Source: an uncultured Faecalibacterium sp. (lineage in GTDB: Bacteria; Bacillota; Clostridia; Oscillospirales; Ruminococcaceae). Taken from it: a stretch of 48,150 nt of DNA. The notes under the pieces were generated by a model, which saw only the letters and a program-made list of their open reading frames with translations, did no database searches and was not told the origin of the DNA. The stretch lies in NCBI GenBank assembly GCA_944385995.1, contig CALWZL010000009.1:1-48150 (forward strand). The letters are read 5' to 3'. Shown here piece after piece: positions 1 to 48,150 of this stretch. A program made the translations under genes and the position numbers. Every line of letters starts with the position of its first letter. Within the stretch, counting starts at the first letter, position 1.

Positions 1-219
1 CTGTACTGTTCCGGCGGCTGCGCCGCCAACGCCTACCACGCCACCGGCAGCATCCGGGGCGTGTACGAGTACGGCTGTGAGCTGTTCAAGAAGCGGATCG
101 AGTGCGCCATCATGATCCAGGTGGCCGAAAACCAGGACCTGGCCGAAAAGGGCGTGGAAGTGCCCATCCAGCTGGGAGGCAGCTGCACCGCCTGCGCCGA
201 CGGCGAGGGCTGCGAATGA
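1..219 (+). CDS. scfB: SCIFF peptide maturase, C-terminal end (partial)
   Basis: Frame 1 is open from the window edge to a TGA at 217-219, giving the last 72 residues of a longer protein. It begins with the Cys-rich stretch LYCSGGCAANAY and continues with a second Cys in YEYGCELFKKRIECA and a final CTAC. This is the SPASM-type auxiliary iron-sulphur region of radical SAM maturases. The CSGGCAANAY wording and the GCELFKKRIECA tail match, from memory, the thioether-forming maturase of the 'six cysteines in forty-five' (SCIFF) peptide, which is near universal in Clostridia. The SCIFF peptide gene and the CX3CX2C radical SAM core must lie to the left of the window. The stop overlaps the next start (ATGA), so the two genes are translationally coupled. 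Confidence 0.8.
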   Translation: MYCSGGCAANAYHATGSIRGVYEYGCELFKKRIECAIMIQVAENQDLAEKGVEVPIQLGGSCTACADGEGCE

Positions 220-1616
220 GCGCCACCCCCATCGCGGATTTTGTCCGGGGGTATGCGGCCTCTGACACCTCCCGGCTCCACATGCCGGGGCACAAGGGCC
301 GTGGCCCCCTGGGCTGCGAGGGGCTGGACCTGACCGAGATCGCCGGGGCGGACGAGCTGTACGAGGCGGAGGGAATCATTGCCCAGAGCGAAGCAAACAC
401 CGCCCGGCTGTTCGGCACGGCGGGGACCTGGTACGGCACCGAGGGTTCCTCCCAGTGCATCCGGGCCATGGTGTTTCTGGCCTTGCAGGCGGCACCGAAC
501 GGGTCACAAAGGCCGGTTCTGCTGGCCGCCCGGAACGCCCACAAGGCTTTGCTGTATGCGGCGGCTTTGCTGGATATCGACGTGGAATGGCTGTGGCCCC
601 CGGCGGGGCCCGACGCCAGCCTCTGCGCCTGCCCGGTGGACCCGGCGGCGCTGGCTGCCGCCCTGGAGGGGATGGAACAGGCGGGGCGGCGGCCCTTTGC
701 GGTCTACCTGACCAGCCCCGACTACCTGGGGGGCATCCAGGACGTGGCCGCCCTGGCCCCCCTCTGCCACGCCCATGGGGTGCCCCTGCTGGTGGACAAC
801 GCCCACGGGGCCTACCTGCGGTTTCTGCCGGGGGGCAGCCGCCACCCCATCGACCTGGGGGCGGACCTGTGCTGTGATTCGGCCCACAAGACCTTGCCGG
901 TCCTCACCGGCGGGGCCTACCTCCACGTCGGACATGGGATGCTCCGCCCCGACCCGGCGGCGGTGCGGGGGGCCATGTGCCTGTTCGGCTCCACCAGCCC
1001 TTCCTATTTGATCTTGCAGTCCCTGGACCTCTGCGCCGGGGCCCTGGCCGGGGACTGGCCCGCCCGGCTGGCCGATTGCGTCGCCCGGCTGGACGGGCTG
1101 AAACAGGACTTGTCGGGCCTCTGTCCCGGCCTGGTCCGCCCCTCCGAGCCCCTGAAACTGGTGTTGGACGGGGCGGCGGTGGGCCGCAGCGGCGGCGCCC
1201 TGGCCGACCTGTTCCGGGCTCACCGGGTGGAGTGCGAGTACGCCGACACCCGGTATCTGGTGCTGATGTTCGCCCCCGGCAACCTCCCCCGGGACTTTGA
1301 CCGGGTGCGGGCGGCGGCGGCCCGGGCGGTGAGCTGCCCCGGGACCGATTCCGCCCCGGGGGACCTTTCCCCGGCGGTCTGGCCCGCCCTGGCCCGGCAG
1401 GCCCGGCCGGCCTGTTCCATCCGCCAGGCGGTGTTCGCCCGGCAGGAGCGGATTCCGGCCCGGGACGCCGCTGGAAGGGTCTGCGCCCTGCCCACGGTGG
1501 CCTGTCCGCCGGCCATCCCCATCGCCGTCAGCGGCGAGGAAATCGGCCCGGCGGCGGTGGAGCTGTTCCGGTATTACGGCATCGAAACGGTTTCGGTGAT
1601 TCCCCGGGAAAATTGA
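216..1616 (+). CDS. Orn/Lys/Arg decarboxylase-like PLP enzyme
   Basis: A 466-residue fold-type I PLP enzyme of the Orn/Lys/Arg decarboxylase major-domain family. The start is the ATG at 216, which overlaps the SCIFF maturase stop by 4 nt; upstream Mets in this frame lie inside the maturase. Near the N-terminus it has the family hallmark RLHMPGHKG. It also has the aspartate-containing VDNAHGAY and the PLP-lysine motif DSAHKTLPVLTGG (Lys about residue 225), with STSPSY after it. The C-terminal part resembles the usual small C-terminal domain of basic amino-acid decarboxylases such as SpeA/YaaO/Cad. The length fits the Gram-positive short form (about 460-490 residues), which lacks the wing domain. 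Lysine, arginine or another substrate cannot be told from sequence. A Rho-independent terminator follows within 10 nt, so the operon ends here. Confidence 0.85.
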   Translation: MSATPIADFVRGYAASDTSRLHMPGHKGRGPLGCEGLDLTEIAGADELYEAEGIIAQSEANTARLFGTAGTWYGTEGSSQCIRAMVFLALQAAPNGSQRPVLLAARNAHKALLYAAALLDIDVEWLWPPAGPDASLCACPVDPAALAAALEGMEQAGRRPFAVYLTSPDYLGGIQDVAALAPLCHAHGVPLLVDNAHGAYLRFLPGGSRHPIDLGADLCCDSAHKTLPVLTGGAYLHVGHGMLRPDPAAVRGAMCLFGSTSPSYLILQSLDLCAGALAGDWPARLADCVARLDGLKQDLSGLCPGLVRPSEPLKLVLDGAAVGRSGGALADLFRAHRVECEYADTRYLVLMFAPGNLPRDFDRVRAAAARAVSCPGTDSAPGDLSPAVWPALARQARPACSIRQAVFARQERIPARDAAGRVCALPTVACPPAIPIAVSGEEIGPAAVELFRYYGIETVSVIPREN

Positions 1617-1624
1617 ATCTCCAG

Positions 1625-1652
1625 ACGGCAGGGAAAATCCCTGCCGTTTTTT
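1625..1652 (+). terminator. Rho-independent terminator after the decarboxylase
   Basis: A perfect 10-bp stem (1625-1634 with 1638-1647) with a 3-nt AAA loop runs straight into a T tract (1647-1652). It starts 8 nt after the stop codon at 1616. Confidence 0.93.
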
Positions 1653-1663
1653 GGTATCCGGTC

Positions 1664-1692
1664 TTGACAGCGGGGCTCCGCAGTGATATGAT
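1664..1692 (+). promoter_or_regulatory. Strong SigA promoter of the ABC transporter operon
   Basis: TTGACA (1664-1669), 17 nt, TATGAT (1687-1692), with an extended TGA directly before the -10. An inverted repeat, TGATAT-N7-ATATCA (1684-1702), covers the -10 and the presumed start site and could be a repressor operator. No regulator gene is adjacent. The 5' leader is about 75 nt. Confidence 0.85.
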
Positions 1693-1776
1693 TTTGATAT
1701 CAAAAAGATGCACAGCCTCCCGCCAGAGGGGCGGAAACGGGGCTGACGCATCGGTGCAGACGGGGAGGAGATGCCT

Positions 1777-2496
1777 ATGCTGAACATCCAACATCTGACC
1801 AAAGTCTACGGGGACAAAAAGGCGGTGGACGATTTGTCCCTGCACATCCGCCCGGGGGAGATTTACGGCTTCATCGGGCACAACGGCGCCGGCAAGACCA
1901 CCACACTGAAGAGCTGCTGTGGGATTCTGGGGTTTGACGGGGGAGAGATTCTGGTGGACGGCGTTTCGATCCGCACCGACCCCCTGGCCTGCAAGCGGAA
2001 GATGGCCTACATCCCGGACAATCCCGACCTGTACGAATACATGACGGGGATTCAGTACCTGAACTTCATCGGGGACGTGTTCGGGGTGCCGGCCGGGGAG
2101 CGGCGGGAGCGGATTCGGAGGTATGGGGACTTGTTCGAGCTGACCCGGGACCTGGCCCAGCCGGTGAGCGCCTACTCCCACGGCATGAAGCAGAAGCTGG
2201 CCATCCTGTCGGCCCTGCTCCACAGCCCGAAACTGATGCTGATGGACGAGCCCTTTGTGGGGCTGGACCCCAAGGCCTCCCATCAGCTGAAAATCCTGAT
2301 GCGGCAGATGTGCGACCAGGGGGGCGCCATCTTTTTCTCCACCCATGTGCTGGAGGTGGCGGAGAAGCTCTGTGACAAGGTGGCCATCATCCGGGGCGGC
2401 CGGCTGGTGCGGGCCGGGACCATGGAGGAAGTCAAGGGAGATGATTCCCTGGAAGAGGTCTTTCTGGAGCTGGAAGGGGAGAAAAAGGATGTTTAA
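1777..2496 (+). CDS. ABC transporter ATP-binding protein
   Basis: A 239-residue ABC ATPase. It shows Walker A GHNGAGKTT, a Q-loop region, the signature YSHGMKQKL (an SHGMKQ variant of LSGGQ typical of CcmA/NatA-type exporters), Walker B LMLMDEP and the H-loop FFSTHVLE. An ATG at 1771 lies only 2 nt from the GGAGG (1764-1768). The in-frame ATG at 1777 has 8-nt spacing and is preferred, so the product begins MLNIQHLTKVYG. The permease gene overlaps its 3' end by 8 nt. It probably energises export of an unknown substrate together with the next protein. Confidence 0.93.
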   Translation: MLNIQHLTKVYGDKKAVDDLSLHIRPGEIYGFIGHNGAGKTTTLKSCCGILGFDGGEILVDGVSIRTDPLACKRKMAYIPDNPDLYEYMTGIQYLNFIGDVFGVPAGERRERIRRYGDLFELTRDLAQPVSAYSHGMKQKLAILSALLHSPKLMLMDEPFVGLDPKASHQLKILMRQMCDQGGAIFFSTHVLEVAEKLCDKVAIIRGGRLVRAGTMEEVKGDDSLEEVFLELEGEKKDV

Positions 2497-4084
2497 AGCC
2501 CTGGTCAAAAAGCAGTGGCTGGAACTGACGGCGCCGCTGCGGCGGAGCAGTGCCACCGGCCGGAGCCGGACCGGCTGGAAGGCGGCGGCCTTTGGGGTGC
2601 TGATGGCCTGCCTGTTCGGGCTGGTGATGGTGAGCATCGGGGTTTTGGATGCCCTGCTGTGTCCCACACTCACAGAAGCGGGGCTGGACTGGCTGTATTT
2701 TGTGCTGTCGGCCGCGCCCGCCCTGCTGGTGGGGGTGATCGGCGGCGGGATGGTGGCCTACAGCTCCCTCTATGCCGCCCGGGACAACGAAATGCTCCTG
2801 TCCCTGCCCATTCCGCCCGAAATGATTCTGACGGTGCGGATGGGCTATGTCTGGGCCCTGGGCACCAGTTATCTGGCCCTGCTGCTGGTGCCGGCCTACG
2901 GGGTGTATTTCGTGCTGGGCGCCCGGCCTGTAGGGGCGGCGCTGGCCATGGTGCCGGTGATGTGCCTGCTGGGCTGCCTGGTGCTGGCGGTGTCCTGCCT
3001 GGTGGGATGGGCGGCGGCCCTGCTGGGAGGCCGGATCACCCGGTATAAGGCGGTGCTCAACGCCTTTTATGCGGTGGTGGTGCTGGTGCTGGCCTTCGGG
3101 GCCAACTTCGCGGTCCGTCAGGGCCTGGTCTGGATGCTGCAAAATCTGGACGCAGTGTCCCGGAGCGTCCGAACCGACGCCCGGGTGGTCTATCTGCTGG
3201 GCCAGGCCGCCGCCGGAGACCTGCCCGCCCTGGGCCTGCTGGCGCTGGCGGGCCTGGGAGCGCTGGGGGTGTCCTGGGGGATTCTGCGGTGGAACTACCT
3301 GGGGATGATGACCGCCCGGCGGGGCGGTGCCCGGGCGGTGTACCGGGAAAAGCCGGTGCGGGTCCGCAGTGTCCGGGCCGCCCTGCTGAGCCGGGAGGCC
3401 CGGCGGCTGGCCGGGTGCACCAGCTATATGGTGAACGGGACCCTGGCCTGTTTCATGCTGCCGGCGGCGGCCGTGGTCATGGTCTGGAAGGCGGAGGAGC
3501 TGCGGGCCCTGCTGGCCCTCTGGCCCGGCGCCGGCGGCGACGGCGCGGCGGCGGGATGCGCTGCGGTGTGCGCGGTGGTTTCGATGAACCTCATCACGCC
3601 CCCCTCGGTGTCACTGGAGGGGAAAACCCTGTGGCTTTTGCAGTCCCTGCCGGTGACCCCCTGGCAGGCGCTGCGGGCCAAGCTGGACCTGCACCTGGTG
3701 CTGACCCTGCCGCCGGCCCTGTTGGCGGCGGGGTGCGCGGGCTGGGTGCTGGACTGCGGGCCCCTGCTGACCGTCCTGCTGATGGGGGTGGTCTGGCTGT
3801 ACACCCTCTGGACGGGGGTGCTGGGCCTGGCCCTGGGGGTCAAAATGCCCAATCTCCACTGGACCAATGAGACCGCCGCCGTCAAAAACGGCGCCGCCCC
3901 GGTTCTGACCCTCCTGGGCGGCTGGGTCATCCTGGGACTGCTGGGGGGAATGTGGTGGCTGACCCGGGGAATGTTGGGCCCGGCGGGAAGTCTGGCGGCC
4001 TGCGGCGGGGCGGTGGCCCTGGGGTGCGGCGTCCTGCTGTGGTGGCTGCGCCGGCGCGGGTCCGCAATCTTTGCACAGTTATAA
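2489..4084 (+). CDS. ABC transporter permease, large multi-pass
   Basis: A 531-residue integral membrane protein beginning MFKALVKKQW at the ATG 2489, which overlaps the ATPase gene. The earlier part of the open frame is only a read-through of the ATPase region. I count about 10 to 12 hydrophobic segments, for example around residues 33-55, 70-95, 130-180, 190-215, 380-400 and 440-530. A cytoplasmic ARDNEMLLSLPIPP stretch lies after the second segment; it is common in ABC-2-like exporter permeases of Clostridia and is a likely coupling region. No extracytoplasmic binding protein is encoded, which supports export. The substrate is unknown. The next terminator-like hairpin lies 110 nt downstream. 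Confidence 0.85.
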   Translation: MFKALVKKQWLELTAPLRRSSATGRSRTGWKAAAFGVLMACLFGLVMVSIGVLDALLCPTLTEAGLDWLYFVLSAAPALLVGVIGGGMVAYSSLYAARDNEMLLSLPIPPEMILTVRMGYVWALGTSYLALLLVPAYGVYFVLGARPVGAALAMVPVMCLLGCLVLAVSCLVGWAAALLGGRITRYKAVLNAFYAVVVLVLAFGANFAVRQGLVWMLQNLDAVSRSVRTDARVVYLLGQAAAGDLPALGLLALAGLGALGVSWGILRWNYLGMMTARRGGARAVYREKPVRVRSVRAALLSREARRLAGCTSYMVNGTLACFMLPAAAVVMVWKAEELRALLALWPGAGGDGAAAGCAAVCAVVSMNLITPPSVSLEGKTLWLLQSLPVTPWQALRAKLDLHLVLTLPPALLAAGCAGWVLDCGPLLTVLLMGVVWLYTLWTGVLGLALGVKMPNLHWTNETAAVKNGAAPVLTLLGGWVILGLLGGMWWLTRGMLGPAGSLAACGGAVALGCGVLLWWLRRRGSAIFAQL

Positions 4085-4146
4085 GGGATTCAGAGCTTGA
4101 AAAAGCATCAATCAGACAATAAATTGCAAAGAAATTGTAAACTGCC

Positions 4147-4175
4147 TTGCAGCCATTTCCAAAAACTGGTACAAT
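4147..4175 (+). promoter_or_regulatory. SigA promoter of the glycosyltransferase operon
   Basis: TTGCAG (4147-4152), 17 nt, TACAAT (4170-4175), with an extended TGG directly before the -10. The expected start is near 4182, so the leader of the gene at 4404 would be about 220 nt. Confidence 0.8.
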
Positions 4176-4194
4176 ACCAACCAAGGACACGCCA

Positions 4195-4230
4195 GGTCGG
4201 CGGACAGCACCTACTGTCCGTCGGCCTTTT
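4195..4230 (+). terminator. Terminator or attenuator hairpin in the leader
   Basis: A 13-bp stem (4195-4207 with 4214-4226, two G-T wobbles, no mismatch) has a 6-nt loop and is followed by TTTT. It sits just after the promoter at 4147-4175. It could terminate the upstream ABC operon, attenuate the downstream operon, or end a very short RNA. Confidence 0.65.
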
Positions 4231-4403
4231 GCTGCGGGGCAAAAAGGGAGGCGTGCCCGGAAAATCTCTTTGGGCGGCAGATTTTCGGCAAAAGAGGAAA
4301 AATTTTCCTTTTGTGCAAAAAATTCCCTTTCTGACTCGTTGTTATAGATGTGAGAAAAACGATTCCGAACATCCAGACAGCCTTGTTACGGAGGTGTTTG
4401 ACT

Positions 4404-6143
4404 ATGAAAATCCTGCTGACGACGGATTGGTGGACCCCGGCGGTCAACGGCGTGGTGCGGTCTGTGACCCTGCTGCGGCGGGAGCTGATGGCCCGGGGCC
4501 ATGATGTCAAGGTTTTGACCCTGTCGTCCACCAGTCATTCCTATGAGGAGGACGGCGTCATTTATTTGGGGAGTCTCAGCGCCGACCGGGTGTATCCGGG
4601 GGCGCGGGTGCGGTTTGCGGCCTGGAACCGCTGGATGAAAGCGCTGACCGACTGGCGGCCGGACATCATCCACTCCCAGTGCGAATTCTCGACGTTTTTG
4701 CCGGCGTGGCGGCTGGCCCGGCGGTGCGGCTGCCCGCTGGTCCATACCTACCACACGGTGTACGAAGATTATACCCGGTACGTTTTCCCCAGCGAGCGGT
4801 ACGGGCGGGCGGCGGTCAAGGAGCTGACCCGGCTGTTTTCGGGGCGGTGCGACGCCATCATCGCCCCCACCGGCAAGGTCACCGGCCTGCTGGAAGAGTA
4901 CAGGGTGAACTGCCCGGTGTACACGGTGCCCACCGGCATCGACCTGGGGGCCTTTCATCCGGCGCCTGCGGCGGACAAGCAGGCCCTGCGCCGGACCCTG
5001 GGCCTGCCGGAACAGGACACCATCCTGGTGGCGGTGGGACGGCTGGCAGCCGAGAAAAACCACGGCGAACTGCTCCGCCTGCTGGCCAGAGAGCCGGCGG
5101 ACCAGCGGCCCCTGCTGCTGTTTGTGGGGGACGGCCCGGTCCGTGCCCAGCTGGAACAGCAGGCCGCCGACCTGGGCCTGGTGGACCGAGTGATGTTTGC
5201 GGGGATGGTCCCGCCGTCGGAAGTGGTGCGGTATTACCAGGCGGGCGACGCCTTTGTCTGCGCCTCCCAGAGCGAGACCCAGGGCCTGACCTATTTTGAG
5301 GCCCTGGCCTGCGGCCTGCCCACCCTGGTCCGGGCCGACCCCTGCCTGGACGGGGTGGTGGAAAACGGCGTCAACGGCTGGCAGTGGAAGGACGGGGCCG
5401 AATTTCATCAGGCCCTGGCGGCCTTCTGTGCCGGCGGCACCCGGGAGGCCCTGTCGGCCGGGGCCCTGGCCACCGCCGAGCGGTTTTCGGCGGAGCACTT
5501 CGCCGACCAGGTCCTGAAGGTCTACCAGGAAACCCTGGACCGCCGCAACAGCGTCCCCGGCGGGCTGCCTGCCAGCGTGCCGGCGGCCGCCTCGGGGGTG
5601 GGCTTTTTCCTCTGCCTGTGGCTGGGGGTCTGGGCCTGGCGCAAGGGCCTGCTGACCGACCTGGGGGCCCTTCAGAGCTGGGTGGCCGGCCTGGGCATCT
5701 GGGCCGCCGCGGCCTTTGTGGCCTTCCAGGCCATCCAGGTGGTGGTGCCGGTGCTGCCCGGCGGGCTGGGATGCCTGGCCGGGGTGATTCTGTTCGGCCC
5801 CTGGTATGGCTTTGCCTATAACTATGTGGGAATCTGCGCCGGGTCCCTGGCCGCCTTCGGGGTGGCCCGGTACTGCGGGCGCCCCCTGCTGGAACGGATG
5901 TTCCCGCGAAAGCTGCTGGTCAAATACGACCGCTGGATGGGCCACAAGAGTTTTTCCAAGTGGTTCGCCCTGGCGATTTTCCTGCCGGTGGCGCCGGATG
6001 ATTTCCTGTGCTACCTGGCCGGCACCACCTCGATGCGGTGGGATCAGTTTACTTTCATCATCCTGACCTGCAAGCCCTTTGCGATTGCCGCCTACAGCAC
6101 CGGCCTGACCGTGGCCATGAACGCGATTTTGCGTCTGATTTGA
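4404..6143 (+). CDS. Glycosyltransferase family 4 fused to a VTT (DedA/TVP38) membrane domain
   Basis: A 579-residue two-part protein starting at ATG 4404 behind an ACGGAGGTG ribosome site. Residues 1 to about 370 are a GT-B fold GT4 enzyme. It begins MKILLTTDWWTPAVNGVV, has a central VAVGRLAAEKN sugar-nucleotide loop, and an EX7E motif in SQSETQGLTYFEALACG near residue 290. This part resembles the diacylglycerol glucosyltransferases of Firmicutes that make monoglucosyl-diacylglycerol. Residues about 390-579 are hydrophobic with VVVPVLPGGLGCLAGVILFG and PVAPDDFLCYLAG, typical of VTT/TVP38 (SNARE-associated, lipid scramblase-like) proteins. A lipid glycosylating enzyme tied to a candidate lipid flippase or scramblase is my inference. 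It shares an operon with the next two genes (25-nt and 30-nt gaps). Confidence 0.85.
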   Translation: MKILLTTDWWTPAVNGVVRSVTLLRRELMARGHDVKVLTLSSTSHSYEEDGVIYLGSLSADRVYPGARVRFAAWNRWMKALTDWRPDIIHSQCEFSTFLPAWRLARRCGCPLVHTYHTVYEDYTRYVFPSERYGRAAVKELTRLFSGRCDAIIAPTGKVTGLLEEYRVNCPVYTVPTGIDLGAFHPAPAADKQALRRTLGLPEQDTILVAVGRLAAEKNHGELLRLLAREPADQRPLLLFVGDGPVRAQLEQQAADLGLVDRVMFAGMVPPSEVVRYYQAGDAFVCASQSETQGLTYFEALACGLPTLVRADPCLDGVVENGVNGWQWKDGAEFHQALAAFCAGGTREALSAGALATAERFSAEHFADQVLKVYQETLDRRNSVPGGLPASVPAAASGVGFFLCLWLGVWAWRKGLLTDLGALQSWVAGLGIWAAAAFVAFQAIQVVVPVLPGGLGCLAGVILFGPWYGFAYNYVGICAGSLAAFGVARYCGRPLLERMFPRKLLVKYDRWMGHKSFSKWFALAIFLPVAPDDFLCYLAGTTSMRWDQFTFIILTCKPFAIAAYSTGLTVAMNAILRLI

Positions 6144-6168
6144 ATCAGACCCCAGAGGAAGTGGAACA

Positions 6169-7248
6169 ATGTCTGTCTGTATCTATCAGGGCGGGTATGA
6201 TACCGTCCGCAAGAGCGGGGTGGGCAAGGCGCTGGAACACCAGGCCGCCGCCCTCAAGAGTGCCGGCCTGCCCCTGGTGGAGGAGATTCCCCCCGCCGGC
6301 CCCGAGGCCAAAGCCTGCGTGGTGCATCTGAATACCGTCCTGCCCGGCGCCCCCCTGGCGGCCGCCCGCGCCCATGCCCGGGGCTGCAAGGTGGTGTACT
6401 ACGGACACTCGACGATGGAGGATTTCCGCAACAGCTTTTGCGGGTCCAACCTGCTGGCGCCGCTGTTCAAGCGGTGGCTGATCTTCTGCTACCGGCAGGG
6501 GGATGTGGTCATCACCCCCAGCGTCTATTCCCGGCGGATTCTGATGGGCTACAAGATCGGCCGGCCCATCTACACCCTGTCCAACGGCATCGACACCGAC
6601 TTTTTCAAGCCGGACCCGGTCCGCGGCGCCCGGTTCCGGGAGCGGTACGGCCTGGCGGAGGGACAGAAGTGCGTGATTTCGGTGGGGCACTGGATGGTCC
6701 GCAAGGGCCTGCCCGACTTTGTGGAGCTGGCCCGCCGGATGCCCCAGGTGCGGTTTATCTGGTTCGGCCAGACCGACGCCCCCCTCCTGACCGAAGAAAT
6801 CCGCACCGCCATGGAGGCGGCCCCCGGGAATGTCCTGTTTGCGGGATTTGTGGGGGCGGACGAGCTGTGCGACGCCTATTGCGGGGCGGACGTGTTCGCC
6901 TTTCTGAGCCACGAGGAGACGGAAGGAATTGTGGTGCTGGAGGCGCTGGCCTGCGGCATTCCCACCCTGGTGCGGGACATTCCGGTCTACGACAACTGGC
7001 TGGAGGACGGCAAATCGGTTTATAAGGCATCCAGTCTGGAGGAATTTGCATCCAAGCTGCGGGATATGCTGGACGGGCATCTGCCCAGCCTGCGGGAAGG
7101 GGGGATGGCGGTGGCCGAGGCCCGGAGCCTGCGGCAGATCGGACAGGCCCTGTGCCGGATCTATGCCTCGGGCGGGTTCCTGGACGCCGCCAAGATGTCC
7201 CCCGAGGAGGCCCGTGCCCAGCGGAAACCTGCCCGCAGCCGCGCATAA
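6169..7248 (+). CDS. Glycosyltransferase family 4, CpoA-like
   Basis: A 359-residue GT4 enzyme. It starts MSVCIYQGGYDTVRKSGVGK, which resembles the opening of Streptococcus CpoA-type proteins that add a second hexose to glucosyl-diacylglycerol. It carries LSNGIDTDFF (GT-B hinge), VGHWMVRKGL and an EX7E motif in SHEETEGIVVLEALACG. The ribosome site is AGAGGAAGTGG just before ATG 6169. In S. pneumoniae the monoglucosyl-diacylglycerol synthase gene (spr0982) and cpoA are neighbours, and the same arrangement here supports a glycolipid role. The acceptor and donor sugar are not determinable from sequence. Confidence 0.8.
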   Translation: MSVCIYQGGYDTVRKSGVGKALEHQAAALKSAGLPLVEEIPPAGPEAKACVVHLNTVLPGAPLAAARAHARGCKVVYYGHSTMEDFRNSFCGSNLLAPLFKRWLIFCYRQGDVVITPSVYSRRILMGYKIGRPIYTLSNGIDTDFFKPDPVRGARFRERYGLAEGQKCVISVGHWMVRKGLPDFVELARRMPQVRFIWFGQTDAPLLTEEIRTAMEAAPGNVLFAGFVGADELCDAYCGADVFAFLSHEETEGIVVLEALACGIPTLVRDIPVYDNWLEDGKSVYKASSLEEFASKLRDMLDGHLPSLREGGMAVAEARSLRQIGQALCRIYASGGFLDAAKMSPEEARAQRKPARSRA

Positions 7249-7278
7249 AATCATCTGCGGCCAGAATAGGATTGGATC

Positions 7279-8100
7279 ATGAATCTACTGTTTTCCATCA
7301 ACCAAAAGTTTGTTCCGCTGTGGAGCCAGTGCATGGCCACCATCCTGCGCCACGGCGGGGCGGACCGGTACGATTTGTACGTCCTTCACTCTGACCTGAC
7401 CGAGGCGGACGGCGCCCGGATGCGGGCGGTGCTCCGCCCCCAGGACAGCTGTACCCTGGTGCCGGTGCCGGATGACCTGTTTGAGGGGTTCCCGGCGTCG
7501 GGGCGGTATCCGCTCCAGATTTATTACCGGCTGGCGGCGCCGCTGGTGCTGCCGGCGGAGCTGGACCGGATTCTCTACCTGGACGTGGACACCGTCATCC
7601 TCAACAGCCTGGAGCCGCTGTACACCTCGGACTTTGGCGGGACGGCCTTCATGGCCTGCAGCCACACCCGGAAGTTCATGGATAAGGTCAATCAGGCCCG
7701 GCTGGGTCTGGAGGAAGGGGTGCGGTATCTGAATTCAGGGGTCCTGCTGATGAATCTGACCTTGCTGCGGCAGATTGTCCATCTGGAGGATATCCGGGAC
7801 TACGCCGAGCAGTACCGCCGCCGCCTGATTCTGCCCGACCAGGATATTTTGACGGCCCTGTTCGGGGACCGGGCCCTGGTGCTGGACAGCCGGATCTACA
7901 ACATGACCGACCGTCTGTACCTGCGTTGCAACGCCACCCCCGGCGAGAAGATCAGCCTGGACTGGGTGGGCCGGAACACGGTGGTGGTCCACTATCTGGG
8001 CAGGCCCAAGCCCTGGCAGAAAAACTACATCGGCCCCCTGGGCGGATTTTACCGCCGGGAGCTGGTCCGCACCCTGGCGAAGGGTGCTGTCCTTTTTTGA
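7279..8100 (+). CDS. Glycosyltransferase family 8 protein
   Basis: A 273-residue GT-A glycosyltransferase of family GT8. It begins MNLLFSINQKFVPLW and has the metal-binding DXD in ILYLDVDTVILN (about residue 100), the mid-domain YLNSGVLLMNL, the DQDIL motif, and the C-terminal HYLGRPKPWQKN whose His is the third metal ligand. GT8 enzymes transfer glucose or galactose with retention. It is the third gene of the operon and may extend the glycan begun by the two GT4 enzymes, or modify another envelope polymer. It is followed by a hairpin and a clear terminator. Confidence 0.87.
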   Translation: MNLLFSINQKFVPLWSQCMATILRHGGADRYDLYVLHSDLTEADGARMRAVLRPQDSCTLVPVPDDLFEGFPASGRYPLQIYYRLAAPLVLPAELDRILYLDVDTVILNSLEPLYTSDFGGTAFMACSHTRKFMDKVNQARLGLEEGVRYLNSGVLLMNLTLLRQIVHLEDIRDYAEQYRRRLILPDQDILTALFGDRALVLDSRIYNMTDRLYLRCNATPGEKISLDWVGRNTVVVHYLGRPKPWQKNYIGPLGGFYRRELVRTLAKGAVLF

Positions 8101-8205
8101 AAAAAGAACCCAAAAACGTTTCACCGTGTACCGCGCAGGGGCGGCGGCCGCGGCTGCGCCGCCGCCCCTGCCGGGGCTCTAAACTGATAGCAGTCCTGTA
8201 AAACG

Positions 8206-8242
8206 AAAACCCCCGCTCCCAAAAACAGGAGCAGGGGTTTTT
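8206..8242 (+). terminator. Terminator of the glycosyltransferase operon
   Basis: AAAACCCC and GCTCC (8206-8219) pair with GGAGC and GGGGTTTT (8228-8241), with one bulged base and an A-rich loop, followed by T. The A run at the 5' side means it may also work on the minus strand. Confidence 0.85.
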
Positions 8243-8353
8243 GTATTGATCAGGCAATCGAAAACTTTGCATCGTACCGTGCCGCAGGCACAAACGTAAA
8301 TGAAGATGCAGGGGTTTGCCGCCCTCCAGCCGTAACGTGAGTGCGCAGCAGTG

Positions 8354-8471
8354 GCCTCTTGCGCTTAGCCAATTTTCCTTTCGGGCCGCAGGAGCGCCCT
8401 CGTGAAAATTGGAGCGCTGCGCCAGCTTCGCCTCGCTGCATCGTCCGCAGGACGCGCTCGGCTCAGCTGCC
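8354..8471 (+). repeat. Structured intergenic repeat, element B copy 1
   Basis: This segment is homologous to 47841-47956 on the minus strand. Shared blocks are CTCTTGCGCTTAGCC at the left, AGCGCTGCGCCA in the middle (8413-8424) and TCGTCCGCAGGACGCG (8441-8456). Between them a perfect 9-bp stem, CCAATTTTC (8369-8377) with GAAAATTGG (8404-8412), replaces an 11-bp stem of different sequence in the other copy. A second stem (CAGCT-GCC, 8423-8432, with GGC-AGCTG, 8460-8469) also differs in sequence but keeps its pairing. No protein is encoded. Confidence 0.75.
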
Positions 8472-8495
8472 CGGTACAAGTCGAAAAGTCTTTTG

Positions 8496-8519
8496 GTTAC
8501 TTTTCTTCAGAAAAGTAAC
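8496..8519 (-). terminator. Hairpin abutting the copA stop codon
   Basis: A perfect 10-bp stem (8496-8505 with 8510-8519) with a TTCA loop starts directly after the minus-strand stop codon at 8520-8522. There is no long T tract on the minus side, so it may be a weak terminator or an RNA-stabilising 3' hairpin. Confidence 0.55.
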
Positions 8520-8729
8520 TCAGGCGATGCCGGTGACCTTGTAGTCCTTGTCCTCGACGGCCTTGGTGAGGACGGCGTCCTCCACGTCGGCGTTCAGGGT
8601 GACGACGGCGGTGCCGGCGGTGTGGCTGACCTCGGCGCTGTCCACCTGGGGCAGGGCTTCCAGGGCCTTCTTGACGGTGGCTTCGCAGTGGCCGCACATC
8701 ATGCCTTCGATCTGAATGGTCTTTTTCAT
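8520..8729 (-). CDS. copZ: Possible internally initiated CopZ-like copper chaperone (69 aa)
   Basis: This is the same frame as copA, from its internal Met784 to the shared stop. Read alone it is a complete HMA protein starting [18 protein letters not shown] with the CXXC site, and 69 residues is the usual CopZ length. A GGAGG (complement of 8738-8742) lies 8 nt before the ATG at 8729, an ideal ribosome binding site that a purely internal domain would not need. I infer that the locus may yield both the fused pump and a free chaperone. Alternatively the site is a relic of a recent gene fusion by loss of the copA stop codon. Confidence 0.5.
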
Positions 8730-11078
8730 GGTAGTATCCTCCGTAACGTTGATGGGGCACGCGGTCTGCCGGGGCGCAGGGGCCGGGGGCAGTTCCACGG
8801 GCCGGATGGGATGATCTTTGCGCGGGCTGTGGATGTGGAACCAGTTGAGCCGCAGCGCATTGGACACGACGCAGAAGCTGGAAAGGCTCATGGCCGCGGC
8901 GCCAAACATGGGGTTCAAAGTCAGGCCCAGGGGGATGAACACACCGGCGGCCAGGGGGATGCCGATGACGTTGTAGATGAAGGCCCAGAACAGATTCTCG
9001 TGGATGTTCCGCAGCGTGGCCCGGGAGAGCCGGATCAGGGCGGGCACATCGGAGAGACGGCTGTTCATCAGGACCACATCGGCGGCGTCGATGGCCACGT
9101 CGGTGCCGGCGCCGATGGCGATGCCGGTGTCGGCCCGGGTCAGGGCGGGGGCGTCGTTGATGCCGTCCCCCACCATGGCCACCTTGCCCTTTTCGCTCAG
9201 GGCCCGGATGACGCTCTCCTTGCCGTCGGGCAGCACCCCGGCAATCACCTGGTCCACCCCGGCCTGCTGGCCGATGGCCTCGGCGGTCTGCTGGTTGTCG
9301 CCGGTCAGCATCACCACACGGATGCCCATCTCCCGCAGCTGGCGGATGGCGTCGGGGCTGTCCTCCTTGATGGTGTCGGCCACCGCGATGACCCCCAGCA
9401 GCCGGCCCTCGCCCCCGAAGAACAGGGGAGTCTTGCCCTGCCGGGCCAGCTCCTCGGTCTGTTCGGCCAGGGCGGCGGGAATGCGGGTCTGGCCCGCCGC
9501 AAAGGCGAAGCTGCCCCCGAAGATGGCGCGGCCCTCCAGTTTGGCGGTGAGGCCGTTGCCGGGCAGGGCCTCAAAGTCGTCGATGTCGGGGGGAAGCAGG
9601 TCGGCGCCGGCGGCACAGGCCAGGACGGCCCGGGCCAGGGGATGTTCGCTCTTCTGCTCCAGGGCGGCGGCCAGGGTCAGGAGTTCTTCCCGGGTGACGC
9701 CCGCGGCGGGGAGGATGTCGGTGACCTGGGGCTCGCCCTTGGTGATGGTGCCGGTCTTGTCCAGGGCCACGATCTGGGTGCGGCCGGCGGCCTCCAGAGA
9801 GGCGGCGGTCTTGAAGAGGATGCCGTTTTTGGCGCCCACTCCGTTGCCCACCATGATGGCCACCGGGGTGGCCAGGCCCAGGGCGCAGGGGCAGCTGATG
9901 ACTAGCACCGAGATGCCCCGGGCCAGGGCAAAGGCCAGATTCTGGCCCAGCAGGAGCCAGACCAGGGTGGTCACCACCGCAATGGTGATGACCGCCGGGA
10001 CAAAGATGCCCGACACCCGGTCGGCGATCTTGGCGATGGGGGCCTTGGTGGCGGCGGCGTCGCTGACCATCCGAATGATCTGGGCCAGGGTGGTATCCTC
10101 GCCCACCCGGGTGGCCTCGCACCGCAGAAAGCCCGATTGGTTGACGGTGGCGGCCGAGACGGCGTCGCCGGGGGCCTTGTCCACCGGGATGCTCTCGCCG
10201 GTGAGGGCGCTCTCGTTGACGGCGCTGGCGCCTTCCAGCACCACCCCGTCCACCGGGATGTTTTCGCCGGGCCGGACCACAAACTGATCCCCCCGGCGGA
10301 CCTGCTCGATGGGCACCGGGACCTCTTTGCCCTCCCGCAGGAGGGTGGCGGTCTTGGGGGCCAGCTTCATCAGGCTCTTGAGGGCGCTGGTGGTCTTGCC
10401 CTTGCTGCGGGCTTCCAGCATCTTGCCCACCGTGATGAGGGTGAGGATCATGGCCGCCGACTCAAAGTACAGCTCCATCATATAATCCATCACCCCGGCG
10501 GCATTGCCGTGGACCTGGGCGTCGGTCATCTGAAAGACCGCGTAGGTGCTCCAGACAAAGGAGGCGGTGGACCCCAGGGCCACCAGGGTGTCCATGTTGG
10601 GGGAGCCGTGCAGCAGGCTCTTGAAACCGCTGATGAAAAACTTTTGGTTGATGACCATGACGATGCCGGCCAGCAGCAGCTGAACCAGAGCCACCGCGAT
10701 GTGATTCCCGTCGAACCAGGCCGGCAGGGGCCAGCCCCACATCATGTGTCCCATCGAGAAATACATCAGGACCACCAGAAATCCCAGCGACGCAATCAGC
10801 CGCCGCCGGAGTTTGGGGGTCTCGTGGTCGGCCAGGGCGTCCAGGGCTGCATCGGCCGCAGGGGCCGCGGCGGGCCCGGCCTGTTTGGGGCTGGCGCCGT
10901 AGCCCGCCTCCTGGACCGCCTGAATGATGGCGGCGGGGGAGGCGGTACCCTCCACCCCCATGGAATTGGTCAGCAGGCTCACCGAACAGGCCGTGACCCC
11001 CGGCACCTTGCTGACTGCTTTTTCAACCCGGGCGCTGCATGCCGCGCAGCTCATCCCGGTGACATTGTATTGTTCCAT
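8520..11078 (-). CDS. copA: Copper-exporting P1B-type ATPase with C-terminal CopZ-like domain
   Basis: An 852-residue heavy-metal P-type ATPase that pumps Cu(I) out of the cytoplasm. The N-terminal HMA domain has [10 protein letters not shown] (CXXC, residues 8-17). The body has the transmembrane metal site [10 protein letters not shown] (about 394), the phosphorylation motif DKTGTITKG (about 437), the SEHPLAR motif, [10 protein letters not shown] (about 636) and the last helices. Residues about 750-783 are a Pro-rich linker. Residues 784-852 are a second HMA domain with GMMCGHC, like the free chaperone CopZ. A GGAGG sits 8 nt before the codon for Met784. The ATG at 11078 has a GGAGGAG site. 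It lies 23 nt downstream of csoR in the same operon. CopZ is normally a separate gene, and the in-frame joining is unusual. Confidence 0.93.
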
Positions 11079-11101
11079 GACTCCTCCCTGGGGGCCGCGG
11101 C

Positions 11102-11506
11102 TTATTTCATCAGCCGCTGGACCACCCGTACCAGTTCATCCACCGTCTCGTACTTGCCGGCTTCCAGATCATCCACCACACAGGTGCGGATGTGCTGGCC
11201 CAGCAGCTCCTTGCAAAAGCTGTCCAGGGCCTTGCTGACCGCCGACGCCTGGTACAGGATGTCGGGACAGTAGGCGTCCTTTTCCAGCATGCCCCGCAGG
11301 CCCCGGACCTGCCCCTCAATCCGGCTGAGCCGGTTGATGAGGCTTTGGTATTCCTCGGGGGTGCGGTGCCGGGTCCGGGGTGTGCCGTGGACGGTGGTTT
11401 CGGGGTATCCGGCCCCGCAGCCGCAGCAATGCTGTTCGCCGGTGGTCCCGGAAGGGGATTCGGGCTGGAGCGCAGCCTCGGCGGAAATCGGTTTGTCTTG
11501 TTCCAT
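11102..11506 (-). CDS. csoR: CsoR-family copper-sensing repressor
   Basis: A 134-residue protein. The C-terminal 90 residues are a CsoR/RcnR domain with [13 protein letters not shown] and the copper ligands Cys, His, Cys in YCPDIL and GQHIRTCV. The open frame extends upstream, but the ATG at 11506 (MEQDKPIS) is chosen: it lies about 65 nt after the promoter -10, and the earlier codons would cover the operator. The N-terminal 40 residues are a poorly conserved extension with a CCGCG cluster ([14 protein letters not shown]) that could bind metal too. Copper binding should release it from the two operator-like sites upstream and derepress copA. Confidence 0.88.
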
Positions 11507-11546
11507 CTGAAAAAACCTCGTTGATCTTGATGTTGCACCGGATAAA

Positions 11547-11562
11547 TTACCCATGGGGGTAT
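11547..11562 (-). promoter_or_regulatory. CsoR operator-like palindrome 1
   Basis: The minus strand reads TACCCCCATGGGTA, an inverted repeat of G/C runs flanked by TA, which is the CsoR operator form. It lies just downstream of the expected transcription start. Confidence 0.6.
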
Positions 11563-11572
11563 CTGCGGCCTT

Positions 11573-11601
11573 AGTATACCACGGGATCGGGGGCAAAACA
11601 A
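11573..11601 (-). promoter_or_regulatory. SigA promoter of csoR-copA
   Basis: On the minus strand TTGTTT (11596-11601), 17 nt, TATACT (11573-11578), with an extended TGG before the -10. It is flanked by two operator-like sites. Confidence 0.83.
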
Positions 11602-11610
11602 GTGGTAAAA

Positions 11611-11630
11611 TATACCTATACCCCCTATAA
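11611..11630 (-). promoter_or_regulatory. CsoR operator-like site 2
   Basis: The minus strand has TATAGGGGGTATAGG just upstream of the -35. The central G run between TATA halves resembles CsoR boxes. Two sites straddling the promoter would allow tight repression. Confidence 0.5.
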
Positions 11631-11664
11631 GTGTGAAAAAAGCGTGAAAACCCCGCCCGGGCAG

Positions 11665-11700
11665 CAAAAAACCGGCCCGCGCAGCAAAGCGCAGGCCGGT
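11665..11700 (-). terminator. Terminator after the esterase-fold gene
   Basis: On the minus strand ACCGGCC-GCGC pairs with GCGC-GGCCGGT (one mismatch, 6-nt loop), followed by a run of six T. It lies 22 nt after the stop codon of the gene at 11723. Confidence 0.9.
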
Positions 11701-11722
11701 TGCAGACAGAGCAGGGGGGCGG

Positions 11723-12538
11723 TCAGCTGAACAGCCGGTTGGTAAAGACATCGAAGGCCCGGGCCCACCAGTGCCAGTCGTGGGTGACATCCTGGCCCCA
11801 GATCTCGGCGGAAACCGGGATGCCGGCGGCCTTGAGGGCGGTGTCCAGGGCCTGGGTGGAGGCGAGCGCTTCCGGCTCCCGGCCGTCCTGGGCCTGTCCG
11901 GCACAGAGCAGAATCTGCCCTTTCTGGAGGGCGGCGGTGTCGGCGCTGTCCAGCAGGCCCACCGACAGCGCCTGCAAGGGGCTGTTGCGGAGGGCCAGGT
12001 CGTCATCGGGTCCGCCCAGCCAGCCCGAGACATCGTAGAGGCCCGACAGGCCGATGGCGCCGCAGAACAGATGGGGGCGGCGGAGGCGGCAGTTGATGGC
12101 CTGGTAGGCGCCCAGGTCTGCGCCCACAGCCCAGATGGCGGGCCGTTTGGCGGACGCCTGTTTGGGCTGGTCAGCCGCGTCGGGCTGGGCGGCAGCCCGG
12201 GCGGCGCTGCCGGCGGCGTTGAGGGCAAGGATGCGGGGAGCCAGCTCCTGGGTGATGTAGCAGAAGTATTTCTCCTGCATCTCAGCCCGGCGGCGGGGGG
12301 ACAGATGTTCTGCCAGCATTCCCTCGGGGTCGATGCTGTCGGCGCAGAACAGCTGAATCCGGCCGTTCTGGATCAGCCAGGCCGCCGCGTCGGGCATGCC
12401 GTTGTTCTCCCAGTCGTAGAACCGGCCGCCCCGGCAGGGGAACGCCAGCATGGGCACCCCGGCGGTGCCGTAGACCTTGAACTCCATATCCCGGCCCAGG
12501 GCCGCGCTCCATTCCTTGTAATAGATGCCTTCCATCAT
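11723..12538 (-). CDS. Esterase D-like alpha/beta-hydrolase-fold protein, nucleophile replaced
   Basis: A 271-residue protein of the PF00756-like family found in Clostridia, recognisable from EYYKEWS-like GIYYKEWSAALGRDMEFKVYG, the turn GGRFYDWEN and the C-terminal THDWHWW. In relatives the nucleophile elbow reads like GCSLGAYHA with Ser or Cys at the centre; here it is VGADLGAYQA, so the usual Ser position is Asp. The His of THDW is kept. An Ala/Gln/Pro-rich stretch (about residues 105-132) looks like an inserted flexible loop. It may be a non-catalytic fold or use another chemistry. The ATG at 12538 has GGAGG at 9-nt spacing. It follows the DUF4250 gene by 21 nt in one operon. Confidence 0.75.
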   Translation of the reverse strand: MMEGIYYKEWSAALGRDMEFKVYGTAGVPMLAFPCRGGRFYDWENNGMPDAAAWLIQNGRIQLFCADSIDPEGMLAEHLSPRRRAEMQEKYFCYITQELAPRILALNAAGSAARAAAQPDAADQPKQASAKRPAIWAVGADLGAYQAINCRLRRPHLFCGAIGLSGLYDVSGWLGGPDDDLALRNSPLQALSVGLLDSADTAALQKGQILLCAGQAQDGREPEALASTQALDTALKAAGIPVSAEIWGQDVTHDWHWWARAFDVFTNRLFS

Positions 12539-12559
12539 GATGCAGAGCCTCCTTGCGTT

Positions 12560-12736
12560 TTATTTGAACTGATTTTGCTGGGGGTCGTAGTGGTAGCCGA
12601 TGGATGCCAGACGGGCGCACAGATCGTCCCGGTCGGCGTCCATGTCCTCGCACAGGGCGTCGAGGGTGGGGTAATAGTTCCGCAGCTTCAGATTGACAAC
12701 GCTCAGCAGCATGACGGGATCGCCGGGCAGTGCCAT
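12560..12736 (-). CDS. DUF4250 small protein
   Basis: A 58-residue protein, MALPGDPVMLLSVVNLKLRN at its start, that matches the DUF4250 family (about 60 residues, function unknown, Firmicutes). The longer frame from 12784 would start inside the rpmB terminator. The ATG at 12736 has an AGAGGTG site 7 nt away and is chosen. It lacks an obvious promoter of its own and may depend on read-through from rpmB. Confidence 0.82.
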   Translation of the reverse strand: MALPGDPVMLLSVVNLKLRNYYPTLDALCEDMDADRDDLCARLASIGYHYDPQQNQFK

Positions 12737-12764
12737 AGAAAACACCTCTTTCCGCTCAGAAAAC

Positions 12765-12795
12765 AAAAAAGCCGGCCACGCCAAACGTGACCGGC
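12765..12795 (-). terminator. rpmB terminator
   Basis: On the minus strand GCCGG-CACG pairs with CGTG-CCGGC (one mismatch, 5-nt loop), followed by a run of six T. It lies 16 nt after the rpmB stop. Confidence 0.92.
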
Positions 12796-12811
12796 AACAT
12801 ACACCACAGAC

Positions 12812-13000
12812 TTAGACAGCGCGGGTAATCTTGCCAGCGCGCAGGCAACGGGAGCATGCATAGACGTACTTGGGGGAGCCATCGACGATCGCCTTGACAC
12901 GGCGGACATTGGGCTTCCAGGTACGGTTGGAGCGGCGATGAGAGTGGGAGACCTTGATACCGAAGGTCACGCCCTTGCCGCAGCATTCACACTTAGCCAT
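12812..13000 (-). CDS. rpmB: 50S ribosomal protein L28
   Basis: A 62-residue ribosomal protein starting MAKCECCGKGVTFGIKVSHS, with WKPNVRRVKA in the middle and CSRCLRAGKITR at the end. The Cys pairs CXXC at both ends form the zinc site of the C+ form of L28. The start has an AGGAGGTG site. It has its own SigA promoter and terminator. In Bacillus rpmB sits beside spoVM and thiN, whereas here it is 20 kb away from them. Confidence 0.97.
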   Translation of the reverse strand: MAKCECCGKGVTFGIKVSHSHRRSNRTWKPNVRRVKAIVDGSPKYVYACSRCLRAGKITRAV

Positions 13001-13070
13001 GATTTTTGCACCTCCTATGAAGTGAAATCAAAAAGGGAATTCAAAACAATACAGTGTAATCAGCCCTATC

Positions 13071-13099
13071 ATTGTACCAGACGCGGCGGAAAAATGCAA
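13071..13099 (-). promoter_or_regulatory. SigA promoter of rpmB
   Basis: On the minus strand TTGCAT (13094-13099), 17 nt, TACAAT (13071-13076), with extended TGG. The 5' leader is about 65 nt. Confidence 0.85.
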
Positions 13100-13150
13100 G
13101 TCCCTTTTGAAAAAAGATCGCAGTTTTTTGGAAAGAGAGGGCGGGGGGCC

Positions 13151-13179
13151 TTGTGCGGCAGAGGAAAAAATAGTATCAT
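13151..13179 (+). promoter_or_regulatory. SigA promoter of the M50-scpAB operon
   Basis: TTGTGC (13151-13156), 17 nt, TATCAT (13174-13179). It is divergent from the rpmB promoter with about 50 nt between the two -35 boxes. Confidence 0.72.
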
Positions 13180-13241
13180 GGTACCATGTCCCCGCACCGG
13201 AAGGGCCGGGCGGCAAAGTTGAAAGAGGACGGAGAAGAAAC

Positions 13242-13913
13242 ATGACAATGGGCATCTATTACCTCACGCGGCTGCTGGTGACACTGGTGGCGATTCCATG
13301 CCACGAGGCGGGCCACGCGCTGGCCAGTTACCTGTTGGGAGACCCCACCGCCCGCCAGCAGGGGCGGCTGTCCCTGAATCCGCTGCGGCATTTCGACCTG
13401 GTGGGCACCATCTGCATGGTGGTGGCGGGGGTGGGCTGGGCCAAGCCGGTCCCCACCGACGCGCGGCGGTTCAAAAACCCAAAAGTGGGGATGGCCCTGA
13501 CGGCCCTGGCGGGGCCGGCGGCCAACCTGATCCTGGCCTATCTGTCCATGGCGGTGTGGAAGCTGGTCTACTACTGGGGCCCCGACAACGGCTTCACCTG
13601 GTACGCCACCTATTTTTTGCAGTACATGGTATTGATGAATGTGGGCCTGGCGGTGTTCAACCTGATTCCGGTGCCGCCCCTGGACGGCAGCCGGGTGCTG
13701 CTGGTCTTTTTGCCCCGGAATCTTTATTTTGGGGTGATGCGTTACGAAAAGGTGATTCTGGTCATCCTCTTGGCAGTGGTGTGGTACGGCGCATTGAACG
13801 GCCCCATCGCCTGGATGTCCAACCTGGTCTGGGGCCTCCTCTATGAGGGGACCGGCTGGGTGGATCAGCTGGTGTACACCACCTATTTCATCAGCATTGG
13901 AACGCGGGTGTAA
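13242..13913 (+). CDS. Site-2 protease family membrane metalloprotease (M50)
   Basis: A 223-residue membrane protease. The zinc motif HEAGH lies at residues 21-25 inside the first hydrophobic segment (ligands His21 and His25, catalytic Glu22), and NLIPVPPLDGSRVL provides the third metal ligand Asp near residue 150. I see about five transmembrane segments and no PDZ domain, which fits the minimal YwhC/FtsX-neighbour type of S2P. The ATG 13242 is preferred to 13248 because GGAG is 7 nt away. It heads the operon with scpA and scpB, a common Clostridia order. Confidence 0.87.
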   Translation: MTMGIYYLTRLLVTLVAIPCHEAGHALASYLLGDPTARQQGRLSLNPLRHFDLVGTICMVVAGVGWAKPVPTDARRFKNPKVGMALTALAGPAANLILAYLSMAVWKLVYYWGPDNGFTWYATYFLQYMVLMNVGLAVFNLIPVPPLDGSRVLLVFLPRNLYFGVMRYEKVILVILLAVVWYGALNGPIAWMSNLVWGLLYEGTGWVDQLVYTTYFISIGTRV

Positions 13914-13916
13914 GGG

Positions 13917-14651
13917 ATGGCGGAACTGACCTTCCATCTGGCGGACTTCGACGGCCCGCTGGAATTGCTGCTGGCCCTGGTCCAGGCCCACAAGATGGAC
14001 CTGCACAACATCCCGATTCTGGACCTCATCGACCAGTACACGGCGGTGGTGGCCGGAGCCCGGGAGCCGGACGTTGCCAGCAGTTTCATCGAGATGGCGG
14101 CCCGGCTGGTGGAGATGAAGAGCTGGCTTCTGCTGCCCCGGAGCCAGGAAGCGGAGCAGATGAAACAGGAGCTCACCGGCCGCCTGATCGAGTACGACCG
14201 GTGCCGGCGGCTGGCGGCCCAGCTGGGGGCGCGGGCCAAAGCGGTGACGGTGTATGTCCGGGCCCCGGCCCGGCTGGAGACCGATCCCCGCTACCCGCTC
14301 CACCACGCGGCCCAGGTGCTGGCCGACTGCTGGCAGGCCATGGCGGGCCGGGCCCGGCCCCGGCCGGTGGGGCAGGAGCGCTTTGAACCCCTGGTCGCCG
14401 CGCCCTTTGTGTCGGTGGAAAGCCGGGTGATCCATGTGCTGCGCAGCCTGGCCCGGGGCCAGGTGAGCCGGCTGGACCAGCTGTTTTCCCCGGACCAGGA
14501 AGTCTCGGCCACGGTGGCCACCTTTCTGGCGGTGCTGGAACTGGTCCGGGCGGGGCGGCTGGAAATTGCCGGGGACGGCGGATTGACGGTCCGCCGGGGC
14601 CGGCTGGCCCGCCCTGCGGAACAAAAGGAGGGAGACGATGGAGGAAATTGA
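13917..14651 (+). CDS. scpA: Segregation and condensation protein A
   Basis: A 244-residue kleisin subunit of the SMC-ScpAB complex, which compacts and segregates the chromosome. It begins MAELTFHLADFDGPLELLLA, the family hallmark (F-GPLDLLL). The C-terminal winged helix that binds the SMC head lies near residues 160-235. It starts 3 nt after the M50 gene and overlaps scpB by 14 nt. Confidence 0.95.
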   Translation: MAELTFHLADFDGPLELLLALVQAHKMDLHNIPILDLIDQYTAVVAGAREPDVASSFIEMAARLVEMKSWLLLPRSQEAEQMKQELTGRLIEYDRCRRLAAQLGARAKAVTVYVRAPARLETDPRYPLHHAAQVLADCWQAMAGRARPRPVGQERFEPLVAAPFVSVESRVIHVLRSLARGQVSRLDQLFSPDQEVSATVATFLAVLELVRAGRLEIAGDGGLTVRRGRLARPAEQKEGDDGGN

Positions 14652-15171
14652 ATGGCAGGCCGTTCTGGAAGCGGTCCTCTTTGCCCAGGGCGACCCCATC
14701 GGGGCGGACAAACTGGCCGCCGCCCTGGAACTGCCCGAAGCCAAAGTGACGGCGGGGCTGGAAGCCCTGCAAAAGCGGTATGAATCCCCGGCCAGCGGCC
14801 TGACCCTGCTGCACCTGGGGGACCACTGGCAGCTGGCCACCAAAAACCAATATGGCTTCTGGGTCCGCAAGGCCCTGGAAACCCGGCGGGCGGCGCCTTT
14901 GTCGGCGGCGGCGCTGGAGACGCTGACCGTCATCGCCTACAATCAGCCGGTGTCCCGGGCCTTCATCGAGCAGGTCCGGGGGGTGGATTCCTCCTCCAGC
15001 GTGGCGGGCCTGCTGGAAAAGGGCCTCATCGAGGAGGCGGGCCGGCTGGATTTGCCGGGGCGGCCGGTGAGTTTTCGGACCACCGACCACTTTTTGCGGG
15101 TGTTCGGGCTGTCCAGCCTGGAGGACCTGCCCCCCATCCGGCCCGCCGGCGGAAAGGAGGAAACGCCATGA
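14638..15171 (+). CDS. scpB: Segregation and condensation protein B
   Basis: A 177-residue protein made of two winged-helix domains that dimerises and binds the ScpA kleisin. Family features are the N-terminal LEAVLFAQGDPI, the central ALETLTVIAYNQPVSRA and RTTDHFLRVFGL near the end. The ATG 14638 lies inside scpA, with AAGGAGGG before it, so expression is coupled. Confidence 0.95.
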   Translation: MEEIEWQAVLEAVLFAQGDPIGADKLAAALELPEAKVTAGLEALQKRYESPASGLTLLHLGDHWQLATKNQYGFWVRKALETRRAAPLSAAALETLTVIAYNQPVSRAFIEQVRGVDSSSSVAGLLEKGLIEEAGRLDLPGRPVSFRTTDHFLRVFGLSSLEDLPPIRPAGGKEETP

Positions 15172-15923
15172 CCTCTGTTCTGGCCCTGCTGGGCGCCGTC
15201 CTGCTCTTTGTGGTGCGGGCGGTGCTGATCCTGCTGGGGGTGGTGCTGGTCCTGGCTTTGCTGGCCCTGCTCTGCCCCTTCTGCGCCGACCTGGCCTGGG
15301 AAGGGGACCCCGACGGGGAGGACGCCGGCACCCTCCAGGTGAAAATCGGGGCGCTGGGCCTGACCTTCCCGGTCTACCGGTACCCGCCGCCCCCGCCGCC
15401 GCCGGAACCCGCGGCAGAACCGGCCAAACCCGGATTCTTCCGGCGGGTCTGGACCAAACTGAAAGAGAAGTGGACCGCCTGGCGGCAGAGACGGGCGGCC
15501 AGGCGCCCCCCGAAGAAAAAGCCCGCCCCCGCCAAACCCCGGCAGAAGGCCCGGTTTACCCTGGACACCCTCTGTTCCCTGCTGCGGGGGGGCAAAAAGC
15601 TGACCCGGGCGGTGTTCGACGCCCTGCGGGTGACCAAAATCCATGTGTTCTGGCCGGTGGGGGCCGGGGCCGAGCCGGACGAGGCCGCCCGGGCCTTCGG
15701 CGCAGCCCACGCCTGGCTGTACGCCGCCCTGGGGGTGCTGAACCGGTTTGTGTATCTGGACTTTGAGGAGCTGCGGCTGGTGCCCTGCATCCAGCCCGAC
15801 GCCCCCGCCCCGGCGGCGCGGGTGTCCTTCCGGGTTTCGGCCCGGGCCCTCTTTGTTTTCATCGCCGCTGTGCAGGTTCTCATCGCCTTCTACCGGGAAA
15901 AGGTACTGGACGTATTCCTTTGA
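15168..15923 (+). CDS. DUF2953 domain protein
   Basis: A 251-residue protein overlapping scpB by ATGA. One long hydrophobic N-terminal segment (residues about 5-37) is followed by a proline-rich linker (PPPPPPPEP) and a basic region. The C-terminal half carries TKIHVFWPVGAGAEPDEAARAFG and LDFEELRLVPC, the pattern of DUF2953 proteins. A final hydrophobic helix lies near residues 225-240. In spore-forming Clostridia this gene is regularly beside gerW (ytfJ), as here. Function is unknown. Confidence 0.8.
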   Translation: MTSVLALLGAVLLFVVRAVLILLGVVLVLALLALLCPFCADLAWEGDPDGEDAGTLQVKIGALGLTFPVYRYPPPPPPPEPAAEPAKPGFFRRVWTKLKEKWTAWRQRRAARRPPKKKPAPAKPRQKARFTLDTLCSLLRGGKKLTRAVFDALRVTKIHVFWPVGAGAEPDEAARAFGAAHAWLYAALGVLNRFVYLDFEELRLVPCIQPDAPAPAARVSFRVSARALFVFIAAVQVLIAFYREKVLDVFL

Positions 15924-15983
15924 TCTGTGCTATACTTTCCGGTGGAAGAATCAACCATTTATTATGTAAGGAGGCCAATTCCT

Positions 15984-16409
15984 ATGGCTGAACATCCGAT
16001 TCAGGGACTCATGAGCGCCACCATGGACAAGGTGCGCCAGATGGCCGACGCCAACACCATCATCGGCAAGCCCATCAAGACCGACGACGGCACCACCATC
16101 ATCCCGGTGTCCCGCATTTCGCTGGGCTTCGGCACCGGCGGCAGCGACGGCGCAGGCAAAAACCCCGCCAACGGGGACCTGCTGGGAGGCTCGGGGGCCG
16201 GGGTGAGCATCCGGCCGGTGGCCTTCCTGGTCATCAAGGACGGTCTGGTGCGGACCATTCAGCTGTCCGACCCCTCCAACAGCCTGGACCGGGCCCTCAA
16301 TATGCTGCCCGAGCTGGTGGACAAGCTGATGACCCTGATTCCCGACAAGGGAGAGAAGGCGGACAAGGCCGAAAAGGCCGCCGCGCCCGCCGGCGAGACC
16401 GAAGCGTAA
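15984..16409 (+). CDS. gerW: GerW family sporulation protein (YtfJ)
   Basis: A 141-residue protein starting MAEHPIQGLMSATMDKVRQM with the family-typical IIGKPIKTDDGTTIIPVSRI and a Gly-rich block GFGTGGSDG. GerW (YtfJ) is made during sporulation in Bacillus and is needed for normal germination. The ATG 15984 has AAGGAGG 10 nt away. TATACT at 15931-15936 upstream lacks a SigA -35 at the right distance, so a sporulation sigma factor is possible, but the match is too weak to call. Confidence 0.9.
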   Translation: MAEHPIQGLMSATMDKVRQMADANTIIGKPIKTDDGTTIIPVSRISLGFGTGGSDGAGKNPANGDLLGGSGAGVSIRPVAFLVIKDGLVRTIQLSDPSNSLDRALNMLPELVDKLMTLIPDKGEKADKAEKAAAPAGETEA

Positions 16410-16456
16410 CATTTCACAGAGTTTGAGCGCCGGGAGGCGCACAGGGAGAAACAACA

Positions 16457-17290
16457 ATGGCATTGGAACGGATTCAGAAGATTATGAGCGAGCAGGGGCT
16501 GTGCTCCCGCCGCGCCGCCGAACAGATCATCGCCGAGGGCCGGGTCAAGGTGAACGGCCGTGTGGCCAGCGTGGGGGACAAGATGGACCCCGACCGGGAT
16601 GTCCTCCACGTGGACGATGAGCGGATTTATATTGATAAGGAGCAGAAGCTGTACTATCTGGCCCTCTACAAGCCCCGGGGCTACGTCACCACCGCCAGCG
16701 ACGAGCTGGGCCGCAAGACGGTGATGGACCTGGTGGCGGACATTCCGGCCCGGCTGTACCCGGTGGGCCGGCTGGACAAGGACAGCGAGGGCCTTTTGCT
16801 GATGACCAACGACGGCACCTTTGCCAACGCCATGATGCACCCCTCGGGGGGCATTTCCAAGCTGTACCGGGTGACGGTCCAGCCCCGGGCCGAGGAGAGC
16901 CAGATTCTCAAGCTCAGCTCGGGGGTGGTGCTGGACGACGGCACCAAGACCCTGCCCTGTACCATCAACGTGGTGGTGGACGAGCCGGGCCGCACCGTGA
17001 TGGAGATCACCCTGCGGGAGGGCAAGAACCGGGAGATCCGCCGGATGTGCGAGGCGGTGGGCCTGGAGGTGGTCCGCCTCAAGCGGAACGCCGAGGGCGT
17101 GGTCAAGCTGGGAATGCTCCAGCCGGGCAAATACCGGGAGCTGACCAAGCAGGAATTGACCGGCCTGCGGGCCGCCGCAGCCAAGGGCCGGGCCCAGACC
17201 CGGAGCGCCGCAGCCGCCGCCAAAGCCGCCCGGCACCGGACATCGGGGCCGGTGAAATCCAGAACTTCGGGCCCCAAACGCCGGGGATGA
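16457..17290 (+). CDS. rluB: Ribosomal large-subunit pseudouridine synthase, RsuA/RluB family
   Basis: A 277-residue enzyme converting a specific rRNA uridine to pseudouridine. An N-terminal S4 RNA-binding domain (MALERIQKIMSEQGLCSRRA) is followed by the catalytic motif GRLDKDSEGLLLMTNDG, in which the first Asp is the nucleophile, and by KNREIRRMCEAVG. A basic Ala-rich tail (about residues 240-277) may be disordered. RluB (U2605 of 23S rRNA) is the likely paralogue, but RluE or RluF type is not excluded. Confidence 0.9.
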   Translation: MALERIQKIMSEQGLCSRRAAEQIIAEGRVKVNGRVASVGDKMDPDRDVLHVDDERIYIDKEQKLYYLALYKPRGYVTTASDELGRKTVMDLVADIPARLYPVGRLDKDSEGLLLMTNDGTFANAMMHPSGGISKLYRVTVQPRAEESQILKLSSGVVLDDGTKTLPCTINVVVDEPGRTVMEITLREGKNREIRRMCEAVGLEVVRLKRNAEGVVKLGMLQPGKYRELTKQELTGLRAAAAKGRAQTRSAAAAAKAARHRTSGPVKSRTSGPKRRG

Positions 17291-17334
17291 GGGGAGACAT
17301 TCCCTCCAAAGACGGAGAAATGGCACAAAAGTAC

Positions 17335-17363
17335 TTGTGAAGAAGCTGACAAAATAGTATAAT
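17335..17363 (+). promoter_or_regulatory. SigA promoter of the carboxyltransferase operon
   Basis: TTGTGA (17335-17340), 17 nt, TATAAT (17358-17363, consensus). The leader before the ATG at 17427 is about 57 nt. Confidence 0.85.
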
Positions 17364-17426
17364 AAGGGCAATTATGAAAGATATGGCGGCGTTGTGCCGC
17401 CCCGAGGGAAGCAGGGAGGTCCGATC

Positions 17427-18746
17427 ATGGCTTCAAAGATCAACCAAAAAGAGATTTTTGCCCGGTTTTATGACGACGGCGTTTGCACGGCTCTGTTTGA
17501 GCAGGGCGCAGTGAGCGCCGCCTTTGGCTGCGCGGCCGGCCAGCAGGTCTATACCGTTTGGCAGAACGGCGAGGCGCTGGGTGCAAAGGACGTGGACCGG
17601 ATGGTCCGTCTGCTGGACCTGGCGGCCGAGACCGGCTGCCCGGTGGTGACGTTCTATCAGTCGGCAGGCGCCAGGCTGGCCGAGGGTCTGGACGCCCTGA
17701 CTGCCAGCGCCAGGCTGAACGCAGCCATCGCCAAAGTTTCGGGCGTCATCCCGCAGGTGGCCGTGGTTCTGGGCGTCTGCGGCGGTACCAGCGCTTTGGC
17801 CGCCGCCAATGCGGATATCTGCATCATGGCCGAGGGGGCCGAGCTGTTCTTCACGCCGCCCTTCACTTCGGCCGCCAAGGGCGATAAGGTGGAGGGCGCC
17901 GGCACCGCTGCCGCCGCCGCCAAAGCCGGCGTAGCCGCCATCGTGGCGCCCGACGCCGCCGAGGCCGCCGCCAAGGCCGCCCGGATTGTGGGCCTGCTGC
18001 CCTCCAACAACCTGGCCGGCCCCGCCTGCTTTGACTTCGAGGCCCCGGCCGCCGCCTTCCAGGCCGGCCAGACCCCCGAAAAGGCCGCCGGTGCCCTGGT
18101 GGATGCCGGCAGCGCCGTGGAGCTGTACGCCGGCTTCGGCAAGAACGTCTATACCGCCCTGGCCACCATCGCCGGCGAGGCGGTGGGCATTGTGGCCGCC
18201 GGCGAAACGCTCTGCCACAACTGCGCTTCCAAGGCGTCCCGCTTTGTCCGCCTGTGCGATGCCTTCAGCATCCCGGTGGTGACGGTGGTGGACACCGAGG
18301 GCTTTGTCCCCAGCGCTGCCGACGACATCGCCGGCGGGATGCGGGAGGCTGCCCGCCTGTCCGCTACTTATGCCGACGCCACCACCGCCCGGGTCTGCCT
18401 GCTGGCCGGCAAGGCGGTAGGTCCCGTCTATACCGCTCTGGCCGCCGCCGACCTCAAGATTGCGGTGGATGGCTGCCTGGTCAGCCCGCTGGAGCCTTCG
18501 GCCGCCGTCTCGGTCCTGTATAAGGAAGAGCTGGACGCCTCGGACAGCATCCCCGCCGCCACCCGGGCCAAGGCTGCCGCCTACGCCAAAGAGGTGTGCA
18601 GCGCCAAAGCCGCTGTGGCTGCCGGCGCCGCCGATATGGAGTGCGCCCCCGCCGGCGCCCGTTCGGCCGTGGTGGCTGCCCTGGATGTCCTGCGGACCAA
18701 GCGCGCCTCCCGCCTGCCCAAGAAGCACGGCAACATGGCGCTGTAA
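17427..18746 (+). CDS. Carboxyl transferase domain protein (divergent MmdA/12S type)
   Basis: A 439-residue protein with two crotonase-like carboxyltransferase halves. The first half has TFYQSAGARLAEGLDAL and SGVIPQVAVVLGVCGG, clear relatives of the acyl-CoA-side motifs in MmdA and the 12S transcarboxylase subunit. The second has RFVRLCDAFSIPVVTVVDTEGF, but the usual Gly-rich KAYGGAY is KAVGPVY. It is shorter than MmdA (about 510-520). Very Ala-rich segments occur in between. The ATG 17427 has GGAGGT; the upstream Met at 17394 does not. With the biotin carrier and the OadA-like subunit it should move a carboxyl group between an acyl-CoA-like substrate and biotin. The substrate is uncertain. 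Confidence 0.8.
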   Translation: MASKINQKEIFARFYDDGVCTALFEQGAVSAAFGCAAGQQVYTVWQNGEALGAKDVDRMVRLLDLAAETGCPVVTFYQSAGARLAEGLDALTASARLNAAIAKVSGVIPQVAVVLGVCGGTSALAAANADICIMAEGAELFFTPPFTSAAKGDKVEGAGTAAAAAKAGVAAIVAPDAAEAAAKAARIVGLLPSNNLAGPACFDFEAPAAAFQAGQTPEKAAGALVDAGSAVELYAGFGKNVYTALATIAGEAVGIVAAGETLCHNCASKASRFVRLCDAFSIPVVTVVDTEGFVPSAADDIAGGMREAARLSATYADATTARVCLLAGKAVGPVYTALAAADLKIAVDGCLVSPLEPSAAVSVLYKEELDASDSIPAATRAKAAAYAKEVCSAKAAVAAGAADMECAPAGARSAVVAALDVLRTKRASRLPKKHGNMAL

Positions 18747-18787
18747 CCGACGTATATAAGAGCTGAATTTTCAGGAGGGTTATTTCG

Positions 18788-19189
18788 ATGAAGTACTATA
18801 CCATTACCGTCAATGGCGTCGCATACAGTGTCACGGTGGAGGAGACTGCCGCCGGCGCTGCCCCTGTTCCGGCCCCGGCTCCGGCTCCTGCCGCAGCCCC
18901 CGCCCCGGCCCCGGCTGCCGCACCGGCCCCCGCCGCTGCTCCTGCGCCCGCTGCCGCTCCGGCCGGCCCCGCTGGCGCCGTGTCGGTCAAGGCCCCCATG
19001 CCCGGCAACATCCTGGATACCAAGGTCAAGCCCGGTGACGCCGTCAAGGCCGGCGATACCCTGGTGATTCTGGAAGCCATGAAGATGGAGAACGAGATTG
19101 TGGCGCCCCAGGACGGCACCGTGGCCACCGTGGATGTCAAGCGCGGCGACGTGGTCAACTCGGGCGACATGCTGGTGACGCTGAACTGA
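18788..19189 (+). CDS. Biotin carrier protein of a carboxyltransferase/decarboxylase
   Basis: A 133-residue protein. Residues 1-20 form a short beta-rich start (MKYYTITVNGVAYSVTV). Residues about 22-62 are a flexible Ala-Pro linker of repeated APAPA units. Residues 63-133 are a biotinyl domain with EAMKMENEI in which Lys99 is the biotin site. The layout and length match the gamma/1.3S subunits of glutaconyl-CoA decarboxylase and transcarboxylase. It has a GGAGGG ribosome site and lies 41 nt after the carboxyltransferase gene. Confidence 0.95.
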   Translation: MKYYTITVNGVAYSVTVEETAAGAAPVPAPAPAPAAAPAPAPAAAPAPAAAPAPAAAPAGPAGAVSVKAPMPGNILDTKVKPGDAVKAGDTLVILEAMKMENEIVAPQDGTVATVDVKRGDVVNSGDMLVTLN

Positions 19190-19207
19190 TAGGGGAGGGT
19201 GAAAACT

Positions 19208-20611
19208 ATGGCGAAAAAGCCGATCAAAGTCACCGAGGTGGTCCTGCGCGACGCGCACCAGTCCCTGCTGGCCACCCGGATGACCATGGACGAGATGCGT
19301 CCCATCCTGCCCGAAATGGACAAGATCAATTATTTTTCGGTGGAGTGCTGGGGCGGCGCCACCTTCGACAGCTGCATCCGGTTTTTGGATGAGGACCCCT
19401 GGGAGCGGCTGCGGATTCTCCGCAAAGAGCTGCCCCACCAGAAGCTGCAAATGCTGTTCCGCGGTCAGAACATGCTGGGCTACCGCCCCTACGCCGACGA
19501 CGCAGTGGAGTACTTTGTCCAGAAGTCGGTGGCCAACGGCATCGACGTGATCCGCATCTTTGACGCGCTGAACGACCCCCGCAACCTCCAGACCGCCATC
19601 AAGGCCGCCAACAAGGAGGGCGCCCACGTTCAGGGCTGCATCAGCTACACCCTGAGCCCCGTCCACACCAACGAGGCCTTTGCCAAGTACGCCAAGACCC
19701 TGGAGGAGATGGGCGCCAACTCCATCTGCATCAAGGATATGGCCGGCCTGCTGACCCCCTTCACCTGCGCCGAGCTGGTCAAGGAGCTGAAGGCCACCGT
19801 CAAGATTCCGGTGGACATCCACAGCCACTACACCGCCGGCCTGGCCTCCATGTCCATCATCAAGGGCATCGAGGCGGGCGCTGACATTGTGGATACCGCC
19901 ATGAGCCCCCTGGCCCTGGGCACCAGCCACATGCCCACCGAGAGCCTGGTGGCCGCCCTGAAGGGCACCGACTACGACACCGGCCTGGACCTGAACCAGC
20001 TGAACGTGGTCCGTGCCTATTTTGCAAAGCTGCGCGAAAAGTACATCGCCAACGGCCAGATCAGCCCCAAGAGCCTGGGCGTGGACGCCAACACCCTGAT
20101 TTACCAGGTGCCGGGCGGCATGTTCTCCAATATGCTCAAGCAGCTGAAGGACGCCGGCAAGGAAGACAAGCTGGATGAGGTGCTGGCCGAGATTCCCCGT
20201 GTCCGCGAGGACGCCGGTTATCCGCCGCTGGTCACCCCCACCAGCCAGATCGTGGGCACCCAGGCGGTGTTCAACGTGATTCTGGGCGAGCGGTACAAGA
20301 TGGTGACCAAGGAGTTCAAGGGCCTGGTCCACGGCGACTACGGCAAGACCCCGGCCCCCATTTCGGCCGAGTTCACCAAGAAGATCCTGGGCGACGACCA
20401 GCCCATCACCTGCCGCTTTGCCGATACCCTGGAGCCCGAGATGGACAAACTGAAGGCCGAGGCCGCCAAGTGGTCCATCCAGGAGGAGGACGCCCTGACC
20501 TACGCCATGTTCCCGCAGGTGGCGCCCAAGTTCTTTGAAAAGCGGAATGCCAAGCTCCAGGGCGTGGATGCCGATCACGCCGACTACGTCAACAAGTCGC
20601 ACCCGGTCTAA
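19208..20611 (+). CDS. oadA: OadA/5S-type carboxyltransferase subunit without biotin domain
   Basis: A 467-residue TIM-barrel carboxyltransferase of the oxaloacetate decarboxylase alpha, pyruvate carboxylase B and transcarboxylase 5S family. Hallmarks are the N-terminal EVVLRDAHQSLLATRM (metal-ligand Asp), the carbamylated-Lys region ICIKDMAGLLTP and the metal-binding DIHSHYTAG. The conserved C-terminal PxxD domain is present, but the biotinyl domain is absent and is supplied by the preceding gene. A GTG at 19199 is in frame, but the ATG 19208 has ideal spacing from GGGGAGG and is chosen. The reaction should be oxaloacetate/pyruvate carboxyl exchange with biotin. No OadB/GcdB pump follows. 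Repeat element AC begins 6 nt after the stop. Confidence 0.9.
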   Translation: MAKKPIKVTEVVLRDAHQSLLATRMTMDEMRPILPEMDKINYFSVECWGGATFDSCIRFLDEDPWERLRILRKELPHQKLQMLFRGQNMLGYRPYADDAVEYFVQKSVANGIDVIRIFDALNDPRNLQTAIKAANKEGAHVQGCISYTLSPVHTNEAFAKYAKTLEEMGANSICIKDMAGLLTPFTCAELVKELKATVKIPVDIHSHYTAGLASMSIIKGIEAGADIVDTAMSPLALGTSHMPTESLVAALKGTDYDTGLDLNQLNVVRAYFAKLREKYIANGQISPKSLGVDANTLIYQVPGGMFSNMLKQLKDAGKEDKLDEVLAEIPRVREDAGYPPLVTPTSQIVGTQAVFNVILGERYKMVTKEFKGLVHGDYGKTPAPISAEFTKKILGDDQPITCRFADTLEPEMDKLKAEAAKWSIQEEDALTYAMFPQVAPKFFEKRNAKLQGVDADHADYVNKSHPV

Positions 20612-20617
20612 ACGAAT

Positions 20618-20791
20618 CTAGGGGGAACCCATTTCTGCCTGCATGCGCAGGTCAGAAATTCCTTCCCCCTAGTATCCCCCTGGGGACAAAATTTCCCGGC
20701 GAACCGCGCACGAGGCCTTTGGCCTCGCACACTCCCGCCGGAAAATTTCCCTGTCGGTGTCCGGCCTCAGGCACATGTCCTTCAGCCGGAC
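20618..20791 (+). repeat. Structured repeat element AC, copy 1 (3' of oadA)
   Basis: This is the first of three copies. Part A is a long hairpin with CTAGGGGGAA (20618-20627) against TTCCCCCTAG (20663-20672), plus inner stems ATTTCTG/CAGAAAT and CCTGC/GCAGG. Part C has a 13-bp stem (20689-20701 with 20736-20748, one mismatch) enclosing an AACCGCGCAC...CTCGCACACTC loop that has its own GGCC/GGCC hairpin. It then has a 7-bp stem GTCCGGC/GCCGGAC (20759-20765 with 20785-20791) with GCACATGTC in the loop. It begins 6 nt after the oadA stop. Confidence 0.85.
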
Positions 20792-21062
20792 GGATTAAAA
20801 TGGGGCCCGCAGGGAAGGGGAGGCAGGCCGGTTTGGTCTGTGTCGCCCCACGCTGGAAACAACCAGCTGCCCGCTAAAGCGGGCATATGGTACGAATCGG
20901 AGCGGCGGGCAAAAGCCGTTAAGAAAAACACCCGTGCCGCCGTTTGAGGCGCTGTAAGTTTCCACGGGCCAGGCATGACAGTGTTTTTTAGGCTTTTGAA
21001 CGACGCGACTTCCCTGTCTGGGTCCAGGGTTCAGACCCTGGTCGTTAGGGAGGGTAGGGAGT

Positions 21063-21111
21063 CCAGAGGGCCTAGGGAGGGGGAGTCGAAACCCCCTCCC
21101 TGGCCCTCTGG
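21063..21111 (+). other. Long GC-rich hairpin of unknown role
   Basis: CCAGAGGGCC (21063-21072) pairs with GGCCCTCTGG (21102-21111), and GGGAGGGGG (21075-21083) pairs with CCCCCTCCC (21092-21100), with only TA/T unpaired and an 8-nt loop. About 19 base pairs, too long and without a T tract for a normal terminator. Confidence 0.6.
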
Positions 21112-21207
21112 GCCCAGCGCAGCGAACAAAAGCGAAAAGAAATAGAGTGTGTAAAGGCAGCGCGGTACACTTGTCCCACTTGCCAAAACCCGGGAGGTGA
21201 CCCGTCC

Positions 21208-21420
21208 ATGTGGTTTTCAAAAAAGAAGGAACCCCGGGCTTATGATCTGACCCGCTGGAAACCAGTGATCCGGTGCAGCATCTGTACCGGGGAGCAGGCG
21301 GCGGGCTTCCGGGAGATCGCCACCGGGCGGTTTGAGGAAGTGATGCTGATCCGGGGCGATGCGGATCTGGAGCGCTTCAAAAGACAGTACGGCCTTGAGA
21401 CCGTCGCCAAAGAGTATTGA
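21208..21420 (+). CDS. Conserved small protein of unknown function (70 aa)
   Basis: A 70-residue protein beginning MWFSKKKEPRAYDLTRWKPV, with IRCSICTGEQAAGF and FEEVMLIRGDADLERFKRQYG. Similar tiny proteins are widespread in Clostridia. From memory, automatic pipelines sometimes label them aspartate dehydrogenase, which the size makes impossible. The two Cys (CSIC) could bind metal but are not conserved in all relatives I recall. The ATG has a GGGAGGTG site 8 nt away, and a terminator follows the stop by 3 nt. Confidence 0.85.
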   Translation: MWFSKKKEPRAYDLTRWKPVIRCSICTGEQAAGFREIATGRFEEVMLIRGDADLERFKRQYGLETVAKEY

Positions 21421-21423
21421 GTC

Positions 21424-21466
21424 CAGCCGGGCAGAGGGGAAACCCTTTGTCCGGCTGTTGTTTTTT
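21424..21466 (+). terminator. Terminator after the 70-aa gene
   Basis: CAGCCGG-CA-GGG pairs with CCC-TG-CCGGCTG around a GAAA loop, followed by a run of six T (21461-21466). It lies 4 nt after the stop codon. Confidence 0.93.
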
Positions 21467-21507
21467 GTGACAAGAGGGTGTGAAAGGCGAATTTTTCGCC
21501 GGTTCCC

Positions 21508-21536
21508 TTGCAAAAAAGGCATCAGAATAGTAAAAT
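21508..21536 (+). promoter_or_regulatory. SigA promoter of the yicC-remA-gmk-priA string
   Basis: TTGCAA (21508-21513), 17 nt, TAAAAT (21531-21536). A palindrome CCATAT-N8-ATATGG (21541-21560) begins at the expected start site and could bind a regulator. Confidence 0.75.
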
Positions 21537-21629
21537 GGTACCATATGTATCGTAATATGGGGCACTAGGCTCCCAAGGCGGATATATATACGGAAATGAT
21601 CTGGCAAGAATGAAAAGGGAAGAGAGAAT

Positions 21630-22508
21630 ATGATCTATAGTATGACGGGGTATGGCCGTGCCAGTGCGGTGCGGGACGGCCGGGAGATCACGGTGGAGCT
21701 GCGGAGCGTGAATGCGCGGTATTTTGAGTACAGTTCCCGGATTCCCCGGAGCTGTGCCTTTCTGGACAGCCGTCTCAAGACGCTGCTGAACAGCCGGATT
21801 GCCCGGGGCAAGGTGGAACTGAGCCTGACGGTCCAGAACACCGAGGCTTCGGACACGGCGGTGACGGTGGACATGAATCTGGCCCGCAGTTATCAGCAGG
21901 CGCTGCGGAATATGTCGGAGGAGCTGGGCATCAAAAACGACGTGACGGCGGGTCTGCTGGCCCGGTTTCCCGACGTGCTGACCACCCGGCAGGCCCAGGT
22001 GGACGAGGACCAGCTGTGGAACGACGTGTCGGACGTGGCGGCCCAGGCGCTGGAGAACTTCATCGAGATGCGGGGGATTGAAGGCGAGAAGATGCTGGCC
22101 GACATCACCGCCCGTCTGGATACGGTGGAGGACTGCGTGGGCAAAATCGAGGCCCTCAGCGCCGGCCGGGTGGAGAAATACACCCAGCGGCTGTATGAGC
22201 GGCTCAAGGTCATCCTGGAGGACCGCTCCATCGACGACGCCCGGGTTCTGACCGAGGCGGCCATCTTCGGGGACAAGACGGCGGTGGACGAGGAGACGGT
22301 GCGCCTGCGCAGCCACATCGCCCAGTACCGGGAGATTCTGGGCAGCGGGCAGCCGGTGGGCCGGAAGCTGGACTTTTTGACCCAGGAGCTGAACCGGGAG
22401 TCCAACACCATCGGCTCCAAGTGCCAGGACCTGGACATCACCCGGATTGTGGTGGACATGAAGGCCGAGATCGAGAAGATCCGCGAGCAGATTCAGAATC
22501 TGGAGTAA
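21630..22508 (+). CDS. yicC: YicC/YloC family endoribonuclease
   Basis: A 292-residue protein with the family opening MIYSMTGYGRASAVRDGREI, the N-terminal YicC domain (about 1-155) and the C-terminal DUF1732 domain ending DLDITRIVVDMKAEIEKIREQIQNLE in a helical tail. GRKLDFLTQELNRESNTIGSK is the most conserved stretch. YicC-family proteins have been shown to act as endoribonucleases on RNA. It heads the same gene string as yloC in Bacillus. Confidence 0.95.
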   Translation: MIYSMTGYGRASAVRDGREITVELRSVNARYFEYSSRIPRSCAFLDSRLKTLLNSRIARGKVELSLTVQNTEASDTAVTVDMNLARSYQQALRNMSEELGIKNDVTAGLLARFPDVLTTRQAQVDEDQLWNDVSDVAAQALENFIEMRGIEGEKMLADITARLDTVEDCVGKIEALSAGRVEKYTQRLYERLKVILEDRSIDDARVLTEAAIFGDKTAVDEETVRLRSHIAQYREILGSGQPVGRKLDFLTQELNRESNTIGSKCQDLDITRIVVDMKAEIEKIREQIQNLE

Positions 22509-22523
22509 ACAGGGTTTGCAGGT

Positions 22524-22784
22524 ATGAAACTCATCAACATCGGGTTTGGAAATATGGTCAGCGCCGAGCGGCTGGTGGCTGTGGTCAGCCCCGATTCGGC
22601 CCCCATCAAACGGATGGTGAAGGAGGCCCGGGAACAGGGCCGGCTGATCGATGCGTCCTATGGGCGGAGCACGCGGGCGGTCCTGATTATGGATTCGGAC
22701 CATGTGATTTTGTCGGCGCTGCAGCCCGAGACGGTGGCCAACCGTGCAGGCAGTCCGTCGGAAGGAAAAGGGGAGGAAGTTTAA
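22524..22784 (+). CDS. remA: Extracellular matrix regulator RemA family (DUF370)
   Basis: An 86-residue protein with [20 protein letters not shown] at the start and [27 protein letters not shown], which is the DUF370/RemA family. RemA in Bacillus is an oligomeric DNA-binding activator of biofilm matrix and osmoprotection genes. In other Clostridia the role is less clear. The position between yicC and gmk is the conserved one. It abuts gmk directly. Confidence 0.94.
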
Positions 22785-23357
22785 ATGAAAGGCGAAAAAT
22801 ATCTCTTTGTGGTGTCGGGCCCTTCGGGCGTGGGCAAGGACAGCGTGATGACCAAGCTCCGTGCCGCCCATCCTGAGATCGAAAAGACGGTGTCGGCCAC
22901 CACCCGGGCCCCCCGGGCCGGGGAGGCCGAAGGGGTCAACTACTACTACCGCACCGAGGAGGAGTTCCGCCGGATGGTGGAAGCGGGGGAGATTCTGGAG
23001 AGCAACTGCTTCAATCACCACTACTACGGCACCCTGAAGTCCGAAGTGGAAAAACGGATGGCGGCGGGAAAGATGGTCTTGCTGAACATTGACATTCACG
23101 GTGCGGCCAACATCAAGTGGCTGTATCCGGGTTCCACCGTCATTTTCCTGCTGCCCCCTTCCTGGGAGGTGCTGGAACAGCGGCTGCGGGGCCGGGGCAC
23201 CGACAGCGAAGCCGACGTGGCCAACCGCCTGGCCATTGCCAGAGAGGAGCTGGGCCACGCCGGGGAATTTGATGCCTGGATTGTCAACCGGGACCTGGAC
23301 CAGGCGGCGGCGGAACTGTACGCCGAGATGGTCCGGCGGGCCGGCCAGCCGGAATAA
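22785..23357 (+). CDS. gmk: Guanylate kinase
   Basis: A 190-residue enzyme phosphorylating GMP to GDP with ATP. The P-loop is SGPSGVGKDS, with Asp where many relatives have Gly before Ser/Thr. The GMP-binding region has TTRAPRAGEAEGVNYYYRTEE, and the lid region follows. rpoZ (omega subunit) and coaBC, which usually follow gmk, are absent; the next gene is priA after 22 nt. Confidence 0.96.
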   Translation: MKGEKYLFVVSGPSGVGKDSVMTKLRAAHPEIEKTVSATTRAPRAGEAEGVNYYYRTEEEFRRMVEAGEILESNCFNHHYYGTLKSEVEKRMAAGKMVLLNIDIHGAANIKWLYPGSTVIFLLPPSWEVLEQRLRGRGTDSEADVANRLAIAREELGHAGEFDAWIVNRDLDQAAAELYAEMVRRAGQPE

Positions 23358-23379
23358 ACGAGACAAAGGAGCGGGTTGA

Positions 23380-25644
23380 ATGCCAAAGACGGTGGGCGTT
23401 GCGGTGAGTCATGCAGCCTTCCACTTTGATAAGCTGTATACCTATGGGGTGATGCCCGACCAGCAGGACGCCGTCCGGCTGGGGAGCATGGTGCTGGTGC
23501 CCTTTGGGCGGGGGAGCCGTCCCCGGATGGGGGTGGTGCTGGCCTGCGACGCCGAGCCCGAGAGCGCCAAATTGAAAGTTCTGTTTGACGTGGCGCCGGC
23601 GTCGGCCTGCCTGACCCCGGAACTGCTGGAACTGGTGCGGTTTTTGAAGGCGAGGACCTTCTGCACCTGGTACGAAGCGGTCAAGGCGGTGATCCCCTAC
23701 GGAGCCCAGTACAAGCCGGCCCTGGCCCCCGACGGGGTGACCCCGGTGCTCCAGAAGCAGCTGACCCGCCACACCGAGACCTTGTACCGGCTGGCGGCGC
23801 CCCTGCCCCCAAAGCCCAAACCCACCGCCAAACAGCTGGCGGCGGTGGCCCTGCTGGGAGGCGGGCCCCGGACCCAGGCCGACCTGGAAGCCCACGGCAT
23901 CAGCCGGGCGGTGGCGGAAAACCTCTGCGCCAAGGGCGTTCTGGCCAAAGAGCAGGTGAATAAATCCCTGGACCTCTACGCCCACATCCCCCGGCAGACC
24001 GAGCGGCTGGAGCTGACCGCCGAACAGCAGGCGGCCTGCGACGCCCTTTCCCCCCACCTGGAGACGGGGCAGGCCCATACTGCTTTGCTGTACGGGGTGA
24101 CCGGCAGCGGCAAGACCCTGGTGTTTTTGCATCTGATCGAGCGGTGCCTGGCCCTGGGCAAAAAGGCCCTGGTGCTGGTGCCCGAAATCAGCCTCACCCC
24201 TCAGATGATCCGCCGGCTGAAAGAGCGGTTCGGCAAGCGGGTGGCGGTGCAGCATTCGGCCCTGAATCACACCGAGCGTCTGCTCCAGTGGCAGATGATC
24301 CAGGACGGCGGGGCGGACATCGTGGTGGGCACCCGCAGCGCCGTCTTTGCCCCCCTGGAACAGATCGGGCTGATCGTCATCGACGAGGAACAGGAGCACA
24401 CCTACCGGTCCGAGTCGGCCCCCCGGTATTCGGCCCACGAGGTGGCCCGGTGGCGGGCCGCCAAAAACGGGGCCCTGCTTCTGCTGGCCAGCGCCACCCC
24501 CAGCACCGAGACCTTTTATGAGGCCCGGGCGGGGCGGGTGCAGCTGGTGCGGCTGACCCAGCGGTACGCCGGCCAGCCTTTGCCGGCGGTCCAGATGGTG
24601 GATATGCGGGCCGAGCTGGCCGCCGGGAACCCCCGGGAAATCAGCCTGGCCCTGGAGGACGCCATCCGGGAAAATCTGGATGCGCACAAGCAGACCATCC
24701 TGCTTTTGAACCGGCGGGGCTACCAGACCATGGCCCAGTGCGAGGATTGCCGGGAGGTGCTCAAGTGCCCCAGGTGCAGCGTCCCCATGGTCTACCACAA
24801 AGACGGGGGCGGGCGGGTGCTCTGCCACTACTGCGGCACCCAGATTCAGCCCCGGCCCGCCGTATGTCCGGCCTGCGGGGGCAAGCTCCAATACCGGGGC
24901 TTCGGCACCCAGAAGGCGGAAGAGGAGCTGGCGGCCCTGTTTCCCGAGGCCCGCATCCTGCGGATGGACCAGGACACCACCGCCGCCAAGGACGCCCACG
25001 AAACCTTGCTGGCCCGGTTTGCCCGCCATGAATACGACATCATGGTGGGGACCCAGATGGTGGCCAAGGGCCTGGACTTTGAGGATGTGACCCTGGTGGG
25101 GGTGCTGGGGATTGATTCCCTGCTGTTTGCCCAGGGCTTTCGGGCCTATGAGACGGTGTTCAGCCTGGTGACCCAGGTGGTGGGCCGCAGCGGCCGGGCG
25201 TCCAGCCCGGGCCGGGCCATCATCCAGACCACCGACCCCGGCAACCCTGTCCTCAACCTGGCCGCCGCCCAGGACTATGACGCTTTTTTCGCCCAGGAGA
25301 TCGAGTACCGCAAACTGGGCCTCTATCCGCCCTTTTGCAGTTTGTGCATTGTGAGCTTTTCGGGCAAAAAGGAAGGGGAGGTGGCCAAAGCCGCCGCCCG
25401 GTTTGCCCAGCTGCTGGGCCAGGAGGCCGCCAAACAGCCGGATATTCCTTTGCGGGTGCTGGGCCCCACCCCGGGCAGCATCCTCAAGATCAATGACATT
25501 TACCGCTATAAATTGACCGTCAAGTGCCGCAACGACAAGCGGTTCCGGGCCCTGCTGCGGCAGGTGCTGAGCTGTTACGAGGAGGAAAAACTCCCCGCCA
25601 AAGCCGCTGCCGCGGTGGATATGCACTCGGACGGAGACATATAA
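23380..25644 (+). CDS. priA: Primosomal protein N' (replication restart helicase)
   Basis: A 754-residue superfamily 2 helicase that reloads the replisome at collapsed forks. Residues about 1-100 form the 3'-OH DNA-binding domain (KLYTYGVMPDQ). The helicase has Walker A YGVTGSGKT, Walker B VIDEEQEHTY and motif III LLASATPS. The zinc-binding insertion has paired Cys motifs CEDC, CPRC, CHYC and CPAC. Motifs V and VI lie in VGTQMVAKGLDFEDV and TQVVGRSGRASSPG. The DEEQ reading of Walker B is usual in Clostridia. The C-terminal domain ends before 25644. Confidence 0.97.
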   Translation: MPKTVGVAVSHAAFHFDKLYTYGVMPDQQDAVRLGSMVLVPFGRGSRPRMGVVLACDAEPESAKLKVLFDVAPASACLTPELLELVRFLKARTFCTWYEAVKAVIPYGAQYKPALAPDGVTPVLQKQLTRHTETLYRLAAPLPPKPKPTAKQLAAVALLGGGPRTQADLEAHGISRAVAENLCAKGVLAKEQVNKSLDLYAHIPRQTERLELTAEQQAACDALSPHLETGQAHTALLYGVTGSGKTLVFLHLIERCLALGKKALVLVPEISLTPQMIRRLKERFGKRVAVQHSALNHTERLLQWQMIQDGGADIVVGTRSAVFAPLEQIGLIVIDEEQEHTYRSESAPRYSAHEVARWRAAKNGALLLLASATPSTETFYEARAGRVQLVRLTQRYAGQPLPAVQMVDMRAELAAGNPREISLALEDAIRENLDAHKQTILLLNRRGYQTMAQCEDCREVLKCPRCSVPMVYHKDGGGRVLCHYCGTQIQPRPAVCPACGGKLQYRGFGTQKAEEELAALFPEARILRMDQDTTAAKDAHETLLARFARHEYDIMVGTQMVAKGLDFEDVTLVGVLGIDSLLFAQGFRAYETVFSLVTQVVGRSGRASSPGRAIIQTTDPGNPVLNLAAAQDYDAFFAQEIEYRKLGLYPPFCSLCIVSFSGKKEGEVAKAAARFAQLLGQEAAKQPDIPLRVLGPTPGSILKINDIYRYKLTVKCRNDKRFRALLRQVLSCYEEEKLPAKAAAAVDMHSDGDI

Positions 25645-25698
25645 CAGAACAAGCCGGGGCAAAGTGCGCCCGGCGGAATGATTAGGAGAGGTGTTCGT

Positions 25699-26232
25699 AT
25701 GGCTATCCGCAACATTGTCAAAGAAGGCGATCCGATTCTGAATAAGGTTTGCCGCCCTGTGACCAAATTCGACGACCGTCTGGCCACCCTGCTGGACGAT
25801 ATGCACGAGACCATGATCGCCGCCGACGGCGTGGGTCTGGCAGGTCCCCAGGTGGGGATGCTCCGCCGGCTGTTTGTGGTGTGGGACGTTACCGACGCCC
25901 CCGAGGAGCTGCCCGAGGACTACGAGTACAAGTTCATCGACTTCATCAATCCCGAGATTCTGGCGGTGTCGGAGGAGGAGGAGACCCACTACGAGGGCTG
26001 CCTGTCCTTCCCGGGGCACAACGGCGCCGTGACCCGTCCGGTGGCGGTGAAGGTCCGGGCCCAGGACCGGCACGGCGAATGGTTTGAGCTGGAGGCCGAC
26101 GGCCTGCTGGGCCGCTGCATCCAGCACGAGAACGACCATCTGGACGGCATCACCATCATGCAGTCCAGCGATTACTTCTACGAGGACACCGAGGAGGGCC
26201 GCGCCGAGGCCCGGAAAGCGAAGGAGCAGTAA
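25699..26232 (+). CDS. def: Peptide deformylase
   Basis: A 177-residue metalloenzyme removing the N-formyl group from nascent proteins. Motif 1 is GVGLAGPQVG, motif 2 EGCLSFPG (metal-ligand Cys) and motif 3 QHENDHLDG (HEXXH, with two His ligands and the catalytic Glu). The ATG 25699 has AGGAGAGGTG just upstream; the Met at 25678 lies before it. The stop is followed at once by fmt, whose product adds the formyl group that Def removes. Confidence 0.96.
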   Translation: MAIRNIVKEGDPILNKVCRPVTKFDDRLATLLDDMHETMIAADGVGLAGPQVGMLRRLFVVWDVTDAPEELPEDYEYKFIDFINPEILAVSEEEETHYEGCLSFPGHNGAVTRPVAVKVRAQDRHGEWFELEADGLLGRCIQHENDHLDGITIMQSSDYFYEDTEEGRAEARKAKEQ

Positions 26233-27153
26233 ATGCGGATTTTGTTCATGGGAACGCCGGACATTGCGGCGTCCTGCCTGGAGGCGCTGTACGCCGCCGG
26301 CCATGCGATCTGCGGCGTATACACCCGGCGGGATAAGCCGGTGGGCCGCAAACAGGTGCTGACCCCGCCGCCGGTGAAAACGGCGGCCCAGGCCCACGGC
26401 ACCCCGGTGTTCCAGCCCCGGACCCTGCGGGACGGCGGCGAGGACGCCAACATCCGGGCCCTGGCCCCCGAATTGATCGTGGTGGTGGCCTATGGGTGCA
26501 TCCTGCCCCAGTCGGTGCTGGACATCCCGAAATTCGGCTGCATCAACCTGCATGTCTCCCTGCTGCCCAAATACCAGGGCAGTGCGCCGGTCCAGTGGGC
26601 GGTGCTGAACGGCGACGCCGAGACCGGCGTGTCCATCATGCAGATGGATGCCGGCCTGGACACCGGCGACGTGCTGGTCTGCGAGAAAATCGCCATCGAC
26701 CCCGAGGAAACCAGCGGCCAGCTGTTTGACCGGGTGGCCGCGGTGGGGGCCCGGGTGCTGTGCGAGGCGGTGCCTCAGATTGCCGCCGGCACTTTGACCC
26801 CGGTTCCCCAGGACCACGCCGCCGCCACCCTGGCCCCGCCCCTCTCGAAAGAGATGGCGGAGTTCCGCTGGACCGATTCGGCGGAGCACATCCACAACTG
26901 GGTCCGGGGGATGAACCCCTGGCCTTCGGCCTGGTTTGTCACCAGCGGCGGCCGCAAGGTCAAGGTCACCGAGAGCCGCCTGGCGGAGAGCGATGGCCGG
27001 GCCCCCGGCACCGTGATCGCCCTCAAGCCCCTGACGGTGGCCTGTGCCGACGGCGCGGTCCAGCTGCTGCGGGTGGTGCCGGAAGGCTCCAAGCCCATGG
27101 AGGGCAGCGCCTTCGCGGCGGGCCTGCGGCTCAAAGCGGGGGATCTCCTTTGA
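26233..27153 (+). CDS. fmt: Methionyl-tRNA formyltransferase
   Basis: A 306-residue enzyme that formylates Met-tRNAi using 10-formyl-tetrahydrofolate. It begins MRILFMGTPDIAASCLEAL and has the formyl-transfer motif SLLPKYQGSAPVQWA with Asn/His/Asp catalytic residues (INLHVSLLP, DTGDVL). The C-terminal OB-like domain that holds the tRNA covers about residues 205-306. It is directly downstream of def, and its stop overlaps the TTG start of rsmB. Confidence 0.97.
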   Translation: MRILFMGTPDIAASCLEALYAAGHAICGVYTRRDKPVGRKQVLTPPPVKTAAQAHGTPVFQPRTLRDGGEDANIRALAPELIVVVAYGCILPQSVLDIPKFGCINLHVSLLPKYQGSAPVQWAVLNGDAETGVSIMQMDAGLDTGDVLVCEKIAIDPEETSGQLFDRVAAVGARVLCEAVPQIAAGTLTPVPQDHAAATLAPPLSKEMAEFRWTDSAEHIHNWVRGMNPWPSAWFVTSGGRKVKVTESRLAESDGRAPGTVIALKPLTVACADGAVQLLRVVPEGSKPMEGSAFAAGLRLKAGDLL

Positions 27154-28472
27154 GGCCGGCGGGGTCCCGGGGGGCGGCGGCTGCGGCCCTGGTCCATCAG
27201 GAACAGGGCGGCTACGCCAACCTGGTGCTGGATGCCGAACTGAACCGTTCCGGCCTCACCGGCCGGGACCGGGCCTTTGCCAGCGCCGTCTTTTATACCA
27301 CCCTGGAACATCAGGCCACCGCGGACTATATTCTGGGCCGGTTTCTGCCCAAGGGTCTGGCTAAGCTGGACCCGCCGGTCCGGGCGATTCTCCGCAGCGG
27401 TTTGGCCCAGGCCCGCTGGATGCAGGTACCGGCGGCCGCCGCCGTCAATGAGTCGGTCAAGCTGGTGCGCGCCTTCGGCAAGTCCAGCGCCGCCGGCCTG
27501 GTGAATGCGGTCCTCCGCAAGGCCTGCGCCTATGATCTGGATACCGCCGTCTTTGCCGACGAGGTGGAGCGGCTGATGGTGCTGGGGTCGGCGGGCCGGG
27601 ATGTGGCGGACTTTCTCCGCCAATACTACCCCGATGAGGCCCTGGCCATCCTCACCAGCCCGGCGGACGGGGGCAAAACCTCCCTCCGGGTCAACCCCCT
27701 CCGCACCACCCCCGAGGCCCTGGCGGAAGAACTGAAGGTCGCCGGCATCGGGGCGGTCCCCGGCCCGGTGCCGGGGAGCCTGCTGGCCGATTTTGCCGGC
27801 AGCCCCGCCGACACCGATTGGTTCCGGCTGGGGGACTTCCATGTGGAGGGACAGGCCAGCCAGCTTGCGGCCCTCTGTGTGGGGGCGCAGCCGGGGGAGA
27901 CGGTCATCGACCTGTGCGCCGCCCCCGGCGGCAAGACCCTGACCCTGGCCCAGGAAATGCAGGACAAGGGCCGGCTGCTCAGCTGCGACCACACCCCCCA
28001 GCGGGTGGGCCTGATCGAGACCGCCGCCCGGCGGATGAATCTGCACTGTGTCCAGCCCCTGGTGAATGACGCGGCCGTGCCCAATCCCGCCTTTCCCGCC
28101 GCCGACCGTGTGCTGGCGGACGTGCCATGCAGCGGCCTCGGGATTCTGGGCAAAAAGCCGGATATCCGCTACAAGACCCTGGACGAGGCCCGCCGCCGGG
28201 AACTGCTGGACACCCAGCGGGCCATCCTGGACAGCGCCGCCGGCTGCCTGAAGCCGGGGGGCCGTCTGGTCTACTCCACCTGTACCATCCACCCCGCAGA
28301 AAATCAGGACCAGGTCCGGGCTTTTCTGGCCCGGCGGCCGGATTTCCGGGTGATCGGGCCGGGGCTGCCTCTGCCCGCCGGCATGGAGCAGGGGGCGTAT
28401 GGCATCCTGTCGGTGCCGGGCCGCACCGGGATGGATGGATTTTTCATCTGTGTGATGCAGCGCGCTGAATAA
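27150..28472 (+). CDS. rsmB: 16S rRNA (cytosine-967 C5)-methyltransferase
   Basis: A 440-residue enzyme. Residues 1 to about 140 are a NusB-like RNA-binding domain, and about 165-440 the SAM-dependent methyltransferase. SAM binding is seen in DLCAAPGGKTL. Catalytic Cys residues lie in ADVPCSGLGILGKKPDIR and LVYSTCTIHPAENQDQV. The start is inferred as TTG 27150, which overlaps the fmt stop (TTGA) and gives the first residues of the NusB domain; no ATG or GTG lies in a suitable place. The frame extends further upstream, but only within fmt. Confidence 0.92.
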   Translation: MRPAGSRGAAAAALVHQEQGGYANLVLDAELNRSGLTGRDRAFASAVFYTTLEHQATADYILGRFLPKGLAKLDPPVRAILRSGLAQARWMQVPAAAAVNESVKLVRAFGKSSAAGLVNAVLRKACAYDLDTAVFADEVERLMVLGSAGRDVADFLRQYYPDEALAILTSPADGGKTSLRVNPLRTTPEALAEELKVAGIGAVPGPVPGSLLADFAGSPADTDWFRLGDFHVEGQASQLAALCVGAQPGETVIDLCAAPGGKTLTLAQEMQDKGRLLSCDHTPQRVGLIETAARRMNLHCVQPLVNDAAVPNPAFPAADRVLADVPCSGLGILGKKPDIRYKTLDEARRRELLDTQRAILDSAAGCLKPGGRLVYSTCTIHPAENQDQVRAFLARRPDFRVIGPGLPLPAGMEQGAYGILSVPGRTGMDGFFICVMQRAE

Positions 28473-28495
28473 GCCGCCGCGCAGGAGAATTTTCA

Positions 28496-29548
28496 ATGGA
28501 ACACAAACGCTGTATCTCATCTCTCACCGTCGAGGAGCTGGCCGCCGAGATGAAGGCCATGGGCCAGCCGGCCTTCCGGGCCAAACAGATTTTTCACTGG
28601 GTGCACCAGAAGCTGGTGACCGACTTTTCGGCCATGACCGACCAGCCCAAGGCCCTCATCGCCCGGCTCAGCGAGGCCTTTTACATCGCCGCGCCCGACA
28701 TCGAGCGCCGCCAGGAGGCCAAGGACGGCACCGTCAAGTATTTGCTGCGGATGGCCGACGGCAACTGCATCGAGACGGTGGTGATGCGGTACCACTACGG
28801 CTGCACCGTCTGCGTCTCCACCCAGGTGGGGTGCCGGATGGGCTGCCGGTTCTGCGCCTCCACCCAGGCGGGCCGGGTGCGGAACCTGGAGGCCGGGGAA
28901 ATCTGCTCGGAAGTCTACACCGCCCAGAAGGACATCGGGGAGCGGATCTCCCACATCGTCCTGATGGGCATCGGGGAGCCGCTGGACAACTTCGACGAGG
29001 TGATGAAGTTTTTGACCATCATTTCGTCCCCCGACGGGGTCAACATCGGGATGCGGAACATCAGCCTGTCTACCTGCGGCATTGTGCCCCAGATCGACCG
29101 GCTGGCCCAGCGCAAGCTCCAGCTGACCTTGTCCATCTCCCTCCACGCCCCCAACGACGCCATCCGCAGCAGCATGATGCCGGTGAACAACGCCTATCCG
29201 GTGGCCCAGCTGATGGATGCGGTCCGCCGCTACCAGGACACCACCGGCCGGCGGGTCAGCTTTGAATATTCGATGGTGCGGGGGGTCAACGATTCGGACG
29301 CCTGCGCCAAAGAGCTGGCGGGGCTGATTCGGGGAATGGGGGCCCATGTGAATCTGATTCCCATCAATCCGGTGGACGGCAGCCCCTATTCGGCCACCGA
29401 CGCCGAAAATGTCCGCCGTTTTCAGGCCAAGCTGACGAGCCTCGGTGTCAACGCCACCGTCCGCCGCCGGCTGGGCAGCGAGATCAGCGCCGCCTGCGGG
29501 CAGCTGCGCCGGGAAGAGATGGACGCAGCCGCCAGGACGGAACAATAA
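28496..29548 (+). CDS. rlmN: Dual-specificity RNA methyltransferase RlmN
   Basis: A 350-residue radical SAM enzyme that methylates C2 of adenine 2503 in 23S rRNA and adenine 37 in some tRNAs. The iron-sulphur motif CX3CX2C is in GCRMGCRFCAST. The methyl-carrier Cys is in the C-terminal region (ACGQLR), and the second catalytic Cys is in GCTVCVSTQVG. Helix motifs include ERISHIVLMGIGEPLDNFD. AGGAG precedes the start. Confidence 0.97.
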   Translation: MEHKRCISSLTVEELAAEMKAMGQPAFRAKQIFHWVHQKLVTDFSAMTDQPKALIARLSEAFYIAAPDIERRQEAKDGTVKYLLRMADGNCIETVVMRYHYGCTVCVSTQVGCRMGCRFCASTQAGRVRNLEAGEICSEVYTAQKDIGERISHIVLMGIGEPLDNFDEVMKFLTIISSPDGVNIGMRNISLSTCGIVPQIDRLAQRKLQLTLSISLHAPNDAIRSSMMPVNNAYPVAQLMDAVRRYQDTTGRRVSFEYSMVRGVNDSDACAKELAGLIRGMGAHVNLIPINPVDGSPYSATDAENVRRFQAKLTSLGVNATVRRRLGSEISAACGQLRREEMDAAARTEQ

Positions 29549-29560
29549 GAGGAGAAGCCT

Positions 29561-30310
29561 ATGAAACTTGCAGGGAAAACCGATGTAGGCCGGGTCCGGC
29601 GCGAGAACCAGGACGACTACCGCGCGGGGGAATTGCCCGGCGGGGCGGCCTGGGGCCTCGTGTGCGACGGCATGGGGGGCGCCCGGGGCGGTCGGGAGGC
29701 CTCCCACGGGGCCTGTGATGTCATCGAGCGGTCGTTCCAGGAACATTACAGCCACTGCGCCCACGGCAGTGAGGAACAGTTCCTGACCCAGGCGCTGGAA
29801 AACGCCAATCACTATATCTTCCAGAAATCCGCCCAGGAGGAATCCCTGGCCGGGATGGGCACCACGGTGGTCTGCGCCCTGGTGCGGGACGGCCGGGCCT
29901 ATATCTGCCACGCGGGGGACTCCCGGGCCTACCTGTTCCACGCCGGGCGGCTGCATCAGCTGACCCACGACCACTCCTATGTCCAGGAGCTGGTGGACTG
30001 CGGGACCATCACCCCCGAGGAGGCGGAGCACCACCCCCAAAAGAACATCATCACCAGGGCCCTGGGGGTGGACTACCGCCTTTCCCCCGACTGTACCTCG
30101 GTGGTGGTGCTGAAAGGGGATATGCTTTTGCTGTGCTCGGACGGGCTGACCAATGCGGTGCCCCTGGCCGAGATCGAGGCCCTGCTGGCCAGGGTCCCCT
30201 TCTATGACCTGCCCGACCGGCTGATCGAAGCGGCCAACGCGGCGGGCGGTCAGGACAACATCACCGCCCTTCTGCTGGGCATGGAACCGGTGGAGGTGCA
30301 GCATGGATAA
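29561..30310 (+). CDS. prpC: PP2C-type Ser/Thr protein phosphatase
   Basis: A 249-residue PPM phosphatase, the partner of the PASTA kinase next to it. Metal-binding motifs are GLVCDGMGG, GMGTTVVCALV, HAGDSRAYL and AGGQDNITALLL. It overlaps the kinase start by 8 nt. It should remove phosphate from targets of PrkC and from PrkC itself. Confidence 0.96.
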   Translation: MKLAGKTDVGRVRRENQDDYRAGELPGGAAWGLVCDGMGGARGGREASHGACDVIERSFQEHYSHCAHGSEEQFLTQALENANHYIFQKSAQEESLAGMGTTVVCALVRDGRAYICHAGDSRAYLFHAGRLHQLTHDHSYVQELVDCGTITPEEAEHHPQKNIITRALGVDYRLSPDCTSVVVLKGDMLLLCSDGLTNAVPLAEIEALLARVPFYDLPDRLIEAANAAGGQDNITALLLGMEPVEVQHG

Positions 30311-32207
30311 TCTGATCGGCCGGAAGCTGGACGGGCTGTATGAGGTCCGGGAGCTGATCGGCGCGGGCGGGATGGCCAACGTCTACAAGGCGGTGGTGGT
30401 GAGCCAGAACGGCCCCGTCCCGGCGGGGACGGTGGTGGCGGTGAAGGTGCTGCGGGCCGAGTTCATGCACGACCCCGACCTGGTCAACCGCTTCAAAAAC
30501 GAGTCCAAGGCCATCTCCCTGCTGCACCACCCCAACATCGTCAAGGTGTACGACGTGTCGGTCACCGACCGGCTCCAGTATATCGTGATGGAGTACGTCA
30601 ACGGGATGACCCTGCGGGAGTACCTGAACGAGCGGGGCGGCAAGCTGACCAGCCGGGAGACGGTCCACTTCATCTCCCAGATTTTGCAGGCCCTGGACCA
30701 CGCCCACCGCAACGGGGTGGTCCACCGGGACATCAAGCCCCAGAACATCATGCTGCTGGACAATGGCCAGCTGCGGATGATGGATTTCGGCATTGCCCGG
30801 ATCTCCCGGGCCGAAAATCAGCTGTTGGCCGGCAAGGCCATGGGCAGCGTACACTATATCAGTCCCGAACAGGCCCGGGGAGAGGTCACCGGCCCCCAGA
30901 GCGATATCTATTCGGTGGGCGTCATGATGTACGAGATGCTGTCGGGCAAGCTGCCCTTTGACGGCGACGACGCGGTGAAGGTGGCCATCAAGCAGATCAC
31001 CGACACCCCGCGGCCCCTGGCCCAGATCGCGCCGGGCACCCCCCGGGCCCTGGTGGAAATCACCGAAAAGGCCATGGCCAAGCTGCCCGCCAACCGGTAT
31101 GCCAGCGCCCAGGAGATGCTGGACGCCCTGGGGCGGTATGTGCGGGACCCGGATGTGGTTTTTGCCTACAAGTATATCACGGAGGAAGCACCTGCAAAGG
31201 TGGTCAAACAGACAATGAGCCAGAAAAGAGATCAGCGTACCGGCGGCGCCGGTTCCCGGACGCCCAAAAAACGGAAAAAGCGCTCGGTGTTCGTCCCGTC
31301 TTTGCTGGGCATCACGGTGGCCTTCGCGGTGGCCTGCGGGCTGCTGTGCCTGATGATTCTGAACAACAGCAGCAATTTCATCTCGGACCAGAAGGCGGAT
31401 ATCGTCCTGGAGGACTATGTGGGGATGACCCGCACCGAGGCCGAGGCCATCGACCAGGTCAGCTCCAACCAGATCAACATCGACTGGGTGGAGGAATACA
31501 GCTCCACCTACAGCGAGGGCTATATCTACAAGCAGTCGCCGGCGGCGGGCCGGATTGTCCGGGAAGGCCAGACGGTGACCCTGACGGTGAGCCTGGGCAC
31601 CCAGTATGTGACCATTCCCGACACCACCAACTATGTCCAGGCCGACGCCGAACAGCTGCTGCGGGACAGCGGCCTGTCGGTGCTGGTGGTCCAGAACGTG
31701 GAGCCCTCGGTGGCGGTGGGCGCGGTCATCCGCACCGACCCGGCGGCGGGCAGCACGGTGGCGGCGGGCAGCACCGTGGTGGTGTATGTCAGCCGGCAGC
31801 AGGTCAGCACCACCACCACCGTTCCGTCGGTGGTGGGCCTGTCGGTGAGCGACGCCCGGACCCTCCTGGTCCAGAACCGCCTGACCCTGGGCAGCCAGAC
31901 CCAGGCCTACAGCGACCAGCCGGCGGGCACCGTCATCGCCCAGGCGACGGCGGCCGGCGCCACCGTCAAGTTCAACACCCGGATCAACGTCACCGTCTCG
32001 GCCGGACCCGAGCCGGAACCCGAGGTGCCCGAGGCGCCCAGCAGTTCGGAGGAATCCGGCGGCAGCAGTAGCAGCAGCGGCAGCACCGGCGGCGACTGGT
32101 GGGGCGACCTGTGGGGCGGCGGAACCTCCTCCTCCGGCTCCAGCAGCCAGGGCGGGAATTCCAGCTCGGGAGACACCCCCACGGTCTGGCCCTGGGATTG
32201 GTTTTAA
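30303..32207 (+). CDS. prkC: Stk1-family PASTA Ser/Thr kinase (PrkC)
   Basis: A 634-residue membrane kinase. The kinase domain (about 9-270) has the glycine loop GAGGMANVYKA, VAVKVLRAEF, HRDIKPQNIM and DFGIAR. After a basic juxtamembrane part, one transmembrane helix lies near residues 336-360. Three PASTA repeats follow (about 360-425, 440-500, 505-565), thought to sense muropeptides or lipid II. The last 60 residues are Ser/Gly-rich and end with a Trp-rich tail (GDWWGDLWGGG and VWPWDWF), which is unusual. In Bacillus PrkC triggers germination and stationary-phase responses. Confidence 0.95.
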   Translation: MDNLIGRKLDGLYEVRELIGAGGMANVYKAVVVSQNGPVPAGTVVAVKVLRAEFMHDPDLVNRFKNESKAISLLHHPNIVKVYDVSVTDRLQYIVMEYVNGMTLREYLNERGGKLTSRETVHFISQILQALDHAHRNGVVHRDIKPQNIMLLDNGQLRMMDFGIARISRAENQLLAGKAMGSVHYISPEQARGEVTGPQSDIYSVGVMMYEMLSGKLPFDGDDAVKVAIKQITDTPRPLAQIAPGTPRALVEITEKAMAKLPANRYASAQEMLDALGRYVRDPDVVFAYKYITEEAPAKVVKQTMSQKRDQRTGGAGSRTPKKRKKRSVFVPSLLGITVAFAVACGLLCLMILNNSSNFISDQKADIVLEDYVGMTRTEAEAIDQVSSNQINIDWVEEYSSTYSEGYIYKQSPAAGRIVREGQTVTLTVSLGTQYVTIPDTTNYVQADAEQLLRDSGLSVLVVQNVEPSVAVGAVIRTDPAAGSTVAAGSTVVVYVSRQQVSTTTTVPSVVGLSVSDARTLLVQNRLTLGSQTQAYSDQPAGTVIAQATAAGATVKFNTRINVTVSAGPEPEPEVPEAPSSSEESGGSSSSSGSTGGDWWGDLWGGGTSSSGSSSQGGNSSSGDTPTVWPWDWF

Positions 32208-32219
32208 CGGGGGCGGCAG

Positions 32220-33107
32220 ATGGACGGATATATTATGAAGGGGATCGGCGGGTTCTACTACGTCAAGACCCCCGGCGGGGTGGTGGAGTGCAAGGCCCGC
32301 GGCATCTTCCGCAAACAAAAGCGCAGCCCGGTGGCGGGGGATCAGGTGACCCTGGCCACCGAGAACGGCGCGGCGGTGATTGCCGAGATCGCCCCCCGGA
32401 AAAATGTCTTTGTCCGGCCTCCGGTGGCCAACCTGGACGTGCTGTTCCTGGTGGCCAGCACCACCCAGCCCTCTCCCAGCACCCTGGTGCTGGATAAGCT
32501 GTCGGCCATCGCGGTGGACAAGGGGGTCCAGCCGGTCATCGTCTGCACCAAGGGCGATCTGGCCGGGGCGGACTTTTTGGAGAAAGCCTATGCCCTGTCC
32601 ACCCTTCCCTTCATCCGCATCGACTACGCCGCCGGCGAGGGCCTGGACGCGGTGAAAGAATGGATCAGCGGGCGGCTGTGCGCCTTCTGCGGCAATTCGG
32701 GGGTGGGCAAGTCCACCCTGCTCAACGCCCTCCTGCCCGAGGCGGGGCGGGAGACCGCCGCCATCAGCCAGAAGCTGGGCCGCGGCCGCCACACCACCCG
32801 GGAGGTCACCATCTTCGAGGCCTTCGGGGGGCGGATTGCCGACACCCCCGGCTTTGCCAGCCTGGAGGCGGGGCGGGCCGGGTTCATCCCCAAGGAAAAC
32901 CTGGAGCACGCCTTCCCGGAATTCGCCCCCTACCTGGGCAAATGCCAGTTTACCGGCTGTTCCCACCGCAGCGAAAAGGGTTGCGCGGTGCGGGCGGCTC
33001 TGGCCGAGGGCAAACTGTCCCGGACCCGGTACGACAGCTACTGCGCCATGTACGACGAGGTGAAGGACGTGAAGGACTGGGAACGCCGCCAGGAACCCAA
33101 ATTGTAA
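32220..33107 (+). CDS. rsgA: Ribosome small-subunit GTPase A
   Basis: A 295-residue GTPase acting in late 30S assembly. The motif order is circularly permuted: G4 VCTKGDL comes before G1 GNSGVGKSTLLN and G3 DTPGF. An N-terminal OB domain (about 1-65) is followed by the GTPase, and a C-terminal zinc knuckle has C, C, H, C in KCQFTGCSHRSEKGC. ATG 32220 is used; an in-frame ATG at 32235 (MKGIGGFYYV) is also possible. Confidence 0.95.
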   Translation: MDGYIMKGIGGFYYVKTPGGVVECKARGIFRKQKRSPVAGDQVTLATENGAAVIAEIAPRKNVFVRPPVANLDVLFLVASTTQPSPSTLVLDKLSAIAVDKGVQPVIVCTKGDLAGADFLEKAYALSTLPFIRIDYAAGEGLDAVKEWISGRLCAFCGNSGVGKSTLLNALLPEAGRETAAISQKLGRGRHTTREVTIFEAFGGRIADTPGFASLEAGRAGFIPKENLEHAFPEFAPYLGKCQFTGCSHRSEKGCAVRAALAEGKLSRTRYDSYCAMYDEVKDVKDWERRQEPKL

Positions 33108-33113
33108 CAGTCT

Positions 33114-33149
33114 GCGCCGCGGGAGCCAGAGGCCCCTGCGGCGCTTTTG
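33114..33149 (+). terminator. Terminator-like hairpin after rsgA
   Basis: GCGCCGC (33114-33120) pairs with GCGGCGC (33138-33144), extended by GGG/CCC with a bulge, followed by TTTT. It lies 6 nt after the rsgA stop and 25 nt before thiN. Confidence 0.75.
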
Positions 33150-33172
33150 TGAGAGAAGGAGAGTGTTTTTGT

Positions 33173-33811
33173 ATGGCGCGCTGTGTGATTCTGTCGGCCT
33201 GCCCGGTGGGGGCGGAACTGGCCGGGCTGCTGCGGCCCGACGACTACCTGATCGCCTGTGATGCGGGCTACCGCAGCTGCCAGGTGCTGGGCCGGCAGCC
33301 CGACGCGGTGGTGGGGGATTTCGACTCCGCCCCCCGGCCGGAGGTGCCGGCCGGAGAGGAACTGGTGGTGCTGCCCCACGTCAAGGACGACACCGACACC
33401 GAATACGCCGCCCAGCTGGCCGCCCGGCAGGGGTTCCGGGAGGTGCTGATGCTGGGCTGTCTGGGGGGCCGCCGTCTGGAACACACCCTGGCCAACCTCG
33501 CCACCGGCCTGGGGCTGGAAAAGCGGGGGGTCCGGGCCACGCTTCAGGACGAGCGCAGCCGGGTCACCTACCTGCTGGCGGGCCAGACCCGCAGCTATCC
33601 CAGGGGGGATTACTTCTACCTGTCGGTGTTCCCGATGGAAGGGAAGGCCGCAGGGGTGAACATCCGGGGGGCCTTCTATGAGCTGACGGATGCCGAGCTT
33701 TCCGCCGCCTATCCCCTGGGGGTCAGCAACGAGTACGCCCCCGGGTCGGACTGCATCACCCTGTCGGTAAAAGAGGGGGCCCTGGTGGTGGTGGAGACCA
33801 GGGCCGACTGA
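33173..33811 (+). CDS. thiN: Thiamine diphosphokinase
   Basis: A 212-residue enzyme that pyrophosphorylates thiamine to TPP. The N-terminal domain has LIACDAGYR, PDAVVGDFDS and KDDTDTEYA (substrate and metal binding acidic residues), then GCLGGRRLEHTLAN. The C-terminal beta-sandwich has the usual LSVKEGALVVV end. The ATG 33173 is chosen with AAGGAGAG upstream; the open frame before it is an rsgA shadow. The gene rpe, which often sits between rsgA and thiN, is absent. Confidence 0.93.
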   Translation: MARCVILSACPVGAELAGLLRPDDYLIACDAGYRSCQVLGRQPDAVVGDFDSAPRPEVPAGEELVVLPHVKDDTDTEYAAQLAARQGFREVLMLGCLGGRRLEHTLANLATGLGLEKRGVRATLQDERSRVTYLLAGQTRSYPRGDYFYLSVFPMEGKAAGVNIRGAFYELTDAELSAAYPLGVSNEYAPGSDCITLSVKEGALVVVETRAD

Positions 33812-33879
33812 GCCGGAACATTTTGAGCCGTTCCCGCTTATAATGGAGCAGAAACCATGGAAAGGCAGGGAATGACTGG

Positions 33880-33966
33880 ATGCAGATGATCGTGATTAAG
33901 AGCCCCAAATGCCTGGCCGGACTGCTGCGGATGCTGTTCGGCATCAAGAAGGACCGGGAAGGCTGA
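33880..33966 (+). CDS. spoVM: SpoVM-like spore coat anchor microprotein (28 aa)
   Basis: A 28-residue protein, MQMIVIKSPKCLAGLLRMLF and then GIKKDREG. It matches the pattern of Bacillus SpoVM (26 aa, MKFYTIKLPKFLGGIVRAML then GSFRKD): a short beta start, a Pro near residue 9, an amphipathic helix with Gly pairs, and a basic end. Both have the helix that senses the curved forespore membrane and anchors SpoIVA. AAAGG/AGGGA lies 8 nt before ATG 33880. A second in-frame ATG at 33886 gives a 26-residue form. It follows thiN, its place in Bacillus, and is followed by sipL and spoIVA. A TATAAT lies at 33840-33845 with no SigA -35 at proper spacing. Confidence 0.85.
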   Translation: MQMIVIKSPKCLAGLLRMLFGIKKDREG

Positions 33967-33981
33967 CAGGGCAGAAAAGAA

Positions 33982-34022
33982 GCCCGCAGGATGGCGCAGC
34001 AAGGCCGTCCTGCGGGCTTTTT
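33982..34022 (+). terminator. Terminator after spoVM
   Basis: A perfect 10-bp stem, GCCCGCAGGA (33982-33991) with TCCTGCGGGC (34008-34017), is followed by a run of five T. It lies 15 nt after the spoVM stop. Confidence 0.92.
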
Positions 34023-34029
34023 GGCGCCG

Positions 34030-34058
34030 TTCTATCCGGTTTTGGCCCCGCATACAAT
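34030..34058 (+). promoter_or_regulatory. SigE-like sporulation promoter of sipL-spoIVA
   Basis: CATACAAT (34051-34058) is an exact match to the -10 preferred by the mother-cell sigma factor SigE. Fourteen nt upstream lies TTCTATC (34030-34036), a partial match to the SigE -35 (kmATATT). The distance to the ATG at 34102 is 43 nt. In both B. subtilis and C. difficile spoIVA is SigE dependent. Confidence 0.65.
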
Positions 34059-34101
34059 GAACCATGCGCTGTACAAAGGACAGGAAAGGAGCGCCGTAAC
34101 C

Positions 34102-35616
34102 ATGGAACTGAAGGTATTCCGTGATATTCTCTACGCCGGCGGCGGGTGCTGCACCGTCAAGGCGGAAATCCCGGTGGAAACCGAAATTTTGATTTCGGAC
34201 TATCTGCCCCAGGTGTTCAAGATTGTGAAATGCTTTGCGCGGCCGGTGGTGCTGCAAAAGCAGCTGCAGCCGGGCAAATTGACGCTGGAGGGGTACATCC
34301 GCTGTACCGTCTACTATCAGGGGGAGGACGGGGCGGGGCTGTGCCAGACCGAACAGAAAATCCCCTTCAACAAGGCGCTCGACCTGCCGGACTTTGCCTT
34401 TTCCTCCTGGAGCGCAGCGGTGGAGGGGGAGACCGAATACATCAACTGCCGGGCGGTGAATTCCCGGCGGATCGAGGTGCGGGGGGCCTATGGCCTGGTG
34501 GCGTCGGTGTGCACCCAGTGCAGCACCGAGGCCGTCACCGCCCTGGCCGACTGCGGGATTCAGCAGCGGCAGGCCACCCTGCGGGGGGTGCGCCGGGCGG
34601 CAGTTCTTGACAAGCTGATCGCGGCGGACGGGGCCATGCAGTTTGACCAGCCCCCGGCGGCGATTCTGGATGTCACCGGCAGCGCCGCGGTGGGGGAGCT
34701 GAAACTGTTGACCGGCAAGGCGGTGGTCAAGGGAGAAATCCACGCCCAGTGCGCCTGGCGGGCCAAGGGCAGCAGTGCCCTCCAGGGGCAGGCGGTGACC
34801 ATTCCCTTCAACCAGATTTTGGACGTGGAGGGGCTGACCGAGGACTGTCAGTGTCAGTGCGCGGTGGAGCCGGTGGGCTTTGCGATTGCAGAGGGGGAGG
34901 ACGGCAGCCCCGGCAAGCTGACCGCCACCTCCATGCTGCACCTGCGGGCCTGGCGTCCCTATGAGCTGAACTGCGTCACCGACGCCTTTTCCACCCAGTA
35001 CCAGGTCCGCAGCGAGGCGGCGCCCCTGACGGCGGAACAGCTGGCCTGCACCCTGAACGACACCGCCGCGGTGACCTGTTCGGGGCCGCTGCCCGATGAA
35101 AACACCCGGCTTCTGGCCTGTTTTGCCGCCTTCGGCCCGGTCTGCGTCGAGCAGCGGAGCGATGGCCCGGTGCTGACGGCCCGGGTTCTGGTGACGGCCT
35201 TCGGTCAGAACAGCCTGGAGGAGATCGAGAGCTATGACAAGTCGGCAGAGCTGGCCATTCCGCTGCCGGTGAGCCCGGCGGGAGAGCTGTACCCCGAGTG
35301 TTGGCTGTCGGCCCAGGATGTCCAGGCCAGCTGTTCGGGTGGAACCCTGGAAGTGACGGTCACCGTCCGGGCCCAGGGGGCCATCCTCAGCCGGGAGAGC
35401 CGGCCCTTCATCAGCAGCATCGAGATCGGGGAGCCGCTGGCCCCCGCCGACCCCGAGATTTCCCTGCGGGTCTATTACGCCCAGCCGGGGGAGGAATTGT
35501 TTGACATTGCCCGGCGGTTCCATGTGTCGCCGGGCCAGATGCTGGAGGCCAACGGCCTGGAGCCCGACACCCGCACCCTGGCGGCGGCCCGCCGCCTGCT
35601 GGTGCCCGGCGCCTGA
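34102..35616 (+). CDS. sipL: SPOCS/DUF3794 and LysM protein, SipL-like spore coat morphogen
   Basis: A 504-residue protein. It starts MELKVFRDILYAGGGCC and contains two SPOCS (DUF3794) type beta-rich regions, about 30-160 and 165-300, with a third weaker one up to 430. A C-terminal LysM domain follows (YYAQPGEELFDIARRFHVSP to RRLLVPG, about 455-504). This layout is that of SipL of Clostridioides difficile, whose LysM domain binds SpoIVA to build the coat. The gene sits directly before spoIVA (14-nt gap), which supports the assignment. ATG 34102 is chosen because AAAGGAGCG precedes it and it lies downstream of the SigE-like promoter. Confidence 0.88.
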   Translation: MELKVFRDILYAGGGCCTVKAEIPVETEILISDYLPQVFKIVKCFARPVVLQKQLQPGKLTLEGYIRCTVYYQGEDGAGLCQTEQKIPFNKALDLPDFAFSSWSAAVEGETEYINCRAVNSRRIEVRGAYGLVASVCTQCSTEAVTALADCGIQQRQATLRGVRRAAVLDKLIAADGAMQFDQPPAAILDVTGSAAVGELKLLTGKAVVKGEIHAQCAWRAKGSSALQGQAVTIPFNQILDVEGLTEDCQCQCAVEPVGFAIAEGEDGSPGKLTATSMLHLRAWRPYELNCVTDAFSTQYQVRSEAAPLTAEQLACTLNDTAAVTCSGPLPDENTRLLACFAAFGPVCVEQRSDGPVLTARVLVTAFGQNSLEEIESYDKSAELAIPLPVSPAGELYPECWLSAQDVQASCSGGTLEVTVTVRAQGAILSRESRPFISSIEIGEPLAPADPEISLRVYYAQPGEELFDIARRFHVSPGQMLEANGLEPDTRTLAAARRLLVPGA

Positions 35617-35630
35617 GAGGAGGGGAAACC

Positions 35631-37112
35631 GTGGAAAATCCTGTACTGTATCGGGAGATCGGCCAGCGGACCGGCGGCGACATCTACATCGGGGTGGTGG
35701 GCCCGGTGCGCAGCGGCAAGAGCACCTTCATCAAGCAGTTTATGGAAGAACTGGTGCTGCCCTCCCTGACCGATCCCGCCGCCCGGACCCGGGCCCGGGA
35801 TGAGCTGCCCCAGTCGGCGGCGGGCCGGACCATCATGACCACCGAGCCCAAGTTCATCCCGGAGGCGGCGGTGCCGCTCCAGCTGGAGGGGGGCGGGGAG
35901 TGCCGGGTCCGGCTGATCGACTGCGTGGGCTACATGGTGGAGGGGGCCATGGGCCACGAGGAGGACGAAAAGCCCCGGATGGTGAAGAGCCCCTGGTTTG
36001 AGGAGGCGGTGCCCTTTGACCTGGCGGCCGAGACCGGCACCCAGAAGGTGATCCGGGACCATTCCACCATCGGGGTGGTGGTGACCACCGACGGCTCCAT
36101 CAGCGACATTCCCCGGGCGGGGTACGAGAAAGCCGAAGCCCGGGTGATCGGTGAGCTGGAGGAGCTGGGCAAACCCTATGTGATTTTGCTCAACAGCGCC
36201 CATCCCGACTCCCCCGAGACCCGGCAGCTGGCGGCGGGGATGGAGGCGCGGTATGGCCGTTCGGTGCTGCCGGTGAGCTGCGTGGACCTGGACGCCGCGG
36301 CCCTGGAAAAGATTCTGGAGTCGGTGCTGTATGAGTTCCCGGTCCGGGAGCTGGATTTTGCGATGCCCCGGTGGGTGACCATGCTGGACAGCGGCCACTG
36401 GCTCCAGAGCGGGGTCTATGAGGCGGCTTTGAACTTTGCGGCCAGCATCACCCGGATGAAGGACCTGCGGGCCGCCGAGGGCGGGGAAGCCCTGGCCTGC
36501 GACGCCATCCAGCGGTCGGCGGTCACCGGGATGGACCTGGCCGAAGGCAGCGTCAAGGTGACGGTGGAGCTGAAGCCGGAGGTCTTTTACCAGGTCCTCA
36601 GCGAACAGACCGGGCTGGAGATCGGAGACGAGGCGGGGCTGATGCCCTGCATCATCGAGCTGGCCCGGGCCAAAAAGGAGTACGAGCGGCTGCGCAGCGC
36701 CCTGGAGCAGGTGGAGGCCACCGGCTACGGCATTGTGATGCCCTCCATCGACGAGCTCCACCTGGAACAGCCCGAGATTGTCCGCCAGGGCGGCCGGTAC
36801 GGGGTCCGGCTGGAAGCCAGCGCCCCTTCCATCCACATGATGCGTGCGGTGATCCGCACCGAGCTCAGCCCCATTGTGGGCAGCGAGCGCCAGAGCGAGG
36901 AACTGGTCCAGAGCCTGCTGTCCGACTTCGAGGACGACCCGGTCAAGATCTGGGAGTCCAACATCTTCGGCAAGAGCCTCCACGATCTGGTGAACGAGGG
37001 ATTGCAGGCCAAACTGCTCCACATGCCCCAGGAGGCCCGCACCCGGATGCAGGAGACCCTGGAACGGGTCATCAACGAGGGCTGCACCGGCCTGATCTGC
37101 ATTCTCCTGTAG
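35631..37112 (+). CDS. spoIVA: Stage IV sporulation protein A (coat morphogenetic ATPase)
   Basis: A 493-residue ATPase that polymerises on the forespore membrane to form the coat base. It begins MENPVLYREIGQRTGGDIYI, has Walker A VGPVRSGKST, the Walker B region VRLIDCVGYMVEGA and the distal PVSCVDLDA. The length equals that of Bacillus SpoIVA (492). The C-terminal end CTGLICILL is the part that contacts SpoVM in Bacillus. It is co-transcribed with sipL. Repeat element AC copy 2 follows within a few nt of the stop. Confidence 0.97.
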   Translation: MENPVLYREIGQRTGGDIYIGVVGPVRSGKSTFIKQFMEELVLPSLTDPAARTRARDELPQSAAGRTIMTTEPKFIPEAAVPLQLEGGGECRVRLIDCVGYMVEGAMGHEEDEKPRMVKSPWFEEAVPFDLAAETGTQKVIRDHSTIGVVVTTDGSISDIPRAGYEKAEARVIGELEELGKPYVILLNSAHPDSPETRQLAAGMEARYGRSVLPVSCVDLDAAALEKILESVLYEFPVRELDFAMPRWVTMLDSGHWLQSGVYEAALNFAASITRMKDLRAAEGGEALACDAIQRSAVTGMDLAEGSVKVTVELKPEVFYQVLSEQTGLEIGDEAGLMPCIIELARAKKEYERLRSALEQVEATGYGIVMPSIDELHLEQPEIVRQGGRYGVRLEASAPSIHMMRAVIRTELSPIVGSERQSEELVQSLLSDFEDDPVKIWESNIFGKSLHDLVNEGLQAKLLHMPQEARTRMQETLERVINEGCTGLICILL

Positions 37113-37115
37113 CAG

Positions 37116-37289
37116 CCAGGGGGAACCCATTTCTGCCTGCATTCGCAGGTCAGAAATTCCTTCCCCCTGGTATCCCCCTGGGGACAAAATATTCCGGCGA
37201 ACCATGCACTCGCCTTGCGGCTCGCACACTCTCGCCGGAATATTTCCCTGTATGTGTCCGGGCCGTACGCACATGTCGTCCGGTCCGGA
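37116..37289 (+). repeat. Structured repeat element AC, copy 2 (3' of spoIVA)
   Basis: Aligns over its whole length with 20618-20791. Part A keeps CCAGGGGGAA/TTCCCCCTGG and ATTTCTG/CAGAAAT. The main C stem is a perfect 13 bp (37187-37199 with 37233-37245) but has AAATATT where copy 1 has AAATTTC, and both sides are changed together. The last stem is TCCGGGCC/GGTCCGGA (37257-37264 with 37282-37289), again with changed but paired sequence. GCACATGTC in the loop and CTCGCACACTC are unchanged. It begins 3 nt after the spoIVA stop. Confidence 0.87.
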
Positions 37290-37299
37290 AATTTTTTAT

Positions 37300-37332
37300 A
37301 AAAAAAGCGCCGTCTGCATCAGCAGGCGGCGC
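37300..37332 (-). terminator. cstA terminator
   Basis: On the minus strand GCGCCG-CTGC pairs with GCAG-CGGCGC (one G-T pair, 4-nt loop), followed by a run of seven T. It lies 25 nt after the cstA stop. In the plus direction it could also end the spoIVA transcript after element AC. Confidence 0.9.
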
Positions 37333-37357
37333 TTTCTGGTTTCAGTCGGGAAAAAGA

Positions 37358-39052
37358 TTAAGCGGCGTGGGATTCGCTGTTGTGCTCAGCGCGGAAGTAG
37401 GACCGCAGGGAGTTGACCACGATGGTCAGGCCCAGGGCGATCAGCAGAACGGCGAAGATCAGCTGCAGGCCCTCCATCATGAAGGTGGCGCTGCCGGCCT
37501 GGAAAGCCTTGACCAGGGCGATCAGCCGCTCCACCAGGGCGGTGAAGGTGACGCAGAGCATGATAATCAGCGGCGGGAACAGCATCTTGTTGCTGCGGCC
37601 GGTGACCTTGAGGAAGACGCAGAGGGTCACCAGAACCAGAGCGCTCAGCAGCTGGTTGGCGGAGCCGAACAGGGGCCAGATGTTGGAGTAGCCCACCTTG
37701 GTCAGGATGAAGCCGCAGACCAGGGTGATGACGGTGGCAAAGTAGGTGTTGCACAGCACCTTCCGCCAGCCCTCGGCGTGGGCCATGTCGTCCACGCTGA
37801 ACAGCTCCTGGAAGCTCATCCGGCCGATGCGGGCCACGGCGTCCAGACTGGTGAGGGCCAGGGCCGACACGCACATGGTCATGAAGCACTGGGCCACATA
37901 GACGGGCACGCCGAACATCTCCAGGAAGCCGGCGACGCCGCGGCTGAAGATCTGGAACGGGGTGCCCACGGCGGCGGTGCCGTCAGCGGCAGCGGAAGCG
38001 CCGGCGACGCAGAGGGCCAGGACAGCCAGCAGGCTCTCCAGGACCATGGCGCCGTAGCCGACCTTCAGCATGTCCTTTTCGTTCTCGACGGTCTTGGAGG
38101 AAGTGCCGGAGGACACCAGGCTGTGGAAGCCGGAGACAGCGCCGCAGGCCACGGTGACAAACAGGATGGGGAACAGATCGCCCAGGCTGTCATTGTGGAA
38201 ACCGGTGAAGACCGGCAGGTTCATGGACGGATGGGCCACCAGCAGGCCGACGACGGCGCCGGCGATCATGCCGATGAACATAAAGGTGGTCATGTAGTCG
38301 CGGGGCTGTTTCAGCAGCCACATGGGCAGGACAGCCGCGAAGAAGATGTAAACAAAGGTGATATAAGTCCAGGTGGCCTGGTCGGCGATCAGGGGCATCA
38401 GCATGCCCAGGGCCAGGGCGGCCACGGTGCAGATCAGGCCGACGACGGCCTCTTTCCAGCCGGTGAGGTGGAAGTTCTTCTGGATCAGGCCGAAGATCAT
38501 CGCAAAGACGATGAACAGCAGGGAGATGGTGCCGGCGGCGCCGTTGGACTGCGCAGCCTCCACCAGGGCGCCGTCGGTGCCGAAGGCGTTGAAGGTGCCG
38601 GCCACCATGTCAGCGAAAGCGGCGATGACCAGCAGGGTGAACAGCCAGCAGAACAGCAGGAACAGCTTGCGGCCCAGCTTGCCGATGTACTTCTCAATCA
38701 GCAGGCCCATGGACTTGCCGTCGTTCTTGACGCTGGCATACAGGGCGCCGAAGTCGGTGACAGCGCCGAAAAAGACGCCGCCCAGCAGAATCCAGAGCAG
38801 GACGGGCAGCCAGCCGAAGGCCGCGGCCTGGATGGCGCCGGTGACAGGGCCGGCGCCGGCGATGGAGCTGAACTGATGGCTGAACACGGTCCAGCCGTCG
38901 GTGGGAACGTAGTCCTTGCCGTCGTTGAGACGGACGGCAGGGGTTTTGGCGGTGGGATCAATGCCCCAGGTCCTGGCGATCCAGCGCCCATAGAGGGTGT
39001 AGGCCGCAACCAGGCACACCGCCGCGATCAGGACGATAACGAGTGTGTTCAT
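37358..39052 (-). CDS. cstA: CstA family pyruvate/peptide transporter
   Basis: A 564-residue membrane protein with about 15 to 16 hydrophobic segments. It begins MNTLVIVLIAAVCLVAAYTL and has the family marks TDGWTVFSHQFSSIAGAGPV and CGAVSGFHSLVSSGTSSKT. CstA/BtsT proteins import pyruvate and have also been linked to peptide uptake. The ATG 39052 has AAGGGGAA before it; upstream codons in the frame fall inside the T-box leader. The T-box predicts control by uncharged tRNA, so import would rise when one amino acid is scarce, which fits a peptide or amino-acid-related substrate. Confidence 0.92.
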   Translation of the reverse strand: MNTLVIVLIAAVCLVAAYTLYGRWIARTWGIDPTAKTPAVRLNDGKDYVPTDGWTVFSHQFSSIAGAGPVTGAIQAAAFGWLPVLLWILLGGVFFGAVTDFGALYASVKNDGKSMGLLIEKYIGKLGRKLFLLFCWLFTLLVIAAFADMVAGTFNAFGTDGALVEAAQSNGAAGTISLLFIVFAMIFGLIQKNFHLTGWKEAVVGLICTVAALALGMLMPLIADQATWTYITFVYIFFAAVLPMWLLKQPRDYMTTFMFIGMIAGAVVGLLVAHPSMNLPVFTGFHNDSLGDLFPILFVTVACGAVSGFHSLVSSGTSSKTVENEKDMLKVGYGAMVLESLLAVLALCVAGASAAADGTAAVGTPFQIFSRGVAGFLEMFGVPVYVAQCFMTMCVSALALTSLDAVARIGRMSFQELFSVDDMAHAEGWRKVLCNTYFATVITLVCGFILTKVGYSNIWPLFGSANQLLSALVLVTLCVFLKVTGRSNKMLFPPLIIMLCVTFTALVERLIALVKAFQAGSATFMMEGLQLIFAVLLIALGLTIVVNSLRSYFRAEHNSESHAA

Positions 39053-39107
39053 GATTTTCCCCTTCTCTTGTTTCTTGATTTGGCCCAAAGCCAGCTGCCG
39101 GTGGATG

Positions 39108-39423
39108 AAAAAAGCCCCCGTCCGTGCACACAGTCTTGCAACTGGATGCAAAGACGAAGGCTGAATGCTCCGCGTTACCACTTTGCTTGCCGCCCGGGGG
39201 CGGCCCCTCTGCCGCGGCAGGGCACGACGGCCTGTACCACGTGCCCTGTGATAACGGTGGGCTTCCGGCGGGTGCTAATGGGCGCTGGGCCTTTCGCACC
39301 GGCTGCTTGCAGGGGATGGCCGGCCGGCTCCTTGCTGCCGCGTTTCCATCTTCGGCGGCTCTCTGGGAGCGGTGTGCGGGCAGGCAGATCCTGTTCATCG
39401 CATTTGGTATCTGGCTTTTGAAC
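39108..39423 (-). ncRNA. T-box riboswitch leader of cstA
   Basis: A minus-strand leader of about 315 nt. It has the Stem I AG bulge CAGAGAGCCG (39356-39365), a specifier-type internal loop between CUGCCUGC and GCAAGCAG, the T-box sequence UGGUAACGCGG (39170-39180) and a terminator ending in six T (39108-39162). UGGU pairs with a tRNA ending ACCA, so the tRNA has discriminator A. The specifier codon could not be fixed by eye. It starts from a SigA promoter and ends 55 nt before the cstA start. Confidence 0.92.
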
Positions 39424-39429
39424 GCCTCT

Positions 39430-39458
39430 ACAGTAGCACGATGGTGAAAGATTGTCAA
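39430..39458 (-). promoter_or_regulatory. SigA promoter of the T-box-cstA transcript
   Basis: On the minus strand TTGACA (39453-39458), 17 nt, TACTGT (39430-39435). A consensus -35 with a weaker -10. The region 39459-39555 between this promoter and the next terminator holds nothing I recognise. Confidence 0.8.
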
Positions 39459-39555
39459 TCGTCTGATGAGGATTTGTATGGTGTGATAAAACCGTGTCCG
39501 AAAGGTGAACAAACTTTGAACACTTTTTGGCCCTGCATCATCCCCCGGAGCACCC

Positions 39556-39597
39556 AAAAACCCCCGCCGGGCCGGCGGAAAGCCGGTCAGACGGGGG
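39556..39597 (-). terminator. Terminator after the DUF4364 gene
   Basis: On the minus strand CCCCCG pairs with CGGGGG and CCGGC with GCCGG in one hairpin, followed by a run of five T. It lies 7 nt after the stop. Confidence 0.87.
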
Positions 39598-39604
39598 CGG
39601 CGGT

Positions 39605-40159
39605 TCAGGGGTCCTCCTCGGTGAGCTTGTTGATGAGGAGCTGATAAATTTCGTTGCCCTTGAGGATGAACTGTTTTTTCACCAGTTCGGCGGTGAGGCG
39701 GTCGGGCATCCCCAGGTCCAGGCAGAACAGCTTTTCATCCAGGCGGTTGATGACGCAATGGACGGTGCAGTGGCCCATTTCGCCCTCGGTGATGGTGGCG
39801 CTGTATTCGGCCTGTTTGCGGGACCACAGCTGTGCCTTGAGGACGGCGGCCACCGCCTTTTCCCGGACGCTGCGGGGCAGGTCGTAGGCCAGCTCTCCGG
39901 CCACCTTGCGGCCCTTGTCGGTGATGGTGTACAGGCCCTCGCCGTCCTGCTGGACCAGGCCCTGACGCCGGATGTCGTCCAGTCCCGAGCCGATCTCGAA
40001 ATAATTCACCAGCTGGGTATCCATCAGGGCGGTTTCCAGCTGCCGCTGGGAGACGGCGCCGGTGTTCTGGACCAGATAGCACAGCAGCAGCCGAATCTCG
40101 GTGCTGGTGGTCAGGCCGCCGGGCCGGACTCCGGCGGTAAAGGCTTCGCGTTCAGCCAT
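39605..40159 (-). CDS. DUF4364 family winged-helix protein
   Basis: A 184-residue protein. The first 95 residues have a PadR-like winged-helix pattern (TEIRLLLCYLVQNTGAVSQR, YFEIGSGLDDIRRQGLV, YTITDKGRKVAGEL). The remainder is the mixed domain typical of DUF4364, a family of Firmicutes with unknown role, probably DNA-binding. It has its own promoter with the -35 overlapping the end of the S1-domain gene upstream. Confidence 0.85.
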   Translation of the reverse strand: MAEREAFTAGVRPGGLTTSTEIRLLLCYLVQNTGAVSQRQLETALMDTQLVNYFEIGSGLDDIRRQGLVQQDGEGLYTITDKGRKVAGELAYDLPRSVREKAVAAVLKAQLWSRKQAEYSATITEGEMGHCTVHCVINRLDEKLFCLDLGMPDRLTAELVKKQFILKGNEIYQLLINKLTEEDP

Positions 40160-40224
40160 GTTTCTTCACATCCTTTATGCTGAGGGCGGGCGGGAGCCCG
40201 CCGGTAGAAATCCTGTCCTGTACC

Positions 40225-40253
40225 AGTATAAAAGGTTTCGGCCGGATTTTCAA
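40225..40253 (-). promoter_or_regulatory. SigA promoter of the DUF4364 gene
   Basis: On the minus strand TTGAAA (40248-40253), 17 nt, TATACT (40225-40230). The -35 overlaps the stop codon of the upstream S1-domain gene. A hairpin GGCGGGC/GCCCGCC (40186-40203) lies in the leader. Confidence 0.83.
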
Positions 40254-41185
40254 GCCGGATTGCAGGCCGGGCAGGCGAATTCGGTGACGATCTGTTTTTT
40301 GCTCTCGGGGGTGGAATAGACCCACCGGTCGATGTGGCCGCCGGTGACAAAGTATTGCAGGTCGAACCGGTGGTTCTGGCCCAGGCTGCGGTTGACGATC
40401 ACCAGCTTGATCTTCATCTTTTCGGGCAGGATGCTCTTGATGTAGACGCTGACCGCCTGTCCCGGGCGCAGGTCGGGGCAGCTCTCGGCCAGCCCGGCCA
40501 GATTGGGGGCAATCTCCACAAAGGTGCCGTATTCCTCGATGCTGCGCACGATCCCCACCACCGTCTCGCCGGGGGAGAAGGCGGCGGCGTTCTCGGCCCA
40601 GGTGCCCAGCAGTTCCCGGATGGTGAGGACAAACCGGCCCTGGGCGTCCCGGCTGCGGATGGCACAGAGGATCTGCTGGCCCACGCTGACCCGGTCGGCG
40701 GGGGAGGAGATCCGGCTCACCGACATGCAGTCGATGGGCAGCAGGGCGCTGATGCCGCAGCCCACGTCGCAGAACGCCCCGAAGGACTCGATGTGGGTCA
40801 CGGTGCAGGGCAGAATGTCCCCGGGGACCAGGGTGTCCAGGTATTCCTCCCGGCACATCTGCTGGGCCCTGGCCCGGGACAGCCGGTAGAAGGGCCGGCC
40901 CTGGGCGTCCTCCTCCATCCCCTCAATCACAAAGCAGGTGGCCCGGCCCACCCGGGTCAGGACGGCAATGTCCCGCACCGCGCCGGTGCCGGCGCCCTCG
41001 GCGCAGTCGGCAAAGGGCATAATCCCCCGCACGCCTCCCAGCTCAAAGCGGAGCTGGCGCTGGGTGTCAAAGGCCAGGGCGGTGCTCTGGAGGATTTCCC
41101 CGCCGGCGATGGCGGCCCGCAGCTCGGCGCTGCTCAGACGGGAAGCGTCCCGGTAATTGCCTTCGGTTCTAAAGCTTTGCATCAT
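40250..41185 (-). CDS. S1 RNA-binding domain protein
   Basis: A 311-residue protein with two S1 (OB-fold) domains, about 120-190 (VPGDILPCTVTHIESFGAFC) and about 205-275 (GETVVGIVRSIEEYGTFVEI). The N-terminal 110 residues resemble the start of Clostridia ribosomal-protein-S1-like paralogues. The C-terminus has a short CPAC motif. It likely binds RNA or the ribosome. It is not the full S1, which has four or more domains. The Met pair at 41185/41182 leaves the start ambiguous by one codon; AGAGG is 8 nt from the first. Confidence 0.85.
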   Translation of the reverse strand: MMQSFRTEGNYRDASRLSSAELRAAIAGGEILQSTALAFDTQRQLRFELGGVRGIMPFADCAEGAGTGAVRDIAVLTRVGRATCFVIEGMEEDAQGRPFYRLSRARAQQMCREEYLDTLVPGDILPCTVTHIESFGAFCDVGCGISALLPIDCMSVSRISSPADRVSVGQQILCAIRSRDAQGRFVLTIRELLGTWAENAAAFSPGETVVGIVRSIEEYGTFVEIAPNLAGLAESCPDLRPGQAVSVYIKSILPEKMKIKLVIVNRSLGQNHRFDLQYFVTGGHIDRWVYSTPESKKQIVTEFACPACNPA

Positions 41186-41277
41186 CTTTCATTCCTCTTT
41201 CTTCAGTTCTGTGGCATAGGCTGTTCAGGGCGGGGCAAGGGGCCCCGTACAGCATATGCGAATTTTTTGTGGGGTAT

Positions 41278-41306
41278 TTGCTTTTTACATGCGTTTGGTT
41301 TATACT
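41278..41306 (+). promoter_or_regulatory. SigA promoter of DUF951-prfA
   Basis: TTGCTT (41278-41283), 17 nt, TATACT (41301-41306). The leader before the ATG at 41370 is about 57 nt. It is divergent from the S1-domain gene. Confidence 0.82.
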
Positions 41307-41369
41307 ATGGAATGCGGTCCCGCCCGAAAGCGGACAGAGCCGCACAGCCAGTCAGAAAGGAGCCTGTCC

Positions 41370-41567
41370 ATGGATATCGCTGTCGGAGACATCATTCAAA
41401 CCAGAAAGAAACATCCCTGCGGCGCCTCCAGCTTTGAGGTGCTGCGGGTGGGGATGGACTTCCGCATCCGCTGCACAGGCTGCGGCCGGGAGGTCATGCT
41501 GCCCCGGGTCAAGATTGAAAAGAACATCAAAAAGGTCATCAAGCCCAACCCGGACGGCCAGCAGTAG
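41370..41567 (+). CDS. DUF951 small protein
   Basis: A 65-residue protein, MDIAVGDIIQTRKKHPCGAS at its start, with FEVLRVGMDFRIRCTGCGREV and MLPRVKIEKNIKKV. This is DUF951, a short Firmicute family with an SH3-like fold that is often beside translation genes. The Cys residues at CG and CTGC suggest a metal or RNA contact. The ATG 41370 has AAAGGAG 9 nt away; the longer upstream frame overlaps the promoter. Confidence 0.9.
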   Translation: MDIAVGDIIQTRKKHPCGASSFEVLRVGMDFRIRCTGCGREVMLPRVKIEKNIKKVIKPNPDGQQ

Positions 41568-41615
41568 CCGCCCTTTTTGCACCGGAACAGTTGATGCAGA
41601 AAGGAGCGGACCACA

Positions 41616-42695
41616 TTGAATCTGGAGCAGCAGATGGAGACGGTGAGCCGCCGGTTCGAGGAACTGACCCACCGGCTCAACCAGCCCGGGACGGCGGCCG
41701 ACCCGGCCGAGTTCCGGCGTCTGATGCAGGAATACCACGAGGCCGAGCCGGTGGTGCAGGCCTACCGGGCCTGGCAGACCGAGCTGGACCACCTGGCACA
41801 GGCAAAAGCCCTGCTCACAGGCGAGGAGGCCCAGGAGCCGGACTTCAAACAAATGATACAGCAGGAAATCTGCGAAAAAACGCAGTCTGCGGCGAAGCTG
41901 GAAGATTCTCTCAAACTTCTTCTTCTGCCCCGGGACGAATACGACGGCCGGAGCGTGATTGTGGAGGTCCGCAGCGGGGTAGGCGGCGAGGAAGCCGCCC
42001 TGTTTGCCCACAGCCTGGTGCGGATGTACAGCATGTACGCCCAGGCCAGGCACTGGCAGATGGAATTGCTCAACCTCAGCGAGACCGAGCTGGGGGGCGT
42101 CCGGGAAGCGGTGTTTGCGGTGAACGGCCAGGGGGCCTACAGCCGGCTCAAGTTTGAGAGCGGGGTCCACCGGGTCCAGCGGGTCCCCGACACCGAGACC
42201 CAGGGCCGGATTCACACCTCGACGGCCACGGTGGCGGTGCTGCCCCAGGCCGAGGAAGTGGAAGTGGAACTGGACATGAAGGATCTGCGGATCGACACCT
42301 TCCGTTCATCGGGAGCCGGCGGCCAGCATATCAATAAGACATCCAGCGCCATTCGGATCACCCACCTGCCCACCGGGATGGTGGTGGAGTGCCAGAACGA
42401 GCGCAGCCAGTTCCAGAACAAGGACAAAGCCCTGGAGATTCTCCGCAGCCGTCTGCTGGCCCAAAAAAAGAGCGAGCAGCAGAACGCCATCAACGCCGGC
42501 CGTCAGGCCCAGGTGGGGACGGGGGACCGGAGCGAAAAGATCCGCACCTACAATTTCCCCCAGGACCGGTGTACCGATCACCGGATCGGGCTGACGGTCC
42601 ACAATCTGGACAAAATCATGGATGGCGGGCTGGATGAAGTGCTGGACGCATTGATTCTGCACGAACAGGCCGAAAAGCTGTCCCGGCTTTCCTAA
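41616..42695 (+). CDS. prfA: Peptide chain release factor 1
   Basis: A 359-residue class I release factor for UAA and UAG codons. The stop-codon reading motif PXT is PDT in RVQRVPDTETQGR (about residue 190). The GGQ motif that triggers hydrolysis is in SSGAGGQHINKTSS (about residue 234). The start is TTG 41616 with AAGGAG 9 nt upstream; the next ATG in frame is MET at residue 6, which would cut the conserved N-terminus. Confidence 0.96.
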   Translation: MNLEQQMETVSRRFEELTHRLNQPGTAADPAEFRRLMQEYHEAEPVVQAYRAWQTELDHLAQAKALLTGEEAQEPDFKQMIQQEICEKTQSAAKLEDSLKLLLLPRDEYDGRSVIVEVRSGVGGEEAALFAHSLVRMYSMYAQARHWQMELLNLSETELGGVREAVFAVNGQGAYSRLKFESGVHRVQRVPDTETQGRIHTSTATVAVLPQAEEVEVELDMKDLRIDTFRSSGAGGQHINKTSSAIRITHLPTGMVVECQNERSQFQNKDKALEILRSRLLAQKKSEQQNAINAGRQAQVGTGDRSEKIRTYNFPQDRCTDHRIGLTVHNLDKIMDGGLDEVLDALILHEQAEKLSRLS

Positions 42696-42763
42696 GACAG
42701 CAGTGGATAGAAGGATAGGATAGGAACAGGCACGGAACCCCGTGCCGGAAAGCGGATGAAAGT

Positions 42764-43789
42764 ATGAGCATCGAAACCCTTCTCTGCCCGGCGGATGAGG
42801 CGGGAATTGCCCGCGCAGCCGCCCTTTTGCGGCAGGGAGATATTCTTGCGCTGCCCACCGAGACGGTGTACGGCATTGCGGCCGACGCCCGGAACGGCGC
42901 GGCGGTGGCAAAAATTTTCAAGGCCAAGGGCCGGCCCCAGGATAACCCCCTCATCGTCCACATCGACGATGTCAAGATGCTGCCGGGGCTGGTCAGCGAA
43001 TTCCCCGAGCGGGCCCAGCTGCTGGCGGCGGCCTTCTGGCCGGGTCCTCTGACCATCATCATGCCCCGGGGCCCCGAGGTGGCGGACGAGTGCTGCGCCG
43101 GGCTGGACACGGTGGGCATTCGGATGCCCAGCCACCCGGTGGTGCGGAAGGTCATCGAGGCCAGCGGCTGCGCCTTTGCGGCGCCGTCGGCGAATTTGTC
43201 GGGCAAGCCCAGCCCCACCACGGCCCAGGATGTCTGGACCGACATGCAGGGCCGGCTGCCTTTGATTCTGGACGGCGGGCCCTGTGCCGTGGGGGTGGAG
43301 TCCACCGTCATCTCGGTGGTGGGGGAGAAGCCCACCCTGCTCCGCCCCGGTTACATCACCCTGGAGGACCTGGAACGGGCCCTCGGGGAAGAAGTGGTCC
43401 TGTCGGGGGCCATCCTGGAAAAGCTGGCCGACGGCGAAGTGGCCCGGAGCCCCGGCATGAAGTACAAACACTATGCCCCCAAGGCGGACATCACCATCCT
43501 GAGCGGCAGCTTTGACCAGTTCAAGGCCTATGTCCAGGCCCACGCCGATCAGGACCCGGCCTGCCTGTGCTTCACCGGGGAGGCGGCAAAGCTGCCTTTC
43601 CCCTGCGTGGAGTACGGCCGGGAAGGGGACGGGGCGGACCAGTCCAAACACATTTTCCGCTGCCTGCGGGCCCTGGATGAGCAGGGGGACCGGGTGGTCT
43701 ACGCCCGCTGCCCCCAGAAGGACGGCGTGTCGATGGCGGTGTACAACCGTCTGATCCGCGCCGCGGCTTTCCGGGTGATTGCGCTATGA
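42764..43789 (+). CDS. tsaC: Threonylcarbamoyl-AMP synthase
   Basis: A 341-residue Sua5/YwlC-type protein that makes the threonylcarbamoyl-adenylate used for tRNA t6A37. The YrdC domain (1 to about 205) has DILALPTETVYGIAADA, KAKGRPQDNPLIVHI and AAPSANLSGKPSPTTA. A linker with the YKHYAPKADI motif leads to the C-terminal Sua5 domain (about 235-341). The long form with this second domain is usual in Firmicutes. Its stop overlaps the coaE start by 4 nt. Confidence 0.95.
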   Translation: MSIETLLCPADEAGIARAAALLRQGDILALPTETVYGIAADARNGAAVAKIFKAKGRPQDNPLIVHIDDVKMLPGLVSEFPERAQLLAAAFWPGPLTIIMPRGPEVADECCAGLDTVGIRMPSHPVVRKVIEASGCAFAAPSANLSGKPSPTTAQDVWTDMQGRLPLILDGGPCAVGVESTVISVVGEKPTLLRPGYITLEDLERALGEEVVLSGAILEKLADGEVARSPGMKYKHYAPKADITILSGSFDQFKAYVQAHADQDPACLCFTGEAAKLPFPCVEYGREGDGADQSKHIFRCLRALDEQGDRVVYARCPQKDGVSMAVYNRLIRAAAFRVIAL

Positions 43790-44406
43790 TGACGGTGGGA
43801 ATCACCGGCCGCAGCGGCTGCGGCAAATCGACGGTGACAGAATGTTTTCGATCCAGAGGAATCCCGACAGCCGACGCCGATCAGCTGTCCCGGGAGATTT
43901 TGCAGCCCGGTTCGCCGGTGCTGGCCCAGCTGGCCCGGCAGTTCGGCCCCGATATCCTGGAGGATGGGGTGCTGAACCGGCGGCGGCTGGCCGACCGGGC
44001 TTTCGCGACGGCGGGGGGCAAACAGGCCCTGGACGCCATCACCCATCCCGCCATCGCGGCGGGAATCCAGGCCGCCCAGGACGCCGCCCGGCAGGCCGGC
44101 AGCCCCTTGTTTGTGATCGACGGGGCGGTGCTGGTGGGCAGCGTCATCGACGGCCAGTGGGACCGTCTGGTGGTGGTCACCGCCCCTTACGAGACCAGCG
44201 TTGGACGGATTGTCCAGCGGGACGGCATCCGGCCCGAAATGGCCCGCCGCCGTCTGGATGCCCAGATCCCCGAAGAGCAGCTCACCGCCCGGGCGGATAT
44301 CGTCCTGACCAACGACGGCACCCGGGACCAGCTGCGCCGGCAGGCCGAGGCCCTGGTGGACCGGCTGCTGGCCGAGGCAGAAGGAGGTGCGGTTCAGCGG
44401 GTTTGA
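43786..44406 (+). CDS. coaE: Dephospho-CoA kinase
   Basis: A 206-residue enzyme for the last step of coenzyme A synthesis. The P-loop is GITGRSGCGKST, and the CoA-binding RAD-like region and the lid VQRDGIRPEMARRRLDAQI are present. TNDGTRDQLRRQ near the end is typical. It overlaps tsaC by ATGA and the lytic transglycosylase start by TTGA, so three genes are tightly coupled. Confidence 0.95.
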   Translation: MMTVGITGRSGCGKSTVTECFRSRGIPTADADQLSREILQPGSPVLAQLARQFGPDILEDGVLNRRRLADRAFATAGGKQALDAITHPAIAAGIQAAQDAARQAGSPLFVIDGAVLVGSVIDGQWDRLVVVTAPYETSVGRIVQRDGIRPEMARRRLDAQIPEEQLTARADIVLTNDGTRDQLRRQAEALVDRLLAEAEGGAVQRV

Positions 44407-44969
44407 AACTGCGAACGAAGATCATCGCCCTGCTGTTGGCGGTGGTGCTGCTGGTCAGCATGCCGACCCTTGTGCGCAAGGTGGAAGAACAGCTTTACCC
44501 CTGCAAATATGCCGATGTGGTGGAGACCTACGCGGCGGAGTACGACCTGGACCCCCTGCTGATTTATACGTTCATCCGCACCGAGAGCAGCTTTGAGCCG
44601 GACGCGGTGTCGGAGGTGGGGGCCCGGGGGCTGATGCAGATGACCGAGGAGACCTTTGAGTGGATCAAGACCAAGCTGGCCCCCGAGGAGGACATCACCT
44701 TTGCGGACCTGTACGACCCGGCCTGCGCGGTGCGGTTCGGCGCCTATTACCTGCGTCTGTGCCTGGACCGGTACGGCGGAGACGTGGCCACCGCGGCGGC
44801 GGCCTATCACAGCGGATGGGGGACGGTGGACAGCCTGTTGAATCACGAGGACTACGCCGGAGACGGCAAGACCCTCCCCACCTTCCCCTATAGCCGGATG
44901 AATCACTATGTGGAGAAGATTCTCCACGGCTATGAGCGCTATACGGAGCTGTACGGCTCCAGTATATAA
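44403..44969 (+). CDS. Lytic transglycosylase (SLT domain)
   Basis: A 188-residue protein that starts at a TTG overlapping the coaE stop (MKLRTKIIALLLAVVLLVSM after initiation). Residues 5-24 form a signal anchor or signal peptide. The SLT domain (about 45-180) has the catalytic Glu in FIRTESSFEPDA (about residue 61), then GARGLMQMTEETF and AAYHSGWGTV. It cleaves peptidoglycan between MurNAc and GlcNAc. The pairing with coaE recurs in Clostridia. The frame continues far upstream, but only as a shadow of coaE. Confidence 0.88.
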   Translation: MKLRTKIIALLLAVVLLVSMPTLVRKVEEQLYPCKYADVVETYAAEYDLDPLLIYTFIRTESSFEPDAVSEVGARGLMQMTEETFEWIKTKLAPEEDITFADLYDPACAVRFGAYYLRLCLDRYGGDVATAAAAYHSGWGTVDSLLNHEDYAGDGKTLPTFPYSRMNHYVEKILHGYERYTELYGSSI

Positions 44970-44976
44970 AAGGAAA

Positions 44977-45012
44977 CGGGCCCCCGCGGCGTGCTGCCGC
45001 GCCCGGCCCGTC
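44977..45012 (+). terminator. Hairpin between the transglycosylase and aminopeptidase genes
   Basis: ACGGGCC and CGCGGC pair with GCCGCG and GGCCCGT with small internal loops. No T tract follows, so it may be a partial terminator or processing hairpin. AGGAAGAG for the next gene lies shortly after it. Confidence 0.45.
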
Positions 45013-45043
45013 GGGAGTAAAAAAGGAAGAGGTTGAAAGAAAC

Positions 45044-46447
45044 ATGAAAGAAATGACCGAAGCACAGAAGAAGGCCAAAGAGCTTCTGTATGAGCCCGCT
45101 TACAAGTCGGACAAGGACGCTGCGGTCCGCAAGGCTGCGGCCGCCTTCAGCGAGGGGTACAAGGATTTCATCACCCGCTGCAAGACCGAGCGGGAGGTGG
45201 CCGTTTATGCCGAGAAGGCCCTGCAGGATGCGGGATACCAGCTGTATGACGACCGGAAGCAGTACGCTCCCGGCGAGAAGGTCTACTGGATTCACCACAA
45301 GAAGGCGGTTCTCTGCGCCACCATCGGCACCCGTTCGATGGAGGACGGCTTCCGCCTGATGATCGCCCACATCGACAGCCCCCGTCTGGACATCCGTCCC
45401 AACCCCCTGTATGAGGCTGCCCACTTCAGCTACTTCAAGACCCACTACTATGGCGGCATCCGCAAATACCAGTGGGCCACCATGCCCCTGGCCATCCACG
45501 GCGTGCTGACCCGTGCCGACGGCTCCACCGTCACCGTCCAGGTGGGCGAGGACGTGAACGACCCCGCCTTCTGCATCACCGACCTGCTGCCCCACCTGAG
45601 CGCCGAGCAGAACAAGCGGGAGCTGTCCGACGGCATCCGCGGCGAGGAGCTGAACATCCTGATCGGTTCCGACGCCGTGGAGGACGAGGAGGTCAAGGAG
45701 CGGGTCAAGCTGGCCACCATGATGCTGCTGAACGAGAAGTACGGCATCACCGAGAAGGACTTCACCCGCGCCGAGCTGGAGATCGTCCCCGCCACCCCCG
45801 CCCGCGACATCGGCTTTGACCGTTCGATGATCGGCGGTTACGGCCAGGACGACCGTGTGGACGCCTATCCCGCCCTGATGGCCGAGATGGAGGTCAAGAA
45901 CCCCGCTTACACCACCGTCTGCGTCCTGGCAGACAAGGAGGAGATCGGCAGCTACGGCATCACCGGTATGGGCAGCACCTATACCTATGACTGGCTGCGT
46001 CAGCTGTGCGCCAGCCAGAACGCCGACCCCATCCGGGCCTTCCACAACAGCCTGTGCCTGTCCGCCGACGTGACCGCAGCCTACGATCCCAGCTGGGCCA
46101 GCGCCTTTGAGCCCCAGAACGGCACCTATGCCGGCCGGGGCGTGGCCTTCTTCAAGTACACCGGCAGCCGCGGCAAGAGCGCTGCCAACGACGCCACCGC
46201 CGAGCAGATGGGCTATCTGACCCGGATGATGGATGCAGCGGACGTTGCATGGCAGGTGGGCGAGCTGGGCCGCATCGACCTGGGCGGCGGCGGCACTGTG
46301 GCCACCGAGGTGGCCCGCTACGGCATCCCGGTGGTGGACATCGGCGTGCCGGTGCTGTCCATGCACTCGCCCTTCGAGGTCGTCAGCAAGAACGACCTGT
46401 ACATGGCGTACCGTGCCTTCAGCACCTTTGCGGCCGCACAGGACTAA
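45044..46447 (+). CDS. M18 family aminopeptidase
   Basis: A 467-residue zinc aminopeptidase releasing acidic N-terminal residues. Metal and catalytic motifs are IAHIDSPRLDI (His and Asp), GYGQDDRVDAY (Asp), ADKEEIGSYG (catalytic Glu and ligand) and PVLSMHSPFEV (last His). The protein is well expressed by its codon use and has few of the runs of rare GGG codons found in its neighbours. It is cytosolic, with no signal peptide. A terminator lies 23 nt after its stop. Confidence 0.95.
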   Translation: MKEMTEAQKKAKELLYEPAYKSDKDAAVRKAAAAFSEGYKDFITRCKTEREVAVYAEKALQDAGYQLYDDRKQYAPGEKVYWIHHKKAVLCATIGTRSMEDGFRLMIAHIDSPRLDIRPNPLYEAAHFSYFKTHYYGGIRKYQWATMPLAIHGVLTRADGSTVTVQVGEDVNDPAFCITDLLPHLSAEQNKRELSDGIRGEELNILIGSDAVEDEEVKERVKLATMMLLNEKYGITEKDFTRAELEIVPATPARDIGFDRSMIGGYGQDDRVDAYPALMAEMEVKNPAYTTVCVLADKEEIGSYGITGMGSTYTYDWLRQLCASQNADPIRAFHNSLCLSADVTAAYDPSWASAFEPQNGTYAGRGVAFFKYTGSRGKSAANDATAEQMGYLTRMMDAADVAWQVGELGRIDLGGGGTVATEVARYGIPVVDIGVPVLSMHSPFEVVSKNDLYMAYRAFSTFAAAQD

Positions 46448-46470
46448 ACCACAGAGCGTAAACCCCTGAG

Positions 46471-46506
46471 GAGCGGCGCGGCGTCCAACCTGCGCCGCTC
46501 CCTTTT
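46471..46506 (+). terminator. Terminator of the aminopeptidase gene
   Basis: A perfect 9-bp stem, GAGCGGCGC (46471-46479) with GCGCCGCTC (46492-46500), is followed by CCTTTT. It lies 23 nt after the stop. Confidence 0.8.
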
Positions 46507-46527
46507 GCGGGTAAGGGGGAAGGAATT

Positions 46528-47661
46528 ATGACAAAACTGAAACGCTTTTTCCAGCAGGAGACGGTGCTGTCGGTGGCGGCGGTCCTGGCGGTTGTCTCTG
46601 CGCTGTTTGTCCGGCCCGACGGGGAATACCTGGGCTACATTGACTGGCGGACCCTGGCCATCCTGTTTTCCCTGATGACGGTGATGGCGGGCCTGCGGCG
46701 GCAGGGGTTCTTTGACCGGATGGGCCGGGCCCTGCTGGCCCTCAGCGGCGGCACCCTCCAGCTGGTCCTGGTGCTGGTGGGACTGTGCTTTTTCGGAAGC
46801 ATGTTCATCACCAACGATGTCTCCCTGCTGACCTTTGTGCCCTTCACCTTTGTAGTGCTGGACAGCCTGGGGGAGGAGATGCGGGAAAAGCTGGTCCTGC
46901 CGGTGGTCTGCATGCAGACGGTGGCGGCCAACCTGGGCAGTATGCTCACCCCCATCGGCAACCCCCAGAACCTCTACCTCTACGGCAAGAGCGGGATGGG
47001 CATAGGGTCCTTTGTGGCCCTGATGCTGCCCTACAGCCTGGCCTCCCTGGTGATGCTGGGGGTCTGGGCGGTGGTCCTGTGCCGGAATCTCCGGTCCAGC
47101 GCCGGGCCCTTCCTGGCCTCCAAACACACCGCCCACGCCAACCAGAAGATCGTCCTGATGTACGGGGTGCTGTTCCTGGTCTGCCTGCTGTCGGTGGTCC
47201 GGGTCCTGCCCTATGGGGTGGCTTTTGCGGCGGTCCTTGCCGCCGCCCTGGCGGCGGACCGGGTCACCCTGAAAGGGGTGGATTACTCCCTGCTGCTGAC
47301 CTTTGTGGCCTTCTTTGTCTTCATCGGCAACCTGGGCCGGATTCCGGCCTTTTCGGACTGGCTGGCCGGCATCATCGCCGGCCGTGAGGTGCTGGTGTCG
47401 GTGCTGGCCTCCCAGGTCACCAGCAACGTCCCGGCGGCCCTGCTGCTGTCCGGCTTCACCGACAACACCCGGGCCCTCATCATCGGCACCAACATCGGCG
47501 GCCTGGGCACCCTGATCGCCTCGATGGCCAGCCTGATTTCCTACCGCCAGATCGCCCGGGAGGAACCGGAAGGGAAGGGAAAATACTTCGCCCTCTTCAC
47601 CGCCTCCAACTTGGTGTTCCTGGCCGCCCTGCTGGTCCTCTGGGCCATCCTGTCCCTGTGA
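46528..47661 (+). CDS. SLC13/ArsB-like anion permease
   Basis: A 377-residue membrane protein with about 10 hydrophobic segments. It has the ion-transporter superfamily hallmarks ITNDVSLLTFVPF (residues about 92-104), TPIGNPQNLYLYG (about 147-159), the repeated SNVPAALLLSGF and GTNIGGLGTLIAS. Two inverted repeats with an N-P/N-V re-entrant turn are typical of CitMHS, NhaD and DASS families. The ion carried is not determined. It is shorter than most members (420-470). AAGGGGGAAGG precedes the ATG. Confidence 0.83.
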   Translation: MTKLKRFFQQETVLSVAAVLAVVSALFVRPDGEYLGYIDWRTLAILFSLMTVMAGLRRQGFFDRMGRALLALSGGTLQLVLVLVGLCFFGSMFITNDVSLLTFVPFTFVVLDSLGEEMREKLVLPVVCMQTVAANLGSMLTPIGNPQNLYLYGKSGMGIGSFVALMLPYSLASLVMLGVWAVVLCRNLRSSAGPFLASKHTAHANQKIVLMYGVLFLVCLLSVVRVLPYGVAFAAVLAAALAADRVTLKGVDYSLLLTFVAFFVFIGNLGRIPAFSDWLAGIIAGREVLVSVLASQVTSNVPAALLLSGFTDNTRALIIGTNIGGLGTLIASMASLISYRQIAREEPEGKGKYFALFTASNLVFLAALLVLWAILSL

Positions 47662-47675
47662 CATCCCACACAGCC

Positions 47676-47706
47676 AAAAAAAGCCGCTGCCCCCGGGGCG
47701 GCGGCT
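47676..47706 (-). terminator. Terminator downstream of repeat copy 3
   Basis: On the minus strand AGCCGC-GCCCC pairs with GGGGC-GCGGCT (one G-T pair), followed by a run of seven T (47682-47676). It would end a transcript coming from the right-edge gene through the repeat element. Confidence 0.88.
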
Positions 47707-47722
47707 CAGACTATCAAAAAGG

Positions 47723-48062
47723 TCTCAGCCGGACGACATGTGCGTACGGCTGAGACACCTACAGGGAAATTTGCCGCAGAGAGTGTGCGAGGCTGCAAAG
47801 CCGAGTGCGCGGTTCTGCGGCAAATTTTGTCCCCAGGGGCAAACACAGCGACCGCGTCCTGCGGACGAAACAGGGAGCTGTGTTTGGCGCAGCGCTCCGG
47901 TTTTTGCAAGCACCCGCTGCGGTGCGCCGCAAAAATCGGCTAAGCGCAAGAGGGCCGCGGTCTGCCTTTTGCAAGGGCGCCACGACGCCCGCCGCAAAAG
48001 CAGGGAACCGCAACCAAAGGAATTTCTGCCGCGCGACTGCGCGCAGAAATGGGTTCCCCCTA
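47723..48062 (-). repeat. Structured repeat element AC, copy 3, with nested element B
   Basis: In the minus direction it reads part A (48062-48021: AGGGGGAACCC, ATTTCTG, CAGAAAT), then about 180 nt of other sequence including element B, then part C. The main C stem is a perfect 13 bp, AAATTTGCCGCAG (47767-47779) with CTGCGGCAAATTT (47815-47827), different in sequence from copies 1 and 2. The last stem is 8 bp (47723-47730 with 47748-47755), again different. The CTCGCACACTC and GCACATGTC motifs are kept. It starts 12 nt after the stop codon at 48075. Confidence 0.85.
47841..47956 (-). repeat. Structured repeat element B, copy 2
   Basis: Minus-strand homologue of 8354-8471. The 11-bp stem (47897-47907 with 47929-47939) has one G-T wobble, and a 9-bp stem AAACACAGC (47841-47849) pairs with GCTGTGTTT (47877-47885). 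The shared motifs CTCTTGCGCTTAGCC, AGCGCTGCGCCA and CGTCCGCAGGACGCG are in the same order as in copy 1. A further similar hairpin lies next to it (about 47966-48000). Confidence 0.75.
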
Positions 48063-48074
48063 AAGCGTGTCGTT

Positions 48075-48150
48075 TTATGCCAGCTCGTCATAGAGCTGGG
48101 AGACGGTGCAGAAGGTGTAGCCGCTGTCCTTGTACCAGCGGATGATGTCG
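48075..48150 (-). CDS. C-terminal end of a possible polysaccharide deacetylase (partial)
   Basis: The minus strand is open from the window edge to TAA (48077-48075) and gives 24 residues, DIIRWYKDSGYTFCTVSQLY then DELA. The pattern of a Gly-Tyr followed by F-x-T-V-S-x-L is common at the end of NodB-type polysaccharide deacetylases, but the piece is too short for certainty. Its 3' flank carries repeat element AC copy 3. Confidence 0.45.
   Translation of the reverse strand, partial: DIIRWYKDSGYTFCTVSQLYDELA

Follow-up and report, generated by a model that had tools for sequence, protein, structure and literature searches.

We conclude that the structured repeats in the window (the whole stretch of 48,150 nucleotides that was analysed, from an uncultured Faecalibacterium sp.) are quite probably copies of a small non-autonomous mobile DNA element, a MITE, of Faecalibacterium and its near relatives, and that hairpins can be duplicated around the element. 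This confidence covers the mobility and the hairpin duplication, and it overlaps with the chance, weighed below, that the same element is moved by another enzyme. The original prediction had favoured a 3'-UTR RNA under selection, with a mobile palindromic element inserting at terminators as its alternative. It is the alternative that the terminal repeats, the hairpin duplications and the empty sites described below support; the ends, terminal repeats and duplicated hairpins were absent from that prediction.

The three predicted copies were all recovered in the window, and the genes upstream of copies 1 and 2 are an oadA-type decarboxylase subunit gene and spoIVA, as proposed. Copy 2 folds far beyond chance, both as RNA (z -9.8) and as DNA (z -9.3). 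Immediately beyond the right end of copy 3 lies a terminator hairpin; judging from the duplication pattern in other copies, it is probably the one remaining copy of a target that had been duplicated. No Rfam family reached its gathering threshold in the window, in keeping with the original prediction, which had not recognised a named RNA family; sub-threshold matches were seen only around copy 2.

Coordinates of the three copies in the window and of their parts
Feature	Position	Strand	Remarks
Copy 1	20619..20793	+	7 nt after the stop of the oadA-type decarboxylase subunit gene
Copy 1, left end, left hairpin copy and right terminal repeat			none visible
Copy 1, first hairpin P1/P2	20619..20671	+	
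Copy 1, main stem P3 with conserved internal motifs	20689..20748	+	
Copy 1, last stem P4	20759..20791	+	variant loop, no T tract after it
Copy 2	37116..37297	+	3 nt after spoIVA; T tract after P4, the intrinsic-terminator form
Copy 2, P4 stem and T tract	37257..37297	+	
Copy 3	47707..48062	-	behind the right-edge gene; carries an internal block
Copy 3, surviving right arm of the left-end hairpin	48064..48074	-	directly after the TAA stop; read by comparison with other copies
Block in copy 3	47840..48016	-	about 177 bp, splits the first hairpin
Part of a second dispersed palindromic family, in the copy 3 block	47849-47953	-	
Copy 3, right terminal repeat GATAGTCTG	47707..47715	-	
Terminator hairpin just beyond the right end of copy 3	47682..47706	-	read from sequence

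The element is not confined to three copies in the genome. We observed 14 model matches in the window genome, which merged to 11 clear copies, with one further match in doubt. Several sister species are richer, one of them with 144 model matches (69 of these above 80 bits), and relatives of the element are present in two other genera. The carriers are patchily distributed (11 of 31 genus genomes), and searches of plasmids and of phages gave no match. Complete copies are about 215-230 bp long, and the core of about 182 nt leaves no room for a transposase gene. They end in imperfect terminal inverted repeats of the form CAGnnTGTC...GACAnnCTG, common to copies of different genera; the left repeat is frequently GAGCGTGTC, and the commonest form of the right repeat is GACAGTCTG.

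Transposases normally make target duplications of a small, fixed number of bases. When we examined the flanks of 105 full copies, the same direct repeat was found on both sides in 24, scoring higher than 99.5% of a null made by shuffling flanks (84 at best, against 31 as the highest score in the null), and no duplication was found around the other 81. These 24 duplications represent about 22 sites, since L002 and L220 are an orthologous pair and L035 and L243 are near-identical copies from the same genome. Their length varies between sites, from 18 to 43 bp. In the right-hand flank copy, 15 of the 24 have both ends within 4 nt of those of a hairpin, and controls treated in the same way matched in 47 of 400 and 39 of 395 segments. 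If either flank copy counts, 17 of the 24 coincide with one complete terminator-type hairpin, and in the other 7 the best hairpin is not coincident in either copy. Duplication length correlated with hairpin length (r 0.65), a value that partly reflects the method, since the window searched for a hairpin was itself sized by the duplication. Empty sites, which the original prediction had proposed looking for in close strains, were found at two places, both in sister species and each with a single hairpin: one at L053, and also L011 and L077, compared with L032, and the other at L129, L127 and L131, compared with L002.

Two other kinds of mobile element were considered and set aside. A REPIN-like element moved by a RAYT/IS200-type Y1 transposase would also be palindromic, intergenic and present in many copies. 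It is disfavoured and scarcely credible here, since Y1 transposition is not known to make a target duplication, and a Y1 transposase match was absent in 9 of the 11 genus carriers, with partial matches in the other two (several carrier genomes being incomplete, and G108 and G187 lying outside this search). A derivative of the IS1202 family could account for unusually long target duplications, as its long-duplication members make duplications of 16-28 bp (PMC10132070). We rejected this explanation as highly improbable: in the available part of that source the ends are described as 5'-TGT (stated for Acinetobacter members) rather than the 5'-CAG seen here, the long duplications measure 16-17 or 27-28 bp rather than a variable 18-43 bp, and no hairpin target is noted (PMC10132070).

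We also evaluated the stems themselves. As predicted, they differ between copies and still pair: double changes occurred in 26 of 49 stem pairs, and among 50 full copies 253 cells were changed on both sides, compared with 71.7 +/- 6.2 in shuffles, so that covariation is beyond chance. At orthologous sites, 18 double changes had arisen in place against 8 single or other changes, over six pairs. The loop motifs, which had been described as unchanging, are nearly but not fully fixed (CTCGCACACTC and GCACATGTC). Their conservation extends across genera, and a MITE that depends on its ends alone would have no need of it; this observation speaks against the mobile reading. These features, taken with a T-rich run after P4 (at least 5 T in 10 nt) in 125 of 152 copies and a sense bias of 31 to 8 among tandem genes, would be expected of a cis-acting 3'-UTR RNA (terminator, stability or riboswitch-like) held by host selection on its structure, with spread being secondary. 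Yet on the transcribed strand G.U does not exceed A.C. Over 42 stem pairs and 107 copies, the non-Watson-Crick cells comprised 29 G.T and 47 A.C, beside 520 double changes; with the two weakest stem pairs kept, they were 30 and 74. A small tRNA comparison (9 G.U against 4 A.C in 147 acceptor-stem cells of 21 tRNA genes) was set aside. Since G.T is not favoured over A.C, maintenance of the palindrome in DNA is indicated. We infer that correction or conversion of the palindrome in DNA, together with constraint on the element, accounts best for the covarying stems, rather than selection on an RNA of the element strand. Given the excess of A.C over G.T, an RNA made from the opposite strand may be under some constraint.

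The position of the copies bears on the same question. The original prediction placed every copy just after a same-strand stop codon. This holds for the three copies in the window and not in general: among 97 full copies with usable flanks, 78 share the strand of their upstream gene, and just 25 of these 78 begin no more than 15 nt from its stop codon. The others comprise 8 antisense copies behind a gene, 4 between divergent genes and 7 with no called upstream gene; some copies sit in 5' leaders. The stop-codon-adjacent copies are probably older ones that have lost their left end. Together with the terminal repeats, the target duplications, the two empty sites, the G.T and A.C counts and the patchy distribution, this makes a 3'-UTR RNA improbable as the primary identity of the repeats. 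The orientation bias among tandem genes indicates that host selection on termination therefore also acts.

Judged from sequence comparison, the likely mobiliser of this MITE is a member of the IS1182 family, as a candidate only. An autonomous IS1182-family IS of 1610 bp, L278, is present in G021, a sister species of the same genus, with terminal repeats CAGACTGTCTAAC/GTTAGACAGTCTG. The first 9 bp are identical between the element and L278, and both share the CAGACTGTC terminal repeat and a fold-back copy of that repeat near one end. In eight plasmid-borne IS1182 relatives the inverted repeats were of or near the form (C/G)AGnnYGTGTnAAAAC, similar to the element ends. Unlike the element, L278 is autonomous, its host genome carries no copy of the MITE, and its own flanks share just about 4 bp; in an empty-site search for L278, the matches ended short of the junction.

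An autonomous element with these ends was not found in any carrier genome searched. All seven places matching the left-end hairpin pattern in four genomes belonged to element copies. The right-end pattern gave 65 matches in 13 genomes, and no transposase end was seen at the 30 whose loci were read 230 bp upstream; taken together, the two end searches showed element copies, fragments and chance matches. Such ends did not occur as a pair around any of the six full-length IS1182 genes of five carriers. A scan for them also covered five loci whose IS1182 matches are partial, among them the pieces in G187, which had no matching left end. Relatives of the L278 transposase were detected in 5 of 30 other genus genomes at E <= 1e-10, all just 26-29% identical. 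The transposase had no match at 1e-60 in 394 genomes of the order (a search without positive control), none was confirmed in viral contigs, and the IS DNA had no match in plasmids.

The same mobile element might instead depend on a non-IS1182 enzyme, for example a Cas1-like integrase that would duplicate the hairpin as Cas1-Cas2 duplicates the CRISPR repeat. CRISPR spacer integration also duplicates a whole repeat, and in addition no IS1182 element with these ends was found in the carrier genomes searched. We regard another enzyme as unlikely, as an IS1182 element from this genus has a matching terminal repeat, and hairpin targeting is already known among IS1182 members.

For the mobile element, we lean towards a mechanism in which the folded hairpin selects the target and sets the duplication length. 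The CAGnnTGTC ends would be recognised by a DDE transposase, with the IS1182 family as its likeliest source. The target would be a palindrome, in most cases a transcription terminator or attenuator, that has been extruded as a cruciform, and the transposase would join the element ends to its two strands at the 5' feet. This landing pad would then be copied intact to both sides by gap repair; the duplication itself is seen in the flanking repeats and at the two empty sites. Insertion would be expected to be nearly harmless, as neither side loses the hairpin and most copies come with a terminator of their own, made of P4 and the T tract, and this would let copies accumulate. Older copies would have lost the left hairpin and the left end to deletion, sometimes as far as the upstream stop codon, so that the left-deleted element becomes the 3' end of the gene. 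Comparison with other copies suggests that this is the state of the three copies in the window.

A comparable use of hairpins has been described for IS1272 / TnSha1 of the IS1182 family, which selects its target hairpins by their structure rather than their sequence, several being terminators, and for which there is a cruciform model (Furi 2016, PMC4923244; Wan 2017, PMC5678879). As presented in the available parts of these sources, IS1272 differs in being autonomous and in replacing or partly deleting the hairpin with no target duplication, whereas this element duplicates the whole hairpin. Whole-hairpin duplication appears there as pathway b of Fig 13, only as a possibility (Wan 2017, PMC5678879). 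BOX, RUP and SPRITE of Streptococcus pneumoniae resemble the element in being small, structured, many-copy and likely non-autonomous; BOX is modular and SPRITE resembles a terminator (PMC3049150). The likeness noted is one of description, and in the available part of that source whole-hairpin duplication is unmentioned and no target duplication is established for SPRITE (PMC3049150). No report of natural whole-hairpin duplication was found in the portions of the literature searched.

If the proposed mechanism is true, the element would be a natural case of what the IS1272 model shows only as a hypothetical branch, duplication of the whole stem-loop, and an element with its own terminator would thereby become the 3' end of host genes. 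As the duplicated unit is mostly a whole terminator-type hairpin of 18-43 bp, varying between sites, cruciform-dependent integration becomes directly testable. The hairpin duplication also suggests a route to high copy number without gene breakage. Strong stem covariation in dispersed bacterial repeats can mimic a conserved RNA, and the balance of G.T and A.C, examined together with the flanks, helps to separate a mobile palindrome from such an RNA.

The three copies of the element in the window are real. The original prediction described the element as a three-copy repeat always found just after a stop codon, a description that holds in the window but is too narrow beyond it. The genome gave 14 element matches; after merging, 11 copies are clear and one match is doubtful. 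Of 97 full copies assigned a gene context, 78 follow a gene on their own strand, and 25 of the 78 start within 15 nt of its stop codon. From comparison of copies, the complete element consists, in order, of a left-end hairpin that opens with CAGCGTGTC or GAGCGTGTC, the first hairpin P1/P2, the main stem P3, which carries conserved internal motifs, the last stem P4 with the loop CACATGTC, then a T tract and finally the right end, most often GACAGTCTG. The copy behind the oadA-type gene has a variant P4 loop, CTCAGGCACATGTCCTTC. In An122, a copy that follows a different gene has downstream sequence in common with it (L042, L057), as if a longer element or a conversion tract existed. The window also holds a second family of dispersed palindromes (CCTCTTGCGCTTAGCC...GGAGCGC...GTGTTTG), which relatives have too.

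Copies of the element and of the second palindromic family in the window
Feature	Position	Strand	Context
Copy 1	20619-20793	+	behind oadA-type gene
Copy 2	37116-37297	+	behind spoIVA
Copy 3	48062-47707	-	behind right-edge gene
Block interrupting copy 3	48016-47840	-	holds part of the second dispersed repeat family
Second family, copy	8355-8460	+	
Second family, copy	47849-47953	-	inside copy 3, breaking its first hairpin

The element is a mobile element. Complete copies in all three genera have left ends of the CAGnnTGTC type and right ends in -CTG. The same direct repeat was observed in the left and right flanks of 24 of the 105 full copies with usable flanks, and was not found in the other 81. 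The threshold for calling a duplication, a score of 26, was set at the 99.5% level of a null made from 2100 shuffled pairings; observed scores reached 84, against a null maximum of 31. Among the 24 are the orthologues L002 and L220, as well as two copies from genome G011 that are nearly identical (L035/L243); apart from these the duplicated sequence varies from site to site. The duplications are 18 to 43 bp long, and 15 of the 24 match a hairpin to within 4 nt at both ends when the right-hand copy is taken (17 of 24 if either flank copy may count), as compared with 47/400 and 39/395 in the controls. Duplication and hairpin lengths are correlated (0.65), although this is partly built in, since the search window was scaled with the duplication. 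A literature search of open-licence PubMed Central papers, covered for the most part through their listings, found no report of natural whole-hairpin duplication.

Two insertion sites are empty in sister species, with one single hairpin at each. The first lies behind a gene (L053, L011 and L077 versus L032). The second is part of a 5' leader, with a promoter-like sequence on one side and a MATE-family gene on the other (L129, L127 and L131 versus L002). L077 (G017) is in the opposite orientation to L044, L032 and L011 in the same intergenic region, and is probably an independent insertion relative to them. L002 (G000) and L220 (G014) are orthologous copies placed in an attenuator-like hairpin of the 5' leader of the MATE-family transporter gene, and have the same unusual left-end hairpin.

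The covarying stems were confirmed. In 50 copies, 26 of the 49 stem pairs had a double change; double-change cells numbered 253, where shuffling gave 71.7 +/- 6.2, and the signal was lost when partners were slid by 1-3 columns. With 107 copies and 42 pairs, there were 520 double changes, and the non-Watson-Crick cells were 29 G.T, 47 A.C and 46 other; G.T versus A.C became 30 versus 74 once the two weakest pairs were included. Selection on an RNA from the element strand should favour G.T, but G.T is not favoured here; the A.C excess leaves room for some opposite-strand constraint. Six pairs of copies at orthologous sites showed 18 double changes and 8 single or other. We read these patterns as palindrome correction or conversion in DNA, together with constraint on the element. 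The loops are conserved across genera and contain TGTC motifs resembling the ends; our guess is that they might bind the transposase. The ends, flank duplications and empty sites, along with the G.T result, led us to replace the 3'-UTR RNA first favoured with the alternative offered beside it, a mobile palindromic element at terminators, for which a specific mechanism can now be proposed. The original prediction did not recognise the element as a named RNA family, and it has no Rfam match above threshold.

Of 61 genomes searched at the DNA level, 11 carry the element, and every one of these belongs to the window's genus, which contributed 31 genomes to the search. A 20-base probe scan of named genomes gave 49 stretches, every one in Faecalibacterium. 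The covariance model found it in 3 of 148 family-wide genomes (the window's own, and G108 and G187 from two other genera). In the sister species G004 there were 144 model matches, 69 of them above 80 bits, with 150 scored out of 983 candidates and some weaker matches being the opposite strand of a strong one. At least a dozen of the G004 matches start no more than 10 bases from the beginning of a contig, so the size of the family is probably underestimated in fragmented assemblies. L149 in G108 shares the right end TTTCGACAGTCTG and differs in its internal core; it may represent another type of element that uses the same ends.

According to PMC4923244 and PMC5678879, IS1272 (IS1182 family) enters hairpins that it recognises by their structure rather than their sequence, and several of these are terminators; it takes out the whole or part of the hairpin with no duplication left. 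In the cruciform model of Wan et al. (PMC5678879), the whole stem-loop would be duplicated if the ends joined at the 5' feet, and the loop only if they joined at the loop. The element shows the whole stem-loop outcome. Two carriers hold IS1182-family insertion sequences with the ends GGAGCTGTTGACAAA (L275 in G022, L274 in G014), whose 5-bp duplications, GTTTT and GCTTC, read by eye, are hairpin loops; these insertions look like the loop-joining outcome. L273 in G004, a further relative that shares these ends, showed no such loop duplication.

An IS1182-family transposase is a fairly likely mobiliser of the element. L278, an IS1182-family insertion sequence in the sister species G021, scores 347 bits (cut-off 270). 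Its terminal repeat is CAGACTGTCTAAC, and the first nine bases of this repeat, reverse-complemented, give the right end most often seen in the element. Relatives of its transposase occur in 186 plasmid records; in the 8 examined (36-38% identity), the best inverted repeats have or approach (C/G)AGnnYGTGTnAAAAC. However, G021 is itself without a copy of the element, a close relative of the L278 transposase was present in none of the carriers searched, all of them from the window's genus, and the L278 flanks have only about 4 bp in common. Two other candidates were rejected: a Y1 transposase as mobiliser, unmatched in 9 of the 11 carrier genomes of the genus, and the IS1202 family as source, with ends and duplication lengths that differ from those of the element.

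Gene context was assigned using a home-made codon scorer for the 97 full copies flanked by 350 bp or more, orthologous copies being counted apart. The neighbouring genes are convergent around 47 of these copies and divergent around 4. Another 31 lie in sense between tandem genes, 8 lie in antisense, and 7 have no called upstream gene. We infer that the copies right behind stop codons are older ones trimmed from the left, because at one orthologous site L024 retains the left hairpin and left end and L021 has only a remnant beside the stop codon, and because window copy 3 keeps only the right arm of its left-end hairpin, directly behind TAA. Independent insertion at that site is a possible source of the L021/L024 difference. 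At least five T occur within 10 nt past P4 in 125 of 152 copies, and the sense bias of 31 to 8 is compatible with selection for termination.
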